DNA from: Dicyema japonicum
Taxonomy: Eukaryota; Dicyemida; Rhombozoa; Dicyemidae
Length of the DNA: 64,000 nucleotides
NCBI GenBank assembly: GCA_011109175.1
Contig: RDEW01000025.1
Location: forward strand, 341,990-405,989
Direction: 5' to 3'
This document shows, piece after piece, positions 1 through 64,000 of the stretch. Position numbers and translations under genes: made by a program. Under the pieces are notes generated by a model. The model was given only the letters and a program-made list of their open reading frames with translations. It ran no database searches and was not told where the DNA came from. Numbering within the stretch: position 1 is the first letter of the stretch; each line of letters starts with the position of its first letter.

Positions 1-3000
1 GCTTCCTTATTCCAAAACCTCAGGTTTCTGATGTCTCCCATGTCCCCAGTTCGCCTCTCCTTTCGTCTCAGACTATTTGACAGGAACATGAGGAATCTTA
101 AACTTCGAAGAGAGCTGATCACCTCATTACAAGAGGACAACCTCGGTCTCTCCTAGGGCTGAAGTGATTAATGTGGATAAGGAAGCAATCGTTATCTGAA
201 AGATGCTGCACGTGACACACAAATATGTTAGTTATAGCTAGCAAGCCAGCAAATATCACCACGGAGGACAACTTCGCAACATCTGTGGAAAGATTCCTTG
301 GATTTACGTACGATGCTTCCTGAAGCTCTTAGTGGTGATCTGAGATCGATAAAAATGGGCTCAAGATGAAGGATCTTGGTGATCTGAGAAGTCGACTTCA
401 AATAGAAGGATGGTGGAAGCGATTAGTGAACATGATTATCCAAGCGTGAGAGTTGCCCTCATGATCCAATATTTTGGAAAAGTCATTGGGTCACTTTGAG
501 TTCACTCTTCCGTGTTTTTACAAGTCGATTAATCCCGGACTCCCTTGCTTGGTCTTCCAATGTATCAATTGTAGAATGGTAGAGATTCTGCCTATAAAGG
601 AACTTCGACAAGGATCTCCCTCTTTACGACCGATCGAAATCAAAACTGTAGGGAAAGTCCTACTCTGATTGAGTTTGGTAGCAACGATTCTAAAACCCTG
701 ATCTCAGGAGGTCCAGCCCCTAGGTTTTTCTTGTTTCAAGGACCTGCGTTTCGAAGAGCCCGCATGAAATTGGGGGATCTTGGTCAAATCAATTGCATTC
801 GTAGCAAAATCTCACTAAAGTTTTAATTATCCTCCCCTCTCTAATTCAGTTGTGAGGGATGGTTTTTCTCCGCAGAAAACAAATCATGGGAGAAGACAGG
901 GAGTGGCTATTAAGCTAGCACTCAAATGAGTCCTGAGGAGAATTCGAACGGAGAGAAGGCGAAAGTTATAAAACCTAGTAGAGAAGTAATGGAGGAACAG
1001 ACACTGTCTTCCGTAAAGAACGAATTCTGACCATTTATGTCCAGCTACTGAGGTAATCATGAAAGGAAAAAGATCTTGTTGAGGAGTCCAAGTAAATATA
1101 TTACTGGAAATCACCGTTCTCTCATTAGAGGTGTTAACTTCCAACTTATCCTCTCTCCTTATCGGAGTCAATCGTTCCTTCTCTTCTCCCATTCAAGTCG
1201 GAAGTAGAGATGAACCAAAAGCTAAAAACTGTCTAATCCTTTCCACTCTTTCCTTCTATTCCTAAAGGGGTCATTAGATCCACCTAATTCAGGAGTCCTG
1301 GTTTCTGATGATCCTGAGTCCATTAATAAGGGGGAAGAAGGTTGATGAGATGAACAAATTAACTGTGCAAGAGCTATTCCATAGTGTACCAGAGCTACGT
1401 CATCAGTCAACAGCTAACCACTAAGCTAACTGGCTAGGGATCTGTGATGGTGACTATACCGTGCTGGCCCACTAATCTTTAAAGTCTTAGATGCGGTAGA
1501 AAGACATCTTGTTGAGCTACATCTTGAAGGTTTACCTAAGGTTTTAAGCAAAGTCTTAAAGTTAACCAAAAATGGTAGTGAAACTTATCTTACGGTCCCT
1601 GTGGTGCTGGAATGGCATTCATTGTTAAAGATGTTGTAATTTGAACACGTAAACTTCACTGGACTAATCATACGAGGTCCCTATTGTATGAGAACGTTCA
1701 CTCCCGGGAACTCTGCGAGGGGTAAGAGGCATTTACAAAATCTCCCTATATTGAAAAACCACGGAAACTACAAGAGGCAGTGTTTGCTTCCTCTCTATGG
1801 TGATCGCCAGGCAGAAAGTTACCTTGAGAGCAACGGTTCGAACTTCCTAATATAGTCAGGGACACTGATCTCTGTTTCAGAAAGTCAGGTGGAGACCATT
1901 GACTTTGTGCAGTCGACGCAAAATGTCCCATACAATGAGCAGACATAGAAAAGTCAAGGAATTTATCTCCGACATCGTTCACTTTTAATAAATGTAAACC
2001 ACGTGGTATAATTCACAACTGGTGAACCACGTGACACCAAATGGATAAGTTAAATTACTCTCTCCGAGACCCGTGGAGAATTATTTCCGGAAAGGGGGAT
2101 GGGGTATTAGAATTTCTAGATGGTGGGATCTCGAGAAAAGCATGGGATAAGGTGAAGATGCTACTAATTACCTGATGCCTGCGTTTTTAGAGGTAGAGAA
2201 GTGGGTCTACCCTCTTCCATTTTCATCGCACGGCACATCACTCCATTAATAGGCGGGATTGTTTTCACCAGACTCAATTGATGTGCGAATGGTGCAAGCG
2301 ACTTAATGGTAGCTCTGAAGGATTCTGGTAATATCCTTGAATACTGACTGGGGTTAAGTGGTCGAAAAGAGACATTGATGGATCACATTCAGCGCTCGTG
2401 AGATATTAGGTGAAGTCATCAGATTGAACCACGTGGGTATTCACTTAAAGTATTAAAATGTATTAAGAACATTCGAGAATGTATTTCCCTCGTTAACCAC
2501 GGAGTAGACTCAGAATTCAGCATCCAATACAAGAATCGATTTTTTGCTCATATGAGGCGTATTTATCAGCCTATTTTATGGGAGAATTGATCAACTATTG
2601 GGGGATTCAATTAATCCCCAAGAGATCGTCCCTTACCTAATTAGTGTCCCAATTGTGTCAATAATTTAACTTTACTAACTGCGAACTAAGTAGGTTCAGT
2701 CCCCAAGGTCCACTTAGCCAAATCATAAATGAGAAGCATCACAACTAATAGTTCAGTAGGTGGGGGAGGTCAAATGATGACCATGCACTGGGTACTTGCG
2801 TTGAACAAATTAGATACATAAACCACGTGGCATGGAAAGCCACTCCCAAACAACTTATTTAGCAAACTAAGCGAAAATCACTCAAAATTTATTAATGACC
2901 CCACAGCAAAAACGCTATCCTGAAGAACCACGTGTGGCTTTATTTTTAAAACCTACCGATCAAAATGAGACAATTGGCAATCAAAATGAGATGTTAACCC

Positions 3001-3171
3001 TTATTAACATTATCTTAACTCACATGGAAACAAATGATTATTTTATTTAAAAATTAATCCATGCTAACGAATGGGCATTATTAGTGAGCCGTTAACGATT
3101 AATGTGATTAATATTTTAATTAGTTGTGGTTTACTTTACTATGTAATGCTTGACCTTTTTAATTATTATTA
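1..3171. other. gene-free stretch
   Basis: I find no recognisable protein here. The open frames present are short, lack micro-intron-compatible continuation and match no family I know. On the minus strand near 1222-1410 there is a retroelement-like peptide (ELGGSNDPFRNRRKEW), which also occurs as a decayed piece near 15.4 kb. CACGTG occurs five times between 2000 and 2935, and two GATCAAAATGAGA-type motifs lie at about 2959 and 2979. Confidence 0.6.
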
Positions 3172-3259
3172 CAGTCGAACCCCGGGGTAAGGGCATCAAT
3201 GTGCCCCAAAAATTGAGGGTGCCCCAAGACGGGGGTTTTATTGGGGCGGGGTTCGACTG
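3172..3259. mobile_element. 88-bp pogo/Tigger-type MITE
   Basis: The element has perfect 12-bp terminal inverted repeats, CAGTCGAACCCC at the left end and GGGGTTCGACTG at the right. It is flanked on both sides by the dinucleotide TA, the target duplication expected for the Tc1/mariner-pogo superfamily. The interior is too short to code. The TIR resembles the right end of the decayed pogo-like element near 17797, which suggests a related mobilising transposase. Seen directly: TIRs and TA flanks. Inferred: family assignment. Confidence 0.8.
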
Positions 3260-3394
3260 TATTAACCCAGCATACAACGACAAATAAGTTAGGAATGAAT
3301 AATTAATTGAGTGTATCCAGTTTCCACTGGTACAGACCAGAGTCCTTCAATGTTACACAAGTCCATACAGAACCAGCATAAAAGGTTAAATACG

Positions 3395-3590
3395 TCCATT
3401 CCTTGCAGTTGTGGAAACCCCTCCAGTGGAGTAGGTGAGAGCAAATGATTCTTTTACGCGACAACCTGGCACTGGGCGCCAGCTGAGACAGAAGGATGAC
3501 GGAACTCTAGTAGGAAAGGAAAGAGGAGGAACAAACAAAACAAACAGAATTCTTCAACCAATTAACAACATAACACCACAACCTTTTTTA
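3395..3590 (+). repeat. dispersed repeat family R3, copy 1
   Basis: Contains CCCCTCCAGTGGAGTAGG, a CTGGCACTGGGCGCCAGCTG core and a purine-rich tail with AACAAAC, then CAACCAATTA and AACACCAC. Related copies lie at about 16655-16790, 43705-43860, 45205-45390, 38131-38158 (3' end only) and 47620-47675 (minus). It has no coding capacity. It may be a SINE or MITE body; the family is not one I recognise. Confidence 0.65.
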
Positions 3591-3653
3591 ATTAAAACAC
3601 AAAAAATAATTTTAAATTGTCAAATTTAATAAAACAGTTTTTTAATTAATTTA

Positions 3654-4430
<777 letters not shown>

Positions 4431-6670
4431 GTGATGATTCAATTTAAATATTTTATTATTTTATTTAATAATTTTATATTAATTAAATTAGTAAATAATT
4501 TAATTATAAAATCAAAAAACTCCACTTTGACCTAATTTATCATTAATTAGCAAATCTGTCGATAATTGAATTTATATTTGATTTATTGACTTTCTATCAT
4601 TTATTAATATTATTTCAGGGTTTATTTTTAATTTATTTTAGTTACTCTAAAAACATATAATTATATAGTTGCCATAGAAACGTATGACCTGGAATATTTA
4701 TGACAAATTTGCTTGATCTCGTATATTCTGATGTCTATCTGACATCTTGATAACTTATCTCAATCTATTTGATCAATATCCTTAGGCGGGTATTGAGTGT
4801 TTACCCCCTCATCGACTCTCCTTTAGTGAGGGCTTGTGTGGAGTCGAGGATGAAGAACGGGTTGTGGTGATTCTTTGATTTTTATTTCATTGTTGTGGTA
4901 TTTGCTTGAGCATTGTTGTTTTCACATGGTCGTCAAGGATTACTGTAATTAAGTAGATATTGTAATTTGAGTTTAAAATCACAATTAAGTTAATATTCTG
5001 ACTGATAATTATTTCGTCAGATAACCTCAAATTGAGTATTGATTTTATTTAAGTAGGAACTTAACTATGTGAGGCACTGGAAGAATAACGTCATAATTTT
5101 TGCAATAAAAATTTGTTAAAGAAACTGGAATCCTGGAATGGCAGAGACTTGGCAGGGGTGAGGGTGGGCTATAATATAGGGAGGCGATATTCTGGAGAAT
5201 ACGGTTTCTGGTAAGGTTCTCTCTTTCTAGAGGCGTCCAATGCTGACAACCGTTTTTGGGGCCATAAACTCCTATGATTTAACTGAAATATTGGGAGAAG
5301 CACTACATTGCATAAGATGACACGTGACTGGATCCTAGTCAAGTTCCACAAAGGGTAGTTAAAATAGTTGGAGGTGAATGACTTCGCCAGATACAAGCAA
5401 CTGTCATACAGCTCGCAGGATTTGACCTACATTCGTCCAAAATCCAGGTTATTCCTAATGTGGTGAATGACTTCACTTCTACCTAAGTTTGACGAAGGAT
5501 AGTAGGGGGTAACCTTCGGGTAGATGTAACCACAGTTAGATGCAAACAGACGTATTAGAAGAAGGAATGGAAAGCTCTCCCTATATAACCGAGTCTTCCT
5601 GTAGACCAACCGTGGAAGAAAGTCATGAAAAGAGATTAACAAAAATTTCCCCATAAACCAGCGTTTCTCAATTTTTATCGTAACAATCTGGTCCCACGTG
5701 ATTTTGAGAAAGCTTTTTGGTAAAACAATTTCCTGATCCGGACAGTATAGGAATTCTTAAAGGAATACACCATTCGAGACATCTTGAGTGTCTAAGAACG
5801 GTCAACTGCAGAAGAATTTCTGGGATAGGGGATGAAGAAAATATTCAATCGACCCCCATGCAGTCAAGTGTGCAAGAGAGTTATGAAAGGGGATAACAAA
5901 AATCTAAATATTTATCTCAGCTAATAACTGTGATTGGTGAACATTATCCCAAGTCCCTCAGAATGAGAGGGGTGTCAAGGTTCATCTTTGCTTTCACCAA
6001 CTTGTGGAACTAGCTCGTGATTGAGGAAATCACAGGAAAAGAAAGTACGATAGATTCAGATGGGAAGAGAGGAGATTAATGAGTCCTCTAAGAATGGAGG
6101 TGATTTCTAGTGATTCCCAAGATGTACTCTTCTAGCACTATCAGTACTTTTCCTTGAATGTATGGATGCAGAGGGACAGATAATTAGTTCGGTTACTATT
6201 ACCCTCTTTCTTGATGAACCCTGGGGTATCTAAGTGGCAACACAAATCAGGAACAATTATATCTTTTCCGCAAAGTCCGACGATTTCCCTGGATGTACGA
6301 GTGATAAGGCTCCCGTTCTCCTTACAAGTGCCTCAAAAGAGTTAGTCTAGCACCGAGGTGGAGAAGCACCTGATCAACTATAATATATTTGGTCTTCTAC
6401 AATCCCCAGTCTAGTGAGATCCCAAATTCGAATATTACTTCTGACTTCATTAACTATAACTATAAGCTGCACGTGGTTAAAGAACGAGTCCGATTCCCAA
6501 ACAAGATCTCAATTATGGTCAACCTCTCAGAGCTGAAAAAATAAATAATTTATTATAAAATAATATATAAATTAAAATAAAATAATTCAAATAATAATTA
6601 AAACGGTTTTGTGGTCGAACGCACATAGATTTAAAAAATAACTAAAAGAATTTATTTTTGAAAAGGAAAC
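4431..6670. other. gene-free, AT-rich spacer
   Basis: 4440-4720 is extremely AT-rich and presumably includes the AK2 upstream region. 4730-6540 has only short unsupported frames, such as minus 5169-5396 and 5427-5654, with no recognisable domain. 6540-6670 is AT-rich and leads into the TUBGCP5 start. Confidence 0.5.
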
Positions 6671-9600
6671 ATGAATCATGAAAGAATCATAAAGCTAATA
6701 GAATCGTTAGCAAAGACCTCGGTACTCAGCAAATTAATACCAAATAGATTGACAGAATTGACGTGGACAAATCAGTTAGTAGAATAAACCGGTCATTTCG
6801 CTTCGAAGTCAAGCCGGACACTAATGAAAACGTCGTCCATTCAAAAATAGAAGGGTCTTTGGATTATGTGACTTATAGATTTTACGAACGATTTATTATT
6901 TCCTGTCAAAACGACAAGGCTAAATACTTCAAGAAACTTATCGATTCCATACTAAATAGCGACCTGCCTAATCCCAACATCAACTTTGTGCGAAATGTAA
7001 TTTTATTTAATTTTTTTATTTTTAAATATTTTTTTAAATTTATCAAATTTTTAGAAATTACTGGAATATCGCATTTTTGACTTTTTATTTAATTTATCTT
7101 CTCGTCCCCTACAGTCAAATTTCAATAAATCCTGCCTTTTCTGTGAAAGTGTCGGTTTTCCGTGAATTCACGGTTTTTAGAAACCACGGATTTTGAAAGC
7201 TTAGAACTTGATTATTCTGATCTTTATGCGTCAGAAGACCTATCAGAGAAGGTAGGATTTGGTCTACTAATTAAGTGCTCTTCGGAGGACTCGGTTTTCT
7301 CTTATTCTGAATGTTACTACGTGGACGAGACCGAAGACAAGGGAGAAATGGTAGAAGAGGCCAAGCCGATCAATATGGAAGATTCTACGGAGCTGGTTGA
7401 TCGGAATCTGATTAATGTGAGGGACCATGACTTGAAAATAGACTACTCATGTTTTTCGCAGTACAAAATTTCTAATATTTTGAGGTTTTTTTCCCATCTA
7501 ATTTAGACTCGGATATTTGACTGGAAAAGGCCGCCAAAAGAAACTGACCAGTCAAGTAATTGTGGGTCTAAACCTTCTTTGGTAGGGTCACTGGTTTAAT
7601 ATAGGTCAATTCAAGGAATTGGAAACGAAGGGATCGACCATCTGCTAGAAAACTACGAGCTGACTCACATGTCCATGGTAATGATGGTTTGTTATGAAGT
7701 CAACCCTAAATACCGCTTTCTCTCTTATACGAACACGTGGAAAACAGGTTGGTGAGATAAGAACGTTTTGTGAGCAAAATGATGACGTCTTGGAATCGTG
7801 GTAAACTCAGTGTGTTCCCATATATTGGATTTGCTACAAGGCCTTGATTGTTTTATAAACAAATTTGAAAAGTTTGTGCGACTTGTTCCAGGTTGAAATG
7901 TTTTTTATTATTATTTAATTTTTTTGAAATTTTAAATTTTAATAAATATTTTTAAATTTAGGTGAGGAATTTTCCTTGCTTGGGTTGATCCTCTCTTTAC
8001 AGCCGTGGATCAGGCTGATTGGAGTTATCCATAATGTTGTGAGCACTATGGAGTCTTTTATTCATGACAATGTTGTGCAATCTCAGCAGAATGTAAAGAT
8101 TGTCGACTACCTAAGCAATCTAATGGAGAAATGCTTTTATTCCGATCAATACACAGAAAATATCATTTTGGAGCAATTTGACTGGCTCACCCGGGATCTT
8201 GTCCCACATAACTTGATTGTGGAGTAAATTATTAAAAAGTAGATTTCATCAGTATTCTCCACGTGGACAACTTCTGTTCGCAGCTACTTGAATCTGCTGG
8301 ATCTCGGTCTCTTCCATGTATACGACTGTGAGGCTATTCTTCAAAACATTCCAACTTGGTAAGTTATTTTTACAACCAATTTTATAGCGATGATTTAAAG
8401 GGGTGATCAATCTTACTGAATCTGAACTGGCCATTGATTTTTCCGAAAGTCAAAATCAAAAATATTGCATTCATTATTAAAATGACGTCATCCTTCAAAG
8501 ATCATTCAAAATTTTTCAGACGTAACGGTTTTGTGTCTTCTTATTGTAAGAGGAACTGTTGGGAGATCACGTGTTTTCAGTTTTGGCTAAGAAGTTAAAG
8601 TTGGTTAAAACCAAGCGAACGAAAATATACGAAGCCTTCAAATATGGGGATTACATAACAGACTGTGATATAGTCTTGCAGCAAACCATTTCGACACACT
8701 TTGAGGAGTATTTCTCAGCCACAGTTGAGGCTATTTTGGAAAGCGGAACAGAATGGTATGTCAGACTGTAAACCCTAATTAGGCTTGTCAGTGGGGAATT
8801 TATTGACAATCCTGTGGTTTCAGTGCGCCAGATTACTTCTGAGTGGATCAGTAACAAAAGATTAAAGTGTTCACAAGAAGGCATTCGAATTTTAAAATCT
8901 GAATTTAATTTTATTTATATTTTAAATAATTTAATAGTTTGAATGTATTATTAATTTTAGAAAAATTATTTATTTTTTGATTTTTGCTCCACAATTTCAC
9001 TTCTCGATGATATTTTTTCTACGGTTTATACCGGTTTTAATTTTAGATTGAGGATACAGAATATGCTGGAAAATTTGACAAAAAAGAAGTTTTAAATTTA
9101 ATTTTAATGAATTTAAATTTATTTAATTTCAAGTGATATTTTTATTTATTTTTAGCGGTCAAATTAATGGAGGGGAATTTTGTCCGTTTCTTGTTGATTG
9201 CATTAATTTAGTCGATGTGGACTATCCGGTTGTTATTGTGTTTTACTTTTTTTGTAGTTTTCAGGTCTTCTTTCACGTTTTATTACCAAAACTGACTTTG
9301 AGAAGCTCACCCAAGTTAGAAGTTTGATTTTCCGGATCATTCTGGCAAAGTATTTACTGGAACGAACTCATCTTTGCTGTTTGTCTTATTTTTGTGACCA
9401 TTCTGTAGACAGGGACCGAATGGGTGATAGAACATACTCTTTTTTTGACTTTTGTATCCTTCGGGGTCGACTCTTGTCCGTTATTTCCGCGATTTACCGC
9501 AATTTTGTCTTTTCTGTTTACCTGGAAGTAATTCCTGCCTTTATGGAAAGGATTGAATCTTCTCAAGACTGTGAAGAGGTCGTATCATTATGGAATGGTC

Positions 9601-9867
9601 TTATAAAGGATCTAATGTCCCTTTCTTTTTATGGTGAATCTGATGAGGGACCGAGGGAGGTCGTCGTGAGACTGACAGAACTGGCTGAGGAGTTGCATTG
9701 GGCTTATCAGAATGGGTGAGGTGATGGGTTATTGTAGTGGAGATGTTGAGTGGTTGGGAAATGATATTAGGGAACTTGGAGTTATAGTGGACAGATTTAG
9801 GGAGGAGGTTGTTGTGAGGGAGAATGGGAAATATGGGTGGATGATTGATTTGTTAGATGTTTTGTAA
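6671..9867 (+). CDS. TUBGCP5: gamma-tubulin complex component 5 (GCP5)
   Basis: Subunit of the gamma-tubulin ring complex that nucleates microtubules at centrosomes. The N-terminal exon begins MNHERIIKLIESLAKTS and joins through a 26-nt intron (about 6719-6744) to a segment with RSFRFEV and KIEGSLDYVTYRFYERFI, as in the conserved start of GCP5. An acidic linker follows (about 7190-7500). The grip1-like helices (SLQPWIRLIGVIHNVV, 7990-8227) come next, then SVRSYLNLLDLGLF (about 8270-8340) and VDVDYPV before the C-terminal gamma-tubulin-binding domain (9260-9720, containing SVISAIYRNFVFSVYLEVIP). A 22-nt intron (9716-9737) joins the last exon, ending LLDVL and stop at 9865. Most introns are 22-29 nt; four AT-rich ones are about 55-115 nt. 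Exon borders between 7690 and 9160 are only approximate. The match to GCP5 rather than GCP2/3/4/6 rests on the N-terminal domain. Confidence 0.88.
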
Positions 9868-11748
9868 ATATGTGGTGACTTTATCTGTAGACCCATCTTG
9901 AACGATTTGGGGGTAATTTTTATTATTAAGCATTCTCACCCTGCCATGGTAATGACAAATCTTGTGGAATTCGAGAAACTATTGACAAAGTCATCTTCCT
10001 CCACTTTCATAAGTTCTCGAAGTCTATCTAGAAAGTCTACCAATCTTTTGGAGGTACCCGTCGAGGAATATAATGAGGGTGATTATAGGTTGTCCACGGA
10101 ATATGGGAGCCTCAGAGACCGCAGAGTTTTTACGGTGATGTAAGATGAATAGTCTTTCTTCGGCTGAGCTGTAGATGAAACTGGTGGATCATATGTCACC
10201 GTTAAAGTACTTTAATGAGCTAGAAAATGGTTTGGGAAAGGTAACCAATATGAAATATGCCCCTACACGCTAAGTGCGGTTGCGCTAGTTCCGCTAATCT
10301 ACCGGCACGATCTCTGTCATGAATTTGCTTGTAAGAGAATATTGTAGAGAATGTGAGATGGGGTGAAAGATATAAACTTTGGTTATAAGGCTATCGATTA
10401 TTCTCTGTTACTAAGAATCTTCAGTTAGAATAACCTGAGTGGACTGATGATGCTTTGAGGTTTCCTATATTATATGTTCATTTATTCCATTATGACACGA
10501 TCTGTTAATGACGCTCAAAAATGTGAGGTTTTTTAAAAAGCAGTATATTCAGTCGTCTCATTTCCAGTTACAGTAACACACTTATTGATGTCACAATGGA
10601 AGCTTCAGCAATACTTCCTATATTCAAATTATGCGCTTATCATTAAAATAATCTAAAGTAGCTTCACGCTCGAGTGAATACTTAACAAACTCAATGAAGG
10701 TTGCTTAATAGAAAGTCTGCTTAAAGTATATTACTTAATCAATGCGATTGATTCATGAGAGTGACAGTATTCAAGAGTCACGTTTCCTTCATATTTTCTC
10801 TAAGACACATAAGATGCTAGCATGAAGAGCTCATAGCTGCATAACCCGCTTTTTTATGGCCTCGATCCCCTCCAGGAAATTAGACTTGGTATTGAGCATC
10901 AAACCGAAGTAACTAGGGAACATACTATAACATTAATATCAGTCCTGTGGTCCACCTGTTCAAGGAGACTCTCAGTGATTGGTCGGAGGATACAAAATAG
11001 ATCTGGCACATTGAATATCTTGTCGATTTCGCTTCCAAATTCTGTATATGGGGACTCGATTACTCGTAAAATCTCATAGAAAGGTGAGAGAAGTCTAGTT
11101 TGCTTCTTCACTGTCCTCAACCTTTTTATGTAGGGTTGTCGTCTAGTACTCTCCTCATCACTGGAGAGCGGAATACAAAGTGAGGGAGACGAATACTGGC
11201 GGACTCTATATAGTCTCTCATAAAAGAAACAGGTGAACCTTACTGTGGAAGTGATCTATGTAACACAAGTCTCTGCTAGAAAGCGCACAATAGCTGAGGT
11301 GGAGAGGGCTAATCAGTTAAAAGTAGTGTTAATCAATGTTACTTTTCAAATAGTTCATGACTAATGGTAATGAATGACGTCACAGATGTCATCTTCACGC
11401 TTATTAGTGTAGGTACTATTTTTATACTTGGTCAACCAGAATCACATAAATGGAGGGCAGTGACCTGGAAACGCGTGTAATACCTATGTAAGCAGAAAAT
11501 CTAATTGATCAATTCTGACCAACGTCATCAAAGATGTCAATGACTTATGTATCAAATGGTATTAAATAAGCGGGAAATATGCTATTTACGAGATAAATAA
11601 AAATAAATTTTAATAAGATATATAAATCGATCATAATTATCTAATCTGGTTTAAATAATTTAATAAACATAAAATTCAAAATAATTAAAAAAATAAAATA
11701 AAATATTTAAATTACAATCGTATTCTGGTGGGCAAAATTTTAATTTAA
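9868..11748. other. gene-free stretch
   Basis: The short frames at plus 9898-10143 and minus 10899-11120 are the longest, and neither shows a known domain or convincing splice continuation. 11580-11748 is highly AT-rich and is the likely promoter region of the following gene. Confidence 0.5.
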
Positions 11749-12529
11749 ATGTCCTTTTGGAAGTTTAGCAACAAAGATGAGTTATTCAAGAGCGTGGTCT
11801 CTTTCAGCAAGAAGATGGCGACAAAAATACACACCATATCCGATTCTGTAATCACTGAGAGCAAAGTTCTATTCCTACTTATAAAATCCACTAGTTGGTA
11901 CTCCATGAACTTATGGAAGATATCAAGGAGGATGCCATCGACTACTCTCAATTTCTTCCGTGGTATGAGACCCCTAATCTTACGGAAACGGAAATCGAGC
12001 AGTACAAAAAACTCGTTCTTAAGATTTCCACCGTATTTTTTTATATTTGACTTTTTAGAACGAATCAAACTTTTTTGTGGAGGTCCCTTCTTCGTTTACT
12101 CCTCCGGGGGAGAGGATCAGCGACCGAGCCATTGCCCTCCTTAAATTCGACGAAAACTTGCGAGAAATGCGCTATAAATTCGTTCCAAGCGAGTTTCGGG
12201 ATCATCTTTAATTTTAGAATCTCAGAACTCGAGTTTTGGCGGACATATTTCTACCACGTGTCTCTAGTTGAACAATGCATTGGAACACATGTGGAATCTA
12301 AGACTCTCGAGGTCGTGAAGGAGACACACGTGGTGATAGAGAAACCTTCAGTGGGGCATAGCGTACAGGGAAGTGATGGCACTGGGGACAGCTTCTCCGT
12401 GATAGGGACTGATTATGACATTCGTAGTGGTTTTATGGGAGGTGTTTAGAAGAGGTTGAGGAGGAAGAGGAGTATGAGGATATGGATGATGAAGTGAGGA
12501 AGCAGTTGGAGGAAGAGGGACTCCTGTGA
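11749..12529 (+). CDS. SYAP1: BSD-domain protein, SYAP1/BSDC1 type
   Basis: Five exons (11749-11865, 11895-12032, 12059-12192, 12218-12423, 12450-12529) with introns of 29, 26, 25 and 26 nt give 224 residues. The N-terminus (MSFWKFSNKDELFKSV) is an amphipathic helix. FLPW is followed by a helix and then by the BSD core, LREMRYKFVPSEI into EFWRTYFYHVSL, which carries the hallmark F-W and adjacent aromatics. The C-terminus is acidic (YEDMDDEVRKQLEEEGLL). SYAP1 is implicated in AKT/mTORC2 signalling and synaptic function; BSDC1 is less studied. FLPW upstream and the length favour SYAP1, while the acidic tail recalls BSDC1. The start is the only ATG giving an open first exon. The gene is intact. 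Confidence 0.78.
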
Positions 12530-12614
12530 TATTTTGGCTTTACGAGCACTTTTGAATTAATTTAGTCATATTAATTATTTTTTAATAATTTTTTTTTTAT
12601 TATTTTTTTAATAA

Positions 12615-13415
12615 ATCAATATCATCATTGCAACAAGAAGCAGTTCGACATCAGAAGCAGTGTCACTCGCACAAAAGAAAGTGGGTTGTATCCACGATTG
12701 GTTGATAGCTAACCGTCTCTCGGTATCGGCTCCAAAATCAACATGCACTCTATCACCTTCGACCGGCGGTCCAAAGAAGCTCCAGAAATCTTCATCGGAC
12801 ATACTCGGATACCTGTCACAAGAAACCCCTAAATCTTGGGAGTGACATACGACAGGCTGCTTAATTTACCTACCATGCCAAACAAGTCATCAGCAAAGGA
12901 CTACAGAAATTGAATGTCACACGGGCCCTCATCCAGAAGACCCCAGCGAATATGAATAAAGCAATCGGAACCACATACCGCCAGACAATCCGCCGGCCGT
13001 GGAATATGCCTCTGCTGAGTGGAGATTCTCGTTATGAGGCCACTGTCCAAAAATTAAACTTATTGCAAAGGAAAACAATACGTATGCTGGGACCACAATG
13101 TGGAACAAAAATACCTCCCCTGCTGACCGAATCTACAACTCGTAGATGTGGTTCCGAATTTCTCCGCATTTGCAAGGAAGATGGACACCCACTAAGTCTC
13201 TCACTGTTCCACGCAAAAGAAAATCGGTTGGCTAAGAAATATCCTTCCCCAATCGGCTTCCTCTGCAAGGATCAAAGAAGGCAATTTCGTTCGACAGTGG
13301 GAACAATGGAGAGGCTTAGAATGATACGTTTGGTTGCGGGAACTGGGATCACCTAACTAGTTGACATTACTTTGTCTTTCTTTCTCGGTGATCCCGGGGT
13401 TAATAAATAAATAAT
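12615..13415 (+). mobile_element. 5'-truncated non-LTR retrotransposon (RT thumb and C-terminus)
   Basis: The frame opens just after where the YADD box should be (INIIIATRSS) and continues through GCIHDWLIANRLSVSAPKST, the region following the catalytic palm in jockey-type RTs. It resumes in a second frame at 12910-13356 (TYRQTIR, then QRKTIRMLG and a C-terminal AGTGIT). The sequence ends with GATCCCGGGGTTAATAAA and TAAATAAATAAT, a short tandem 3' tail like those near 37600, 38850 and 20140. Frameshifts and 5' truncation mark it as a dead copy. Confidence 0.8.
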
Positions 13416-13429
13416 AAATTATTTTTAAA

Positions 13430-16130
13430 TAATTTATTATTTATGGTGTTTTTGTTTATTTATTTCCAGTTCTTGTAAACTAATGGCTAATGGGAACTTA
13501 CACCCGAATAGGATCCACCAGAGATAATTAGCGGTTAAATGGGATAAAAATCATCTTTCAGGAATCAAAGAATTGTTTGGGACAACGTGATCCCCAAATT
13601 AGTCGATGGAAATTGACTTTGATGGAATGAGGCAAACATAGCATTTGGGGATTAATCTTGGGCTTGAGCCTTGTTTCTGATCTTCTAAGGAAGAGGTTGA
13701 ATCTCTTAGAATAACTTATAATCAATAATATTATTTTTGTTTGAACACTTTACATAGGCCACGTGGAGTATGATACCAGATGAAGATAACTTGACCGCAA
13801 TGCGGTCTTAGACATGTTCTAAGAGATCAAATCGTCCTCGTGATAACGTTATATTATCCACCTGTTTTGGGAGGTGACCGATACTATGACGTCACCAAAG
13901 GAATTCCTATGGCAGTTGATCATTCCTTAAAGAGCATGAATGTCCCAGGCTGTGTCGGCCTTGAGAGCTAGACAGTTTTAGTTGGGTAGTATTTTCTACT
14001 TGTGAAAGTAAAGGGATTATTAGAACTTTCTAGAATTAATAATCCCCCGTTCCTTCTTAAGACGGATTCGTTTAAGCCTCTCCGATTCTAAGCCAGACTC
14101 TTTTCAGTCTCTCAACTTTTACCAGACGAGATCCACCCCAAGCATTGGCGCATCTATTTTTTCCTCATTTCAAGTCTTAAGGTTTCCGATATCCCCGATT
14201 CCGTAAGAAAAGAAAGGTTATATCCATTTTGAATGGTGGACCACGGAAATATCGGATTTACGAATTTAAGCACTAAAAAAACGTCGGATATACAATCGAA
14301 CCCCATTTTTTCCAATTGAAGGAGTTTAGATGATTAATGTAAGATTCCGTGATTTTCGCTTAGAATCCGTCACCATTTAACTCAAGAACTGCCTAAATAA
14401 CGGACTATAGGAAGAGGACATGGAATAGTTACTCCGACCTTGTTAACATGTAGGCTGCCATTAGGCGTCCATCTGAAAGTACAAAGTGCTACCTCAAGTC
14501 CCTTGGTAGTCCTGATACGGAAAAGATTTGACCCAAGACCTAGGTGTCATAACTGCGTTTCTCAGTCATCACAAGAAAATCAGCTGTAATGAATCTAACA
14601 TTGATTTTGCACAGGCAGTGTCCTTTTTGTGCAAAAGACATCTGCTTCAGCTTGCGTATAAAATATGTCGACTTTGCTGTTTTAATGAATTACTTACTCT
14701 TTTTCTGTCTGTTTTTCGCAAATTTTTCACTGCAGTCAACTGTATTTGATTAAATTATCGTTTGAGGATGAAGTAGTGGACAACCAGTCTGATCATTTTG
14801 GGGGAGATAACCTCGGTGAATTATCAGAGGAAAAAAGATCTGAGTCAGTTTTTCTAAAAATTGGATAATTTAAAGTAACTAAAGCACTAATGGAATCACT
14901 CTAACAGCTAATACATGTTGTCCCTTTATTATCAGAAAAGTTATATAAGTCACTTGGTGCACGTATAGTTCGACCACTTTTCTAAATGAGTCATTTTAAG
15001 GGATATAGAACCACAGCAATGACCATTAATATCTAAGACAACAACATGTCTATGGAAACCCACACAAATCAAATTATCACATTACCCCTATTATCTATTT
15101 AAGTCTCATTATGATCGACGCATCTCATTTTGATTGATTTATGTACCATTATGGTCGGTTTAAATCTCATTTTGATCGTTTTATTTTTCATTGTGATCAT
15201 TTACATCTCATTTTGATTGGACTCATTGTGATTGACGTAAGTTAAGAAAATGGATAGATCTGAGGACTAAGTCTTTTCCTTCATGGTGGATAAAACCTCT
15301 CGTCTCTATTCTTAATAAAAATCGATTTCGCCGTTACAACGCCGTTGCGACTTGGAAAATTAAGTAGGTCTTGTGGTGCCATGATTGGAGATTTCTCTTC
15401 CTTCCTTCTGATGGCGTCATTGGATCCACCCTACTCAGGAGACACCCAATGCATGGCCGACATTTAAAAAGATCCACTTATAATTTTATTGGGAGACTAT
15501 TTCCCTGGTGACAAGTTCTGGTTTCGACCTCAGCTCCCCGAACAATATCTTTGATTGGATGAGGGTTCTAATGGAACCGTAGGATCACGGGATTAGTTAG
15601 TTTGGTTTTACACCTAGTCTTTGGAATAATTTCAGTAATGTCTGATGACATAGGATCTGACAGTTGTGCGTTTGAAGCTGAAAGATGGACTTTCAGTGAT
15701 GTTCAATTTTCTTCAAGCAGATCCCACCCATGAGGCGACCAGTCATTATCCATTCATAAATTGACCCTAACCCATTCCATAAATTCTTAAAATAAAGTAT
15801 GAGGTCCGCCTAAGTGAGGTTTAAGTAAGGGAAACATTAACCTCCTCCTCAATTCAGTTAACAGACCGCTATGCAGTTCTTCTGATTCTTCATCCCGCAT
15901 GTTGTGTTCTCAATTTGGTTACCGACTGCTCTACTGTTCTGCTTATGAAACTCACTGTTTTACTGTTCCACTGTTCTAAATTTTCAGAAACTCAAATTCT
16001 TCATATCTGGACTGCAACATATATATAGATAGAGGCATTGGGGACCGGTTTTGGCTTTGAGCCCATAGGACCCGACATTACAGTGGGAGCAGTTTTTATT
16101 GGTGGTGCTCTTATAATAATCGCATGCTTC
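13430..16130. other. gene-free stretch with repeat fragments
   Basis: No gene is recognised. 14290-14310 carries TACAATCGAACCCC, similar to the pogo-type TIR. About 15400-15485 is one copy of the dispersed repeat also found at 35340, 58380 and 38042 (minus). Confidence 0.5.
15105..15240. repeat. cluster of ATCTCATTTTGATCG-type motifs
   Basis: About seven degenerate copies of a 13-15 bp motif (core TCTCATTTTGAT) occur at roughly 20-28 bp spacing, alternating with variants such as CATTATGGTCG. The same motif occurs in three other places in the window (2955-2995, 24550-24590, 34612-34655). Function is unknown. Confidence 0.7.
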
Positions 16131-16639
16131 TTGCATTTAGCGACGCTGGGATCTACAATTTAATTTAACGGAACTCACATTAAAGTAACCTTGAGATCCA
16201 GCCTCAAGATGATTTCTTCCGAAAAATGTTATTTCACTCAATGTCCGATTTGATAGCACTGGCTGGTCCCAAAGAAAGATCCCGGTAATGTCTGGGGGAA
16301 TTGGTTCGAGGTACCCAGCCGATTTGGGATTCAATGCTACCTGTCGTCCCTCACAAGACCAACTCAATCTTATATTCCTGCCCCAGATTGAATCTGAACC
16401 CTGAGCTTAACAGGTTGGCAGCAGTGGACAATAAGAGGGCTTGGAGTTCCGAACAACTGAATCTCTTAGTAGGAGAAGATGAAATCCTTCGTAAAAAGAT
16501 AAATGAATTTGGAAGGTCCGCAGTTATCCATCATCTCACGTGTCTGAATGTTGCATCTGCTGAGAATTCGGGGTGCTGGCTCTATGTCTTCCGATATCTC
16601 AGAATCACACAACTCCATTGGAACCAGCATAAAGGTAGA

Positions 16640-16790
16640 AGACGTCAATTTCATTCAGTTTTGGAAATCCTTCCAGTGGAGTGGGGGAGAAAAATTAAGC
16701 ATGAAGCCACTCTAGTAGGAGAGGAAAGAGAAAGAACAGAAAAAACAAACAGAACTTAATATATTTTTTTAGCAACGTAGCACCACGGGG
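16640..16790 (+). repeat. dispersed repeat family R3, copy 2
   Basis: Shares CCTTCCAGTGGAGTGGGGGA, the CTCTAGTAGGAGAGGAAAGA segment and the CAAACAGAACTT tail with the copies near 3.4, 43.8 and 45.3 kb. It includes the end of an open frame (plus 16301-16759) that is not otherwise supported as a gene. Confidence 0.6.
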
Positions 16791-17239
16791 AAATAATAAA
16801 ATGATCATTATAGTTGGATTTATTAAGTCTCGTCAAATTTTGATTTATCTAAATTAATTTAATATTAATTTATTTAAAAAAATATTTTTACAATACGGCG
16901 AACCTTTAATACACCAGTATACTATTTGACACGTGATTACCACTTCGTTGTGGTTGGTTTTTTGTTTCTATTTTATCTTGCTTTTTCCTGTATTGTCATT
17001 TGTTCTTCAATATTATATATTATTGAATTCATCAAATAGTGTTGAAGGTTGTTATCAAAATTTCTCATATTATATTTTGGTAACCTATAAATATGGATTA
17101 TTCTCCACTATTTGATTTTTGGTTTTCACTACGATCTGTTTTACTAGATTTCAGATTAAAATTTGTACTTTTAGTTGAAAATATATTTTAATTTTTATAA
17201 ATATTTTGAAATTTTATTGTAATTTTTGGAGAAAATCAT

Positions 17240-17797
17240 CATTGTATCTTTCTTAGCATTTGAATCAAGACACTGTATTTTTGAAATAATTTTTTATTGT
17301 GCCTCTTTAACTTCATTCCATGCGTGAGATATCATAAGGATGGCATGGTACTTACAATATTTTTCAAAATCAAAATTTTTAAACATCTTGGTCTTTTACT
17401 GTGCCCAATAACAAAAGGTTTAATTTTCATTGTTCCAGTGCATTAGCACAAAGAGCTATGATCCTCACTGTTGATTGCTCTATGCCTTTTCTATCTTTAC
17501 ATGAAATTGTTCTCGAAGGGAAAGATTGAAAAAAGAGTCCAGTCTCATCCATGTTTAGTAATACTTCAGGGTCAACTTCTTTTAACTTATCAATCATATT
17601 TTATCTATTGAAATTAATTTCATCATTTGTACGGCTGTTAGCTTCTCGATGGAGAATTTTTAATAAATGTCTTTCGGATTGCTGATATGAAGTTTCGGTT
17701 TATTGAAGTCTGTTGTATGGAATCTTCGTAAAATTTTGCTGACTCATCAAAAAATTCTGATTATTGAAGTTCGGATTAATGGGGGTTTACTGTATTC
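17240..17797 (-). mobile_element. decayed pogo/Tigger-like DNA transposon
   Basis: Minus-strand translation of about 17580-17400 gives NMDETGLFFQSFPSR followed by RIIALCANAL. This is the first catalytic Asp region of the DDE_1 (pogo/Tigger/jerky) transposase. A degraded LLLLGTVKD follows at the position of the usual IGKSKNPRCF block. The right end (17700-17797) has subterminal repeats of the form TTCGGATTAATGG and ends GGGGGTTTACTG next to TA, a pogo-type TIR and target. Stops and frameshifts throughout make it inactive. The left end may lie near 16889 (TACAATACGGCGAACC), but this is weak. Confidence 0.75.
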
Positions 17798-17799
17798 GC

Positions 17800-19640
17800 A
17801 TCCCATCGTAGTTGGCTGTTTTCCTCCAAGGAAAATGGATCAGAGAAATCAGGATAGAGATATTCTACTCTCAAACCAAGCGGTAAAATGTTCTCTGGAG
17901 GAAACGTTCTATTCTGAATATTGTCCTTGGGTATTTATTCTCCACAACACGCAATAAAAATTCAGAAGAAGCGTCCGAAATCCACATATTCACTGTTTAC
18001 TCAAATTTCTTTATGTGTCTCCATAAATATGATTTTTAATGCAGACATTGATAACATCTGTTTTTGTGCCTCTCTTCACGATTGGAAAAATTTGACGGAA
18101 ATCACCACATAAACGGTTAAAATTCCTCCAAAAAACGACTACAATTATTGACATGTTGGAGGGTTCTATCCACCGCTTCAAAACACTTTTTTCTAAACAT
18201 AGGACTTCGCTTCATTGAAATTTATTTCCAAATACAACAGTTTACGACAAAACAAGAAATTATGTGATCCCGGCGAATTTCGATAGGACTCTTACCTTGG
18301 CCCGGTGGTCTTCCCTCGATCCGACACAAGCACGCAGGGACGAGTGATCTTCTGTTATCCTCGAGTTTGGCCTCCTTTTCTATTTATTAGGTCATCCAAG
18401 GGGGTAAGTGTAGAATTTAGATCGCCTTTGATGCGGTTTTCTATGATGAAATACGCTCTTTTTTGGGTTGTCGCAATTCCCTAAGCATTCGTCCTAGAAG
18501 TTGAGCGTCTGGACAATTTTGCAGTGTTGGAATCTTTAGGAAAATGGCAATTATAATTGTTAAAAAATTTATTGATTTTTTTAAAATATTTTTTATTTAA
18601 ATTTTTCCACGTTGGTAGTCTTATATGATTATTTTGTGGTTAACTTAATCGAGATGGTTATTTTGCTTAATATGCCATCTACCAATGGAAACCGTAAGAA
18701 AGGTATCGGCATTTCTCCTATTACCCTGGGACTGATTAAAGAAAGAATTCACCGTTTAGCACCTCACTGGAGTGAGTACCACATGATTGGTTTTGCTTGT
18801 AAATAAACAACTTCTTCAATATTAACATCATTTATGTGCGACAATAAAAGGAATCAGACAAGGTTCAAAAAATATAATCAGTGTTAATGGTTTATGGAAT
18901 TCTAGACATTAAGGGAGCTACCAAGTTCAGCAAAAAATATCAAGACAAGTTTTTGTTTACTATGACGAAATCATATATGCCAAGTAATGCACAACCAAAG
19001 CTTTCGTTTATGCAAGCAATTTGATTATTTACATGTGCCGGGGCAAAACTTGTCTGTTAACGATTGAACAGACTGAGTGATCGATAGCCAATCAAGTTTC
19101 AAGATTGTGAATGAACGCCAAATTTCGAAACTCCACAAGATGTTCAAATTCCTTGCTTAACTTTGACCAAAAATCTATGAAATCTCGTACTCATTGATGA
19201 ATGATATACCCTTGCTCCGTTAACGTTTATTCGTCAATCATCTTCGACTTTGAATTTCCCCATAATTCTCATTTTTCGATTTTCAACAAACGACAGGAGG
19301 ACACGATAAAAAGTTATTTGTCACGTGGTCATCAAATGAAATGAAGGGAAAAGTGAACTTGTCTGCCCAGGTCTTATATAGGTAGTCATTGAGATCCACG
19401 TGGTGACCTTAGCAGAGGGGCGCCATGTTTACCTGAATTTTATGAGATAATGAAGATCCTAGCATTGATGCTCGGTGGAGGACGACCCAGAAACTTGTTG
19501 ATTCCAATGCTGTCATCCAATATCAGGTTCGTCTATCAAAAAAACTTTCCCAGCTCTATAATAAGTGCATGTACAATCTCATAATTATCTCCTGTCAAGT
19601 TGCCTTTGTCAACCTCTAGGAAATCGATTTCTACACGCAT
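17800..19640. other. gene-free stretch
   Basis: The ORFs at 17921-18112 and 18612-18806 are unsupported. 18300-18350 contains, inverted, a segment (CGTGCTTGTGTCGGATCG) related to the 3' part of retroelement copies near 20.0 and 52.9 kb. Confidence 0.45.
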
Positions 19641-19654
19641 AGATCTCTGCTAGC

Positions 19655-19905
19655 ACTGCTGCTATTGAGCGAATCTCAATCCTAAAGAGGAATAGCCATA
19701 GGTAAGAGAGACTACTTAAAGACCCTCGGATTGATTAACTTTATATAATATTTTGGACTAAAATTTACATTTTTGGAATTTTTAAACAATTTTAAAAATT
19801 CCAAAAAAATTTTTTTAGGAAGCGGTCTGGCTGAGCAACGAATTGGTATCGCAGTTGTCCGGAAACGCTTACTTCGTGATGTCAGCATTCGCTCTCCCCC
19901 ATAGT
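19655..19905 (+). mobile_element. two fragments of a retroelement ORF C-terminus
   Basis: 19658-19715 reads ERISILKRNSHR and 19818-19902 reads EQRIGIAVVR, with GNAYFVMSAFA in the neighbouring frame. Both match the terminal RISLAILRGNSHTVR-type peptide repeated elsewhere in the window (24.95, 43.1, 58.9 kb plus; 21.5, 39.3, 43.9, 51.3 kb minus). They are isolated ends without upstream RT and look like heavily 5'-truncated insertions. Confidence 0.6.
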
Positions 19906-20004
19906 TAATAAATAATATTTTATTGTTAATAAAATTTTTTAAAATTTTTTTTAAAACATATAAATTTTTTACACTATTGACAAAAATCGTCTTAATGATT
20001 ATTA

Positions 20005-20150
20005 TAAGTGCTTGTGTGGGTGGGGTCGAGGAAGGAGCATCGTGTCAAGTTGAGGCTCCATCATGGCCTCAACATCCGTCAATTGTAGTCAAGTCTTTGT
20101 TAACCACCAGTTTCCTTCACTTGAAGACACTGGGGTAAATAATTAAATAT
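20005..20150 (+). repeat. retroelement 3'-end fragment
   Basis: Shares GGGTCGAGGAAGGAGCATCG with the sequence at 52870 and 53110 and ends CACTGGGGTAAATAATTAAA, like the tails at 38836 and 13400. Probably a 3' truncated non-LTR copy. Confidence 0.6.
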
Positions 20151-20751
20151 TAAGTGGCTTAGAATACTCTCAACCGCCAACAGAAAATGTGTAGCGTTCT
20201 CAAAATGCGTCAAAGTGCTCGGTGTGTAGACTAGACGAAATTCAAGTAGTCTTCTCTCCCCACTTCAACTAGATTATTCCTTAGAACACATTTTCTGTCA
20301 TCAGTAGAAAGCCAATCATAGCAGATTCACATCACACTTTTACTTTATATTCTACTATTAGTCCAAGGATGCGGTATCACTGAGATGCTTGGAACCTTTA
20401 GCCGACACGGACAGCATCCGAAGCGGGAAATATTGGAATTCAAATTTTTAAGTCGAAATGAAAGAAATCTCTCTCAACTTATACTTTACATGGTCGAGAC
20501 TAATAAAATTACAAAATTTTATATAGCAGAATCAACATAAATATACCCAAAAAGTTTACCTCTGATATTAAAAATTCTGTAGAACGCAAAAATTGAGAGA
20601 TCCAAATTAAAAAATAAACCACAAATGTCGCAAAGCAATGGTTGTTTAAAAAATGTAAAACAGATAAAATCTAATTATTTAAGTAACTACTAAAATAACA
20701 AAAGCATAACTTTAACCAAAAATATTTAATTTAAGCCTCGTCTTTTATCCA

Positions 20752-20862
20752 TATACCTGAAACTTTAACTCTAAACACTAACCCTAACCCAAACAACCTT
20801 AAGTCCTGACCAAAACCCCTAAACATTAACCCTTAAACCCTAACCGAAAACCCTCAAAGGTG
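20752..20862. repeat. degenerate telomere-like tract
   Basis: Contains repeated variants of CTAACCC and CCCTAAAC, such as CACTAACCCTAACCC and AACCCTTAAACCCTAACC, over about 110 bp. It resembles interstitial (TTAGGG)n that has drifted. A reverse-orientation counterpart lies at 51085-51245. Both lie near a copy of the same retroelement C-terminus. Confidence 0.7.
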
Positions 20863-20984
20863 CAAATTATTAAACAAAATTTATTAATTAAATTATTTAG
20901 CCTCGTTGTTATTGAGAAAACAATTATCTCCCTCTATTTTGGTTACTTCATAGATACGATGAGCTAGATTTTCGCCATGATCTC

Positions 20985-21220
20985 TTCTTTTAAGGACCTT
21001 GTCATCAACTTTTGAAGTTTCTTTGTCGTTTCTCCACCTTCTTTTTCAATCATCTTTTGTACTGCTACTTGCGTATATATTCGTGTCTCCTCCCTTGCTG
21101 CATCCACTTTATAAGACAGAAAAATCGACAAATCCTCCGGAATTGCTTCCTGCGGATACTTAGATCCTATAACCGCTTTAAAATATCTCCAACTTCGTTC
21201 TTTGTCACATTATAGTACAG
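20985..21220 (-). other. uncharacterised open segment
   Basis: The minus strand is open for about 72 residues without an initiating Met. It contains KYPQEAIPEDLSIFLSYK and TRIYTQVAVQKMIEKEGG. The composition looks coding (charged, helical) and there are no internal stops. It lies on the same strand as the retroelement fragment at 21421-21570 and may belong to a decayed element. I do not recognise the family. Confidence 0.3.
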
Positions 21221-21420
21221 CATTTTCAAAATACTAAAAAATCTGTTCCTGCCCATGTGGGATTTGTTGTGTTCAGACTAAAAACTTAAAGATTGTATAT
21301 ACCTCAATAGTTGATTGTTTTAGCTCTAGCTCGTCGTTTGCAAAAATCGTAATTTATAATTTGTTTCCTACAATGAGCGTAACCCATTCTCTAATTTTAT
21401 TTATTTTTTTTTTAAACAAA

Positions 21421-21570
21421 AAATTTTTTAACAATTAAACAAATGTCAGTTGAGGAAGCCTGCTGCGTGGATTGCGAACGAGTTCCCTCGGAGTATGGCT
21501 ATTCCAATCTTTTGTCTTAGCCATAACCCTTCTCGTTGATCCCTTTTCTTTCTGGCAAGCAATCCTCCGA
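21421..21570 (-). repeat. left arm of a 150-bp inverted repeat (retroelement C-terminus)
   Basis: Almost identical, with about 2 mismatches by eye, to the reverse complement of 24890-25039. The minus strand encodes a decayed retroelement C-terminus of the LLARKKRDQREG type. The shared block includes GCTGCGTGGATTGCGAACGA. Confidence 0.85.
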
Positions 21571-24500
21571 TTTTATTTTTTTCAAAAAAAACTCAAAAAA
21601 AGTGATTATTTAAAAAAAATATTTGTAATTTTTAACCAATAAAGAATAAAAATATATAATTATTTTTTTAAATGATTAAAATTATTGACCACGTGTAGGT
21701 CGATACCACATACGGGCAGTGACATAATATAAGACTCGATTATTTATCCGTCTTTATCTTTCATATTACAATGAGCTCCTCGATGATCATTAAGAACTAC
21801 TGATTAACAGACCCATCATGGTTACAAGACTATCTATGGAGACAGAGACTTATTACGGACTAATTTAAAAGCGTGATATAGTCGATTACTAAGCGTGCAG
21901 TTAAATTCACTGACAGATTACTATTCAGCCAAAAACTTTGTTTTATTCACTACCAAGTGATGTGCTTTACGCTAAGTTCGGGAGAAGGTCAGCTTTTCCT
22001 GTCATAACCGGGGGATTGAAAAATCCGTATCCCAATGGAAGCATGTGAAATATTTCTAGAGAACCTAGTACCTTTCCTGTAAGGTCACGATTACAGAAGA
22101 CATAGCCTAAAAGACATAATTAACAAGAGGGAGTCAAAAGAGTCAAGGGAATAATGAAGAATACGGTACAGGATCGAGCTTCAAAAATATCCGAACAATT
22201 GTCTTAGGGGGAACATGCAATCAATTGCAGAAGTCATAGTAAAGTGGATGTTTAGCATTATCCCCAGTTTCGCTAAAATGAATGAAGCTAGCGACCAAGT
22301 CAATTCCAGAGATCTTGCACGAACCACAAACAGTCCTGCTGTTCCAGAGCGAGTAGAAGGATTCTTTTCTCTCATCCAGATATGAGTGATTCTCACAGTA
22401 GACCGACAAACTATGACGTTCTGAGGAGCAATAATTTAAGTAGTGTACACATGGACTCGACCATAAATCAATATTTTATCGGCACCGCCAAAACACATAA
22501 AAATTCAATTAAGGTTCCTTGTACCACTCGGAAACCCTTTGTACTAGTCTCATCCAAGGTCCCCTTTTCAAAAGTAATTCTAAGACGAGTACACTAAAAC
22601 TTGACGGATTTGCTATTTGAAGCTTTTGATAACAACCGAGTTATGTTGCTAAGAGATGCGCCGGTAACGTTGAATTATATTCCGCGATATTATTTCCGCA
22701 TTTAATAGCTTCAATAGAGTTCAAGTGTCCAGTGAGCACCTTCGTTCCTTACACTACGTTATTGCATAAACTCCTTGTCGTCAGAATTCTATTTTCTACA
22801 TTTAAACACGTGTCAGACCTGTATGTCTTCTTGATGTATTACCTGTATTTCTCTTATGCTTTCGTTCCAACACTTTACTTGTCTACAATGTAAAAGCGGT
22901 CTGAGTGATTGAATAGCTTTTAAGACTATAAAGAGGACATGCCTACTCAAATCCACTTCTGTCATCCTTCTTAGTAAAAATTTATTAAACCTGGAATTTA
23001 TTAAAAATTTAAAAATTTGAAAATTTTTATTATTTGTGCTAAATAAGATCACGTCCACTACCACTCAATGGAAAATCCAGTAAAACTTCAAATTCAAAGC
23101 AGATTGCAACATGTTTTTAAGTTTGGGGTATCGTCAAGGCAGAAATATGTGATTAAGGAAATTTTAAATTGAATTATCAAAAACATCACTGAGCGTTTAT
23201 TGGAGATATTTCGAAGCACAGATGAATGTAAGTGAAATATCAAACTCATCAGCTACCACCATTTGTAGGTCTTGGGGGAATTCTGTTAACCTCTTTGTAA
23301 TCAACAGGAATTACTAATTTTCCCAATCCTTAATGTCCGATCCTTGAAGTTAGTAAACCTGTCCGACTAAGGATATTTTCCATAATTGGGTGTCCCAGCA
23401 GAAGATTCTAAAATAGAATTGAAATAAAGTTAAGCTGGGAAGGCTAAAATATTAGTGTCTGAAGTATGCTAGCTTCTCAGTGATGTGACGTTTGGAGAGC
23501 TCCGAGGCCCTCAGACTTTCTTTTAAAAACAAAAGACGTAGAAATCTTATATCAGCACTCTCAGGAACGACTGTGTCTTAAGAGTCTTCTTAATGGTTAA
23601 CGAATGTATATATCCAATTGCCCTCTCACCGCACCAGTCACTAAATTGATTGCAACTGTGATTAGCTTAGTCGAGAAAATTAAGTCACTTTCCGTACAAA
23701 AGTTACCAATTTGATTGAACATTATGAGAATCGGAAAAATAAGTTATTTTCCGGGTAGCACTTCCAAAGTCAAACTGTACCGAGTAATCAAAAAATATCA
23801 TTTACCAGACGGCACATAGCATTGAATTTAATCTGTTCATGACTCCTCCGTCAATTCCTAAGAGATTTCTTGTATTATTTTACCAATCATTTAGTTACTA
23901 TGACTACCATCGTCAGTTTCCGCTATTTTGTTAAAAAACTGATTATTAGTAGAAAACCAAAAAATATTATGTAGAAGGGGAGAAAGAGGTATTAAATTGA
24001 GTTTATTTATTTTAGGAAAATTCAGTCTTGAGTTATTATGGAGCCGTTTCTTCCTTCCTTACGAGTGGCGTTTCCCCTATAGACCGCTATGGAGACCAAC
24101 TGGATGAGTCATTGTGTTTCACAGTCACCGTGGCTTCTAAGCGAGGCCATACGGCCGAGTTTCTTGAGGAAGATCAGGGACTGCTGCTTATTGCTCCGGT
24201 TTCTCGAGGATTTAAATAAGAATGAACAAAAAACGTTTTATTTTACCTTTAAGGTAACTTAGACTCGGAAATATTATCTCAACCCGCTCGGGGGAACAGA
24301 GTGATACACACCCACGTGGTGCATATCGTTGATTAGAACTTAACACTTTTTGGAGAATTGAACCTTTCGGTTTTCTTCTATTTTGGGGATCTGCCCACGT
24401 GACTCATATCATCGAATTCATCTTAAAAATCACATTTTAACGATAATATAAAAAATCAAATTTTCGACTCTTTTATCAAGAACCCGCCCACGTGGTCGCT

Positions 24501-24829
24501 TGAATTTATTTAGAAATGAATTTACCTAGAACCAATATTTTGATAAAATATCTCATTTTGGTCGATGTATCTCTCATTTTGATCAAATACCCATGTTACT
24601 CTAACAGTTGTGGATAATATGTGATTTTTTGTCAAAATATGATATGGATTCCCTGATTTAGGCGGTTATCTGAAGAGACTAATCTGAATTAGTTAGAAAA
24701 AATTGCTAAAAATCATATTTTCGGTTTAATACATTGAATCGGTTCAGACACCTGGAGCAGCTGCTTCGACTGCGGAAAACCTAAAAATCAAGAAATATTC
24801 TTGCCTCGGGGATCGCTACCGATTTACTC
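21571..24829. other. gene-free stretch
   Basis: The frames at plus 22382-22597, minus 22813-23064 and plus 24028-24219 were read and show no domain I can name. CACGTG occurs at 21689, 22807, 24314, 24396 and 24488. 24550-24590 holds two TCTCATTTTG-type motifs. Confidence 0.5.
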
Positions 24830-25040
24830 CTGTTGCGACCGAATCATCGGGAGCCGTTGGTCCAATGACGGCTGAATTCTTACAAGAACTCGGAGGATTG
24901 CTTGCCAGAAAGAAAAGGGATCAACGAGAAGGGTAATGGCTAAGACAAAAGATTGGAATAGCCATACTCCGAGAGAACTCGTTCGCAATCCACGCAGCAG
25001 GCTTCCTCAACTGACATTTGTTTAATTGTTAAAAAATTTT
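24830..25040 (+). mobile_element. retroelement C-terminal fragment; right arm of inverted repeat
   Basis: Reads TESSGAVGPMTAEFLQELGG then LLARKKRDQREG, and after a frameshift LRQKIGIAILRENSFAIHAA. A homologous fragment on the minus strand at 51265-51440 reads SSGDVGPMTAKFLREL and ends the same way. It is the 3' end of a retrotransposon ORF. The last 150 bp form the inverted repeat with 21421-21570. Confidence 0.65.
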
Positions 25041-26114
25041 TTCTATAAAAAATACATTGAATTAAGTAAATTTTTATAGTAAAAATAAATTTCATCAAAA
25101 ATAAAATCATCAGTATCAGATGCGAACTCAGGATAATCATACAGAAATTGACTAAAACGAGATGAAAACAAATAATGACGCCCTGTCTTTTCCTTTTATG
25201 TTCAAACATTACTGTCAATGGACGCCCCCAAATGGCAGACTGCTTTAGCTTGATTAAGTCAATAAGCCTGACGATATGCCAGTTGGCCATTATTATTTTA
25301 TTACGTTTTTTATAATAGTCAAAATATTCCAAATTAGGAAATTTGTAATTTACAGTTTTCCACAAGGATCATCAACCCTTCTACAATTACTCCAGAAGCT
25401 ATACATGGGAGGTCAAGATCTGTTTCTTCTTATGGAGACAGTCACCTACTTCCCTCTCTAACAAGTCCCCCCGAGTCACTAAAAAGAGAACGAGAGATCA
25501 TATCCACCCTGAATAAAAGAAGACACTTAATTTACGGAAGCGAACAAAGAAAAAAATTGGGTGGAGATAACTAGAAGGAAAGTATTGAGTAAACCTCAAG
25601 GGGATCTCAAGTATTCCTAGGTTATTCCGGATGGGTACATCAAGAATTCACATATCGAAGATGATTAGAGCAGTGGGCTACATCAGTTTTGGGTGGTAAA
25701 CGACATCAACTCTGATGTTCCCCAAGAATAGAGGGACCATTATTTGGAAGGTTTCTAAAATTGAGGAGATATATCTTGGAGTGACTGAACAAATCCTAGA
25801 AGATATTACTAAAGCTTAAATGAAGTTTTTAATGAACAGAGTAGTTGAGTCAGATTTTGTTTAAGGTGACAATTTGGAGAGGGCTATAGAAAACTTCCAT
25901 TCAACTTTTGCATTAGATTGAGTAAATATTTAAAATTTAGCCTACAAGAGTCATAATTTAAAAGATAAAATATTTTATTAATTTTAGTGAGGCCCAAGAA
26001 TTTAATTAAATTAAATTAAATTTAATTTTATAAAAATATTTATATTATCACTACATATATTTGAACCAACGTTGTTAGGTGTTTATTTTAAATTAAAAAT
26101 TCTTAGTTCTATAA
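25041..26114. other. gene-free, AT-rich upstream region
   Basis: The longest frame (minus 24940-25365) overlaps retroelement debris and has no supported function. 25930-26114 is AT-rich and precedes ALKBH7; TCTATAAATG overlaps its proposed start. Confidence 0.45.
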
Positions 26115-26850
26115 ATGAAAATACCGCGAATTTTATCTTTCAATAAAATTCAAATACTGACTAAACTACGAGTCGCTTCTCTTTCCAACCCACGTGACAT
26201 AGAAGCTTCAGATGTGACCACAATGAACGAGATCTCCACATCTTAACTCTAATAAGGGACTTTCTTACCGCGGAAGAGGAAGACCTGCTTTCCAAGGAGT
26301 CCCACCGTCATCTAAAGAGGCTAAAGTACGAGGACGCTCACTGGGATGATGTAATTAGCATTTCTTCCAATTTCAGGCTATTGTAGGGTACAGAGAAGTC
26401 CAAAGGAGTGACTGGTCCCCAACCTTTCTTGCCATAATAACACGTGCGCGGGAAGCCGGATTTTCGGAGGGGATTGATGATGTCATGCCGTTTGTCCATG
26501 CCCTTGATCTGAGTGAGGACGGCTACATCAAAGCCCACGTGGACAGCACACGTGTATAGTACTGATGTGAACTTAGTTTTGTGGGAGTACCATTTCTGGC
26601 CTTTCTCTACTGTCCCCCAGCGTTATGAAGTTTGTAAGTACTCAGAACCCCGCAAAGTTTGCCCACGTGCTCTTAACGAGGAGATCCCTGTATGCTATGA
26701 CGTTAGGGGGTTAATTTACGCTTTAGTGGAACCTCACGTTACGAATACACACATGAAATTTTGCCAAACGATTTGTCGTTCTTTCGAGGTTCCCCCGTCG
26801 TAAAAACTCGTCGGATTTCTTTGATGTCTCGGAATTCCTGTAAAAATTGA
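26115..26850 (+). CDS. ALKBH7: mitochondrial Fe(II)/2-oxoglutarate dioxygenase ALKBH7
   Basis: AlkB-family oxygenase of the mitochondrial matrix, linked in vertebrates to programmed necrosis and fatty-acid metabolism. Five exons (26115-26193, 26232-26350, 26377-26553, 26577-26701, 26727-26850) with introns of 38, 26, 23 and 25 nt give 207 residues; human ALKBH7 is 221. Visible in order: a basic N-terminus MKIPRILSFNKIQILTKLRV consistent with mitochondrial import, DFLTAEEEDLLSKE, the iron ligands in GYIKAHVDSTRFCGSTISGL (H-x-D), SLLSPSVMKF, the distal iron His in SRYEYTHEIL, and the 2-oxoglutarate-binding Arg in TRRISLMSR. Exon 1 and its 38-nt intron are the least certain part; they were chosen because they restore the frame and supply a Met. 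Five CACGTG copies lie in this gene, two of them overlapping splice donors. Confidence 0.92.
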
Positions 26851-27059
26851 TTTTTCGTGTTTTCTGCAAATAAATATATTAACTTTGGATTACCTCATAT
26901 TCCATAAGTGGACAGAAACTACGTGATTTAGGTCATCAACCCACGTGGGAGTTCAGATAGCCTACTTTCAGTTATCGTATTAAAATCCTCTTTTTTGATT
27001 AGCGTTTTTGAATATTAATCATGTGCTTCAATAATGACACATAATTGAGGACATTAGGA

Positions 27060-27620
27060 AACATGTTCACATGCTTTGCTTGAATTTTTCAAAATTGAAT
27101 GGTTTTGTGATATTGAAGGTTCCCCAGCATTTCCCTTTCAATAGCCTACGTTCAGAACCGGAAATGGCACCAATGACTAACTATGGTATGTTTATCCACC
27201 ATATTGATGAAAGACCTATTAACGGGGGGGATTTAAGATTTTTCCGGAATAAAAAAAATCTTTGTTACAAAGAGGGAATGAAGACCCGGTCTTTATTTTG
27301 ATAATGCCCGTATTCATCAATATACGGGTATTACAGAATTGATTGAAACATCAAACATCCGTGTTTTATATTTACCCTACTCATCATTTCTCAACCTTTT
27401 TGAGAATGTATTCAGCACGTGGAAAAATCATGTTTCCAGAGGAGGGTGAGAATGAGAAAAATTTATTGACTCTAAAAAATTCGAATGTATCACCCAAAAG
27501 GATTTTTCTGGGATTTTCAGGTGTCCACCATAATCAAAATTTTTGCATTCTCAACACCAGACTGAGTTTACGAGTAGGCAACATTCGGAAAGTTGTAGAG
27601 TGCAATTTCAGATTGGTGAA
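27060..27620 (+). mobile_element. decayed IS630/Tc1-like DDE transposase
   Basis: A frame at about 27300-27440 reads FFDNARIHQYTGITELIETS, then LPYSSFLNLFENVFSTWKNH. This is the second catalytic Asp (D-N-A-x-x-H) and the final Glu (N-x-F-E-N-V-F-S-x-W-K) of the DDE_3/IS630-Tc1 fold. Upstream and downstream parts lie in other frames (27071-27301 and 27343-27624), so it is frameshifted and dead. No clear TIRs were found. It ends where the ShKT cluster begins. Confidence 0.7.
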
Positions 27621-27623
27621 CTA

Positions 27624-27786
27624 ATGCTGCCTTTGTTTATTATTTTGTCAATTTTAAAGATTGAAAGTAAATTCTATTTCAAGTGTAGATTGTCAAGGAA
27701 CTGTAAAATACTGTGAAAATGTAAACTGTGAAGTTGAGTCGCGCCTTAGAAACTCTTTCTGTGAGAAGACGTGTAATTTATGCTAA
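27624..27786 (+). pseudogene. ShKT gene copy A (decayed, one domain)
   Basis: First member of the tandem cluster. It keeps the signal-peptide-like hydrophobic start and most of one ShKT cysteine framework. The frame is broken by a one-base loss just after the first cysteine codon and further small changes before the C-x3-C-x2-C end. It stops directly after the first domain, so the second domain is missing. Confidence 0.7.
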
Positions 27787-28176
27787 TTGGATCTATGAGT
27801 CCTACAGTGCTCGGATCTTCCTCAGGTGTCTCTCGTTATAGAATGATGCAAGCATGCTGCCATATGGTATAGGATGGTTAGGTTCTCTTGAAGAGTTTCA
27901 TCATCCTTTTCTCTTCGATCTTTTTAATCCGAGTTACGAGGAATTCATCATATGCCTCTAGAGATCGGTCCAATCTTATCTGAAGGAGATCTTTTGGTAG
28001 GCCTTCTCGACTTTTTATCGTCTTGTAGACCAACTACATATTTTTGGAATACACAAGTGGAACACGTGTGTATTCGTCAAAGTTTCAATCCCTGTTACCG
28101 CCATCGCTAATAAAACGTATATTCAATTAATCGATTCTGTGAATATAAATATGTGGTAACGCAGATTTGTGTACTA

Positions 28177-28346
28177 ATGTTGCCTCTGTTTTTATTTTGT
28201 CGATTTTAAAAATTGAAAGTAAATTTTATTTCAAGTGTAGATTGTCAAGATCTAGGATCTGTAAAGTACTGTGAAAATGTGGACTGTGAAGTTGAGTCGC
28301 GCTTAGAACTCTTTCTGTGAGAAGACGTGTAATTTATGTGCCAGTA
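28177..28346 (+). pseudogene. ShKT gene copy B (decayed, one domain)
   Basis: Close relative of copy A, 553 bp downstream, with the same frame break near the first cysteine plus an insertion and a deletion within the domain. The upstream block with ATCGATTCTGTGAATATAAA is conserved with the other copies. The second ShKT domain is absent. Confidence 0.7.
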
Positions 28347-29098
28347 AAACAACATTTAGGCAGAAGCTAAATTTCACTAATTCTGACATTTTCTAATATT
28401 ATTACAAATCAGCTAATAGATTTAATACTATCTCAGCTAAACAAACGTCTTAATCTGAAGTCATCACGGAAAAGAGAGGACAGTCGATTGTCTCATCGAA
28501 AATTACAACAGTGTCGTGAATCGGTGGGAGAATCTAAATACGTGTCTAAACTCCAGAGGGAGTTAATGTACTATTTTGTCCATAGATACGATAAATGCAA
28601 GTAGCTTTCGTACACGTGACCTTATCAATGCACCAATCAAGTAGCTTAATCACGTGGATTATCCACGTCAAAACGATTTGGTAGTACGTTAGGAAATGTT
28701 AAAGAGGGGATATAATTGTGATAATGGATCTATGAGTCCTACAGTAGCCTGGATCCTCTTAGGGGTCCCTTGTGATAGAATGATTCAAACATGCTGCCAA
28801 ATGGTATAGGGGTCCATGGTTAGGCTCCCTTGAAGAGTTTCATCATCCTTTTCTTCTCGATCTTTTTAATTGGAGTTACGAGGAATTAATCATATGCCTC
28901 AAGAGATCGGTCCAATCTCTTCTGAAGGGAGATCTTTGGTAGGCCTTCTGACTTCTTTATCGTCCGTTGTAGACCAACCACATATTTTTGGCATACACAC
29001 GTGGAACACGTCTTTTCGTCAGAGTTAATCCTGTTGCCGCCATCGCTAATAATCGATTCTGTGAATATAAAATGTCGGTACCGCAGATTTGTGTACTA

Positions 29099-29396
29099 AT
29101 GTTGCTTCTGTTTATTATTTTGTCGATTTTAAAAATTAAAAGTAAATTTTATTTCCGAGTGTAGACTGCGAAGATCAACAAAATGGAATGTATTGTGCAA
29201 ACGTGGACTGTGAAGTTGATTCGTTTATTAGAAACACTTACTGTAAAAAGACGTGTAATTTATGTGGGAGTAACTAATATTTAAATGTTTAAGAATGTGA
29301 AAACCTCATTACAAATTGTCCGGTAGTATCCGAATGTAATGATTTACTGAAGAATTTGTGTCCCAAAACCTGTGGGGTTTGTGAGGAAGATATTTA
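29099..29396 (+). pseudogene. ShKT gene copy C (two domains, frame broken)
   Basis: Contains both ShKT domains, the second ending in Cys-rich sequence at about 29370-29393, separated by a candidate micro-intron region (about 29268-29292). The same one-base difference after the signal peptide puts a stop in frame before the first domain. The rest of the domain 1 frame is well preserved, so loss may be recent, or the gene may use a start or splice I have not identified. Confidence 0.65.
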
Positions 29397-30154
29397 ATTT
29401 CACTAATTCTGACAGTTTTAACATTTTAAAAATCTAGCGTAGGATATCAATCTCAGTTTACAAGCATCGCTAATCTGACGTCATCACGGATAAGAGAAGA
29501 CAGTCAAGTGTTTGTCGAAAATTAGATCACGTGGGCTGGCAATGCTCTGGTAATCCGAGAATTAATATGAAACAATAAAAGCTCTCCAAATCAACGGGGT
29601 ATCCTTACGATTGACATGTGACAGTTCCACAAGTTGGGTTGAAGCAAAGATGGAATCTCCATAGGAGACCTTAATCCCGTCCTAGTGGTCAACCACCATA
29701 CATTCAAGAGTTCTCTCCAATACGCCCGATTGTAAGTCTTCGTAGCTTCTCAGATTAATAGCCTATTCATATAATTCTGGAAGCTAATGAGACAACATCA
29801 TCACAGATTATAAATAGCGAAATAATCTTTACTTTGTAGTTGCATCTCTGCGAGTGATTAGTCACATTAGCATAAATCAGCGTTGGTCATCACCAGAATG
29901 GTAATAAATGAGTATAAATGCAACTAATCGATTCTGTGCCAAGTATGTGGTAGGTCGAGTCACGACTAAGAAAGACTACAAATTTACCACACGTGGAATA
30001 ACAAGTTATCTGGCTCAGCTGTAATTGGCGGGGTAAATAAAAGTGCGGTTACAGTCCTGAAGAAGTTAAATGTGCTATCATCTCCATTGACAAGATTGAA
30101 CATACGGAGTGTTCGTGACCTCAACACTGTGTATTCTCACAAAATATATTATTA

Positions 30155-30290
30155 TAGTACAAGTGACACCAGGATCGAGTGTACCTACAGATTGTACTAT
30201 GACCTAAGTAAATCTATTTTTATAGTACAAATGACCTTACGATAGTGTACAACTACATTTTGTACAATGACCTTAAAATTGTATATTGTA
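30155..30290 (+). repeat. two-copy block of the 67-bp minisatellite
   Basis: Two divergent units of the AGTACAAGTGACACCAGG type lie upstream of ShKT copy D. The same two-unit arrangement recurs at about 30945-31090 upstream of copy E and is expanded upstream of copy F. The minisatellite is therefore part of the duplicated unit. Confidence 0.75.
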
Positions 30291-30373
30291 TGACCCTCGA
30301 TTAATTGTCTCTCTATTTTAATAAAAAATAATCGATTGTCGTGAATATAAATATGTCGGTAGTGCAGTATCTG

Positions 30374-30675
30374 ATGTGTGAACTAATGTTACCTTTGTTA
30401 TTTATTTTGTCGATTTTGAGGATTGAAAGTAAAATTTATTTCCACGTGTAGACTGTGAAGATCAAAAAAATGGAAAGTATTGTTCAAATGTGGACTGTGA
30501 TGTTGACTCGCTTATTGCAAACTATTTATGCAAGTAAACGTGTAATTTCTGTGGCCGTAACTAATATTTAAATATTTAAGAATGTTTAAACCACGATGCG
30601 AATTGTCAGAACATTAATTCTGAGTGTGATACCTTTTTGAAAGCGTTGTGTCCCAAAATGTGTGGCCGTTGCTAA
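30374..30675 (+). pseudogene. ShKT gene copy D (two domains, broken)
   Basis: Very similar to copies E and F. It carries the early frame break and a second lesion, an in-frame stop replacing a residue just before the C-x3-C-x2-C end of domain 1. Promoter block, micro-intron region and domain 2 are all present. Confidence 0.75.
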
Positions 30676-31180
30676 AAATAAATTTAACTAATTCTAACAT
30701 TTTCTCATATTACTAAAAACTAGTGAGGGTTATCTATTCCAGCTCTACAAGCATCGTCAATCTGAAATTCTATGGTAGGAAATTACACCAATTTACCAAA
30801 CGTGGACTAACACGTTATCTCCCAACTAGATTTGGCGGGAAAATAAAAGAGCGGTTAAAGTCCTGAAAAGTTAAATGTGCTATGATCACCATTGACAAGA
30901 TTGAACATTCGAAGTGTTCGTGACCTCATCACTGTGTATACTCACAAAATCTATTTTTATAGTACAAGTAACATCAGGATTGAGTGTATTTATAGTTTGT
31001 ACAATGACACTGTGTAAATCTATATTTATAGTACAAGTGACACCAGAATTGAGTGTTCCTACAGTTTGTACAATTACCTTAGGATTGTATATTGTATGAC
31101 CCTCGATTAATTGTATCTTTATTTTAATAAAAAAATAATCGATTGTCGTGAATTTAAATATGTCGGTAGTGCAGTATCTG

Positions 31181-31480
31181 ATGTGTGAACTAATGTTTCC
31201 TTTATTTATTATTTTATCGATTTTGAGGATTGAAAGTAAAATTTATTTCAACGATAGACTGTGAAGATCACAAAAATGGAAAATATTGTTCAAATGTGGA
31301 CTGTGGAGTTGACTCGCTTATTGCAAACAATTTATGCAAAAGACGTGTAATTTCTGTGGCCGTAACTAATATTTAAATATTTAAGAATGTTTAAACCACG
31401 ATGCGAATTGTCAGAACATTAATTCTGAGTGTGATACCTTTTTGAATGCGTTGTGTCCCAAAATGTGTGGCCGTTGCTAA
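31181..31480 (+). pseudogene. ShKT gene copy E (two domains, broken)
   Basis: Lies 807 bp after copy D and is its closest relative. It has changes that destroy the first cysteine region and a small deletion in the C-terminal part of domain 1. Its TATA-like element reads AATTTAAATA instead of AATATAAATA. Domain 2 is intact. Confidence 0.75.
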
Positions 31481-31754
31481 AAATAAATTTAACTAATTCT
31501 AACATTTTCTCATATTACTAAAAACTAGTGAAGGTTATCTATTCCAGCTCTACAAGCATCGTCAATCTGAAGTTCTATGGTAGGAAATTACACCAATTTA
31601 CCACACGTGGACTAACACGTTATCTCCCCAACTAGATTTGGCGGGAAAATAAAAGTGCGGTTAAAGTCCTGAAAAAGTTAAATGTGCTATCATCTCCATT
31701 GACAAGATTGAACATTCGAAGTGTTCGTGACCTCATCACTGTGTATACTCACAA

Positions 31755-32360
31755 AATCTATTTTTATAGTACAAGTGACACCAGGATTGAGTGTACCTAC
31801 AGTTTGTACAATGACCTTAGTAAATCTATTTTTATAGTACAAGTGACACCAGGATTGAGTGTACCTACAGTTTGTACAATGACCTTAGTAAATCTATTTT
31901 ATAGTACAAGTGACACCAGGATTGAGTGTACCTACAGTTTGTACAATGACCTTAGTAAATCTATTTTATAGTGCAAGTGACACCAGGATTGAGTGTACCT
32001 ACAGTTTGTACAATGACCTTAGTAAGTCTATTTTTATAGTACAGTGACCCCAGGATAGTGTATAGCTACAGTTTGTACAATAACCTTAGTAAATCTATTA
32101 TTATAGTACAAGTGACACCAGGATAGTGTATAGCTACAGTTTGTACAATGACCTTAGTAAATCTATTATTATAGTACAAGTGACACCAGGATTGAGTGTA
32201 CCTACAGTTTGTACAATGACCTTAGTAAGTCTATTTTTATAGTACAGTGACACCAGGATTGTGTGTACCTACAGTTTGTACAATGACCTTATAAATCTAT
32301 TTTTTATAGTAGAAGTGACCTTAGGATAGTGTACACCTACAGTTTGTATAATGACTTTAG
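31755..32360 (+). repeat. 67-bp minisatellite, nine units
   Basis: Units begin at about 31755, 31823, 31891, 31958, 32025, 32092, 32160, 32228 and 32294 with periods of 66-68 bp. Each contains AATCTATTTTTATAGTACAA, a CACCAGGATTGAGTGTACC segment and CAGTTTGTACAATGACCTTA, so GTAC recurs three times per unit. Neighbouring units are almost identical, which suggests recent expansion. Open frames through it are a by-product of the repeat. Confidence 0.9.
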
Positions 32361-32404
32361 AATTGTATATTGTATGACTATCGATTAATTGTCTCTTTAT
32401 TTTA

Positions 32405-32458
32405 ATAAAAAAATAATCGATTCTCGTGAATATAAATATGTCGGTAGTGCAGATATCT
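32405..32458 (+). promoter_or_regulatory. conserved putative core promoter of ShKT copy F
   Basis: A block containing AATAATCGATTCTCGTGAAT followed by TATAAATATG (32431-32440) and GTCGGTAGTGCAG is conserved before copies B, C, D, E and F. The TATA-like element lies about 29 bp before the first ATG, so the 5' UTR would be very short. Inferred from position and conservation only. Confidence 0.55.
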
Positions 32459-32459
32459 G

Positions 32460-32762
32460 ATGTGTGAACTAATGTTACCTTTGTTATTTATTTTTTCGAT
32501 TTTGAGGATTGAAAGTAAATTTTATTTCCAATGCGTAGACTGTGAAGATGAAAAAAATGGACAATATTGTTCAAATGTGGACTGTGGAATTGACTCGTTT
32601 ATTGCAAACTATTTATGCAGGAAGACGTGTAATTTCTGTGGCCGTAACAAATATTTAAATATTTAAGAATGCTTAAACCACGATGCGAATTGTGAGAACA
32701 TTATTTCTGAGTGTGATTCCTATTTGAATAAGTTGTGTCCCAAAAAGTGTGGCCGTTGCTAA
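32460..32762 (+). CDS. secreted two-domain ShKT cysteine-rich protein (copy F, intact)
   Basis: The only copy in the cluster with an uninterrupted frame. The N-terminal residues are hydrophobic (signal peptide; the start may be Met1 at 32460 or the second Met at 32472). Domain 1 follows with six cysteines ending C-x3-C-x2-C. A 24-nt intron (32644-32667) joins domain 2, which again ends C-x3-C-x2-C with TAA at 32760. ShKT domains occur in secreted animal proteins, including extracellular proteases, mucus or immune proteins and potassium-channel blockers. The channel-blocking Lys-Tyr dyad cannot be assigned here, so toxin activity is not implied. It could equally be a structural, antimicrobial or host-interaction peptide. 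Confidence 0.8.
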
Positions 32763-32769
32763 AAAAATA

Positions 32770-33390
32770 AATTTTACTAATTCTAACATTTTCTAATATT
32801 ATTAAACACTAGTGAGAGGTTATCTATTCCAGCTCTACAAGCATCGTCAATCTGAAGTTCTACGGTAGGAAAATCCACCAATTTACCACACGTGGACTAA
32901 CACGTTATCTCGCCCAGCTTTCTATCCCCTGCGGTGGACTTTATGTCATTCACTACCTCTTTTGGAGAGAACACTTAGTAGTGGTCCCCGAGTTAGAAAA
33001 GATCGGGGTGTCGATAATTTAAAATAAAGGGTAAATGATTTTTCGAATCAAATCGAGTTCGGGACCATAGTTAAAGAGGTCGACATTTAACTTTACAAAA
33101 TTAAGTATACTGAGGTCAAATCATGGTTCGAGACTGGTCCTCGATTAAAGAGGTCGAAACATGATAGTTCTAGGCTGTTTTCATCACAGGTAGACCACGT
33201 GAAAACCAAAGCTACATAAAAAATTAGACATTGGACTTTTTACCGTGCCATTCTGCCTCCTCGATTCCAATATGAAGGTCACTTCCGGATCACGTAGAGT
33301 GATCTCTAAGAGCGTCCGCTTGTGTGTAACATTTAAGTGAGCCAAATTTTATTTTTTATGTAACCCCAAAAGCACCAGAAAAGATAGGTC
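32770..33390. other. gene-free spacer
   Basis: Contains a short imperfect duplication with TTAAAGAGGTCGA at about 33072 and 33153. No gene is seen. Confidence 0.5.
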
Positions 33391-33394
33391 AAAA

Positions 33395-33604
33395 CTAACT
33401 AATTAGGTGATCCCAGTTCCTTGCAGAAACGTAGAAACCCTGGCCATTTTTTAACGTTGCCTCATCAGAAACGAGGTCGCCAATGGGGATGTCCGTGTGG
33501 TGCATAATTCTACGCCTGAGGGAGTTCAAACGGTCCACTCTCGAAGGGGGAATCGCAAACCTCCAGGCGGAGTGAGCCAAATTCAACCAGATGGAAGATG
33601 TCAA
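33395..33604 (-). mobile_element. non-LTR retrotransposon 3'-end fragment
   Basis: Minus-strand frame ending ARNWDHLIS, with GDLVSDEATLKNGQGFYV before it. The ending GGAACTGGGATCACCTAA is shared with the RT tail at 13340-13356. Another related tail lies at 63237-63330 (minus). Only the last 70 codons remain. Confidence 0.6.
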
Positions 33605-33952
33605 CTAGATAAATTTGAAAGTTTCACCCATATCTGCACACCGTGAGGAACTTGGTACCCCATAAATGAAGTCGAAGGCTATTTAGATATTTCCTAAAGG
33701 CTGAGACTGTCAGGAACAAGGCAGGATGTTCCTCAAATAAAATGTGATCCTGCCAACTCTGGGAAGTTGATTTGAGTAATAGTTCGAGAGTAGACCCCCC
33801 ATGAGGTTCGTGTGAGTCCCTGTAAACAATCTGGTTCCGTTGTGAAGTATCACCAATAACGGCAAGCCGGGAAGCACCATAAATGCGTAGAATTTCAGAA
33901 GGAATGGACGTCAGAAATTTACAGAATTTAAAAAAAGTTTATTAAACAAAAA

Positions 33953-34310
33953 TTATTTGTATTTTCTGTGCGATTTTGAGTGCCGGTGCTTCTCCTTTCG
34001 TTTCTTCTCTCTAGAAAATTCCTGATGAAGCAAACTTTTTTAGTTTTTTCCTGATGGCGTCATCGGTGGCAATTTTTCTTAACTCGCCTGGGAGATTATA
34101 TATTTATTTACTCATTCTATCTGGCGGTAAGTATGATAGGAAGTCCTCTGAACCAGAACTCGTGCTGTCGATAATGTCGACTTTGGTTTTATTAATATTA
34201 ATGTAATTCGACAATTGGTATGAAAAATGGCCAGAATATCCACATTTACTGCATAATTCGTTTCCGCCAAACGGGTTTACTAAAATTAAAAAATATGGCT
34301 CACATGACAT
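33953..34310 (-). CDS. SREK1IP1: SREK1-interacting protein 1-like zinc-knuckle protein
   Basis: Small nuclear protein that in vertebrates binds the splicing regulator SREK1. Four exons (34310-34304, 34279-34112, 34087-34036, 34010-33953) with introns of 24, 24 and 25 nt give 94 residues. MSLNPFGG is followed by the knuckle CSKCGYSGHFSY, an SSTSS-like acidic stretch (STSSGSEDF) and a Lys/His/Arg-rich tail KRKEKHRHSKSHRKYK. This order matches SREK1IP1. The fourth zinc ligand, Cys in the vertebrate CxxCxxxGHxxxxC, appears to be Leu here; a +1 shift would give Cys, so an indel or a lost ligand is possible. It is shorter than the human protein (155 residues). Confidence 0.82.
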
Positions 34311-34611
34311 TAAATGCAGCAATAATAATTCAAATTTTTTATTTTAAAAATAATTAACATAATATCTAATAATTTTTATTTAAGTCAACGATTTTACTTC
34401 TAGAGTCGTAAAAAAGTACCAAGCATAGAATTAGAGTTTCTCTTAATCCTATATTCCTTATTCTAGATTAGCCACTGTTTCACCCTTACATCTTCCTATC
34501 ACGTTCTTGGGTAACAAATTTAAGGTCAAGATTTAATTATGATCGACTATCATAAGAACTAACATAATGCCGAATATTCCTTTTTTAAATCTCTGTATAA
34601 AGCCGATAGTC

Positions 34612-34655
34612 CGATCAAAATGAGATACAGTTCGATCAAAATGAGATACACTGTG
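34612..34655 (+). repeat. two GATCAAAATGAGATAC motifs
   Basis: Two near-perfect direct copies 21 bp apart of the motif also clustered at 2.96, 15.1 and 24.56 kb. Confidence 0.75.
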
Positions 34656-34846
34656 TTTTGTTTAATTCTGATATGAATTCTGTACAGTGGATGTAAGTAG
34701 ACACGTGCGTCAAGTAATAAAATATTTAGGCATATTAATTACTGATGTTTTGAAATGTGACACGTGTTCGAAATTATGAGCCCATTGTTTGTCTGATTGA
34801 TTTTTAGCGGCTTTGAATATATAAGCCACAAGAATATTCAAAATCG

Positions 34847-35149
34847 ATGAGAATCACTATTTTACTCATATTTTCGTTGTGTCTACAAAAATGTCAAGAT
34901 TTTGAGTCCTACTGCAAAATTGAGGCCAAAAGGGGGAAGTGTTCATATTTCGACGTTATCGGGAGAAAAATGCGGGAGATTTGCAAGGAATCATGTGGAA
35001 TGTGTCGAACCAGTAAGATGGTGAAACCTTGCGTGGATCTGTCAACTTTTTGCAAAGAAATTAAAAATGAGTGCAAGTTTGATGGTTTTCAGGAGTTTAT
35101 TAACAAAAATTGTCGGAAAACCTGCAAATTGTGTGAAATGTCGTCTTAA
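34847..35149 (+). CDS. secreted two-domain ShKT protein (diverged member G)
   Basis: A single uninterrupted 100-residue frame. A signal peptide covers residues 1 to about 15. Two complete ShKT cysteine frameworks follow (Cys16-23-32-46-50-53 and Cys62-69-76-89-93-96), each ending C-x3-C-x2-C. It shares architecture with copy F of the cluster 2 kb upstream but little sequence and has no micro-intron, so it is an older paralog. TATATAA (34818) lies about 29 bp upstream of the ATG, the same spacing as in copy F. The protein is rich in Lys and Arg. Function unknown; extracellular. Confidence 0.82.
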   Translation: MRITILLIFSLCLQKCQDFESYCKIEAKRGKCSYFDVIGRKMREICKESCGMCRTSKMVKPCVDLSTFCKEIKNECKFDGFQEFINKNCRKTCKLCEMSS

Positions 35150-35231
35150 TTATTGGCAGATGTTTTTAATTATGCAAAAATTAGCGTATTTATATTTAAT
35201 GTAATTTATTGACACAATACTGGTTACTGTC

Positions 35232-35410
35232 GGCACTATGGAGTAGACCAGGTAGCGTAGTGCCTGGTGTTGTCCCCCGTGTCACATTGAGCTGTGGGTT
35301 CGATCCCAAGGATTGCCTCTCAGCTCTTTGTCAGCCTAAGAGACGTAATTGGATCCACCTAACTTAGAAGACACCAATGCTTGGCTGACAAAGATCTTCC
35401 TCTTGCTTGC
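35232..35410 (+). repeat. tRNA-headed SINE with R2 body
   Basis: The head has an A-box-like GGTAGCGTAGTGCCTGG (about 35251) and a B-box GGGTTCGATCCC (about 35296), the internal pol III promoter spacing of a tRNA-derived SINE. The body (ATTGGATCCACCTAACTTAG then AATGCTTGGCTGACAAAGAT) is shared with headless copies at about 1255-1320, 15400-15485, 38042-38110 (minus), 46690-46775 and 58370-58445. Confidence 0.7.
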
Positions 35411-36053
35411 TCTAGTAGAGAGGTTACCATAATAGCGGATACTAGTAAAGGATACGTTTATTCAAGGGGGAAAATAAATAAACACCGTTTTTTCCCGTCA
35501 AATAATACTCGATGCTGGGGGAGGATATGTCCCTCAGACTGGGGGAGACTGGATAAACAGCGTCTTTCCCATCCCATCAAATAATTCTCGATGCTGGGGG
35601 AGGATACGTCCCGCTCAGACTGGGAGAGACTGGATAAACAGCGTCTTTCCGTCAACTGGAAGGAGACTCAGACTTGGGGAAACTGGATAAACAGCATCTT
35701 TTCCTAGTAAATTTTGAGGATCACGTGAGTAATATGAACTGATGATTCACAACCACCATGAGTGCAGCATTTTTGCAAATGTGGGAAAGACTCCAAATCT
35801 ACCAGTGCTCTGAAAAATGAGGACTTTAGATGTCCAGTGTTCTGAAAAATGAAGGAGTTTAGTGTGGCTCAAGTATACGGTTCTGATCTTAAGAATTCTC
35901 ACTGCAGCAGTGATTTCACCTTCAGAGAAAAGAAGATACTAGAAAATATGTCTAACGATTCAGGACATCCGTGATTCAGTGCTTCTAAAAGTTTAGATAA
36001 ATTTTGTAAAATTAAAAATAATAGATATTAAAAAATATTTCTGCCACGACTAT
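35411..36053. other. gene-free stretch with short tandem duplication
   Basis: 35500-35700 contains three imperfect direct copies of a unit with CAGACTGGGGGAGACTGGAT and AAACAGCGTCTTTCC. No gene is seen. Confidence 0.6.
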
Positions 36054-36669
36054 GTGTGGAAGCATAACGAGGTAGTAAGAAATCTTCATCTTCTACTATG
36101 CAATAAGTATGGCATTCGCCACACCAGAAAGTTGCGGACTCATAAGGTGCAATCTGTAGTAGAAAACACCAGGGTCCAAATTGAGGTAGACAGTGTTATC
36201 CGTACCTCGGTGCTAGTCAAGCACAATAAACCGGACATTGTGGTACACGATAAGGAGTCTGGGCAAGTCCTTAGCATAGAGGTTGGCATCACGTCTCAAG
36301 ACCGTTTGCAGACTTTGGAGGTGGAGAAAAAAAGGAAGTATGACTTTCTTGCAAACGAGATGGGGCAGGATGCTTGGTTGCAAGGTCCTCGTTATTCCTA
36401 TAGTAATGACATGGGAAGGAATTGCAACAAAGTACCACAAGGGTTATCTGAAGCAGTTGGGGGTAGATAGGAAGCTCCAGGCCTATCTAAAGTCCACTGT
36501 GCTAAAGCGGACCCTAGAGAGCCTGACACTGGAGTATAGGAGGCAGAGCCCTGAGATGCCATATGGGCAGAGGGTTCAATTGGAAAAGGCGCTCTCGGAG
36601 TTGTTTCAGCAACCAGAATCGAACCTGCCTGAGGAGGCTGGCGAACAGGCAGGCGAGGAAGGTTGTTGA
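36054..36669 (+). mobile_element. LINE C-terminal nuclease-like domain (frameshifted)
   Basis: Two overlapping frames, shifted near 36365, together cover one domain: HNEVVRNLHLLLCNKYGIRH, KPDIVVHDKESG, LSIEVGITSQDRLQ, EKKRKYDFLANEMG, then VLVIPIVMTWEGIATKYHKG and LKRTLESL. The PD...IEV arrangement is like a PD-(D/E)xK nuclease, as found at the C-terminus of some site-specific LINEs. Related pieces lie at 51697-52000 (minus) and 59190-59350. No RT domain is adjacent, so it is a truncated copy. Confidence 0.7.
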
Positions 36670-37754
36670 TTATTAAATATATTAACTTTTTTATTGTTTG
36701 TTAAATAAAGTGGGTTATTTTAAAAAAATATTTAAACATTGTATGAGAAATCCTAATTTTTTGGAAATTATATTTGAAATGATCCGGCGGAAACACGAAG
36801 GATCTATTAAAAATAGCTGCAATCTCATCCTCATTAGCGTGTATGAGGGCAGTGATCTTTAAACGATTAGTCACAATTGTCAAATGTTTCCATAAATGCC
36901 TCAACTAAAGCGAAGTGATCAAAGGCAGAGAAAATCCTTTCCAGAAAAATAATAAGTCGGTAGTAGCATTGGAAGACGGGTGGTCAGTATTTTGACTGTC
37001 GAGAGCAAGGTTGAAAGAAAGTGTCTTAGTTCCACTAGTAGTGGCTTCAAATAAAAAGAAGTTGAGCAATGGACTCTGATGGAGTGAAGGATAATAATGG
37101 TTTACATGGCGGGTCACCCCCTTATGGAAAAGAGGGTACATTATGTCTTCCATTACGACTGAAAGAATATTACTTCAAGTCTTATTAGGTTATCTAAGAT
37201 AGGCCACTTCCATAAAATCAAAATTATGATTAATAAAAAATAATATTAAAATTAATTTTTTAATATAAATTTTTTAATATATTGTTTCTTTGTTAAATAA
37301 TTGTCTTTAATAAAAAATAAAATAAAAATAAATAAATTTCAAATTTCCCGTTAATTAAAATTTTAAAATTGTTATCCTTGTGGAGATTAATTTGTCATGT
37401 GCGATGGTAGGACGTATAATGAAAATAGAGGAGGGGAACCTACTTCTCCACCTCACTTCTGAAGCGGAAACCTGTAATAAACTATTGAAGGATGATTTGG
37501 TCGGCACAAGCAGATGTTCTCCTTCGGGTTTCTTCCTTGGAGTAGTTGCTTGTGACTGTTTGTGTTGGGCTTACCAAAGATTGTAAACCTGGGTTAATAA
37601 ATAAATAATCAGTCATCACAAAAATTTAGTGAAAATGCGAAAAAAATCCTTCAAGTAAATTTCCACCTCATTCAAGGTCATTTTGATTTTTTCTAATCAG
37701 GAAGATTCATTACAGAATGGGTCTTTTTTTTACTTCTGCAAGCGAAAGCTCTTC
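36670..37754. other. no supported gene; retroelement tail at 37380-37615
   Basis: 36701-37153 has two minus-strand frames (with FNRSFVFPPDHFKYNF and NFFLFEATTSGTKTLSFNLA) that look coding-like, but I could not join them across convincing introns or assign a family. 37200-37370 is AT-rich. 37380-37615 ends CTGGGTTAATAAATAAATAA, a non-LTR 3' tail like that at 13400. Confidence 0.4.
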
Positions 37755-38041
37755 ATGGCAGATAACTCACGGAAAGTAATTTTAACTCACTTTCGGACGC
37801 GGAGACGGTCGTCTGGGATTTAAAGGAGAAACAAACGGGAGCTTTCCAGCAATTGTCCACCAGGAAACGAAAAGACATGCACGTGAAGTACGTTACGGTG
37901 GCTGTGTGTCTGTTTGTGTTTGACATTCTCTTTATAATTGGGCGGGTAATTTTGTTTGAATCGTTCTCTCCTTGGAAGGCAAATTCTGTCTTGTCGAATA
38001 TTCAAACTCCTTTGAAAAGGATCTCCGGTGAAATGAATTAA
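37755..38041 (+). CDS. small single-pass membrane protein, hypothetical
   Basis: Two exons (37755-37775 and 37805-38041) with a proposed 29-nt GT...AG intron give 85 residues. The second exon is an open frame with KEKQTGAFQQ, a basic RKRKDMHVKY and one transmembrane segment (TVAVCLFVFDILFIIGRVIL, about residues 40-60), then a short polar tail. The basic residues before the helix suggest a cytosolic N-terminus. The first exon is tentative. I do not recognise the family. The stop directly abuts an inverted R2 repeat copy. Confidence 0.5.
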
Positions 38042-38160
38042 TGGATCCTTTTAATGCGAGCCGGATATTGGGTATCTCCTGAGTAAGGTAGATCAACGCC
38101 ATCAGAAAGAATGAAGAGATATTTTCTACCATTTAGCCACATGGCGCCACGTGGATTACA
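38042..38160 (-). repeat. R2 repeat copy followed by an R3 3' end
   Basis: 38042-38110 is the reverse complement of the R2 body (ends with GGATCC). 38131-38158 reads TTTAGCCACATGGCGCCACG TG and matches the 3' end of the R3 copy at 45361-45390. Confidence 0.65.
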
Positions 38161-40483
38161 ACAACCATTTTGTTTTCAAATCTATGTGAGAATTACTGGT
38201 TGCAATTAACTAAAATGAATTGATGTAGGCTGTCTCAATCGTCCACATTTGATTCTCACACTTTCAGGCTTTTCTTAGCAAATAGTTTGGGCCTTCATGG
38301 GTTGGGTTTTCCTCAATCTGATCATTCAGACTTTCAAGCAAACAGCATCCTTCACAGTCCTTCGTCGATCATTCCCATATCTATATCAGTCTCCCTATTG
38401 AAGCTGTCTTCTCCAGCTGAGCTATACTAACCATTTGTCACAGTCTTCATCTTCTATTATTACGTGGTTTTCTGGAGAACCCACCGGACCGTGGTGCCAA
38501 CTCAAATATCACCTTCAGGATATATGTTATCTTCATATCAGGAGAAAACACCTTGATCTCCCATAAGCTGATAGCACGTGACGGGGATATTCAAGTGAGT
38601 AGTGGGGGAACTTTAAAATAAATGAATATAATTTTCTGATGAAAAGATCTTTAACCTCCTTCAGTTCTTCGGGAACGTCGAGAAATCTCTATTACTCGAA
38701 ATTTCAACATCCCCCATATGGATAAGAGCTCTCATATTCTTTCTTCCCCCGTGTGGACGAAATAAATAACTCAAGACCATTGACCCCAAATTTTGAACTA
38801 CGTCAGCTTCGCAAGCACGGTTTCTTCACTTGAAAGCACTGGGAGTAAATAAATGGGAGTAATAAATTGAAAGAACTCGAGGACCATCTCTCTGAAGTTA
38901 CACGTGCAGGATAAATAGTTAATGTGATTCTAGTAAGGTCTGATAATTTATGAAGGTTTGAATGAAACTATTCAAAAAACCACAAGTAAAAACCATAACT
39001 AAAAAAATAAAGCACTCAAACTCCACGTGTATTCTTAAGAGCATTGAAACTCCAAATTGTGGGCAATTATTCCCTATACAATCGAAACCTAATCAATTTA
39101 ATCGTACTCAGGTAACCGCATGGTATGCTGATGACGTGGCTCTCACACAAATATTTCATCACTATGGCCAGTAAAACTTGTATTATCTTGAGTAATCAGG
39201 TCTGTCCTTATATGTTGATTACAACTGCTAGTTTCTCTAGTCGATTTTGTGAGAACAATTTGTATTTTTTTAAAAATAAACAAAAAGGTCATACAGCGGC
39301 CGCCCTGCGTGGCTATTCCCTCTCAGGATGGTGAGCCATCAGCGCTCACGGGGATGTGATGCTAGTGGTAATTCTCATGTCTGTTAAATTAAACCGTTAC
39401 CCCAGGTAACATGCTAGCGAAACTGGGGATCACTAGGAAGCTCATTTTCAAGTCAGGTCGTTCCCAGAGATCTTTCAAGTCGAGTCTTGGTGCCAAAGAA
39501 AAATAAAGGGATCTGAACTTCTTTCCGTCATTGATGAATGATATCTACGGTGTAGGTGAACAAGTCTCATTCTAATGGTTTTTGGGAGCAACACCAGCCA
39601 GGTTCGGTTTTTGGGGGAGGAAAGATTATCTGGACTGTTATCTGGTTATCAATTCCCGCGGTTTGTAGATTGAATTGTGGTAAGATTCAGTGGTCAAGTA
39701 GTTGTTGAAGATATTGTGAGCTCTGTGCGACCCAATGGGAGGATCTTCGTCTCCCAGTCTAGTTTCAAGGCTGAGTTTTGCACCTCATGTATCTTTTGTG
39801 GGAGATAAGTATTTATAAGAGTGAGTACATGTCCTTTAGGTTAGTCGTTTGAGCAAAAATATTCGCTTTTGGTGGCTTTAGTGCAGATATTTTATCAAAT
39901 CGATTATTTTTCTTTTTTATTGATCAAACATAATTTTCAAATAGCTTGCATTGCTCTGTATTGATTGCAACCAGTTATTCTCACGTCAATAGATCTTGAG
40001 CATGGACAATGATCCTCCGCCCTTATGGGACACCGAGGACCGTTCCTTTAGTAATAGCACATAAAGTATGATTTAAATTTCACATGAAATCGTTGTTTAA
40101 AAAACAGATTAGCTAACTAGTAATCCACAAGCCACTTCTTGTGGTACCACGTGCGACTATTCAATTCCTAACGTCGACATTCCTTAAGTAACGCCCACGT
40201 GAGTTAAGATATTAGCCTCAGCAGTTACGAAAATTATAGATTCATAAACACAAAGTGTGGGAGTTTGCTGACCGAACCATTAAGTCCTCATCCAGATACC
40301 AGCCTTTCACAGCACCAAACGCAACGTTAGTCAGTTTACAGTCATAACGTGGAATTTACGACCACAAGAAGCATAATCCATAATTTTTATTTAAATTTCA
40401 ATGTTTTTAAAATATAAATAAAAAATTAAAAAAGATGAAACAAAGATTTTTTAGTTTACATAGAATATTACAGGAAGTGAGAA
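38161..40483. other. gene-free stretch with retroelement scraps
   Basis: 38800-38870 holds a retro tail (CACTGGGAGTAAATAAAT). 38962-39174 ends in WYADDVALTQIFHH, the catalytic YADD box of a reverse transcriptase with almost nothing else left. 39295-39345 is a minus-strand retroelement C-terminus of the ILRGNSHAG type. No gene is seen. Confidence 0.5.
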
Positions 40484-41725
40484 TTATTTGAAAATAGTTT
40501 GCATTACCTCAACGTGGGTATTAACGGTGGGGATTCCACAAGTGCGGGCCATTTCCATCAAATAGTACCTCCCTCGATTATAGTCAGACCTTTCGACCTC
40601 CGTCACCTAAAAAGTCAGTTTTTTACAGCAACGGGGCATCTGTGACTATTCTGCAAATTTTCGACTGACAAGACTATATTTTTATTTATCACGCAAAAAT
40701 GTGCTGCCTACAATGATTACACTCGAAACCTCCGCCAGAATGTCGGGGGACCGAGAGTGGGGACCGATCACATACAGAAGCATCCGAGCCCTTTTAATTA
40801 TGGAGTAACGGGACAGATCCTGTTTCCTGTTGGATTGCCCAATTTGGTTGACAAAGTCAAAGTACCGCAAGTTTTTTTCACTAAATGGTTTCTCCACCAT
40901 CCACCAACCTTAAAGCCGGGAGAAGGCAGTTGGACTTCCATTCCGAGAGATCCTCAGAAATGTAGACGTATACATCATAATATTCATTCTTATCTAAACA
41001 GTAAACCACAATTTATACCATTTTTGAGAAAATTCAGTGTTGGCTTTGCTTCTACGGGGGGCTACAAAGGTCAGATAGGTCCTCACTTTTTTCATGATCT
41101 CAACGCAGAGGTTGAGAGCCTCTGAAATGTCTCCAGTTAAGAAAAGTCGGTTCATCTGCATGATCTCTTCTATAATTTTCCTTGCCTTCCACAAATCGAC
41201 TTTCTCGCTAGAACTATCGCTTGGGGGATACTTGTTTTGCTTTTTCAGCTCAGTTTTGAAATCGAGGCTATTCTTCATCACAAGGACGACGTTTTCATGG
41301 ACAGCTTCGTATTTACTGACTAGTGGGGTACCTGACAAGTAAGCGACCTCAACCATCGAAGCGATGCTCCGGATCTCGTCATTAATCACAAAAAGGAGAC
41401 ATTTGCACTCCTAGTGGGGACATGTGGCAAAAACCTACTCTTTTGACGGATTCTTCCTTCTCGACCAAATCCGGAGTCCAATTGTCAACTTGCTGAGGAA
41501 AATGTGGTTATACAAGACTTACTGGATTATAATACAAAATCCGATGATTGTCGAAATACGGAATAGCAATCTCCTTCCTCCAACTGGACGGATTGCAAGA
41601 TCCCCCGAGAACACAACACCAATTGACTTTGTGTTGTTCATCCAAGCCCGCCTGTGGTAACTTAGCAGGAAAACATTTAATACGCTCTTTTGTGAAATTT
41701 TAAGTAATTTACAAGCACGCTGCAT
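40484..41725 (-). CDS. nucleoside 2-deoxyribosyltransferase-like protein (Raw-like, tandem domain)
   Basis: Nine exons with introns at 41683-41661, 41522-41493, 41438-41411, 41086-41062, 41018-40994, 40908-40881, 40729-40708 and 40626-40607 (20-30 nt) give 346 residues in one frame. The first domain reads VLGGSCNPSSWRKEIAIPYF, ILYYNPQVDNWTPDLVEKE, KCLLFVINDEIRSIASMVEV and ENVVLVM, the signature of Nuc_deoxyri_tr2 (PF15891), best known from Drosophila Raw. The second half (DVYVSEDLSEWKSNCLLPAL, RARMLLYVIGPHSRSPDILA, ENLQ...YNRGRYYLMEMART) looks like a diverged repeat of the fold. Raw is a developmental negative regulator of JNK signalling; enzymatic activity is unproven. There is no membrane segment. 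The start is a short first exon and is moderately sure. Confidence 0.82.
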
Positions 41726-42574
41726 ATAAACTGAATTTAAATTAATTTGCTGTGGTAAATCCGAGTGGATAAGACAGCCTTACCTTATTCGTGAGAGGAC
41801 TAGAAAAGCGGTCGTGAACATACTTATAATATCGCTGGATCGGCGATGTTAATATATGGAAAGATCGATAAGAACGGCATATTTATAAGAATTTCCAAAG
41901 TGGGACTGCCACGTGTTCACTAAGTGGGTCTATGTTCTATGGAGCTTATTCACTGGGAAATCGTAGTTTTTTAATATATGGTGAGTAGGATTCCGTATTA
42001 ACCGCAATATCAGATTAAAATGGAAATTTGTTAATTATTATTTTTATTTGATTACTTTTATTTTTTATTAAATAATAAATTATGACCTATTTTAAAATTT
42101 TAACCTTGTAGGATGTGATCCTCGTGGTTGTTGACCCCGCAGAGGATCCATCCATTTCTTGTTGATGTCAAGCTTTTTTGACGTTACATCATAATTTTTT
42201 TGCTGAAAAAATAATTTATTCAAGCATGTTTTCATGGAAATTTGAATTTTACTGTAAATTGACTTTTTATCAGTTTAAAACAGCACATGCTATTTAGTGA
42301 GTCATTTCCGGTAATTTCAGGAAATAGGTTATATTCAAATTTCCAGATGCCATGGGTTTTCAATATCTCATAACTTAATCATGGTGGGAAGTTATTCCAA
42401 GGTCAATAAAAGCCATATAGCGCAGCTGCACGTGTGAATTTGATTAAACGTAACATTTATAATTGTTTGCTGCAATCAGAATCAGAGCAAGCGGCATAAT
42501 TATTAGTTGAGGCTTATTGGCTATGGCTCCACCCAGTCAGGACACATACTTCATTTAAATAAATAACTGTGAAA
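41726..42574. other. gene-free stretch
   Basis: 42020-42110 is AT-rich. No coding frame or repeat is recognised. Confidence 0.5.
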
Positions 42575-42782
42575 AACTAATCGTAGAGGTAGAACCAAGG
42601 AATAGTCATGAATTCCTTTTTTTCTTATGTGTGAGTTATTTTGTGTACTAACAACTTCCACGTCACTCGTCAAGCCTAAGTATAGCAGACGCGTGAACCT
42701 TCAGCTGGAATGTACAGCAACAAAATTCAAACTAGTGGCCATAAGGCCTTTTGCCAAGAATTCGTTACACTGCGTCACGTGC
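42575..42782 (-). repeat. tRNA-derived SINE, family S1, copy 1
   Basis: Shares, from the plus-strand left end, AACTAATCGTAGA, GAACCAAGGAAT and the CTCGTCAAGCCTAAG block with copies at 50785 and 62914. The right end read on the minus strand resembles a tRNA gene head (GTAACGAATTCTTGGCA then a B-box-like ACTAGTTTGAATTTTG). It is degenerate and probably inactive. Confidence 0.65.
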
Positions 42783-44000
42783 TGCAGTTGCAGTCAATAA
42801 ATAAACGGAAGAATAGTTATTAGTTTCAATCAAGTCCTGCCATAGCTTGGACTCTCCTCTGCAACCTCAGAGCCCTCTTATGGTTCATTCCGTGCTTCGA
42901 CATACGAGTCAAGGATAGCATCTCTTTTCAGGAAGTTTGTCATCCTTTTCTCTTTTACTTCTCTGATTGAGACTAATAGCAAAGCATCTTCCTCATCTAA
43001 AGTCGTTTGTGTAGGGCAATCTTGATCCCTGCTCTTTTCTATTTTTAAGAAGTAAGATAAAAGGCTCCTTGTATGCAGTGTAATACAATCCCTGAAGATA
43101 CTTGTAATACAATCCCTATTTGAGCGAATCTCACTCGCCATCCTGAGAGGGAATAGCCACACAGTCAGGGAGGCCGCTGTATAACTGTTCACTTATTAAT
43201 CCTGCTTACTCATGGGCTTGAGTTTTGATTGGGGTATGTCCACGTTATCATACGCATTAGTTGAGATTCCCATATGATCATACGGCATCTTGAGCCTCAG
43301 GACAGATCATCCTCGTCCAAGATCTGGGTTTTCAGCTAGCTTTGTCCACAGGCGTGTGACCCACGTGAAAAATACCGCATATGGTAACAGGTATTAGTAG
43401 TTATGCATTTGATCGTTTATGCCTAAGAGAACTTACCCAAGAACAGTGATCAGGAAGACGTTGTCATGGGAGCTGAGGTCGATTGCAAAACTCGTCAGTA
43501 GGGAACAAAATTGTCTCCCAGTGGAATAAACAGGAAATCTTTGTTTTTTCTCAAGATCCTGGGTGTCTGACTAGATTCACACGTCCATGAAACTCAGAGG
43601 GTCCTCCAGTCGATATATTGTCATCGTGAGTATCAAGTTCCCACTGTCGCAGAAACCGAGAGACCTTCCATAGAAGCTCATTCAGAACCACAAAAAAGAA
43701 AGCTTCTTGCAATTGTGGGAACCTTTCCATTAGAGTGGGGGAGAGAAAATGACCCTTCTTGATACCATCATCCCATTAGGCGTTACTTGGGACTGGTAGA
43801 TCACATGACGCTATTTTAGAAGAACGAGAGAAGATAAGAAACAGAAGAAATGAAGAGAAACCTCGGACCAAATACCCATTGGAAGAAATCGAACCCATGA
43901 CCAATTGCCCTGACTGCGTGGTTATTCCTCTCAGGATTGCGAATAAGATTCGCTAGAAAAGATCCCCGGTGTGAGTCGAAATCTGATTCTCTAGTCAACC
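42783..44000. mobile_element. retroelement C-terminus fragments and an R3 copy
   Basis: 43124-43190 (plus) reads RISLAILRGNSHTVREAAV then stop, the best-preserved copy of the repeated retroelement C-terminus. 43705-43870 is an R3 repeat copy. 43905-43965 (minus) is another ILRGITTQSG-type C-terminus. The minus frame 42878-43192 overlaps the first fragment in the opposite direction and is not supported. Confidence 0.55.
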
Positions 44001-45204
44001 TAGGAATTCGAGCTTTTTGAGCCCAACGGAACCGGACGTTGGAGTGAAACGAACATAACATCTTCGGATAGGACAGCGTACTTTGTTCATTTGACTTGAT
44101 AAATTGACCCCAATTCTATGACCTCCCCAAAAGTCCATCTATAGCATCCTTAACCAACTAAACCCTTTAATGTCTACTACTACTTACTCCTTTCAAAACC
44201 TTCAAGAGACCTTTGTGATTGGCCTTTGCACTTAAACCTACTGAGAAATGACTGCTTGATGAGGGACATCAGTGAGGACTCCAGGCGTGCCGAATCCGTG
44301 TTAATTAAAAATGGAATTCACAACCCACTAATAAATCCCTCAAAAACAATGATTAACTGCATTACCAACAAACCACAAATAATATAAATTCCATCAAATT
44401 AATGATTACAAGATTACTAATCAACCCAACCTGTTGGAGAACTAATTCTCTTGTTTCTCCTCGAGGCTCGATCCCACCGAGTTCCCCCACTTGTGCCAGA
44501 CGGTAGTAGAATCCATTCAGAGTTCTTTATTTTAAAAAAACTTTGTGCTTCCAATGTCTTCTGACTCCATTGAGAAAGTGGACGCGGAGTTATATCCACC
44601 GGTGGGGGATGAACACATTAAGTGTATTAAAGATATGCTATAGAGAAGGCGTGTTAAACGTACGGCTTGCACAAAGGTATGTTATACATCGACGACATTG
44701 GGCGGACCTCGTCATTAACTGAGTCCACCAGAGCAATCAACGTGGTCAGAAGACGTTCATACGCTTAAACTTTAGCTCGCCATTAAAAGTTTATAAACTT
44801 CCGAGTTTTCAACGAGGATTTTGCCAATGTTCGGTTCCACCTATGTATGAACAGTTGTTTTCCTTCATAAAATTAAATCTCAGAAAAAGGGTGACTGATG
44901 AACACTTAACACCCTGATCAAGGTCAGAACTGCTAATAAATTTCTGACAGATATACGATTCAGTAAGATTACGGTGTTATCAGATTTGTTAGTGTGCCCG
45001 CTTGTATACTCAAATTATCTTATGGGGCCCCTGGAGCTTTGGATTTTGACATGCCTGCTATAACACAGATGAACCTCCCCCTTAACATTATGATCAATTA
45101 GTCAAAATCATCGGACCCATCCCCATTATAGCGATAATGATATGCTCGCTTGTGCCTCTTAGCACAAATTTGAATTCCAATAGATTCCCGGGAGATTTAA
45201 TTTA
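44001..45204. other. gene-free stretch
   Basis: Only short frames are present (for example minus 44417-44599). No family or repeat is recognised. Confidence 0.5.
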
Positions 45205-45390
45205 AGTTGTAGAAACCCCTCCAGTGGAGTGGAGGAGAGCAAATGATCCTTTATCGTGCCGGCCTGGCACTGAGCGCCACCTAAACAGGTGGATCACATG
45301 ACGCCACTCTAATAGGAAGAGAGAGGAAGAACAGACGAACAAACAGAAACTTCAACCAATTAGCCACAAAACACCACATGGCGCCACGTG
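45205..45390 (+). repeat. dispersed repeat family R3, best-preserved copy
   Basis: Runs from AAACCCCTCCAGTGGAGTGG through GGCCTGGCACTGAGCGCCAC, CTCTAATAGGAAGAGAGAGG and CAACCAATTAGCCACAAAAC to ACATGGCGCCACGTG. It lies just downstream of the EMC2 stop in inverse orientation. No coding potential. Confidence 0.75.
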
Positions 45391-45568
45391 AATTAAAATA
45401 ATTTTTCCCGGGAGATATATTCAATGTGATTGAGAAACACAATTCTTATCTCATTTATTATTTTAAAATAATTTAAATTATAATTTAAAAATTAAAACTA
45501 AATCAATTACAACAATTTTGATCAAAAACAAATAAAATAAAGGCGGGAAATTTTAGATTAAATAAATA

Positions 45569-46504
45569 CTAATCAGATAAGTTATTAATTCTATTAAGTG
45601 CCATCTTCCTCAGCTTTTCGTTAGTTTCATCAGTCCTACGTTGAGCCCTGGTAATTCTCTCACAACTCTAAGATGGTCCCTCAACCGACTACCAGCAATA
45701 GCCCGTAAAGGGCCCTCAGTGAACTAGGATTCAGTTCAGAGGCCGTCAGGAAGTATTTTCTAGCGAAAAGGTAGTTCTCCAGTCCTCCTTGTGTGTACTT
45801 CACCTCCCCCATCTTCAAGTGGAACAGTGGATTATGAGGGTTCAGCAGCAGCAACTCCTCCATACAGTAAGCAGCCTTCTCATACTCGTACTGCATCAGG
45901 TAGAGATCACAGAGCTCCGACCAGCCATCAGCATAACCAACAAATCTAAGGGTCACTTTTAAGCCTACACTGCCAGCAGCACGGAAAGCTGCCTAATTGC
46001 CTCCTCGAAATCTCCCCTTGCCTTTAAAATCGAAATTTGGCGGGACATTGCTGACTAAAAAATCTCGCCAAATTTATACTAAATTCGAAGGTTCGACGTC
46101 GAGAATGGCATAATAGACATCCATAGCCTTATCATACTCTCCCTTATACTCGAGGTAGACTCCGTGGAGAATTAGAACCTCATTGCTATCAGGGAACTTG
46201 GCCTTGAGGTGCTTCAAACAATTCTAAATGCTTTAAAGTCAGTACGATTGCCACGTGGTCCACGCCACATTGAAGAGCAGAATAGAAGACAATTTTAACT
46301 ATTTTTTCGACTAAAATATATATTTCTTCGCTTACAATTACAGGTGGAACTTTTTCTATCGAATGAGAAAAAACCGTTCCACAGTTTCAGTATTTCACGT
46401 GCGGAAAGTTCGTTTTCTTTGGTTATCAGTAATTCTGTGGCTTCTGAAGTGATTTAACGGAATTTTAACCAACCTTTTACTGACACACATCGAGCATGTT
46501 TCAT
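45569..46504 (-). CDS. EMC2: ER membrane protein complex subunit 2
   Basis: TPR subunit of the EMC, the insertase that places tail-anchored and multipass proteins into the ER membrane; it lies on the cytosolic face. Seven exons (46504-46474, 46443-46375, 46355-46246, 46223-46080, 46054-45969, 45945-45693, 45667-45569) with introns of 30, 19, 22, 25, 23 and 25 nt give 263 residues (human 297). TPR helices are visible: SEEIYILVEKIVKIVFYSAL, HLKAKFPDSNEVLILHG, EYKGEYDKAMDVYYAIL, and the diagnostic GEVKYTQGGLENY with YFLTASELNPSSLRALYGL. The intron at 46374-46356 is only 19 nt. Exon 1 (MKHARCVSVK) is tentative. Confidence 0.92.
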
Positions 46505-48391
46505 TTGAAATATTTTTAATTGTCATTTTAAATTTGAATTTTTAAAAAATTAATTTTTAATGTAATAAAAAACTATTATCTTCCAGTGTCAGCTCTCATT
46601 GTGCGTCGTTCGCGTCGTGATCGCTTGTGAGTAAGATTCCCATACCGCTAACTATTTGGTCGAAGGATTCATTTCGGTCTGTTGCCTTCTTCAATTCCTA
46701 TGAGGTGCCATGGTATCCACCAGTCTCAGAGACGTTTAATGTTTGGCCGGTTCCAGAGGATCCCTATCTTCCCCACTCAGTGGAGGGGTTCCAACAATAA
46801 TCGATACGGTTGGACGTAATGCCTAGAAAGGATTCGTCCCACTCCCACCGGGAAACTGGATGTTCCTTAATTAGACGTTAATTAACTCTTGACCTCTTCC
46901 CGGTATATCAGGGGTTATTAAATAAAGTGGTTGAGTACATTGTTTATATGAAAATCACTCAACTAGTCATCTCTCATCAGCTTCCCCTTCTCATGTTTGT
47001 TATTAACGATCCACTTAAAGTTAATGAGTTGGATTCAAGAATCCACGTGGTTTCGGTTATGATGGGCCTGAAAATGAACTCAAATAATCATCTATTTCTT
47101 TAAAGAGTTTTGGCTCTCATCAGGCTGATTCTGAGTGTGTATCCTGTCAGTCCAAGGTTGGAAAGAGAAAAGTCAGAGTCGTCCTGGCTTTTACTTCATA
47201 CAGTCAAGTCGAAGGGATTTCAGTTGTATAGGGTATCCACAGGTTTCAAGTCCTCCCGCGATTGCCCGTTTATCACTCTGTGCTTCACCCTCCTTTTGCC
47301 GCTCTATCGACAGAAGCGTGAAATCCTTTAGCGTCGACCGTCTTCACGTATCTGCACCAGGTCTCAGAGAGGGAAGGGTTAGATCAGTCTTCACTCATCA
47401 GTTAATAAGAAGGTTGGAGTGATGACGTCCCCTTATTGAACGGAAGTTCCTGAACAATGCAGTGTCGAGTAGACTATGCTTTTGATTCGAATCCACTGGG
47501 TGTCATGCCTCTATCAATACTCCTCGGTTCAATCCCCTCAATGACTATCTGTGCAGAGGTTTTTATTCTCTATTTCGATTCATTCTATTGGAGTGTGTAA
47601 TGTACCTGTCTCAAGTTGCTTCCAGTGCCAAAAAAGGATCATTTGATCTCCTCCACTCCACTGGACATGTCAACTGTGTTCTGAATAGATTTATGTGATA
47701 TTGGATAGTCTGTTTATGTGGGGGTTGAATAAATTTAGTTAGTCGTGAGCCATTAATCTTCTACCAAGTTCCTTCAATTTTAAACGGACAAACTCAAATC
47801 TTCACTTGTTCAGAACTGCGAGTTTCCGATATCTCCCGAGTCGGGCACTTAGTCACATTTACTTTATCTTCAACAGTAAACCAATTATCTTTTACATTCT
47901 CCTAAACTTATAGCAGTCATATATTAGTGCTCTGACACGTGCGTACTGGGCTTAACTGATGGACTTGTAAATCAATGGTTCTAGTAGGCATCAACATTTC
48001 TCAAGCAAAGCAGTTCTAAAATGTGCCTATTTTGCTTACCATTACCCCCATAGATTTATAGTTCTGACACGTGGCTATTTTACTTACCAATACCCTCATA
48101 AATTTGCAGTTCTGACAATTCAACGTTTAGAGCACGTGGATACGCTGTAGACCAACTGTTCCACCGCATATCACTAGCTACATCCTAATAGATTTACAAT
48201 TACGACACAGGTTGATACACAACAACACTTGATGTACGCTAACTCTTCGTCTATTTTATCACATGCCTATTTTACCTACCTACTAGTCATAAGCGAATCA
48301 GTTCTCACAAAAAAAACAAAATATAACGCCTACTATAAAATCCCCAAATTCAAATTTTTATAAATTAAAATTAAAAAATAATCAAAACACA
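46505..48391. other. gene-free stretch with repeat copies
   Basis: 46690-46775 resembles the R2 body. 47430-47545 contains two tRNA-B-box-like strings (GATTCGAATCC and CGGTTCAATCCCC), possibly old SINE heads. 47620-47675 is a minus-strand R3 fragment. CACGTG occurs at 47043, 47937, 48067 and 48133. No gene is seen. Confidence 0.45.
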
Positions 48392-49769
48392 TTATATATC
48401 AACATTTTGCGAGCCTTCATCCTCCAATTTGCGATTTACTGCAGTATTAGCGGTCGAATTCCCACTTGGCTTAAAATAAGACAAAATAGAATTAACATTA
48501 TTAGCCTTCTTACCTTTCTAAGACCTCAAACCAACCAAAAACCTTTCTTTTGGGCTCAGAGAAATATTTGGCTACCAAATCCCTGCCAATATCGTCAATC
48601 TCTTCCATTCTTCGTTTCAAGTCATCCCTGTACTGAAGTTTCATCTAAATTCACGGAAACGTGACAAACCTTCCCAGCGAGCTCTTTCAACTGTGCTTTC
48701 TCTTCTAGGGGCACATGCTCCCATATTTTGTTAACTTCTGTAGGTCCCATCACCTTTTGAGCACAGAATAGAGCGTATCCAGATCTAGGAAAACAAGATA
48801 ACAGGATATCCTCACATTGGAGGTTTTTTTGGAAATCCATAGTATTCCTGAATTATTTCCATCTCCCGTTTGTGACTCTAGCACCAGCACGAGGGTTATC
48901 GATGTCTGGATTGAGTTTCTGATGCTCTTCAAAGTGTGTCTATAGTGACCCACATCAAACAACTTGAAAAGCCCGCCAAAACCCATCATATTTGAGGACA
49001 TAGTGGAACCTCTTGGAGACAGGAATATTCCAAAATTTGTGGAGGTATTTCTTTTTCAGGTCACTTTTTGATAACTAAAATAAGTAATAATAAACTTGTG
49101 AGTTTTTTGCAAGGATCTTTTTGACCTTTTTTCTCGCATAAATTTCCCACGCTCGAGGCGGAAGTTTAGGCGGGCGATTTTGGCAATTTCTAATTTTTAA
49201 ATTTTATTTTACGTCTTGTGGGTACTTTTATTCGACAATTCCATACTTCGATCAATGTACTTTTTCTGGAATTTTAAGCATTCTAGCAAACCTTTTCCTC
49301 AAAGCTAAGTTTCTTGTAGCCTTTGAGATCTTCTTGGTGATCTGGATGATGTTGAGGTAAGGATATTTGTCCCTGAGTAGAGGAAACTGTTCGTTTTGGT
49401 ACAACATGTAAAAACTCAAGTGACTCGTCTTATTGGACTAACAATAAAATAAATGAAAACCATTTTTTGCACAATTCGACTGAAATTTTGATCAGTATCA
49501 TTCATAATGCTAGAGAGGGTCCTAATCTTCCTTATCTTGTTGTAAAATTAACGATGAACCCCAGAAGTTAGCTCTTTTATCTTATCTTGACAGTCCCGTG
49601 CACTGTATGAGTCGAAGGAAACATTATTCCAGTCAATTTTTCTGAGAGCCTTTGAATAGGAAGTTTTTGTCAGCTTCGGCGTTGCATTTTTGACGTTCTC
49701 AATTAGTTTTTGGCAATCCTCTTGAGTCCAGTTTGTGAAATCCTCTTTCATGTCGAGTTTAGCTTCCAT
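48392..49769 (-). CDS. UBF-like multi-HMG-box nucleolar transcription factor, paralog B
   Basis: Homologous along its length to the plus-strand paralog 3.7 kb away. The N-terminus NWTQEDCQKLIENVKNATPK, with DWNNVSFDSYSARDC and IRKIRTLSSIMNDTDQN, is the UBF dimerisation region. HMG-like segments follow: HLSFYMLYQNEQFPLLRDKY, PKLPPRAWEIYARKKVKKIL, and PKKPPISGYALFCAQK with WEHVPLEEKAQLKELAGK. Ten introns of 21-49 nt. Relative to the other copy, one base is missing at the end of an exon in an A-run near 49292-49296. The coding sum is not a multiple of three unless a base is added, so this is a sequencing error or a lesion. The C-terminal end is uncertain (stop at 48392 or 48435). UBF organises rDNA chromatin for RNA polymerase I. 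Confidence 0.75.
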
Positions 49770-49867
49770 ACACCACGAGGACTAACGATAAACTTTTTTT
49801 GAGTATTATTTAAAAAATTAAAATTTTATTTATATTTAATTTAATTTCTAAATTAACTAATAATATT

Positions 49868-50560
49868 ATGTCACCGTTCGTACGTGGAACTCCACTAGTA
49901 TCAATCAAAATCATAACTGAAGGACACAAGAACAAGCTAAAACAGGAAAAATCGGTCATATGTACAATCGACATTCCTAATGTTATGGATAGCAAATTTC
50001 TTAAGTGGACTGTGTCCGAGGAAGATTTTTATACAAAAATTGCTACACCACTAATGTTATGGATAGCAAATTTCTTAAGTGGACGCCGAAGGAAACTGTG
50101 CGTCGAAGCAAGAGTTTTAGATCGATATTGTTACCCAATGGTGTACCTCAGAGATCTCCTTTGTCACCAATCCTCTTTAATTTGAATGATCTCCTATGCC
50201 GATGACATAGTTGTCGCATCTATGGACGTAAATGTCGAACATGCTAAAGAAAGACTACAGGGAATACTAAATAACACAAATGGATGGTTGTGAGAAAATC
50301 GATTAAATGCATGTTCCGGAAAGTTAGCAGTCACTCTATTCACTAAGAATAGAAAAATGGGAACGCAAACAATTGAAGTCACGTTCAATGGAGTGCTTAT
50401 CATCCACCAAAGAAATCGAAGAAGATACTGGGAGTAACTTTTGATACTTTCCTCTGTTTCTCAGCCCATGTGGAATCCATCATATCAACCTGTGCAAAAA
50501 AGATCAATTTTAAAAACCTTCCTTTAAAGTTACTGGGAAAATATACGGATAAAGAAATTG
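49868..50560 (+). mobile_element. non-LTR reverse transcriptase fragment
   Basis: Palm motifs are present: VICTIDI, FLSGRRRKLCVEA, LPNGVPQRSPLSPILFN and SYADDIVVASMD (YADD at 50196-50207), then NGWL and a degraded thumb. Several frames and stops are involved. A 32-bp stretch (AATGTTATGGATAGCAAATT...) occurs twice, at 49979 and 50053, an internal duplication that disrupts the domain. Confidence 0.8.
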
Positions 50561-50784
50561 CTCAGAACACTCAAGTCTATCATAAAGGCAACTGGGAAAT
50601 TTCAGAAGAGGAGGGAAAAAGACCCCCGTCCGTAAAGAAAATGTGTGGGGTCACGGTCAGAGCATCGAGAAAAGAAATTAATAATCGTTAATGTTTTAAA
50701 AACATAATAATATTAATAACAGCCTTTTTTACGGAGCCGTGGTATTAGCTCCGCATAGTTTAAGGCAGGACACACAAGTTAATT
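50561..50784. other. short open segment of unknown origin
   Basis: A 73-residue frame (50470-50691) contains GNWEISEEEGKRPPSVKKM. It overlaps the RT fragment end and has no recognised domain. Confidence 0.3.
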
Positions 50785-50925
50785 TTAACTAATCGTAGAA
50801 CCAAGGAATGATCTTCACTTCTATTTTCTTTTTCTTTGTGTGGGTCTTCTCTAGACAATCCAGTCCGCAGTGAGAGTCCACTGATGACGGAGTCACTTGT
50901 CAAGCCTTTTTAGCATCGTAGAAAA
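50785..50925 (-). repeat. SINE family S1, headless copy
   Basis: Shares AACTAATCGTAGAACCAAGG, ATCTTCACTTC, the TCTAGACAATCC block and GTCACTTGTCAAGCC with the copies at 42575 and 62914. The tRNA-like head is missing. Confidence 0.65.
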
Positions 50926-50999
50926 TAAAGAGCTGTGTCTACTGTCTAATCCGAGTTAGAAGATTATTTTAAATGACTTTCCATTAAAGAAATATTTTT

Positions 51000-51245
51000 A
51001 AATCTTTTTGGTTTAATGTGGAGATGGAATTTAGTTGTTGATTAGGAATGAGATTAGGTATTGACTAGATAGCTATTTTTAGGAAAGGGATTTAAATTTG
51101 ACAAAGTTATGGTTAAAATTAGAATTAGACATGGTGAAGGGACAGGTTTCATTTTTAGGTTTAAGGATAAAAATTACGGTCTAAAGTTAGAATTTATATT
51201 TAGGTTTAGGATTTGGGATTAAGGTTAGGGTTTATGTTTTAGCGC
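51000..51245. repeat. degenerate telomere-like (TTAGG-rich) tract
   Basis: G/T-rich, with many TTAGG, TTTAGG and GGTTAGGG variants, clearest at 51175-51245 (GGTTTAGGATTTGGGATT then AAGGTTAGGGTTTATG). It is the reverse-orientation counterpart of 20752-20862. The retroelement C-terminus fragment starts about 20 bp later. Confidence 0.65.
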
Positions 51246-51264
51246 TATTTATTCAATATTTATT

Positions 51265-51440
51265 CCAATCTTTTGTCTCAACCATAACCCTTCTCATTGA
51301 TCCATTTTCTTTCTGGCTAGCATTTCTCTGAGTTCGCGCAAAAACTTAGCCGTCATTGGACCAACGTCTCCCGATGACTTACTCTTTCGCTATCCACGCA
51401 GCCGGTTTCCTCAAATAACATTTGTTTCTTTGTTCAGTTA
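51265..51440 (-). mobile_element. retroelement C-terminus fragment
   Basis: The minus strand reads SSGDVGPMTAKFLREL then REMLARKKMDQ, and LRQKIGIAI. This is the same order as at 24830-25020. Confidence 0.65.
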
Positions 51441-51696
51441 GTAAGGAAAAGGACTACAAATATATAATAATAAAGAAAATCAATTGTAATTAATTACTAT
51501 GCAAGCTGAATTCTCCTCCTCTTTGGGAATTGGCCCTTTGTATCACTCTCACTGTTCCTCTCGTATACCACTTGAGAAAGCAAATCACTACAAGACAGCT
51601 TTTCTCTTGGTTTCTCTTCGACGCTACCTCCGAGTTTAGAGCCTCTTGTAACCTCATTATAGTTATCAACTTTCAGCCCATGTCTATGCTCGATTA

Positions 51697-52000
51697 TCAT
51701 GCTTTCTGAAGTTTTTTAATCGTCATTGATTGGATGTACGCCCATGTGGAGATATCGACGCTAATTCTTTCCATATAGGACTTGTAGTACTTTGTTACTA
51801 CTTCATCCCATGTCAAAACAATAGGAATTATTGTCACCTTGGCCTTCTGAATTTGTGCTAGTTCTCCTGCCAGAAAATCGTATTTGTGGAGTTTTTCCAC
51901 TTCAACGTGTTTTGGCAAATCTTGGGAAGTGATCTCTACTTCTATTAGTATTATGTTGTTTTTGGATTTATCGTGTACGAAAAAATCAGGTTTGAAAAAA
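51697..52000 (-). mobile_element. LINE nuclease-like domain, second copy
   Basis: The minus strand reads ILIEVEITSQDLPKHVEVEK, then HKYDFLAGELAQIQKAKV, TIIPIVLTWDEVVTKYYKSY and WAYIQSMTIKKL. It aligns directly with the domain at 36054-36669, 15 kb away on the other strand. An in-frame continuation upstream is lost beyond 52000. Confidence 0.7.
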
Positions 52001-52249
52001 TAATTTTTTAATATTCAAAGTTATTTTTCTCTTAGTTTTTTTAAATGTATAATAATTTTTGTATATTAATTGTATTGAATTGTTTCAGGTTGTTATAATA
52101 TCATATTTTGCACGAATAATTAAAGCCAGACACCCAATGGATTTGAAAAAATGTTATATTTACCTAAATAAAATAACTAGAGTCAGGAAAAATGTTATAT
52201 AAATGCAAAAAAATCGATGGAGTTCCACGTGCGGACGGTGACAATATTT

Positions 52250-52560
52250 TTAAACTAAATTGGACATTAATTGCGTCACACGATCAGGACATCCAGATTG
52301 GCACTTTGAGATTGCAATAAAATATGGGTCATCTTGACGAATGGCTATTTAAGAATCACCTAACTGCTAGCACTGAGAAGTCCGTCACGACCCTATTTAA
52401 TTCAGACAAGAGACTGGGAAGACGGACGGTCGAACTGAAGGAAATCAATGAAGCTATTTCTATCAGAAAATCCCAAAGGATCCTTGGGGTGACTTCATGC
52501 ATCTCTTACGAACCCTGCATATCTTACGCATGTGGTATATGGGCCCCATTCATCTAGATC
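52250..52560 (+). mobile_element. non-LTR RT thumb fragment
   Basis: Reads HLDEWLFKNHLTASTEKSVT, TLFNSDKRLG, then LGVTSCISYEPCISYACG and IWAPFI. It is the region after the RT palm in jockey/CR1-type elements. It runs into the duplicated block with assembly Ns. Confidence 0.75.
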
Positions 52561-53296
52561 GAGGCTAGCCGAATAAGAGCCTACAAGATCACGGATTTTT
52601 GGAGAGTTCCAGCCACCAATGCCTCTTGAAGCCTTGATATGAATGAACCATGGAACGCGCCGTTGTGAGNCTCTTACGAACCATGCATCTCTTACGCATG
52701 TGGTATATGGGCCCCATTCATCTAGATCGAGGCTAGCCGAATAAGAGCCTACAAGATCACGGATTTTTGGAGAGTTCCAGCCACCAATGCCTCTTGAAGC
52801 CTTGATATGAATGAACCATGAAGCCTTGATATGATCCAGTCACTAGACCGATACGTGCTTGTGTTGGGTCGAGGGAGGAGCATCGCGCCAAGATGAGGTC
52901 TCTGCAAGAGCCTGCTTAGACATTAATAAACATAGATTGGATTATAAATATGAGTTTCAGGGACCAATCGAATTGGGTTGTTCAATGATTGGGGATTTTA
53001 GTCATTGATGATCAGCAATGATGCCTTCTTAATGAATAATCCAGCGAANACCATGGAACGCGCCGTTGTGAGTTCGAAGATCCAGTCACTAGACAGATAC
53101 GTGCTTGTGTTGGGTCGAGGGAGGAGCATCGCGCCAAGATGAAGTCCCTGCAAGAGCCTGCTTAGACATTAATAAACCTAGATTGGATTATAAATATGAG
53201 TTTCAGGGACCAATCGAATTGGGTTGTTCAATGATTGGGGATTTTAGTCATTGATGATCAGCAATGATGCCTTCTTAATAAATAATCCAGCAAAAA
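52502..53296. repeat. nested direct duplications around two single-N junctions
   Basis: 52502-52652 is repeated at 52671-52820 (offset 169), immediately after the N at 52670. 52830-53048 is repeated at 53079-53296, on the two sides of the N at 53049. The repeated segments belong to the 3' half of a retroelement (GTGCTTGTGTTGGGTCGAGG, then AGACATTAATAAAC). The coincidence of Ns and repeat edges suggests haplotype or contig joining rather than biology. Confidence 0.85.
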
Positions 53297-53452
53297 AAGG
53301 GAGAAAAGGTGACCCTTTAGTGTGGTCTCAGCACTTTTGCTTTAAAAAACAAAATTAAAATATTTGTCACAATATAAAATAATAATAAATAATTAATTTT
53401 TTATTAAATAAAATTTAAATTCAATTTGGCTTTGTTGATTTATTTGTTGACA

Positions 53453-54868
53453 ATGGAAATTGAAGGAAAGATCGAGGGTTCTTACAAATCTTATCATTAT
53501 AGAGTGGACTGAGGAGCACTATAGAAAGCTATTTGATAGAGTGAAAGAAAACATGCCTAAAGCAAGGAAGCTATGCTACAAAGCATCACTCAACCGAATA
53601 AGCTGGGAAAACGTTTCTTTCCTTCCATTCAGCGCGAATGAATGCAAATCTCGATTTACCCGACTAATATCCCACGTCTGCCCCAAAGTAATTTTTAGGT
53701 GAGGAAATTACGCACTTTGCCCAGCATCCTTGAAGAGACTGAGACTAACCTAGGCAAGATCTGTGACAAAATTTCTAATAATGACAACCATCTAAGCGGC
53801 TATATTCTCTTCTACAAGCAGAGGTTTCCAATAATGCGGGAGAAATACCCTAAACTTTCAGTCGGGGAGTTAGGGAAGATGATTGGGAGAGCCTACAGGA
53901 AGTTAAACCCAGAAATCAAAGTTGGCTTATTATTGATGTTTTAGCGAGGATACGCGAAAAAGACGGAAAAGAAAATAGTCTTAAATGACCGCCCAAAGCT
54001 TCCACCACGTGCATGGGAAATTTTTGCGGATAGAAAGATAGCTAAAGCGATCTCTAAGAATTCGGAGGTTCAGATTCCGGTGAAATTTAGATCTCTAAGG
54101 ATGGCCTAAGAAAACGTTATATCGACAAGTTCGATGACCTTTCCTTGAAGAAAAAGTATGGATACGTTCTTAAATTCGAGGTCTTGAGAGAGAAGTACGA
54201 GGTAAGGAGTGGTCCTTTATTTAGACTGAATGTGATGAATACGAGAAGTCTCACCAGAATGTAAAAATTCGGAGACTTTTAATGAAGAACCTAAGAAGAG
54301 AACGGAGCATAATTTTTGACCACCTTAACGTCCCGAAAAGACCTCCAAAGTAATATCTATTATTATTTTTACTTATTTAAAATATTTTAAATTTTAAAAT
54401 AATTTTAAATTTTACTATTTTAATTTTGATAGTTCAATATTTTCATTATTTTACTCACAAAATGGTTCTGAGAGTATCAGCAACGCGTCCAAACTCTGGA
54501 AGGATATCCCTGTCGAAAACAAACAGAAAATGAGTGATTTACTTTTAGAGGTGATTGAAAATTATATTTTTAGCAAAAGTCGGAGTTTAGAGAGATATTT
54601 GAACGACGAATGGGAGAGCTTGACGAATTCGAAAATACTTTAGTAATGAAGTATATGCTAGGGGATGTTAGAAACGTAGTTTTTTTGTGATGAGTAGTTG
54701 AATAAGACTAAGGATGATGCTAAGAAGTCTGAGATGTTGTCTTTGTTGAGTTTCTTTGGGGAGAATAAGGAGATTATGAAGAAAAATAACGTTAATTTGA
54801 CAGACTCGGAGATAAATATTCGATTGTATGACGAATTCAAGTCCACCATAAACGGATCTTTTAAATAA
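53453..54868 (+). CDS. UBF-like multi-HMG-box nucleolar transcription factor, paralog A
   Basis: Nine exons with introns 53478-53502, 53676-53698, 53921-53944, 54080-54099 (20 nt), 54202-54224, 54350-54432 (83 nt), 54551-54573 and 54676-54697 give 390 residues in frame. EWTEEHYRKLFDRVKENMPK, then NRISWENVSFLPFSANECKS and VRKLRTLPSILEE match the UBF dimerisation region. Box 1: LSGYILFYKQRFPIMREKYP with LSVGELGKMIGRAYRKL. Box 2: LPPRAWEIFADRKIAKAI with KRYIDKFDDLSLKKKYG. Box 3: RPPNSIFSLFYSQ, KLWKDIPVENKQKMSDLLLE, FREIFERRMGELDEF. It is shorter than vertebrate UBF and lacks the acidic tail. It should act in rDNA promoter and chromatin architecture. No lesion is seen. Confidence 0.8.
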
Positions 54869-55732
54869 TTTTAAATTGGATTTGTATTTAATAATTTTAT
54901 TTAAATTGCCTTCACTGAAAAATACCACAAAACAGGATTACTCATTCTCCCCCACTATATTGGAGGGTTTCCCACAACTACAGGAACTGGATCGCTTATT
55001 CAATTTCTTTGGTCTCTTGATGATTTTGCGTGTGATATTGGAAGGGTGTCTGCTATTGTGGAGTGGGAACTGGTGTTGGTTGTTAGATATTTACTAGTCG
55101 GGATATCGAGAATTACTAGTATGATTCTCCTGTTTAACTACTTATAAATTGGGTCAGGGAAGATTCGAATCCATACACGATACTTCTTTATTTCCAAAAT
55201 TGGAGAACTACTAACGAAGGGAACTACGCACTCATACATAGATGCGTCTCCTACATTCTTGGAAGTTTCTGCTTAGAAATCTTGTAACTTTAAGTTCTCT
55301 TATCTGGCGTCTCTTAAGTATAAGAAAAAGGACAAGAGGTTGCAAATCACCACCTCAGCCTTCCAGTCGTATACACAAGAAGAAAGAAATTATGTGAAGG
55401 TCCAATCAACTAGTCAGCTTGACTGATAGACAACGAATTTAGAAAGAAATAAATCGGGTCATCAGGTCATCTAACGAAATAGATGATTGTTACTGCTTCA
55501 GAGTTGACTCAGTTGCACTTTGGAAGAGTTGATTTTATAAATAATCACATTCTTACTCGTCGGATGAAAAACTTGTCCACGTGAACAAGATAAATTCACA
55601 GAATAAAAAAATTAATTTATAACAATAAAAAATAAAAACGACAAATTTAAAATTAAAAAAATAATAAAATATTCATAATTGAAATAACAAATAAGGCAAT
55701 GTGTGTTGTAGGTCATCATATTTAGAATCGAT
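54869..55732. other. gene-free spacer
   Basis: No gene is seen. 55590-55720 is AT-rich and precedes the golgin gene. Confidence 0.5.
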
Positions 55733-57841
55733 ATGGAAGGCGAGGAGAATGTTACCCCAGAGAATTCAAACTCTGACGAATTTGAACGACTCACAGTAAC
55801 GTCCACATCTCAGGACACGGTAAACGCTACATCTTACTTCAGGAAATCAACCGTCAGCTGAAAATAGCTCAGCTTGAAGAGCGCCTAATAAAAAATGCAG
55901 AATCATACGCACGTGAAAATCACCTGCTTTCTGAACAAATCAAAGACTTAACAGAAAAACTGGTTCTATAATAAATTAACCCAGAATCGGGGCAATGAAG
56001 ATATCCATGAGGAACACGAAGACCTTAAGACTTCAGTACGTACTCTGACCGAGAAGCTGAAGATTACCAGAGAAGAGCTTAGTTGCTGTGAGAATGAACG
56101 GAACGAAGCGTTCAAGAATGTTGAATTGTCACAACAAGAAATAAGTAAATTATTTTTAATTCAAATTTAATAACAAATTTATTTTTGTTAATCATTTTTT
56201 TCAATTTTTATAAACGCTATTGAATAAATTTATTAAATTTATTTTTAATGAATTTCTTATTTTTTAGCTGTTCTAATAAATGACGTCAAAATTGCTAACG
56301 AAAAGTCGCAAAAACTGAAGAATGCAATTGTCAGAAAAACTAAGGAGACTATCGAAGCTAAACAACAGGTCTCTGTATTTTACACGGCAGAGCTCTGAGG
56401 CAATGCAAACCCTTTCTTCTTTAACAGAAACGGTTGAAAGACTAAAGACTGAACTGGAAGAGTCCAAATTGGAGTTCACCTCGATTATAGGCAAGCATCA
56501 GAAATCCTTTGAAATTGCCGAATCTGAGAAAATAGAGGCCCTCAAGTCTTCGCAGCATTATCAACGATTGTACGAATCTACTTTGACTGAACTGACCCGC
56601 CAGAGTAGTTACAGAGAGACCCTTCAGGCGGAATTTGAGAATTATAAGGTCTATGGTTGCTTAAATTAACAGAATCGCTCTAAATTAATCCTTGAGCAAC
56701 AACTGGCGGCGATTGTGGATGAGAAAAAGTCTGCTGAGGAAAATGAAAGAATGTAGTTTATTAATTTACATAGAAAAATGCTTGAATCTCAGGTTGATGA
56801 TCTCAGAAACACCCTTGAATGCTCTCAGTAACAGTCTCTCTTATTTAGACTCAACCTACAGACTTCCAAGAACTCATTAGCCGCTGTCTGTATGAGATTC
56901 GTCGTTCTTAAGCAGCAGGTTGGCAGCTTATTCCCGCTCTTTACCTCAGCTACTTTTGGCGGGTCTTTTAGTCAATATTTATTCTAAGGTTGGATAAATT
57001 GAATGAAAAGTTGATAAAGACCTCATCCAAGTTTAAAAGATGCTTCGACGCGTTAATGTCAGAGTATCGACTAGCTCACTCTAAGGATATGGTTTCATTA
57101 GTAATCTTATCCTAGCTTAAAATCAATGATCTGCTAGTTAAATTGGCCTTACAGGAGGAAATAAACGCGCAGATAAATGCCAGTATGAAGGAGTCTCCCA
57201 CTTACGAGCTTTCTGATTCCAAGAAAGCCAGTTTTGACACTGAAATTAGTATGATTGTTGAAACCCCAAAGAAGAGCCATGTTTATTTTATTTTATGACT
57301 GATTAGGGATCCCCAGGAACATGTGTACTAAAGGAAATAGTCTATGAGACTTCCGGTGACGAAATTATGAGAGTTTCTGGAAAGAAGAGTAAATCAGAAA
57401 TTGACAACTTGAAAGAGGTTGTTTTTTCCCGCTTTGCTCAATATTTATTTTTAAATTAATTTATTTTTAATAATTATTCCTTGAATTATGGAAATTATAT
57501 TTATTTGGATTATTTATTTAAGCTTTTGTCCGAAAGTAAACGGGATGAACTCCTCATGGCTAATCAACTCAGTCTGATGAAGGAGGAGATTAGAAGAATG
57601 GGACGAGCTATCGAAAGGAACTCAAATATCTCCAATATGGAGTACCTGAAAAATATAATTTTTAAGGTAATGCTAATTTATCATTAAGTTTGTCACATTC
57701 CCTCATGGGGATCAAAAAGCGACCCTGGTGTCAGTTATTCAGTCGATGCTGAACTTTACGGAGGAAGAGATTGCTGTGTTGGAGTCAATTGCTTCTGGTT
57801 TGGTTGGTTATTATCTGAGGTCGTTCCATCGAGGTGACTGA
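55733..57841 (+). CDS. coiled-coil golgin with C-terminal GRIP domain (GCC2-like)
   Basis: trans-Golgi tethering protein. The first exon begins MEGEENVTPENSNSDEFERL. A 23-nt intron (55829-55851) leads to long coiled-coil segments such as INRQLKIAQLEERLIK, LTETVERLKTELEESKLEF and LMANQLSLMKEEIRRMGRAI. About a dozen introns interrupt it, mostly 20-26 nt, with three longer AT-rich ones of about 114, 53 and 106 nt. The C-terminus reads NMEYLKNIIFKF, TFPHGDQKATLVSVIQSMLN and FTEEEIAVLESIASG, a GRIP domain that binds Arl1 or Rab GTPases; the conserved aromatic is in EYLKN. The extension GYYLRSFHRGD resembles the end of GCC2/GCC185. Total about 540 residues, much shorter than vertebrate GCC2. It could also be called GCC1-like; the exact orthology is unsure. 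Confidence 0.8.
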
Positions 57842-59189
57842 TGGGTGGGGATCCTATTTGTATGGATTTATTGATAGTGGGATTAAGTATATTCGTCCTT
57901 AATTATACTTTATTATTGTTGATTTTTATGACTGACATTATTAGAAGACTCTAGAATAATTATCAACTTGCATTTCCTTGTTACTCTTACCGAAAGGAGT
58001 TAACCCCCAATAGGTCGAGAAAGGAGTTATTGGTAAACGACTAAATGTAAAGTTTACATGACGAAATGTATCTAAAGAAGAGTCCTTTGGGGTGACCATG
58101 TTTGTAGAAACCTTTCCAAAGTATGTTTTTGTGAAGTGAGAAATAGCGAGTTATCCCTTATGATGTTGTAATGGTATTAGATGCCTACTAGATAGTTAGT
58201 TTACTTACTCATAGATCAAGTAATGCCATGGCTTCTTATATAGATCAAGTTATTGCATTTTGTTAATAGCGGTGACTCTATTCTGGTAATTGGTACACTT
58301 GCACTATATTTGTGGGTGTATTAGAAGCTTATGCAATGTACTTTCTCATCATTGTCGTCTCCTATTCCTAGAGACGTCGTTGGATCTGCCAAACTCACTA
58401 GACGATTAATGTCTGACTGGCACCTAAAAGGATCCTTCTCTTCCTTAATCCAGTCAAGATCCATGATAAAAGAGGCAAGGCGATGTAAGTGATAATCCAT
58501 TACACGTCTTCTTTCAATTTTTGTGGATGGGATTATAATCCCTATTGTTCAAACATGCTACACTTCATTTGCTCAGAACTACGGTTTTCTGATGTCTTCC
58601 GCATCGTGACTCCGTCATCCATCCTGATAGAACTGGACATTTCATATGATAGAAGTACATCAAAACCTAAATCTTTTGATCACTTGACCACGTGGTCAAC
58701 CAACATCAGAAAAAAAACAGCTAAAAATACAATTACTGTAGTAGAAAAAAGCGAAAACCTAAAACGATTGAAATATGTTGATTTAGCCCATAACGTTCGT
58801 TTCTCTCCACGTGGAAAAGACCGGAGACCTTGATCTTTTGTCCCAACCTTTTTCGTTCGAGTTGCAAGTCTAATTTCGGCTCGGCCCAGTGATTTCCGAA
58901 AACGCCGATGGCTGTATGAGTGTATCTCTCTCGCAGTCCATAGAGGAAATAGCCATGCAATTAGGACCTCCCTTTATGACTTCCGAATTTGTCTATTAAT
59001 AAAATTTTTATCATTGCCTAGAGATTAGCATTTTTTAGCTCAACCTTCCTAGATTCGAAAAACGATTCGGTACATCATCTTTAAAATAAAAGTCATCTTT
59101 AGTCATAATATATGCATAAACGTCATTTGCCCCATCGACCTCTTCCAACTGAAGGACTAACTTTAATTTGATACTTAGCCATCATTTCT
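57842..59189. other. gene-free stretch with retroelement scraps
   Basis: 58370-58445 is an R2 body copy. 58922-58975 reads ISLAVHRGNSHAIRTSLYDF, a retroelement C-terminus on the plus strand. The frame 58489-58833 has no supported function. These two scraps frame the last two CACGTG copies in the window (58690 and 58809). Confidence 0.5.
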
Positions 59190-59350
59190 ACCAGAAAATC
59201 GCAAGCACAAGATCACAGTCCCTGTTATTCCTATGTGATGATGTGGGATACAATCCTGCTAAAAGATGGAAAAAACTGAATATAGATATCCTCGATTATA
59301 TGAAAGCAACAAAAAGCCTAGACAGCTTCACAACAACATTTAAATAAAAT
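59190..59350 (+). mobile_element. LINE nuclease-like domain, third fragment
   Basis: In shifting frames reads HKITVPVIPM, then VMMWDTILLKDG and LNIDILDYMKATKSLDSF. This matches the IPIVMTW...AYLKSTVLKRTLESL part of the copy at 36.4 kb. Heavily degraded. Confidence 0.55.
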
Positions 59351-60872
59351 GAGTCAACTCTAACGAATGAACCTCTTTGAGGAACCAACCAAAAGGTAAT
59401 ATTATCTAAGCTATAAGCAAACGAGAGGTTAATGATGAATTATTAAATAAGAATTGCTACACTTACAAGCTATTAGGTCAGTGAAACCCAGTGGGTCCTC
59501 CAGTTTATTTATTCAGATACTCGGGGTCACCGAGAAGGAAGGGCAAAGTAGTCAAACTGTATGGTGTACACAGTCCTTACAATTAGCAAGGCCATCTATT
59601 GTCTCTGGTCCTCCATTATGCACACCACCATATGGAAATGTCTCCTCTTAGCGGGTTCCTCTCTTTATCACAAAAGCGGCGGAATCTGGCTCATCTACAT
59701 CTCTTTTCCGTAAGTTGAGAGTCGATCAATAGATTTGTATTGCAGAATACGAATAAACAGGTATAGTGGATTGATTCGGTGGAGCATTGGTTCCGACACT
59801 GAGAATCTTCAGAGGAATACTCCAGAGCTGGTGCTATCCATTACTATAGCGGTCTGTCCAGTCGATTACTATAGTGATAGACAACGCTATTCAATTATGT
59901 CGGCAAATAAATGTCAGCGGGAAATAATAATTAATGATATTAACTAAAATTCAATTATAATTAAAATAAAAATTTAAAAACATAGTCGACGTGGAACACC
60001 TTATGGGTTTCGGAACAATGACAAAAATGATGTATTTTATTGCCGCTTCTTTGCTTCTCCACGGCACATTTAGCATCTTCGAGTGTAAATGACCGATTAA
60101 AGCTTATAGATCGCATATACTGTAAATCTGCCAACATTGACTCAAGCAACATCCCGGCTGATGTGAGTCAAAATGTAGTAATTTGCTTAGATTTCTGCTG
60201 AGTGCATAATCGGACTCTTAATGTGCATTTATTTGGTAGCGAATTATCCAGTAAAATTCGTATCGATCAGTGCCAGTGATGAATTCTCCAATTTGTACCT
60301 TTTATGACAATATTTGTAGAACGTGGACCTCACTAGGGAATAGAAGAGCATTTAGAGTTTATTAATTTTGTGGATTGCTTTCAAATTAATTTTAAATTTT
60401 ATTTTTTTAATTTTATAACAATTTAATATTTTTAGCGCTAACATCTCTCTGGCGCTAGTTAGCAAGCTGTAGCCTCTCCGAATTAACCTCAATTTCTATA
60501 GCCAATATTGACCCTTGCGAGTGCATCGTGGTCAATGGGCATTTCCCGTTCTTCCATGCACAGGTTGGCAACATTCCCTGAAACCACCAACAGAATTTTC
60601 GGCCTAATTTAGAGTCTATGACTCTGAAGCATCTACATGAACGAAAACGTAAATTCGAGAATGCAAAATCTCACCAAGTTGCCACCTCTACGACGTTTTA
60701 ATCAAATTCCTCGAGATTATAGAAGACTTAGAAACCGTTATGTAAAGAGGTTAAAGATGCCCGTTCCCGTGGTACCGACCACCCTTTTGCCGGACTAGGA
60801 TCACTTTATTCGATGGGACAATCTTTCTTTTTTAACACAGTGATCTTGGGCAGTAATAATGTAGAAAAGTGC
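59351..60872. other. gene-free stretch
   Basis: No gene or repeat is recognised apart from a short palindrome near 60437-60463 (GCTAAC...GTTAGC). Confidence 0.45.
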
Positions 60873-61078
60873 TAAGGTCAAGAATATTCTGTGAGGAAAA
60901 TAAACATAAAAATTAAAGCCAACATTAGCAAATTATACGCATATTCAATATAAGCACATGTTCGTAAAGTGTACATATCAAGTGTGCACATAACAAGACC
61001 GACATCTCTAGTGCGACTTAGAATTGGCTATAAAGGATTATGAGAGAAGTGTAGGCCATTATAGGATTATCGAGCAAA
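60873..61078 (+). repeat. direct repeat D1, copy 1
   Basis: GGAAAATAAACATAAAAATT, AAAGCCAACATTAGCAAATT, the AACAAGACCGACATC block and GGATTATGAGAGAAG are repeated at 61975-62240 about 1.1 kb downstream. It might be two LTR-like or satellite-like units; no coding region between them is recognised. Confidence 0.75.
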
Positions 61079-61974
61079 CTAATATTTCATAGATATGACC
61101 TCAGTCAATGCTCTAAATATTGAACTGACAGTCAATTGCGAACACTACCAAATAGAGGAAACTAAAAGTATAGTTATCGCTTGCACTCCATACTATCACA
61201 GTGTCTTCAAATGGCCATTGTTCGGGTATTTAATAACTGGAAAATAATTTGTTATAATGTTCTATTATCCCTATGTGATACTTTTTTGAGTTCTTTCTTC
61301 ACGGGATCCCAAAAAGGGGTAAAATGATCTTTCGAATATCAATCCTAGAGACTGATCATCGAGTTGTAATAAATCAGGATTCTCGGCAGCTGGGTTCACC
61401 TAATCTGAATTTAGCAGCTATTAAGAATTTATATTTGCTAGAGTTTAAAAATCAGCAAAAGTGTTATCCTTCAAATAACAGATCAAATACTAGCCGGAAC
61501 ACAGATCAGTCGGCCTAGTTGCTAATAAGTTAGGAAGACCTGCCTATATCAACTGGAAGCATAGTGGCATTTTAAAGAATCGTTATCTCTCCACTATCAA
61601 CTAAAAGGGTTCACACAACCCATAGTAATGTATATTTACCTTTAATGAAGGTTCTGTATAAACTTGTGTGAAATCTGTTTACGTGTCAACGAAAATAACA
61701 TTGTCAATCGACTTTCCTACTTCCCCAAATGCATCTGAATTTTAACTTGACCTAGAGCTACATGAAAACACAGGTAAATTATATCTACAATGGTTATTCA
61801 GTAAAATGAGACAAGGAATTAAAATATTAAGTGAGTTAGTTAGTAACTACTTCTCATCTGTTTCATATATTATTCTCTCATCAGGAAATAATGGTGGAGG
61901 GAAATCGGGCCAATCATATAAATTGCTTGTTACTCCAGGATTTCCCTCGGGATCATCAAAGGCTAACATTAAGC
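61079..61974. other. sequence between the two D1 repeats
   Basis: Two short frames (61324-61518, 61806-62024) show no domain. Nothing supports an LTR element interior. Confidence 0.4.
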
Positions 61975-62240
61975 TAAATAATACTAAAATTATATTCAGT
62001 AAGGAAAATAAACATAAAGATTAAAGCCAACATTAGCAAATTATACGCATTTTCAATATATAAGCGCATAAAAGGAATCTCATACACAAATCGGCAATTA
62101 ACAATAATTTTCTTGGGTTTTATGTTCTTAAAGTGTACACAACAGGTTTGTACTTAACAAGACCGACATCCTTAGTGTGACTTAGAATTGGTTATAAAGG
62201 ATTATGAGAGAAGCGTAGGCCATTATAGAACTATCGAGTA
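61975..62240 (+). repeat. direct repeat D1, copy 2
   Basis: Second copy of the 60873-61078 repeat, with an insertion of about 55 bp around 62070-62130 and scattered substitutions. Confidence 0.75.
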
Positions 62241-62386
62241 TATTTGACTCATTAGCTGGTGATAGTAACTCGATATTCTGGTTTTCTAATGCGGATTTTC
62301 TTCCTTCATTGCTTCTATCAACATCATCATAGTCTACATTAAGCTAAGTAATACTTATTGTGGACTTGGTGATAGATAATGTCGTC

Positions 62387-62566
62387 CTCGTTCTCATGAT
62401 CATGCTAATAGACTCAGGAGACATTATTTGTCTATTAAATAATATGAAGGAACACGAGAAGTCTTTTACATCAGATCTCGTTCTCATGATCATGCTAATA
62501 GACTCAGGAGACATTATTTGTCTATTAAATAATATGAAGGAACACGAGAAGTCTTTTACATCAGAT
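62387..62566. repeat. identical 90-bp tandem duplication
   Basis: Two units starting at 62387 and 62477 (CTCGTTCTCATGATCATGCT, ending TTTTACATCAGAT) appear identical. The period is exactly 30 codons, so frames stay open on both strands. It is recent. No protein family is recognised on either strand. Confidence 0.85.
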
Positions 62567-62913
62567 AAGAGTATTAGATATATGGGAACATCTCCCTTAT
62601 ACTTTTCCTTGTTATCCACAGGTTCATTTCATTTGAGGGACCGGTAACATCGGGCAAAGATGAGGTCACTGTTGAAATTCGTGTCTCTAACCAAATAAAA
62701 ATTTCAAATATCACCGTGAAAGCAAGCTGGCCCAACACTTGTTTTATACGCTATATCAGTGACCCCAAATATTTGCCTCAAGCACAAAAAGGTATGTATA
62801 AGGCGTACACGAATAATATTAAATAATATTCGTACTTTTTTACGAATTATATCAGTTATACCTTTCCGCATGCAGAACACACACTTTATTTTTTAAGCAA
62901 AGAACAGTTATAA

Positions 62914-63142
62914 TAACTAATCGAGTGGGGATAAAAGAATGCTCTTCACTTTTTTGTTTTGTTTTTCTGTGTGTATGTCCTTTATAGACAATCCGGTTCC
63001 GCAGTAAAGTTCACTGATGAGGGCGTCAATTAAAGCCAAAGCATAATGATGTGTGGAACTTTCAACCAAAATGTGCAGCATCGGGATTCGAACTAGCGAC
63101 CTTCAGGCCTCTTGCCCGGCAACTGTCACAGTGCGTTACACG
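62914..63142 (-). repeat. tRNA-derived SINE, family S1, best copy
   Basis: On the minus strand the head reads CGTGTAACGCACTGTGACAG (A box) and GGTCGCTAGTTCGAATCCCG (B box, about 63102-63082), the pol III promoter layout of a tRNA gene. The body ends on the plus-strand left with ACTAATCGAGTGGGGATAAA. Two other copies lie at 42575 and 50785. Confidence 0.75.
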
Positions 63143-64000
63143 AATATAAACTTCAAAACTCTTTGCCAGTGAAGAATTCTCTAATTTGTGACTTTATATT
63201 GGTAGAACACGGACTTCACCTGTAAATTTTTCTATTTTATTTATATAAACTTTGGAAACAGCGAGAAAGGAGGTAATCGTCCAAACTAACTAGATGATCC
63301 CGGTTCCCATTATCACTCTCGCCATGTTTTATACTTTGCTCACAAGAGACCCTACCGCTCCCCGAAGTGTCTACCTTCTGTCTACACAAGAAATCGACTG
63401 TGTACGGATATCTGAAGAACGGTCGTCCTTTGTCAGATCGTGCAATAGATGAACAGAGTGGATTCACTTGGTCTTGCACATCTGAGACATCCGTGAACAA
63501 TTTTTCATATTGACGAATCCGACACTGGGGTGACTAGAGTAGGACCTGATCCACTACGTAAAAGGAGTAGAGTTTTTTACGATAATGCAGAGGTTTAGAG
63601 GTAATCATAATAAATAATTCACTGCACACATTAAATTTTTTTAAGATACGTAAAAGTGAAGACAAAAGTAGGACGAATGGTTGACAACGCCACTCGCATT
63701 TCTACATCAATATTTTTCAAATTGTGTTGTACTTCATATTATGCAGCGTAGAAGAGCCTCTTTCGCAAAATTATGTCGTTGAGATTTGTAATACATGTTT
63801 CGAACATATATCCAGAATTCTCCAATATCCAACTCCATCATTAATTTTAAGGATCGATCAGTTCAAAAAAATATTCATTTTCTTTAACGAGTAGTGTTCT
63901 GCTGTGACACAAGAAAAGGATTATCAAGTTTTCGCCAATTGTATGAGGTTTCAGTTCTTTTGCTATTAATTCAAGAATCAGATATGAACATTTCGATGAT
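63143..64000. other. gene-free end of window; retroelement tail at 63237-63330
   Basis: The minus frame 63237-63500 contains GNRDHLVSLDDY, the same C-terminal ending (GGGAACCGGGATCATCTAG) as the non-LTR fragment at 33395-33604. The rest is without recognised features. Confidence 0.45.

Follow-up and report, generated by a model that had tools for sequence, protein, structure and literature searches.

Genome-wide excess of the exact palindrome CACGTG in coding and non-coding DNA, with a possible link to Max-type bHLH recognition

Introduction

Why does the hexamer CACGTG, the classical group B bHLH site, recur throughout the 64,000-bp stretch of DNA analysed here (the window; GC 37.3%), and what keeps it there? 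A first-pass annotation had counted by eye 66 sites between positions 2000 and 58815 and none afterwards, had put the chance count at about 7 per 64 kb, and had offered a genome-wide bHLH/E-box site and a methylation-driven or repair-driven bias among the possible causes. The assembly that contains the window (64.67 Mb; predicted intron median 23 bp) is dicyemid-like in its tiny introns, size and GC, in line with the values for Dicyema japonicum in the accessible part of the source (67.5 Mb, 36.7% GC, mean intron 38 bp; PMC6736024).

Results

An exact palindrome in excess

The window holds 68 copies of CACGTG, one at 209 and 67 starting between 2000 and 58808 (one more in that interval than had been counted by eye), and, as the first-pass annotation had stated, none follows in the remaining ~5 kb scanned. 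Base composition predicts 7.6 copies, close to the earlier figure, and Markov models of order 1, 2 and 3 predict 5.3, 9.7 and 18.1, respectively, bearing out the claimed excess (68 vs 5-18 expected, orders 0-3). Among all hexamers in the window CACGTG ranked first at each Markov order from 0 to 4 (Poisson tail for 68 vs 9.7 expected, 4e-34); the runner-up palindrome by order 1, GCTAGC, occurred 12 times vs 3.9 expected, and GACGTC 12 times vs 6.3. The sites are spread almost evenly, as indicated by a variance/mean of 1.33 in 2-kb bins, and because other CACGTG-free gaps within the window reach 3.7 and 4.1 kb, the site-free final 5 kb is just mildly unusual. Of the 68 sites, 15 are CCACGTGG. 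The sites are as follows (window coordinates, strand, description; basis, hexamer count).

209..214, strand '.', CACGTG
2000..2005, strand '.', CACGTG in CCACGTGG
2028..2033, strand '.', CACGTG
2430..2435, strand '.', CACGTG in CCACGTGG
2824..2829, strand '.', CACGTG in CCACGTGG
2929..2934, strand '.', CACGTG
5321..5326, strand '.', CACGTG
5695..5700, strand '.', CACGTG
6470..6475, strand '.', CACGTG
7734..7739, strand '.', CACGTG
8260..8265, strand '.', CACGTG in CCACGTGG
8568..8573, strand '.', CACGTG
12255..12260, strand '.', CACGTG, His-Val codons, predicted BSD-domain gene
12327..12332, strand '.', CACGTG, His-Val codons, predicted BSD-domain gene
13760..13765, strand '.', CACGTG in CCACGTGG
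16537..16542, strand '.', CACGTG
16930..16935, strand '.', CACGTG
19322..19327, strand '.', CACGTG
19397..19402, strand '.', CACGTG in CCACGTGG
21690..21695, strand '.', CACGTG
22807..22812, strand '.', CACGTG
24313..24318, strand '.', CACGTG in CCACGTGG
24396..24401, strand '.', CACGTG
24489..24494, strand '.', CACGTG in CCACGTGG
26191..26196, strand '.', CACGTG
26441..26446, strand '.', CACGTG, exon-like frame, putatively ALKBH7-like, Pfam negative
26536..26541, strand '.', CACGTG in CCACGTGG, His-Val of HVD motif, frame 26359-26556
26549..26554, strand '.', CACGTG, across probable CAC/GTG splice donor
26664..26669, strand '.', CACGTG
26942..26947, strand '.', CACGTG in CCACGTGG
27416..27421, strand '.', CACGTG
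28063..28068, strand '.', CACGTG, locally duplicated region
28613..28618, strand '.', CACGTG
28651..28656, strand '.', CACGTG
28998..29003, strand '.', CACGTG, locally duplicated region
29528..29533, strand '.', CACGTG
29990..29995, strand '.', CACGTG, locally duplicated region
30443..30448, strand '.', CACGTG, locally duplicated region
31604..31609, strand '.', CACGTG, locally duplicated region
32889..32894, strand '.', CACGTG, locally duplicated region
33196..33201, strand '.', CACGTG
34702..34707, strand '.', CACGTG
34761..34766, strand '.', CACGTG
35722..35727, strand '.', CACGTG
37880..37885, strand '.', CACGTG, frame with DNA ligase domain match (Pfam)
38148..38153, strand '.', CACGTG in CCACGTGG, GGCGCCACGTG repeat end
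38575..38580, strand '.', CACGTG
38901..38906, strand '.', CACGTG
39024..39029, strand '.', CACGTG
40148..40153, strand '.', CACGTG
40196..40201, strand '.', CACGTG
41910..41915, strand '.', CACGTG
42429..42434, strand '.', CACGTG
42776..42781, strand '.', CACGTG
43362..43367, strand '.', CACGTG
45385..45390, strand '.', CACGTG, GGCGCCACGTG repeat end
46252..46257, strand '.', CACGTG in CCACGTGG, His-Val codons, EMC2 gene
46396..46401, strand '.', CACGTG, coding, EMC2 gene
47044..47049, strand '.', CACGTG in CCACGTGG
47936..47941, strand '.', CACGTG
48068..48073, strand '.', CACGTG, coding, weak gene prediction (LLR 4.4), within 48-bp tandem repeat
48133..48138, strand '.', CACGTG, coding, weak gene prediction (LLR 4.4)
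52226..52231, strand '.', CACGTG
54006..54011, strand '.', CACGTG, coding, HMG-box gene
55578..55583, strand '.', CACGTG
55910..55915, strand '.', CACGTG, coding, predicted gene, GRIP domain match in C-terminal part
58689..58694, strand '.', CACGTG in CCACGTGG
58808..58813, strand '.', CACGTG in CCACGTGG

In the whole genome CACGTG occurred 20,572 times and the reversed word GTGCAC 4,154 times, compared with 11,218 for the control CpG palindrome GACGTC and 8,692 for its reversal CTGCAG; CACGTG is therefore neither near expectation nor equalled by the palindromes counted, in a check that took in these four words. The excess is thus genome-wide but differs in size: the genome count is ~4x the scaled order-1 expectation, as against ~13x in the window. 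At 1.06/kb the window is ~3.3x as dense as the genome mean, a regional variation that counts against the reading favoured below. Along contig C1 (15 bins to 2.31 Mb), CCACGTGG was regionally clustered (variance/mean 2.9, P 2e-4), and clustering of the forms flanked by T..A and A..T was not significant. Across the whole sample, which added to the window 21 loci, 12 of them chosen around HLH matches, all 18 one-mismatch neighbours of CACGTG together reached 460 vs 414 expected (by hand sums, 169 vs 141 under order 2 for a mismatch at the outer position and 291 vs 273 for the two inner positions together). With CACGTG masked, CpG and GpC stood at 0.78 and 0.80 of the composition expectation in the window, indicating no special CpG loss. 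Given the Markov backgrounds, the GACGTC control and the neighbours near expectation, we rejected a composition or CpG artefact.

Coding sequence shares the excess

In 19 predicted non-transposon CDS, the output of a home-made gene finder, we found 22 CACGTG vs 2.46 +/- 1.40 when synonymous codons were shuffled (no more than 8 in any of 1000 shuffles), confirming the earlier observation that the effect reaches exons; CACGTG was the top hexamer in CDS against this shuffle, and the sites used all three codon frames (8/9/5 in frames 0/1/2). His-Val was spelled CAC GTG in 8 of 12 pairs (14% expected, P = 4e-5), the pair itself being not significantly commoner in predicted CDS (12 vs 7.1 expected), and one-mismatch neighbours in CDS numbered 46 vs 46.3 expected (14 of the 18 words). 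Relative to a masked order-2 background, CACGTG was enriched 14.7x in host coding sequence, 10.8x in window non-coding sequence and 5.3x and 7.1x in other non-coding sequence. Window sequence not predicted as coding held 60 copies vs 5.6 expected, and CACGTG was likewise over-represented in spacers distant from predicted genes.

The frame at 26359-26556, which reads DGYIKAHVDS and is presumably ALKBH7-like, contains CACGTG at 26441, 26536 and 26549, the last spanning, on our reading, the probable CAC/GTG donor of a 25-bp intron. Sites within ALKBH7 exons, as the first-pass annotation had it, are plausible, although the fragment had no Pfam match; of the two splice donors said to overlap the word, one was confirmed by reading. 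The EMC2 protein encoded in the window matched mostly animals, the best listed being arthropods and molluscs at <=48% identity, and no dicyemid appeared by name among the matches listed.

Upstream of predicted starts in the sample loci, the starts being predictions, there was no CACGTG peak: the bins 0-250, 250-500, 500-1000 and 1000-1500 bp, which covered 4.0, 3.9, 7.5 and 6.5 kb, held 3, 1, 6 and 8 sites, respectively. Past predicted ends the same four bins covered 4.3, 4.1, 8.0 and 6.1 kb and held 2, 1, 12 and 4 sites. With no upstream peak and with the CDS excess at synonymous positions, a promoter-only role is unsupported.

Few sites lie in repeats

BLAST within the sample, which picks up high-copy families only, placed 7 of the 68 window sites in repeated sequence and 61 outside it, at densities of 0.64/kb and 1.15/kb, respectively. 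We therefore rejected a repeat origin for most window sites, in agreement with the earlier statement that no single repeat family explains them; the repeat end described as carrying CACGTG is real (GGCGCCACGTG, at 38148 and 45385), and beyond one base almost no flanking sequence was shared among the window sites. Outside the window, BLAST-defined repeats of the sample displayed no clear CACGTG deficit (random loci, 0.36/kb in repeats vs 0.43/kb outside; HLH loci, 0.82/kb vs 0.60/kb), and three sites of locus L007 are copies within one tandem array. Between repeat copies CACGTG was kept in 6 of 18 comparisons (nested pairs) vs 31% for all hexamers and 27% for CpG hexamers; its conservation did not clearly exceed that of hexamers at large, which disfavours strong constraint.

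Eight of 20 transposon-like ORFs matched RVT_1, Exo_endo_phos or zf-CCHC in Pfam (one RVT_1 below the cut-off). These Pfam-matched ORFs held 2 sites in ~4.3 kb by hand count, where the host-coding rate predicts ~6, and ORFs judged transposon-like by eye held 2 in 11.7 kb. Four loci judged repeat-rich carried 5 sites in 39 kb, a grouping made after the counts were known and with L007 and its three tandem-array sites left in the other group. A CACGTG deficit in transposons is only suggestive.

Flanking bases and candidate reader proteins

Genome-wide, enrichment over the reversed control was 20-fold with C..G flanks (CCACGTGG; 2618/129), 792/134 with G..C, 3.9x with T..A (1834/474) and lowest with A..T (1187/456), a graded preference with dyad symmetry in which C..G stands far above the other three. 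At window sites the flanks carried 0.28 bits at +4 and <=0.09 further out. If Max-like proteins read the word, the expected preference is CCACGTGG > GCACGTGC > TCACGTGA > ACACGTGT; tCACGTG is disfavoured by MYC:MAX and MAX:MAX, according to the accessible part of PMC5515408. The bottom rank of A..T is not predicted by the Max literature, as far as the accessible text goes.

A profile search of the genome returned 25 HLH exon matches, of which 13, picked by eye, carry a basic region like that of Max/Myc. H5, E9, R12 and R13 are invariant in the aligned 13, a likeness that is partly circular because these exons were selected by basic region. The best PDB match to a profile of the 13 was Max (E 1e-12), which single exons also matched (E 5e-8 and 1e-8), and the Max/Myc-like genes include recent paralogues, some duplicated within the lineage. 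Since their number is near the 14 group B bHLH genes of one insect (PMC5126786, accessible part), only the share of all HLH matches and the recent paralogues are unusual. The protein of locus L022 had no relatives in a protein search. An exon-by-exon search of the genome, which a many-intron gene could escape, found no match to N6_N4_Mtase (PF01555) or DNA_methylase (PF00145); we rejected a domesticated methyltransferase on this coverage of two families, and the methylation-driven origin proposed earlier found no enzyme there.

Discussion

CACGTG is in excess as an exact word, in coding and non-coding DNA alike. We tentatively favour the reading that it is a genome-wide highly iterated palindrome, held by a weak force that would depend on Max-type bHLH recognition. 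Such a force would act on the DNA word itself, alike in exons and spacers, and the genome may stand at a balance; if it does, stationary-distribution theory implies that a population-scaled advantage of just ~2-2.7 per site would suffice for the 7-15-fold excess. A link to recognition by Max-type bHLH dimers appears most likely in view of the graded, dyad-symmetric flanks and of the several Max/Myc-like bHLH genes present, some of them lineage-duplicated. The role would most likely be that of a diffuse binding-site lattice organising or marking host chromatin, not of promoter switches. Of the causes first suggested, a bHLH-linked genome-wide site is, in view of the Max-like proteins, likelier than a repair or conversion bias, and a plain E-box or promoter role is unsupported as the full explanation, given the missing upstream peak and the synonymous excess.

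A by-product of repair or gene conversion, in which a recognition-coupled bias overwrites neighbouring words with CACGTG, itself functionless, is possible though doubtful. For the cyanobacterial palindrome HIP1 a recognition-coupled bias with methyl-directed mismatch repair has reportedly been proposed. The coding and non-coding reach, the exact word with neighbours near the neutral level and the lack of clear extra conservation between repeat copies would fit such a bias, as would a density near 1/kb, the value given for HIP1 in the accessible part of PMC4390886; against it, the exon-by-exon search leaves the methyl-directed form without an enzyme in the two families covered, there is no special CpG loss, and the gradation of the flanks points to a protein as reader. 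Ordinary regulatory E-boxes, that is, Myc/Max or USF sites in promoters and enhancers that look dense through genome compactness, seem unlikely to us: core, favoured C..G flank and bHLH genes agree with them, but the predicted CDS hold 22 sites vs 2.5 by synonymous shuffle, predicted starts lack an upstream peak, and ~20,000 sites would face ~5,000 genes, if the gene number is like that in the accessible part of the D. japonicum source (PMC6736024).

Dicyemid chromatin elimination, circular DNA and selective amplification are reported in the accessible part of PMC6543705. In a 'self' lattice or retention mark, lineage-expanded Max-like proteins would read CACGTG to keep, amplify or open the host genome during somatic remodelling, new transposons being unmarked; the lineage duplications, the reported elimination and amplification (PMC6543705) and the seeming contrast between dense host genes and the four sparse loci judged repeat-rich (5/39 kb, grouped post hoc) point that way, but sample repeats outside the window have no clear deficit and any repeat contrast may reflect youth alone, and we regard this mark as improbable. 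A DNA-elimination signal, which the first-pass annotation had also proposed, would be a speculative possibility. Least probable, and largely contradicted, is an origin in repeats and transposons that carry the sites or in base composition and CpG content. The two sites at the GGCGCCACGTG repeat end, the seven window sites in sample repeats, the L007 array and the similar densities in repeat and non-repeat sequence outside the window speak for it; however, 61 of the 68 sites lie outside sample repeats, at higher density, flanks are nearly unshared beyond one base, and neither the other palindromes nor the one-mismatch words depart much from expectation.

To our knowledge, a several-fold excess of one exact hexamer at synonymous coding positions is unexpected for animal genomes. 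Among the matches listed in the open-access literature, we found no report of such a CACGTG excess in an animal and no paper joining dicyemids with CACGTG; an iterated palindrome is known from some bacteria, and an animal case is, among those matches, apparently undescribed. Bacterial DNA uptake sequences and Chi-like words are likewise short words whose frequency a weak genome-wide force raises in coding and non-coding sequence, but none of them is a dyad palindrome with a bHLH reader, and no natural uptake is known in the present case. The PATC (periodic A/T clusters) of nematode germline genes resembles CACGTG as a feature across host genes that could tell self from transposons, but it is a periodic A/T signal, whereas here an exact palindrome lies in exons. 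With the group B E-box (Myc/Max/Mad/USF) our word shares the CACGTG core, a T flank below C and Max-like genes in the genome; unlike that site, it is in excess at synonymous coding positions and in distant spacers and forms no promoter peak at predicted starts.

CACGTG behaves like HIP1, whose excess covers coding as well as non-coding DNA. HIP1 (GCGATCGC) and the alternate HIPs are cyanobacterial palindromes of debated function found at ~1 per kb, according to the accessible part of PMC4390886, and CACGTG resembles them in that one exact palindrome is grossly over-represented genome-wide, at ~1 per kb in the window. It differs in belonging to an animal, in being the hexamer CACGTG with C..G flanks, and in having Max-like bHLH genes, whereas the two methyltransferase families covered gave no match. 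Should the pattern prove general in the lineage, it would be the counterpart of HIP1 in animals, would mean that an entire genome, codon choice included, can be shaped by a transcription-factor-like word, and would offer a testable sequence handle on dicyemid genome remodelling.

Abundance of CACGTG in the window and genome-wide

An exact count places 68 CACGTG sites in the window, one at 209 and 67 spanning 2000 to 58808, against 7.6, 5.3, 9.7 and 18.1 expected under Markov orders 0, 1, 2 and 3, and the word ranks first of all hexamers at each Markov order from 0 to 4. The strong excess reported in the first-pass annotation therefore stands, with its by-eye number (66 between 2000 and 58815) corrected. 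Placement is near-even (variance/mean 1.33 in 2-kb bins), close pairs being mildly in excess (17 of 67 gaps below 150 bp). The surrounding genome (64.67 Mb, 191 contigs) holds 20,572 CACGTG and 4,154 of the reversed word GTGCAC. Scaling by hand the order-1 and order-2 values of our sample, the window plus 21 further loci (15.2 and 23.3 in 187,657 bp), gives expectations of roughly 5,200 and 8,000, that is, an excess of about 4x (order 1) and 2.6x (order 2), so that the word is not near expectation genome-wide. Another CpG palindrome, GACGTC, occurs 11,218 times versus 8,692 for its reversal, about 1.8x the scaled order-1 value of the window. Because the window (1.06/kb) is 3.3x denser than the genome mean (0.318/kb), the tenfold excess originally proposed is valid for this region and not for the whole genome.

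In the symmetrised flank profile of the window sites the sole clear signal is a preceding C paired with a following G, at 0.28 bits; next comes A four bases further out, at only 0.09 bits. Genome-wide, the C..G, G..C, T..A and A..T flanks are enriched 20.3x, 5.9x, 3.9x and 2.6x over the reversed control (2618/129, 792/134, 1834/474 and 1187/456, respectively). Since this preference is graded and dyad-symmetric, it suggests a dimeric protein as the putative reader of CACGTG. MYC:MAX and MAX:MAX disfavour tCACGTG (PMC5515408); the low A..T enrichment is not predicted by the Discussion of that paper. The form CCACGTGG makes up 15 of the 68 window sites and is regionally clustered on contig C1 (variance/mean 2.9) at 1.23-1.54 Mb; the T..A and A..T forms show no significant regional clustering on that contig.

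CACGTG in coding sequence

Genes were predicted with a self-written, codon-usage-based finder that handles short introns and was seeded mostly with frames having Pfam matches. Predicted introns in the window genes and locus L012 have a median of 23 bp (finder minimum 14 bp), very short for an animal; assembly size, GC and tiny introns agree with the D. japonicum genome as described in PMC6736024, and the best matches of the window EMC2 are from animals. The 26 predicted coding sequences contain 22 CACGTG, one of them arising across a splice junction, versus 3.29 +/- 1.72 by synonymous shuffling, and 22 was reached in 0 of 500 shuffles. Removal of seven predictions judged transposon-like by eye leaves 22 versus 2.46 +/- 1.40 (maximum 8 in 1000 shuffles), divided into 9 versus 1.07 expected in the window and 13 versus 1.30 in the other loci; without L012, the densest locus, 17 remain versus 1.93. 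When all hexamers are compared with synonymous shuffles (200), CACGTG is the most enriched (22 versus 3.5), and it uses all three codon frames (8, 9 and 5). His-Val pairs are spelled CAC GTG in 8 of 12 cases, versus 14% predicted by codon usage; the pair itself is only mildly commoner (12 versus 7.1 expected). One-mismatch words, summed over 14 of 18, number 46 versus 46.3 expected.

Predicted coding features with CACGTG
Window: EMC2, BSD, HMG-box and GRIP-domain predictions
Window: frame that matches a DNA ligase domain
L012: PHD-finger gene, five sites
Window 26359-26556: exon-like frame; site 26536 supplies the His and Val codons of an HVD motif, site 26549 lies across a probable splice donor

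The first-pass annotation placed sites within ALKBH7 exons and across two ALKBH7 splice donors; this is plausible for the last frame, which shows one probable donor of this kind and has no Pfam match.

Compartments, repeats and promoters

CACGTG by compartment (observed / masked order-2 background; "non-coding" includes genes missed by the finder)
Host coding: 14.7x, 21 in 14.7 kb
Window non-coding: 10.8x, 60 in 53 kb
Non-coding of L007, L009, L010, L012 and L013: 7.1x, 25 in 40 kb, three of them from one tandem array in L007
Non-coding around HLH genes: 5.3x, 16 in 32 kb
L005, L006, L008 and L011 (grouped post hoc, counts already seen): 1.4x, 5 in 39 kb
Transposon-like ORFs: 1.2x, 2 in 11.7 kb

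Of 20 transposon-like ORFs submitted, Pfam confirmed only 8; counted by hand, these contain 2 sites over about 4.3 kb. Outside the window, repeats defined by BLAST show no clear shortage of CACGTG, and a deficit in transposons is suggestive at most. Seven of the 68 window sites lie in sequence repeated within the sample (0.64/kb) and 61 outside it (1.15/kb); one repeat does not account for most of them, as the first-pass annotation had argued. Densities inside and outside repeats are 0.36/kb and 0.43/kb in nine random loci, and 0.82/kb and 0.60/kb in the HLH loci. Between repeat copies CACGTG is conserved about as well as other hexamers, being kept in 6 of 18 aligned comparisons (some pairs nested) versus 31% for all hexamers and 27% for other CpG hexamers. 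Promoters are not supported as the sole explanation: no peak lies upstream of predicted starts, which may differ from the true ones. Site counts by upstream distance are 3 at 0-250 bp (4.0 kb), 1 at 250-500 bp (3.9 kb), 6 at 500-1000 bp (7.5 kb) and 8 at 1000-1500 bp (6.5 kb).

Window 27500-33000 contains local duplicated segments (spacing about 805 and 1285 bp) and, at 31754-32360, a 67-68 bp tandem array. A dispersed element lacking CACGTG (24734-25103) has at least about 39 further copies at 91-98% identity. Tandem duplications that are almost perfect, 168, 246 and 90 bp long, lie at 52503-53295 and 62387-62566; the first has an unknown residue in translation, and all may be assembly artefacts. 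Two LSM exons (C111:833161 and C171:95532), identical in score and frame length, are possibly unmerged haplotypes of one locus.

Candidate readers

All 25 HLH family matches in the genome were translated (12 loci and 13 short stretches), and 13, about half of the set, have by eye a Max/Myc-like basic region.

Max/Myc-like bHLH exons
L018, L019, L021-L026, L028-L031, L038

H5, N6, E9, R12 and R13 are invariant across the aligned exons, partly owing to selection by eye. PMC5515408 places Max His28 and Glu32 at the outer base pair, and PMC8431614 assigns the class B arginine at position 13 to the central CpG. Against PDB, the 13-exon profile has Max as its best match (E 1e-12), followed by Myc, USF and Mad; singly, L022, L024 and L029 match Max, L030 Max weakly, L019 Max then Myc, L021 USF2 then Max, and L023 USF weakly. 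Clear paralogues are L018/L019 (97%), L023/L028 (93%) and L022/L026/L031/L038 (67-87% over 30 residues). Max alone as query finds 10 genome places at E <= 1. Thirteen insects have one Max gene in most cases (range 1-3), and one planthopper has 14 group B genes (PMC5126786), by which standard the 13 exons of this genome are not many; what stands out is how much of the HLH set they make up, together with the recent duplications.

Mechanism and comparison with known systems

CACGTG, as an exact word, exceeds expectation both within and outside coding sequence, and within it in all frames; its neighbours are near the neutral level, and its flanks are graded and symmetric. As neighbours at expectation fit reversible balance, a weak force at balance would maintain CACGTG, and a 7-15-fold excess would then need a scaled coefficient of about 2-2.7. 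Such a force would most simply be tied to Max-type recognition, and may be selection for binding or binding-coupled repair or gene conversion; the data fit either. Chromatin elimination and circular DNA are reported in dicyemids (PMC6543705), which makes a retention mark in somatic genome remodelling worth testing, but the densities measured in repeats give no support for a deficit across repeats in general, which lowers its odds, and we consider it very improbable that CACGTG marks self.

The nearest known pattern to this putatively Max-linked excess is HIP1, the highly iterated palindrome of cyanobacteria. Unlike HIP1, which is partnered by a methyltransferase, CACGTG has no partner in PF01555 or PF00145, neither of which matched in an exon-by-exon search of the genome that a finely split gene could escape; like CACGTG in the window, HIP1 occurs about once per kilobase (PMC4390886).
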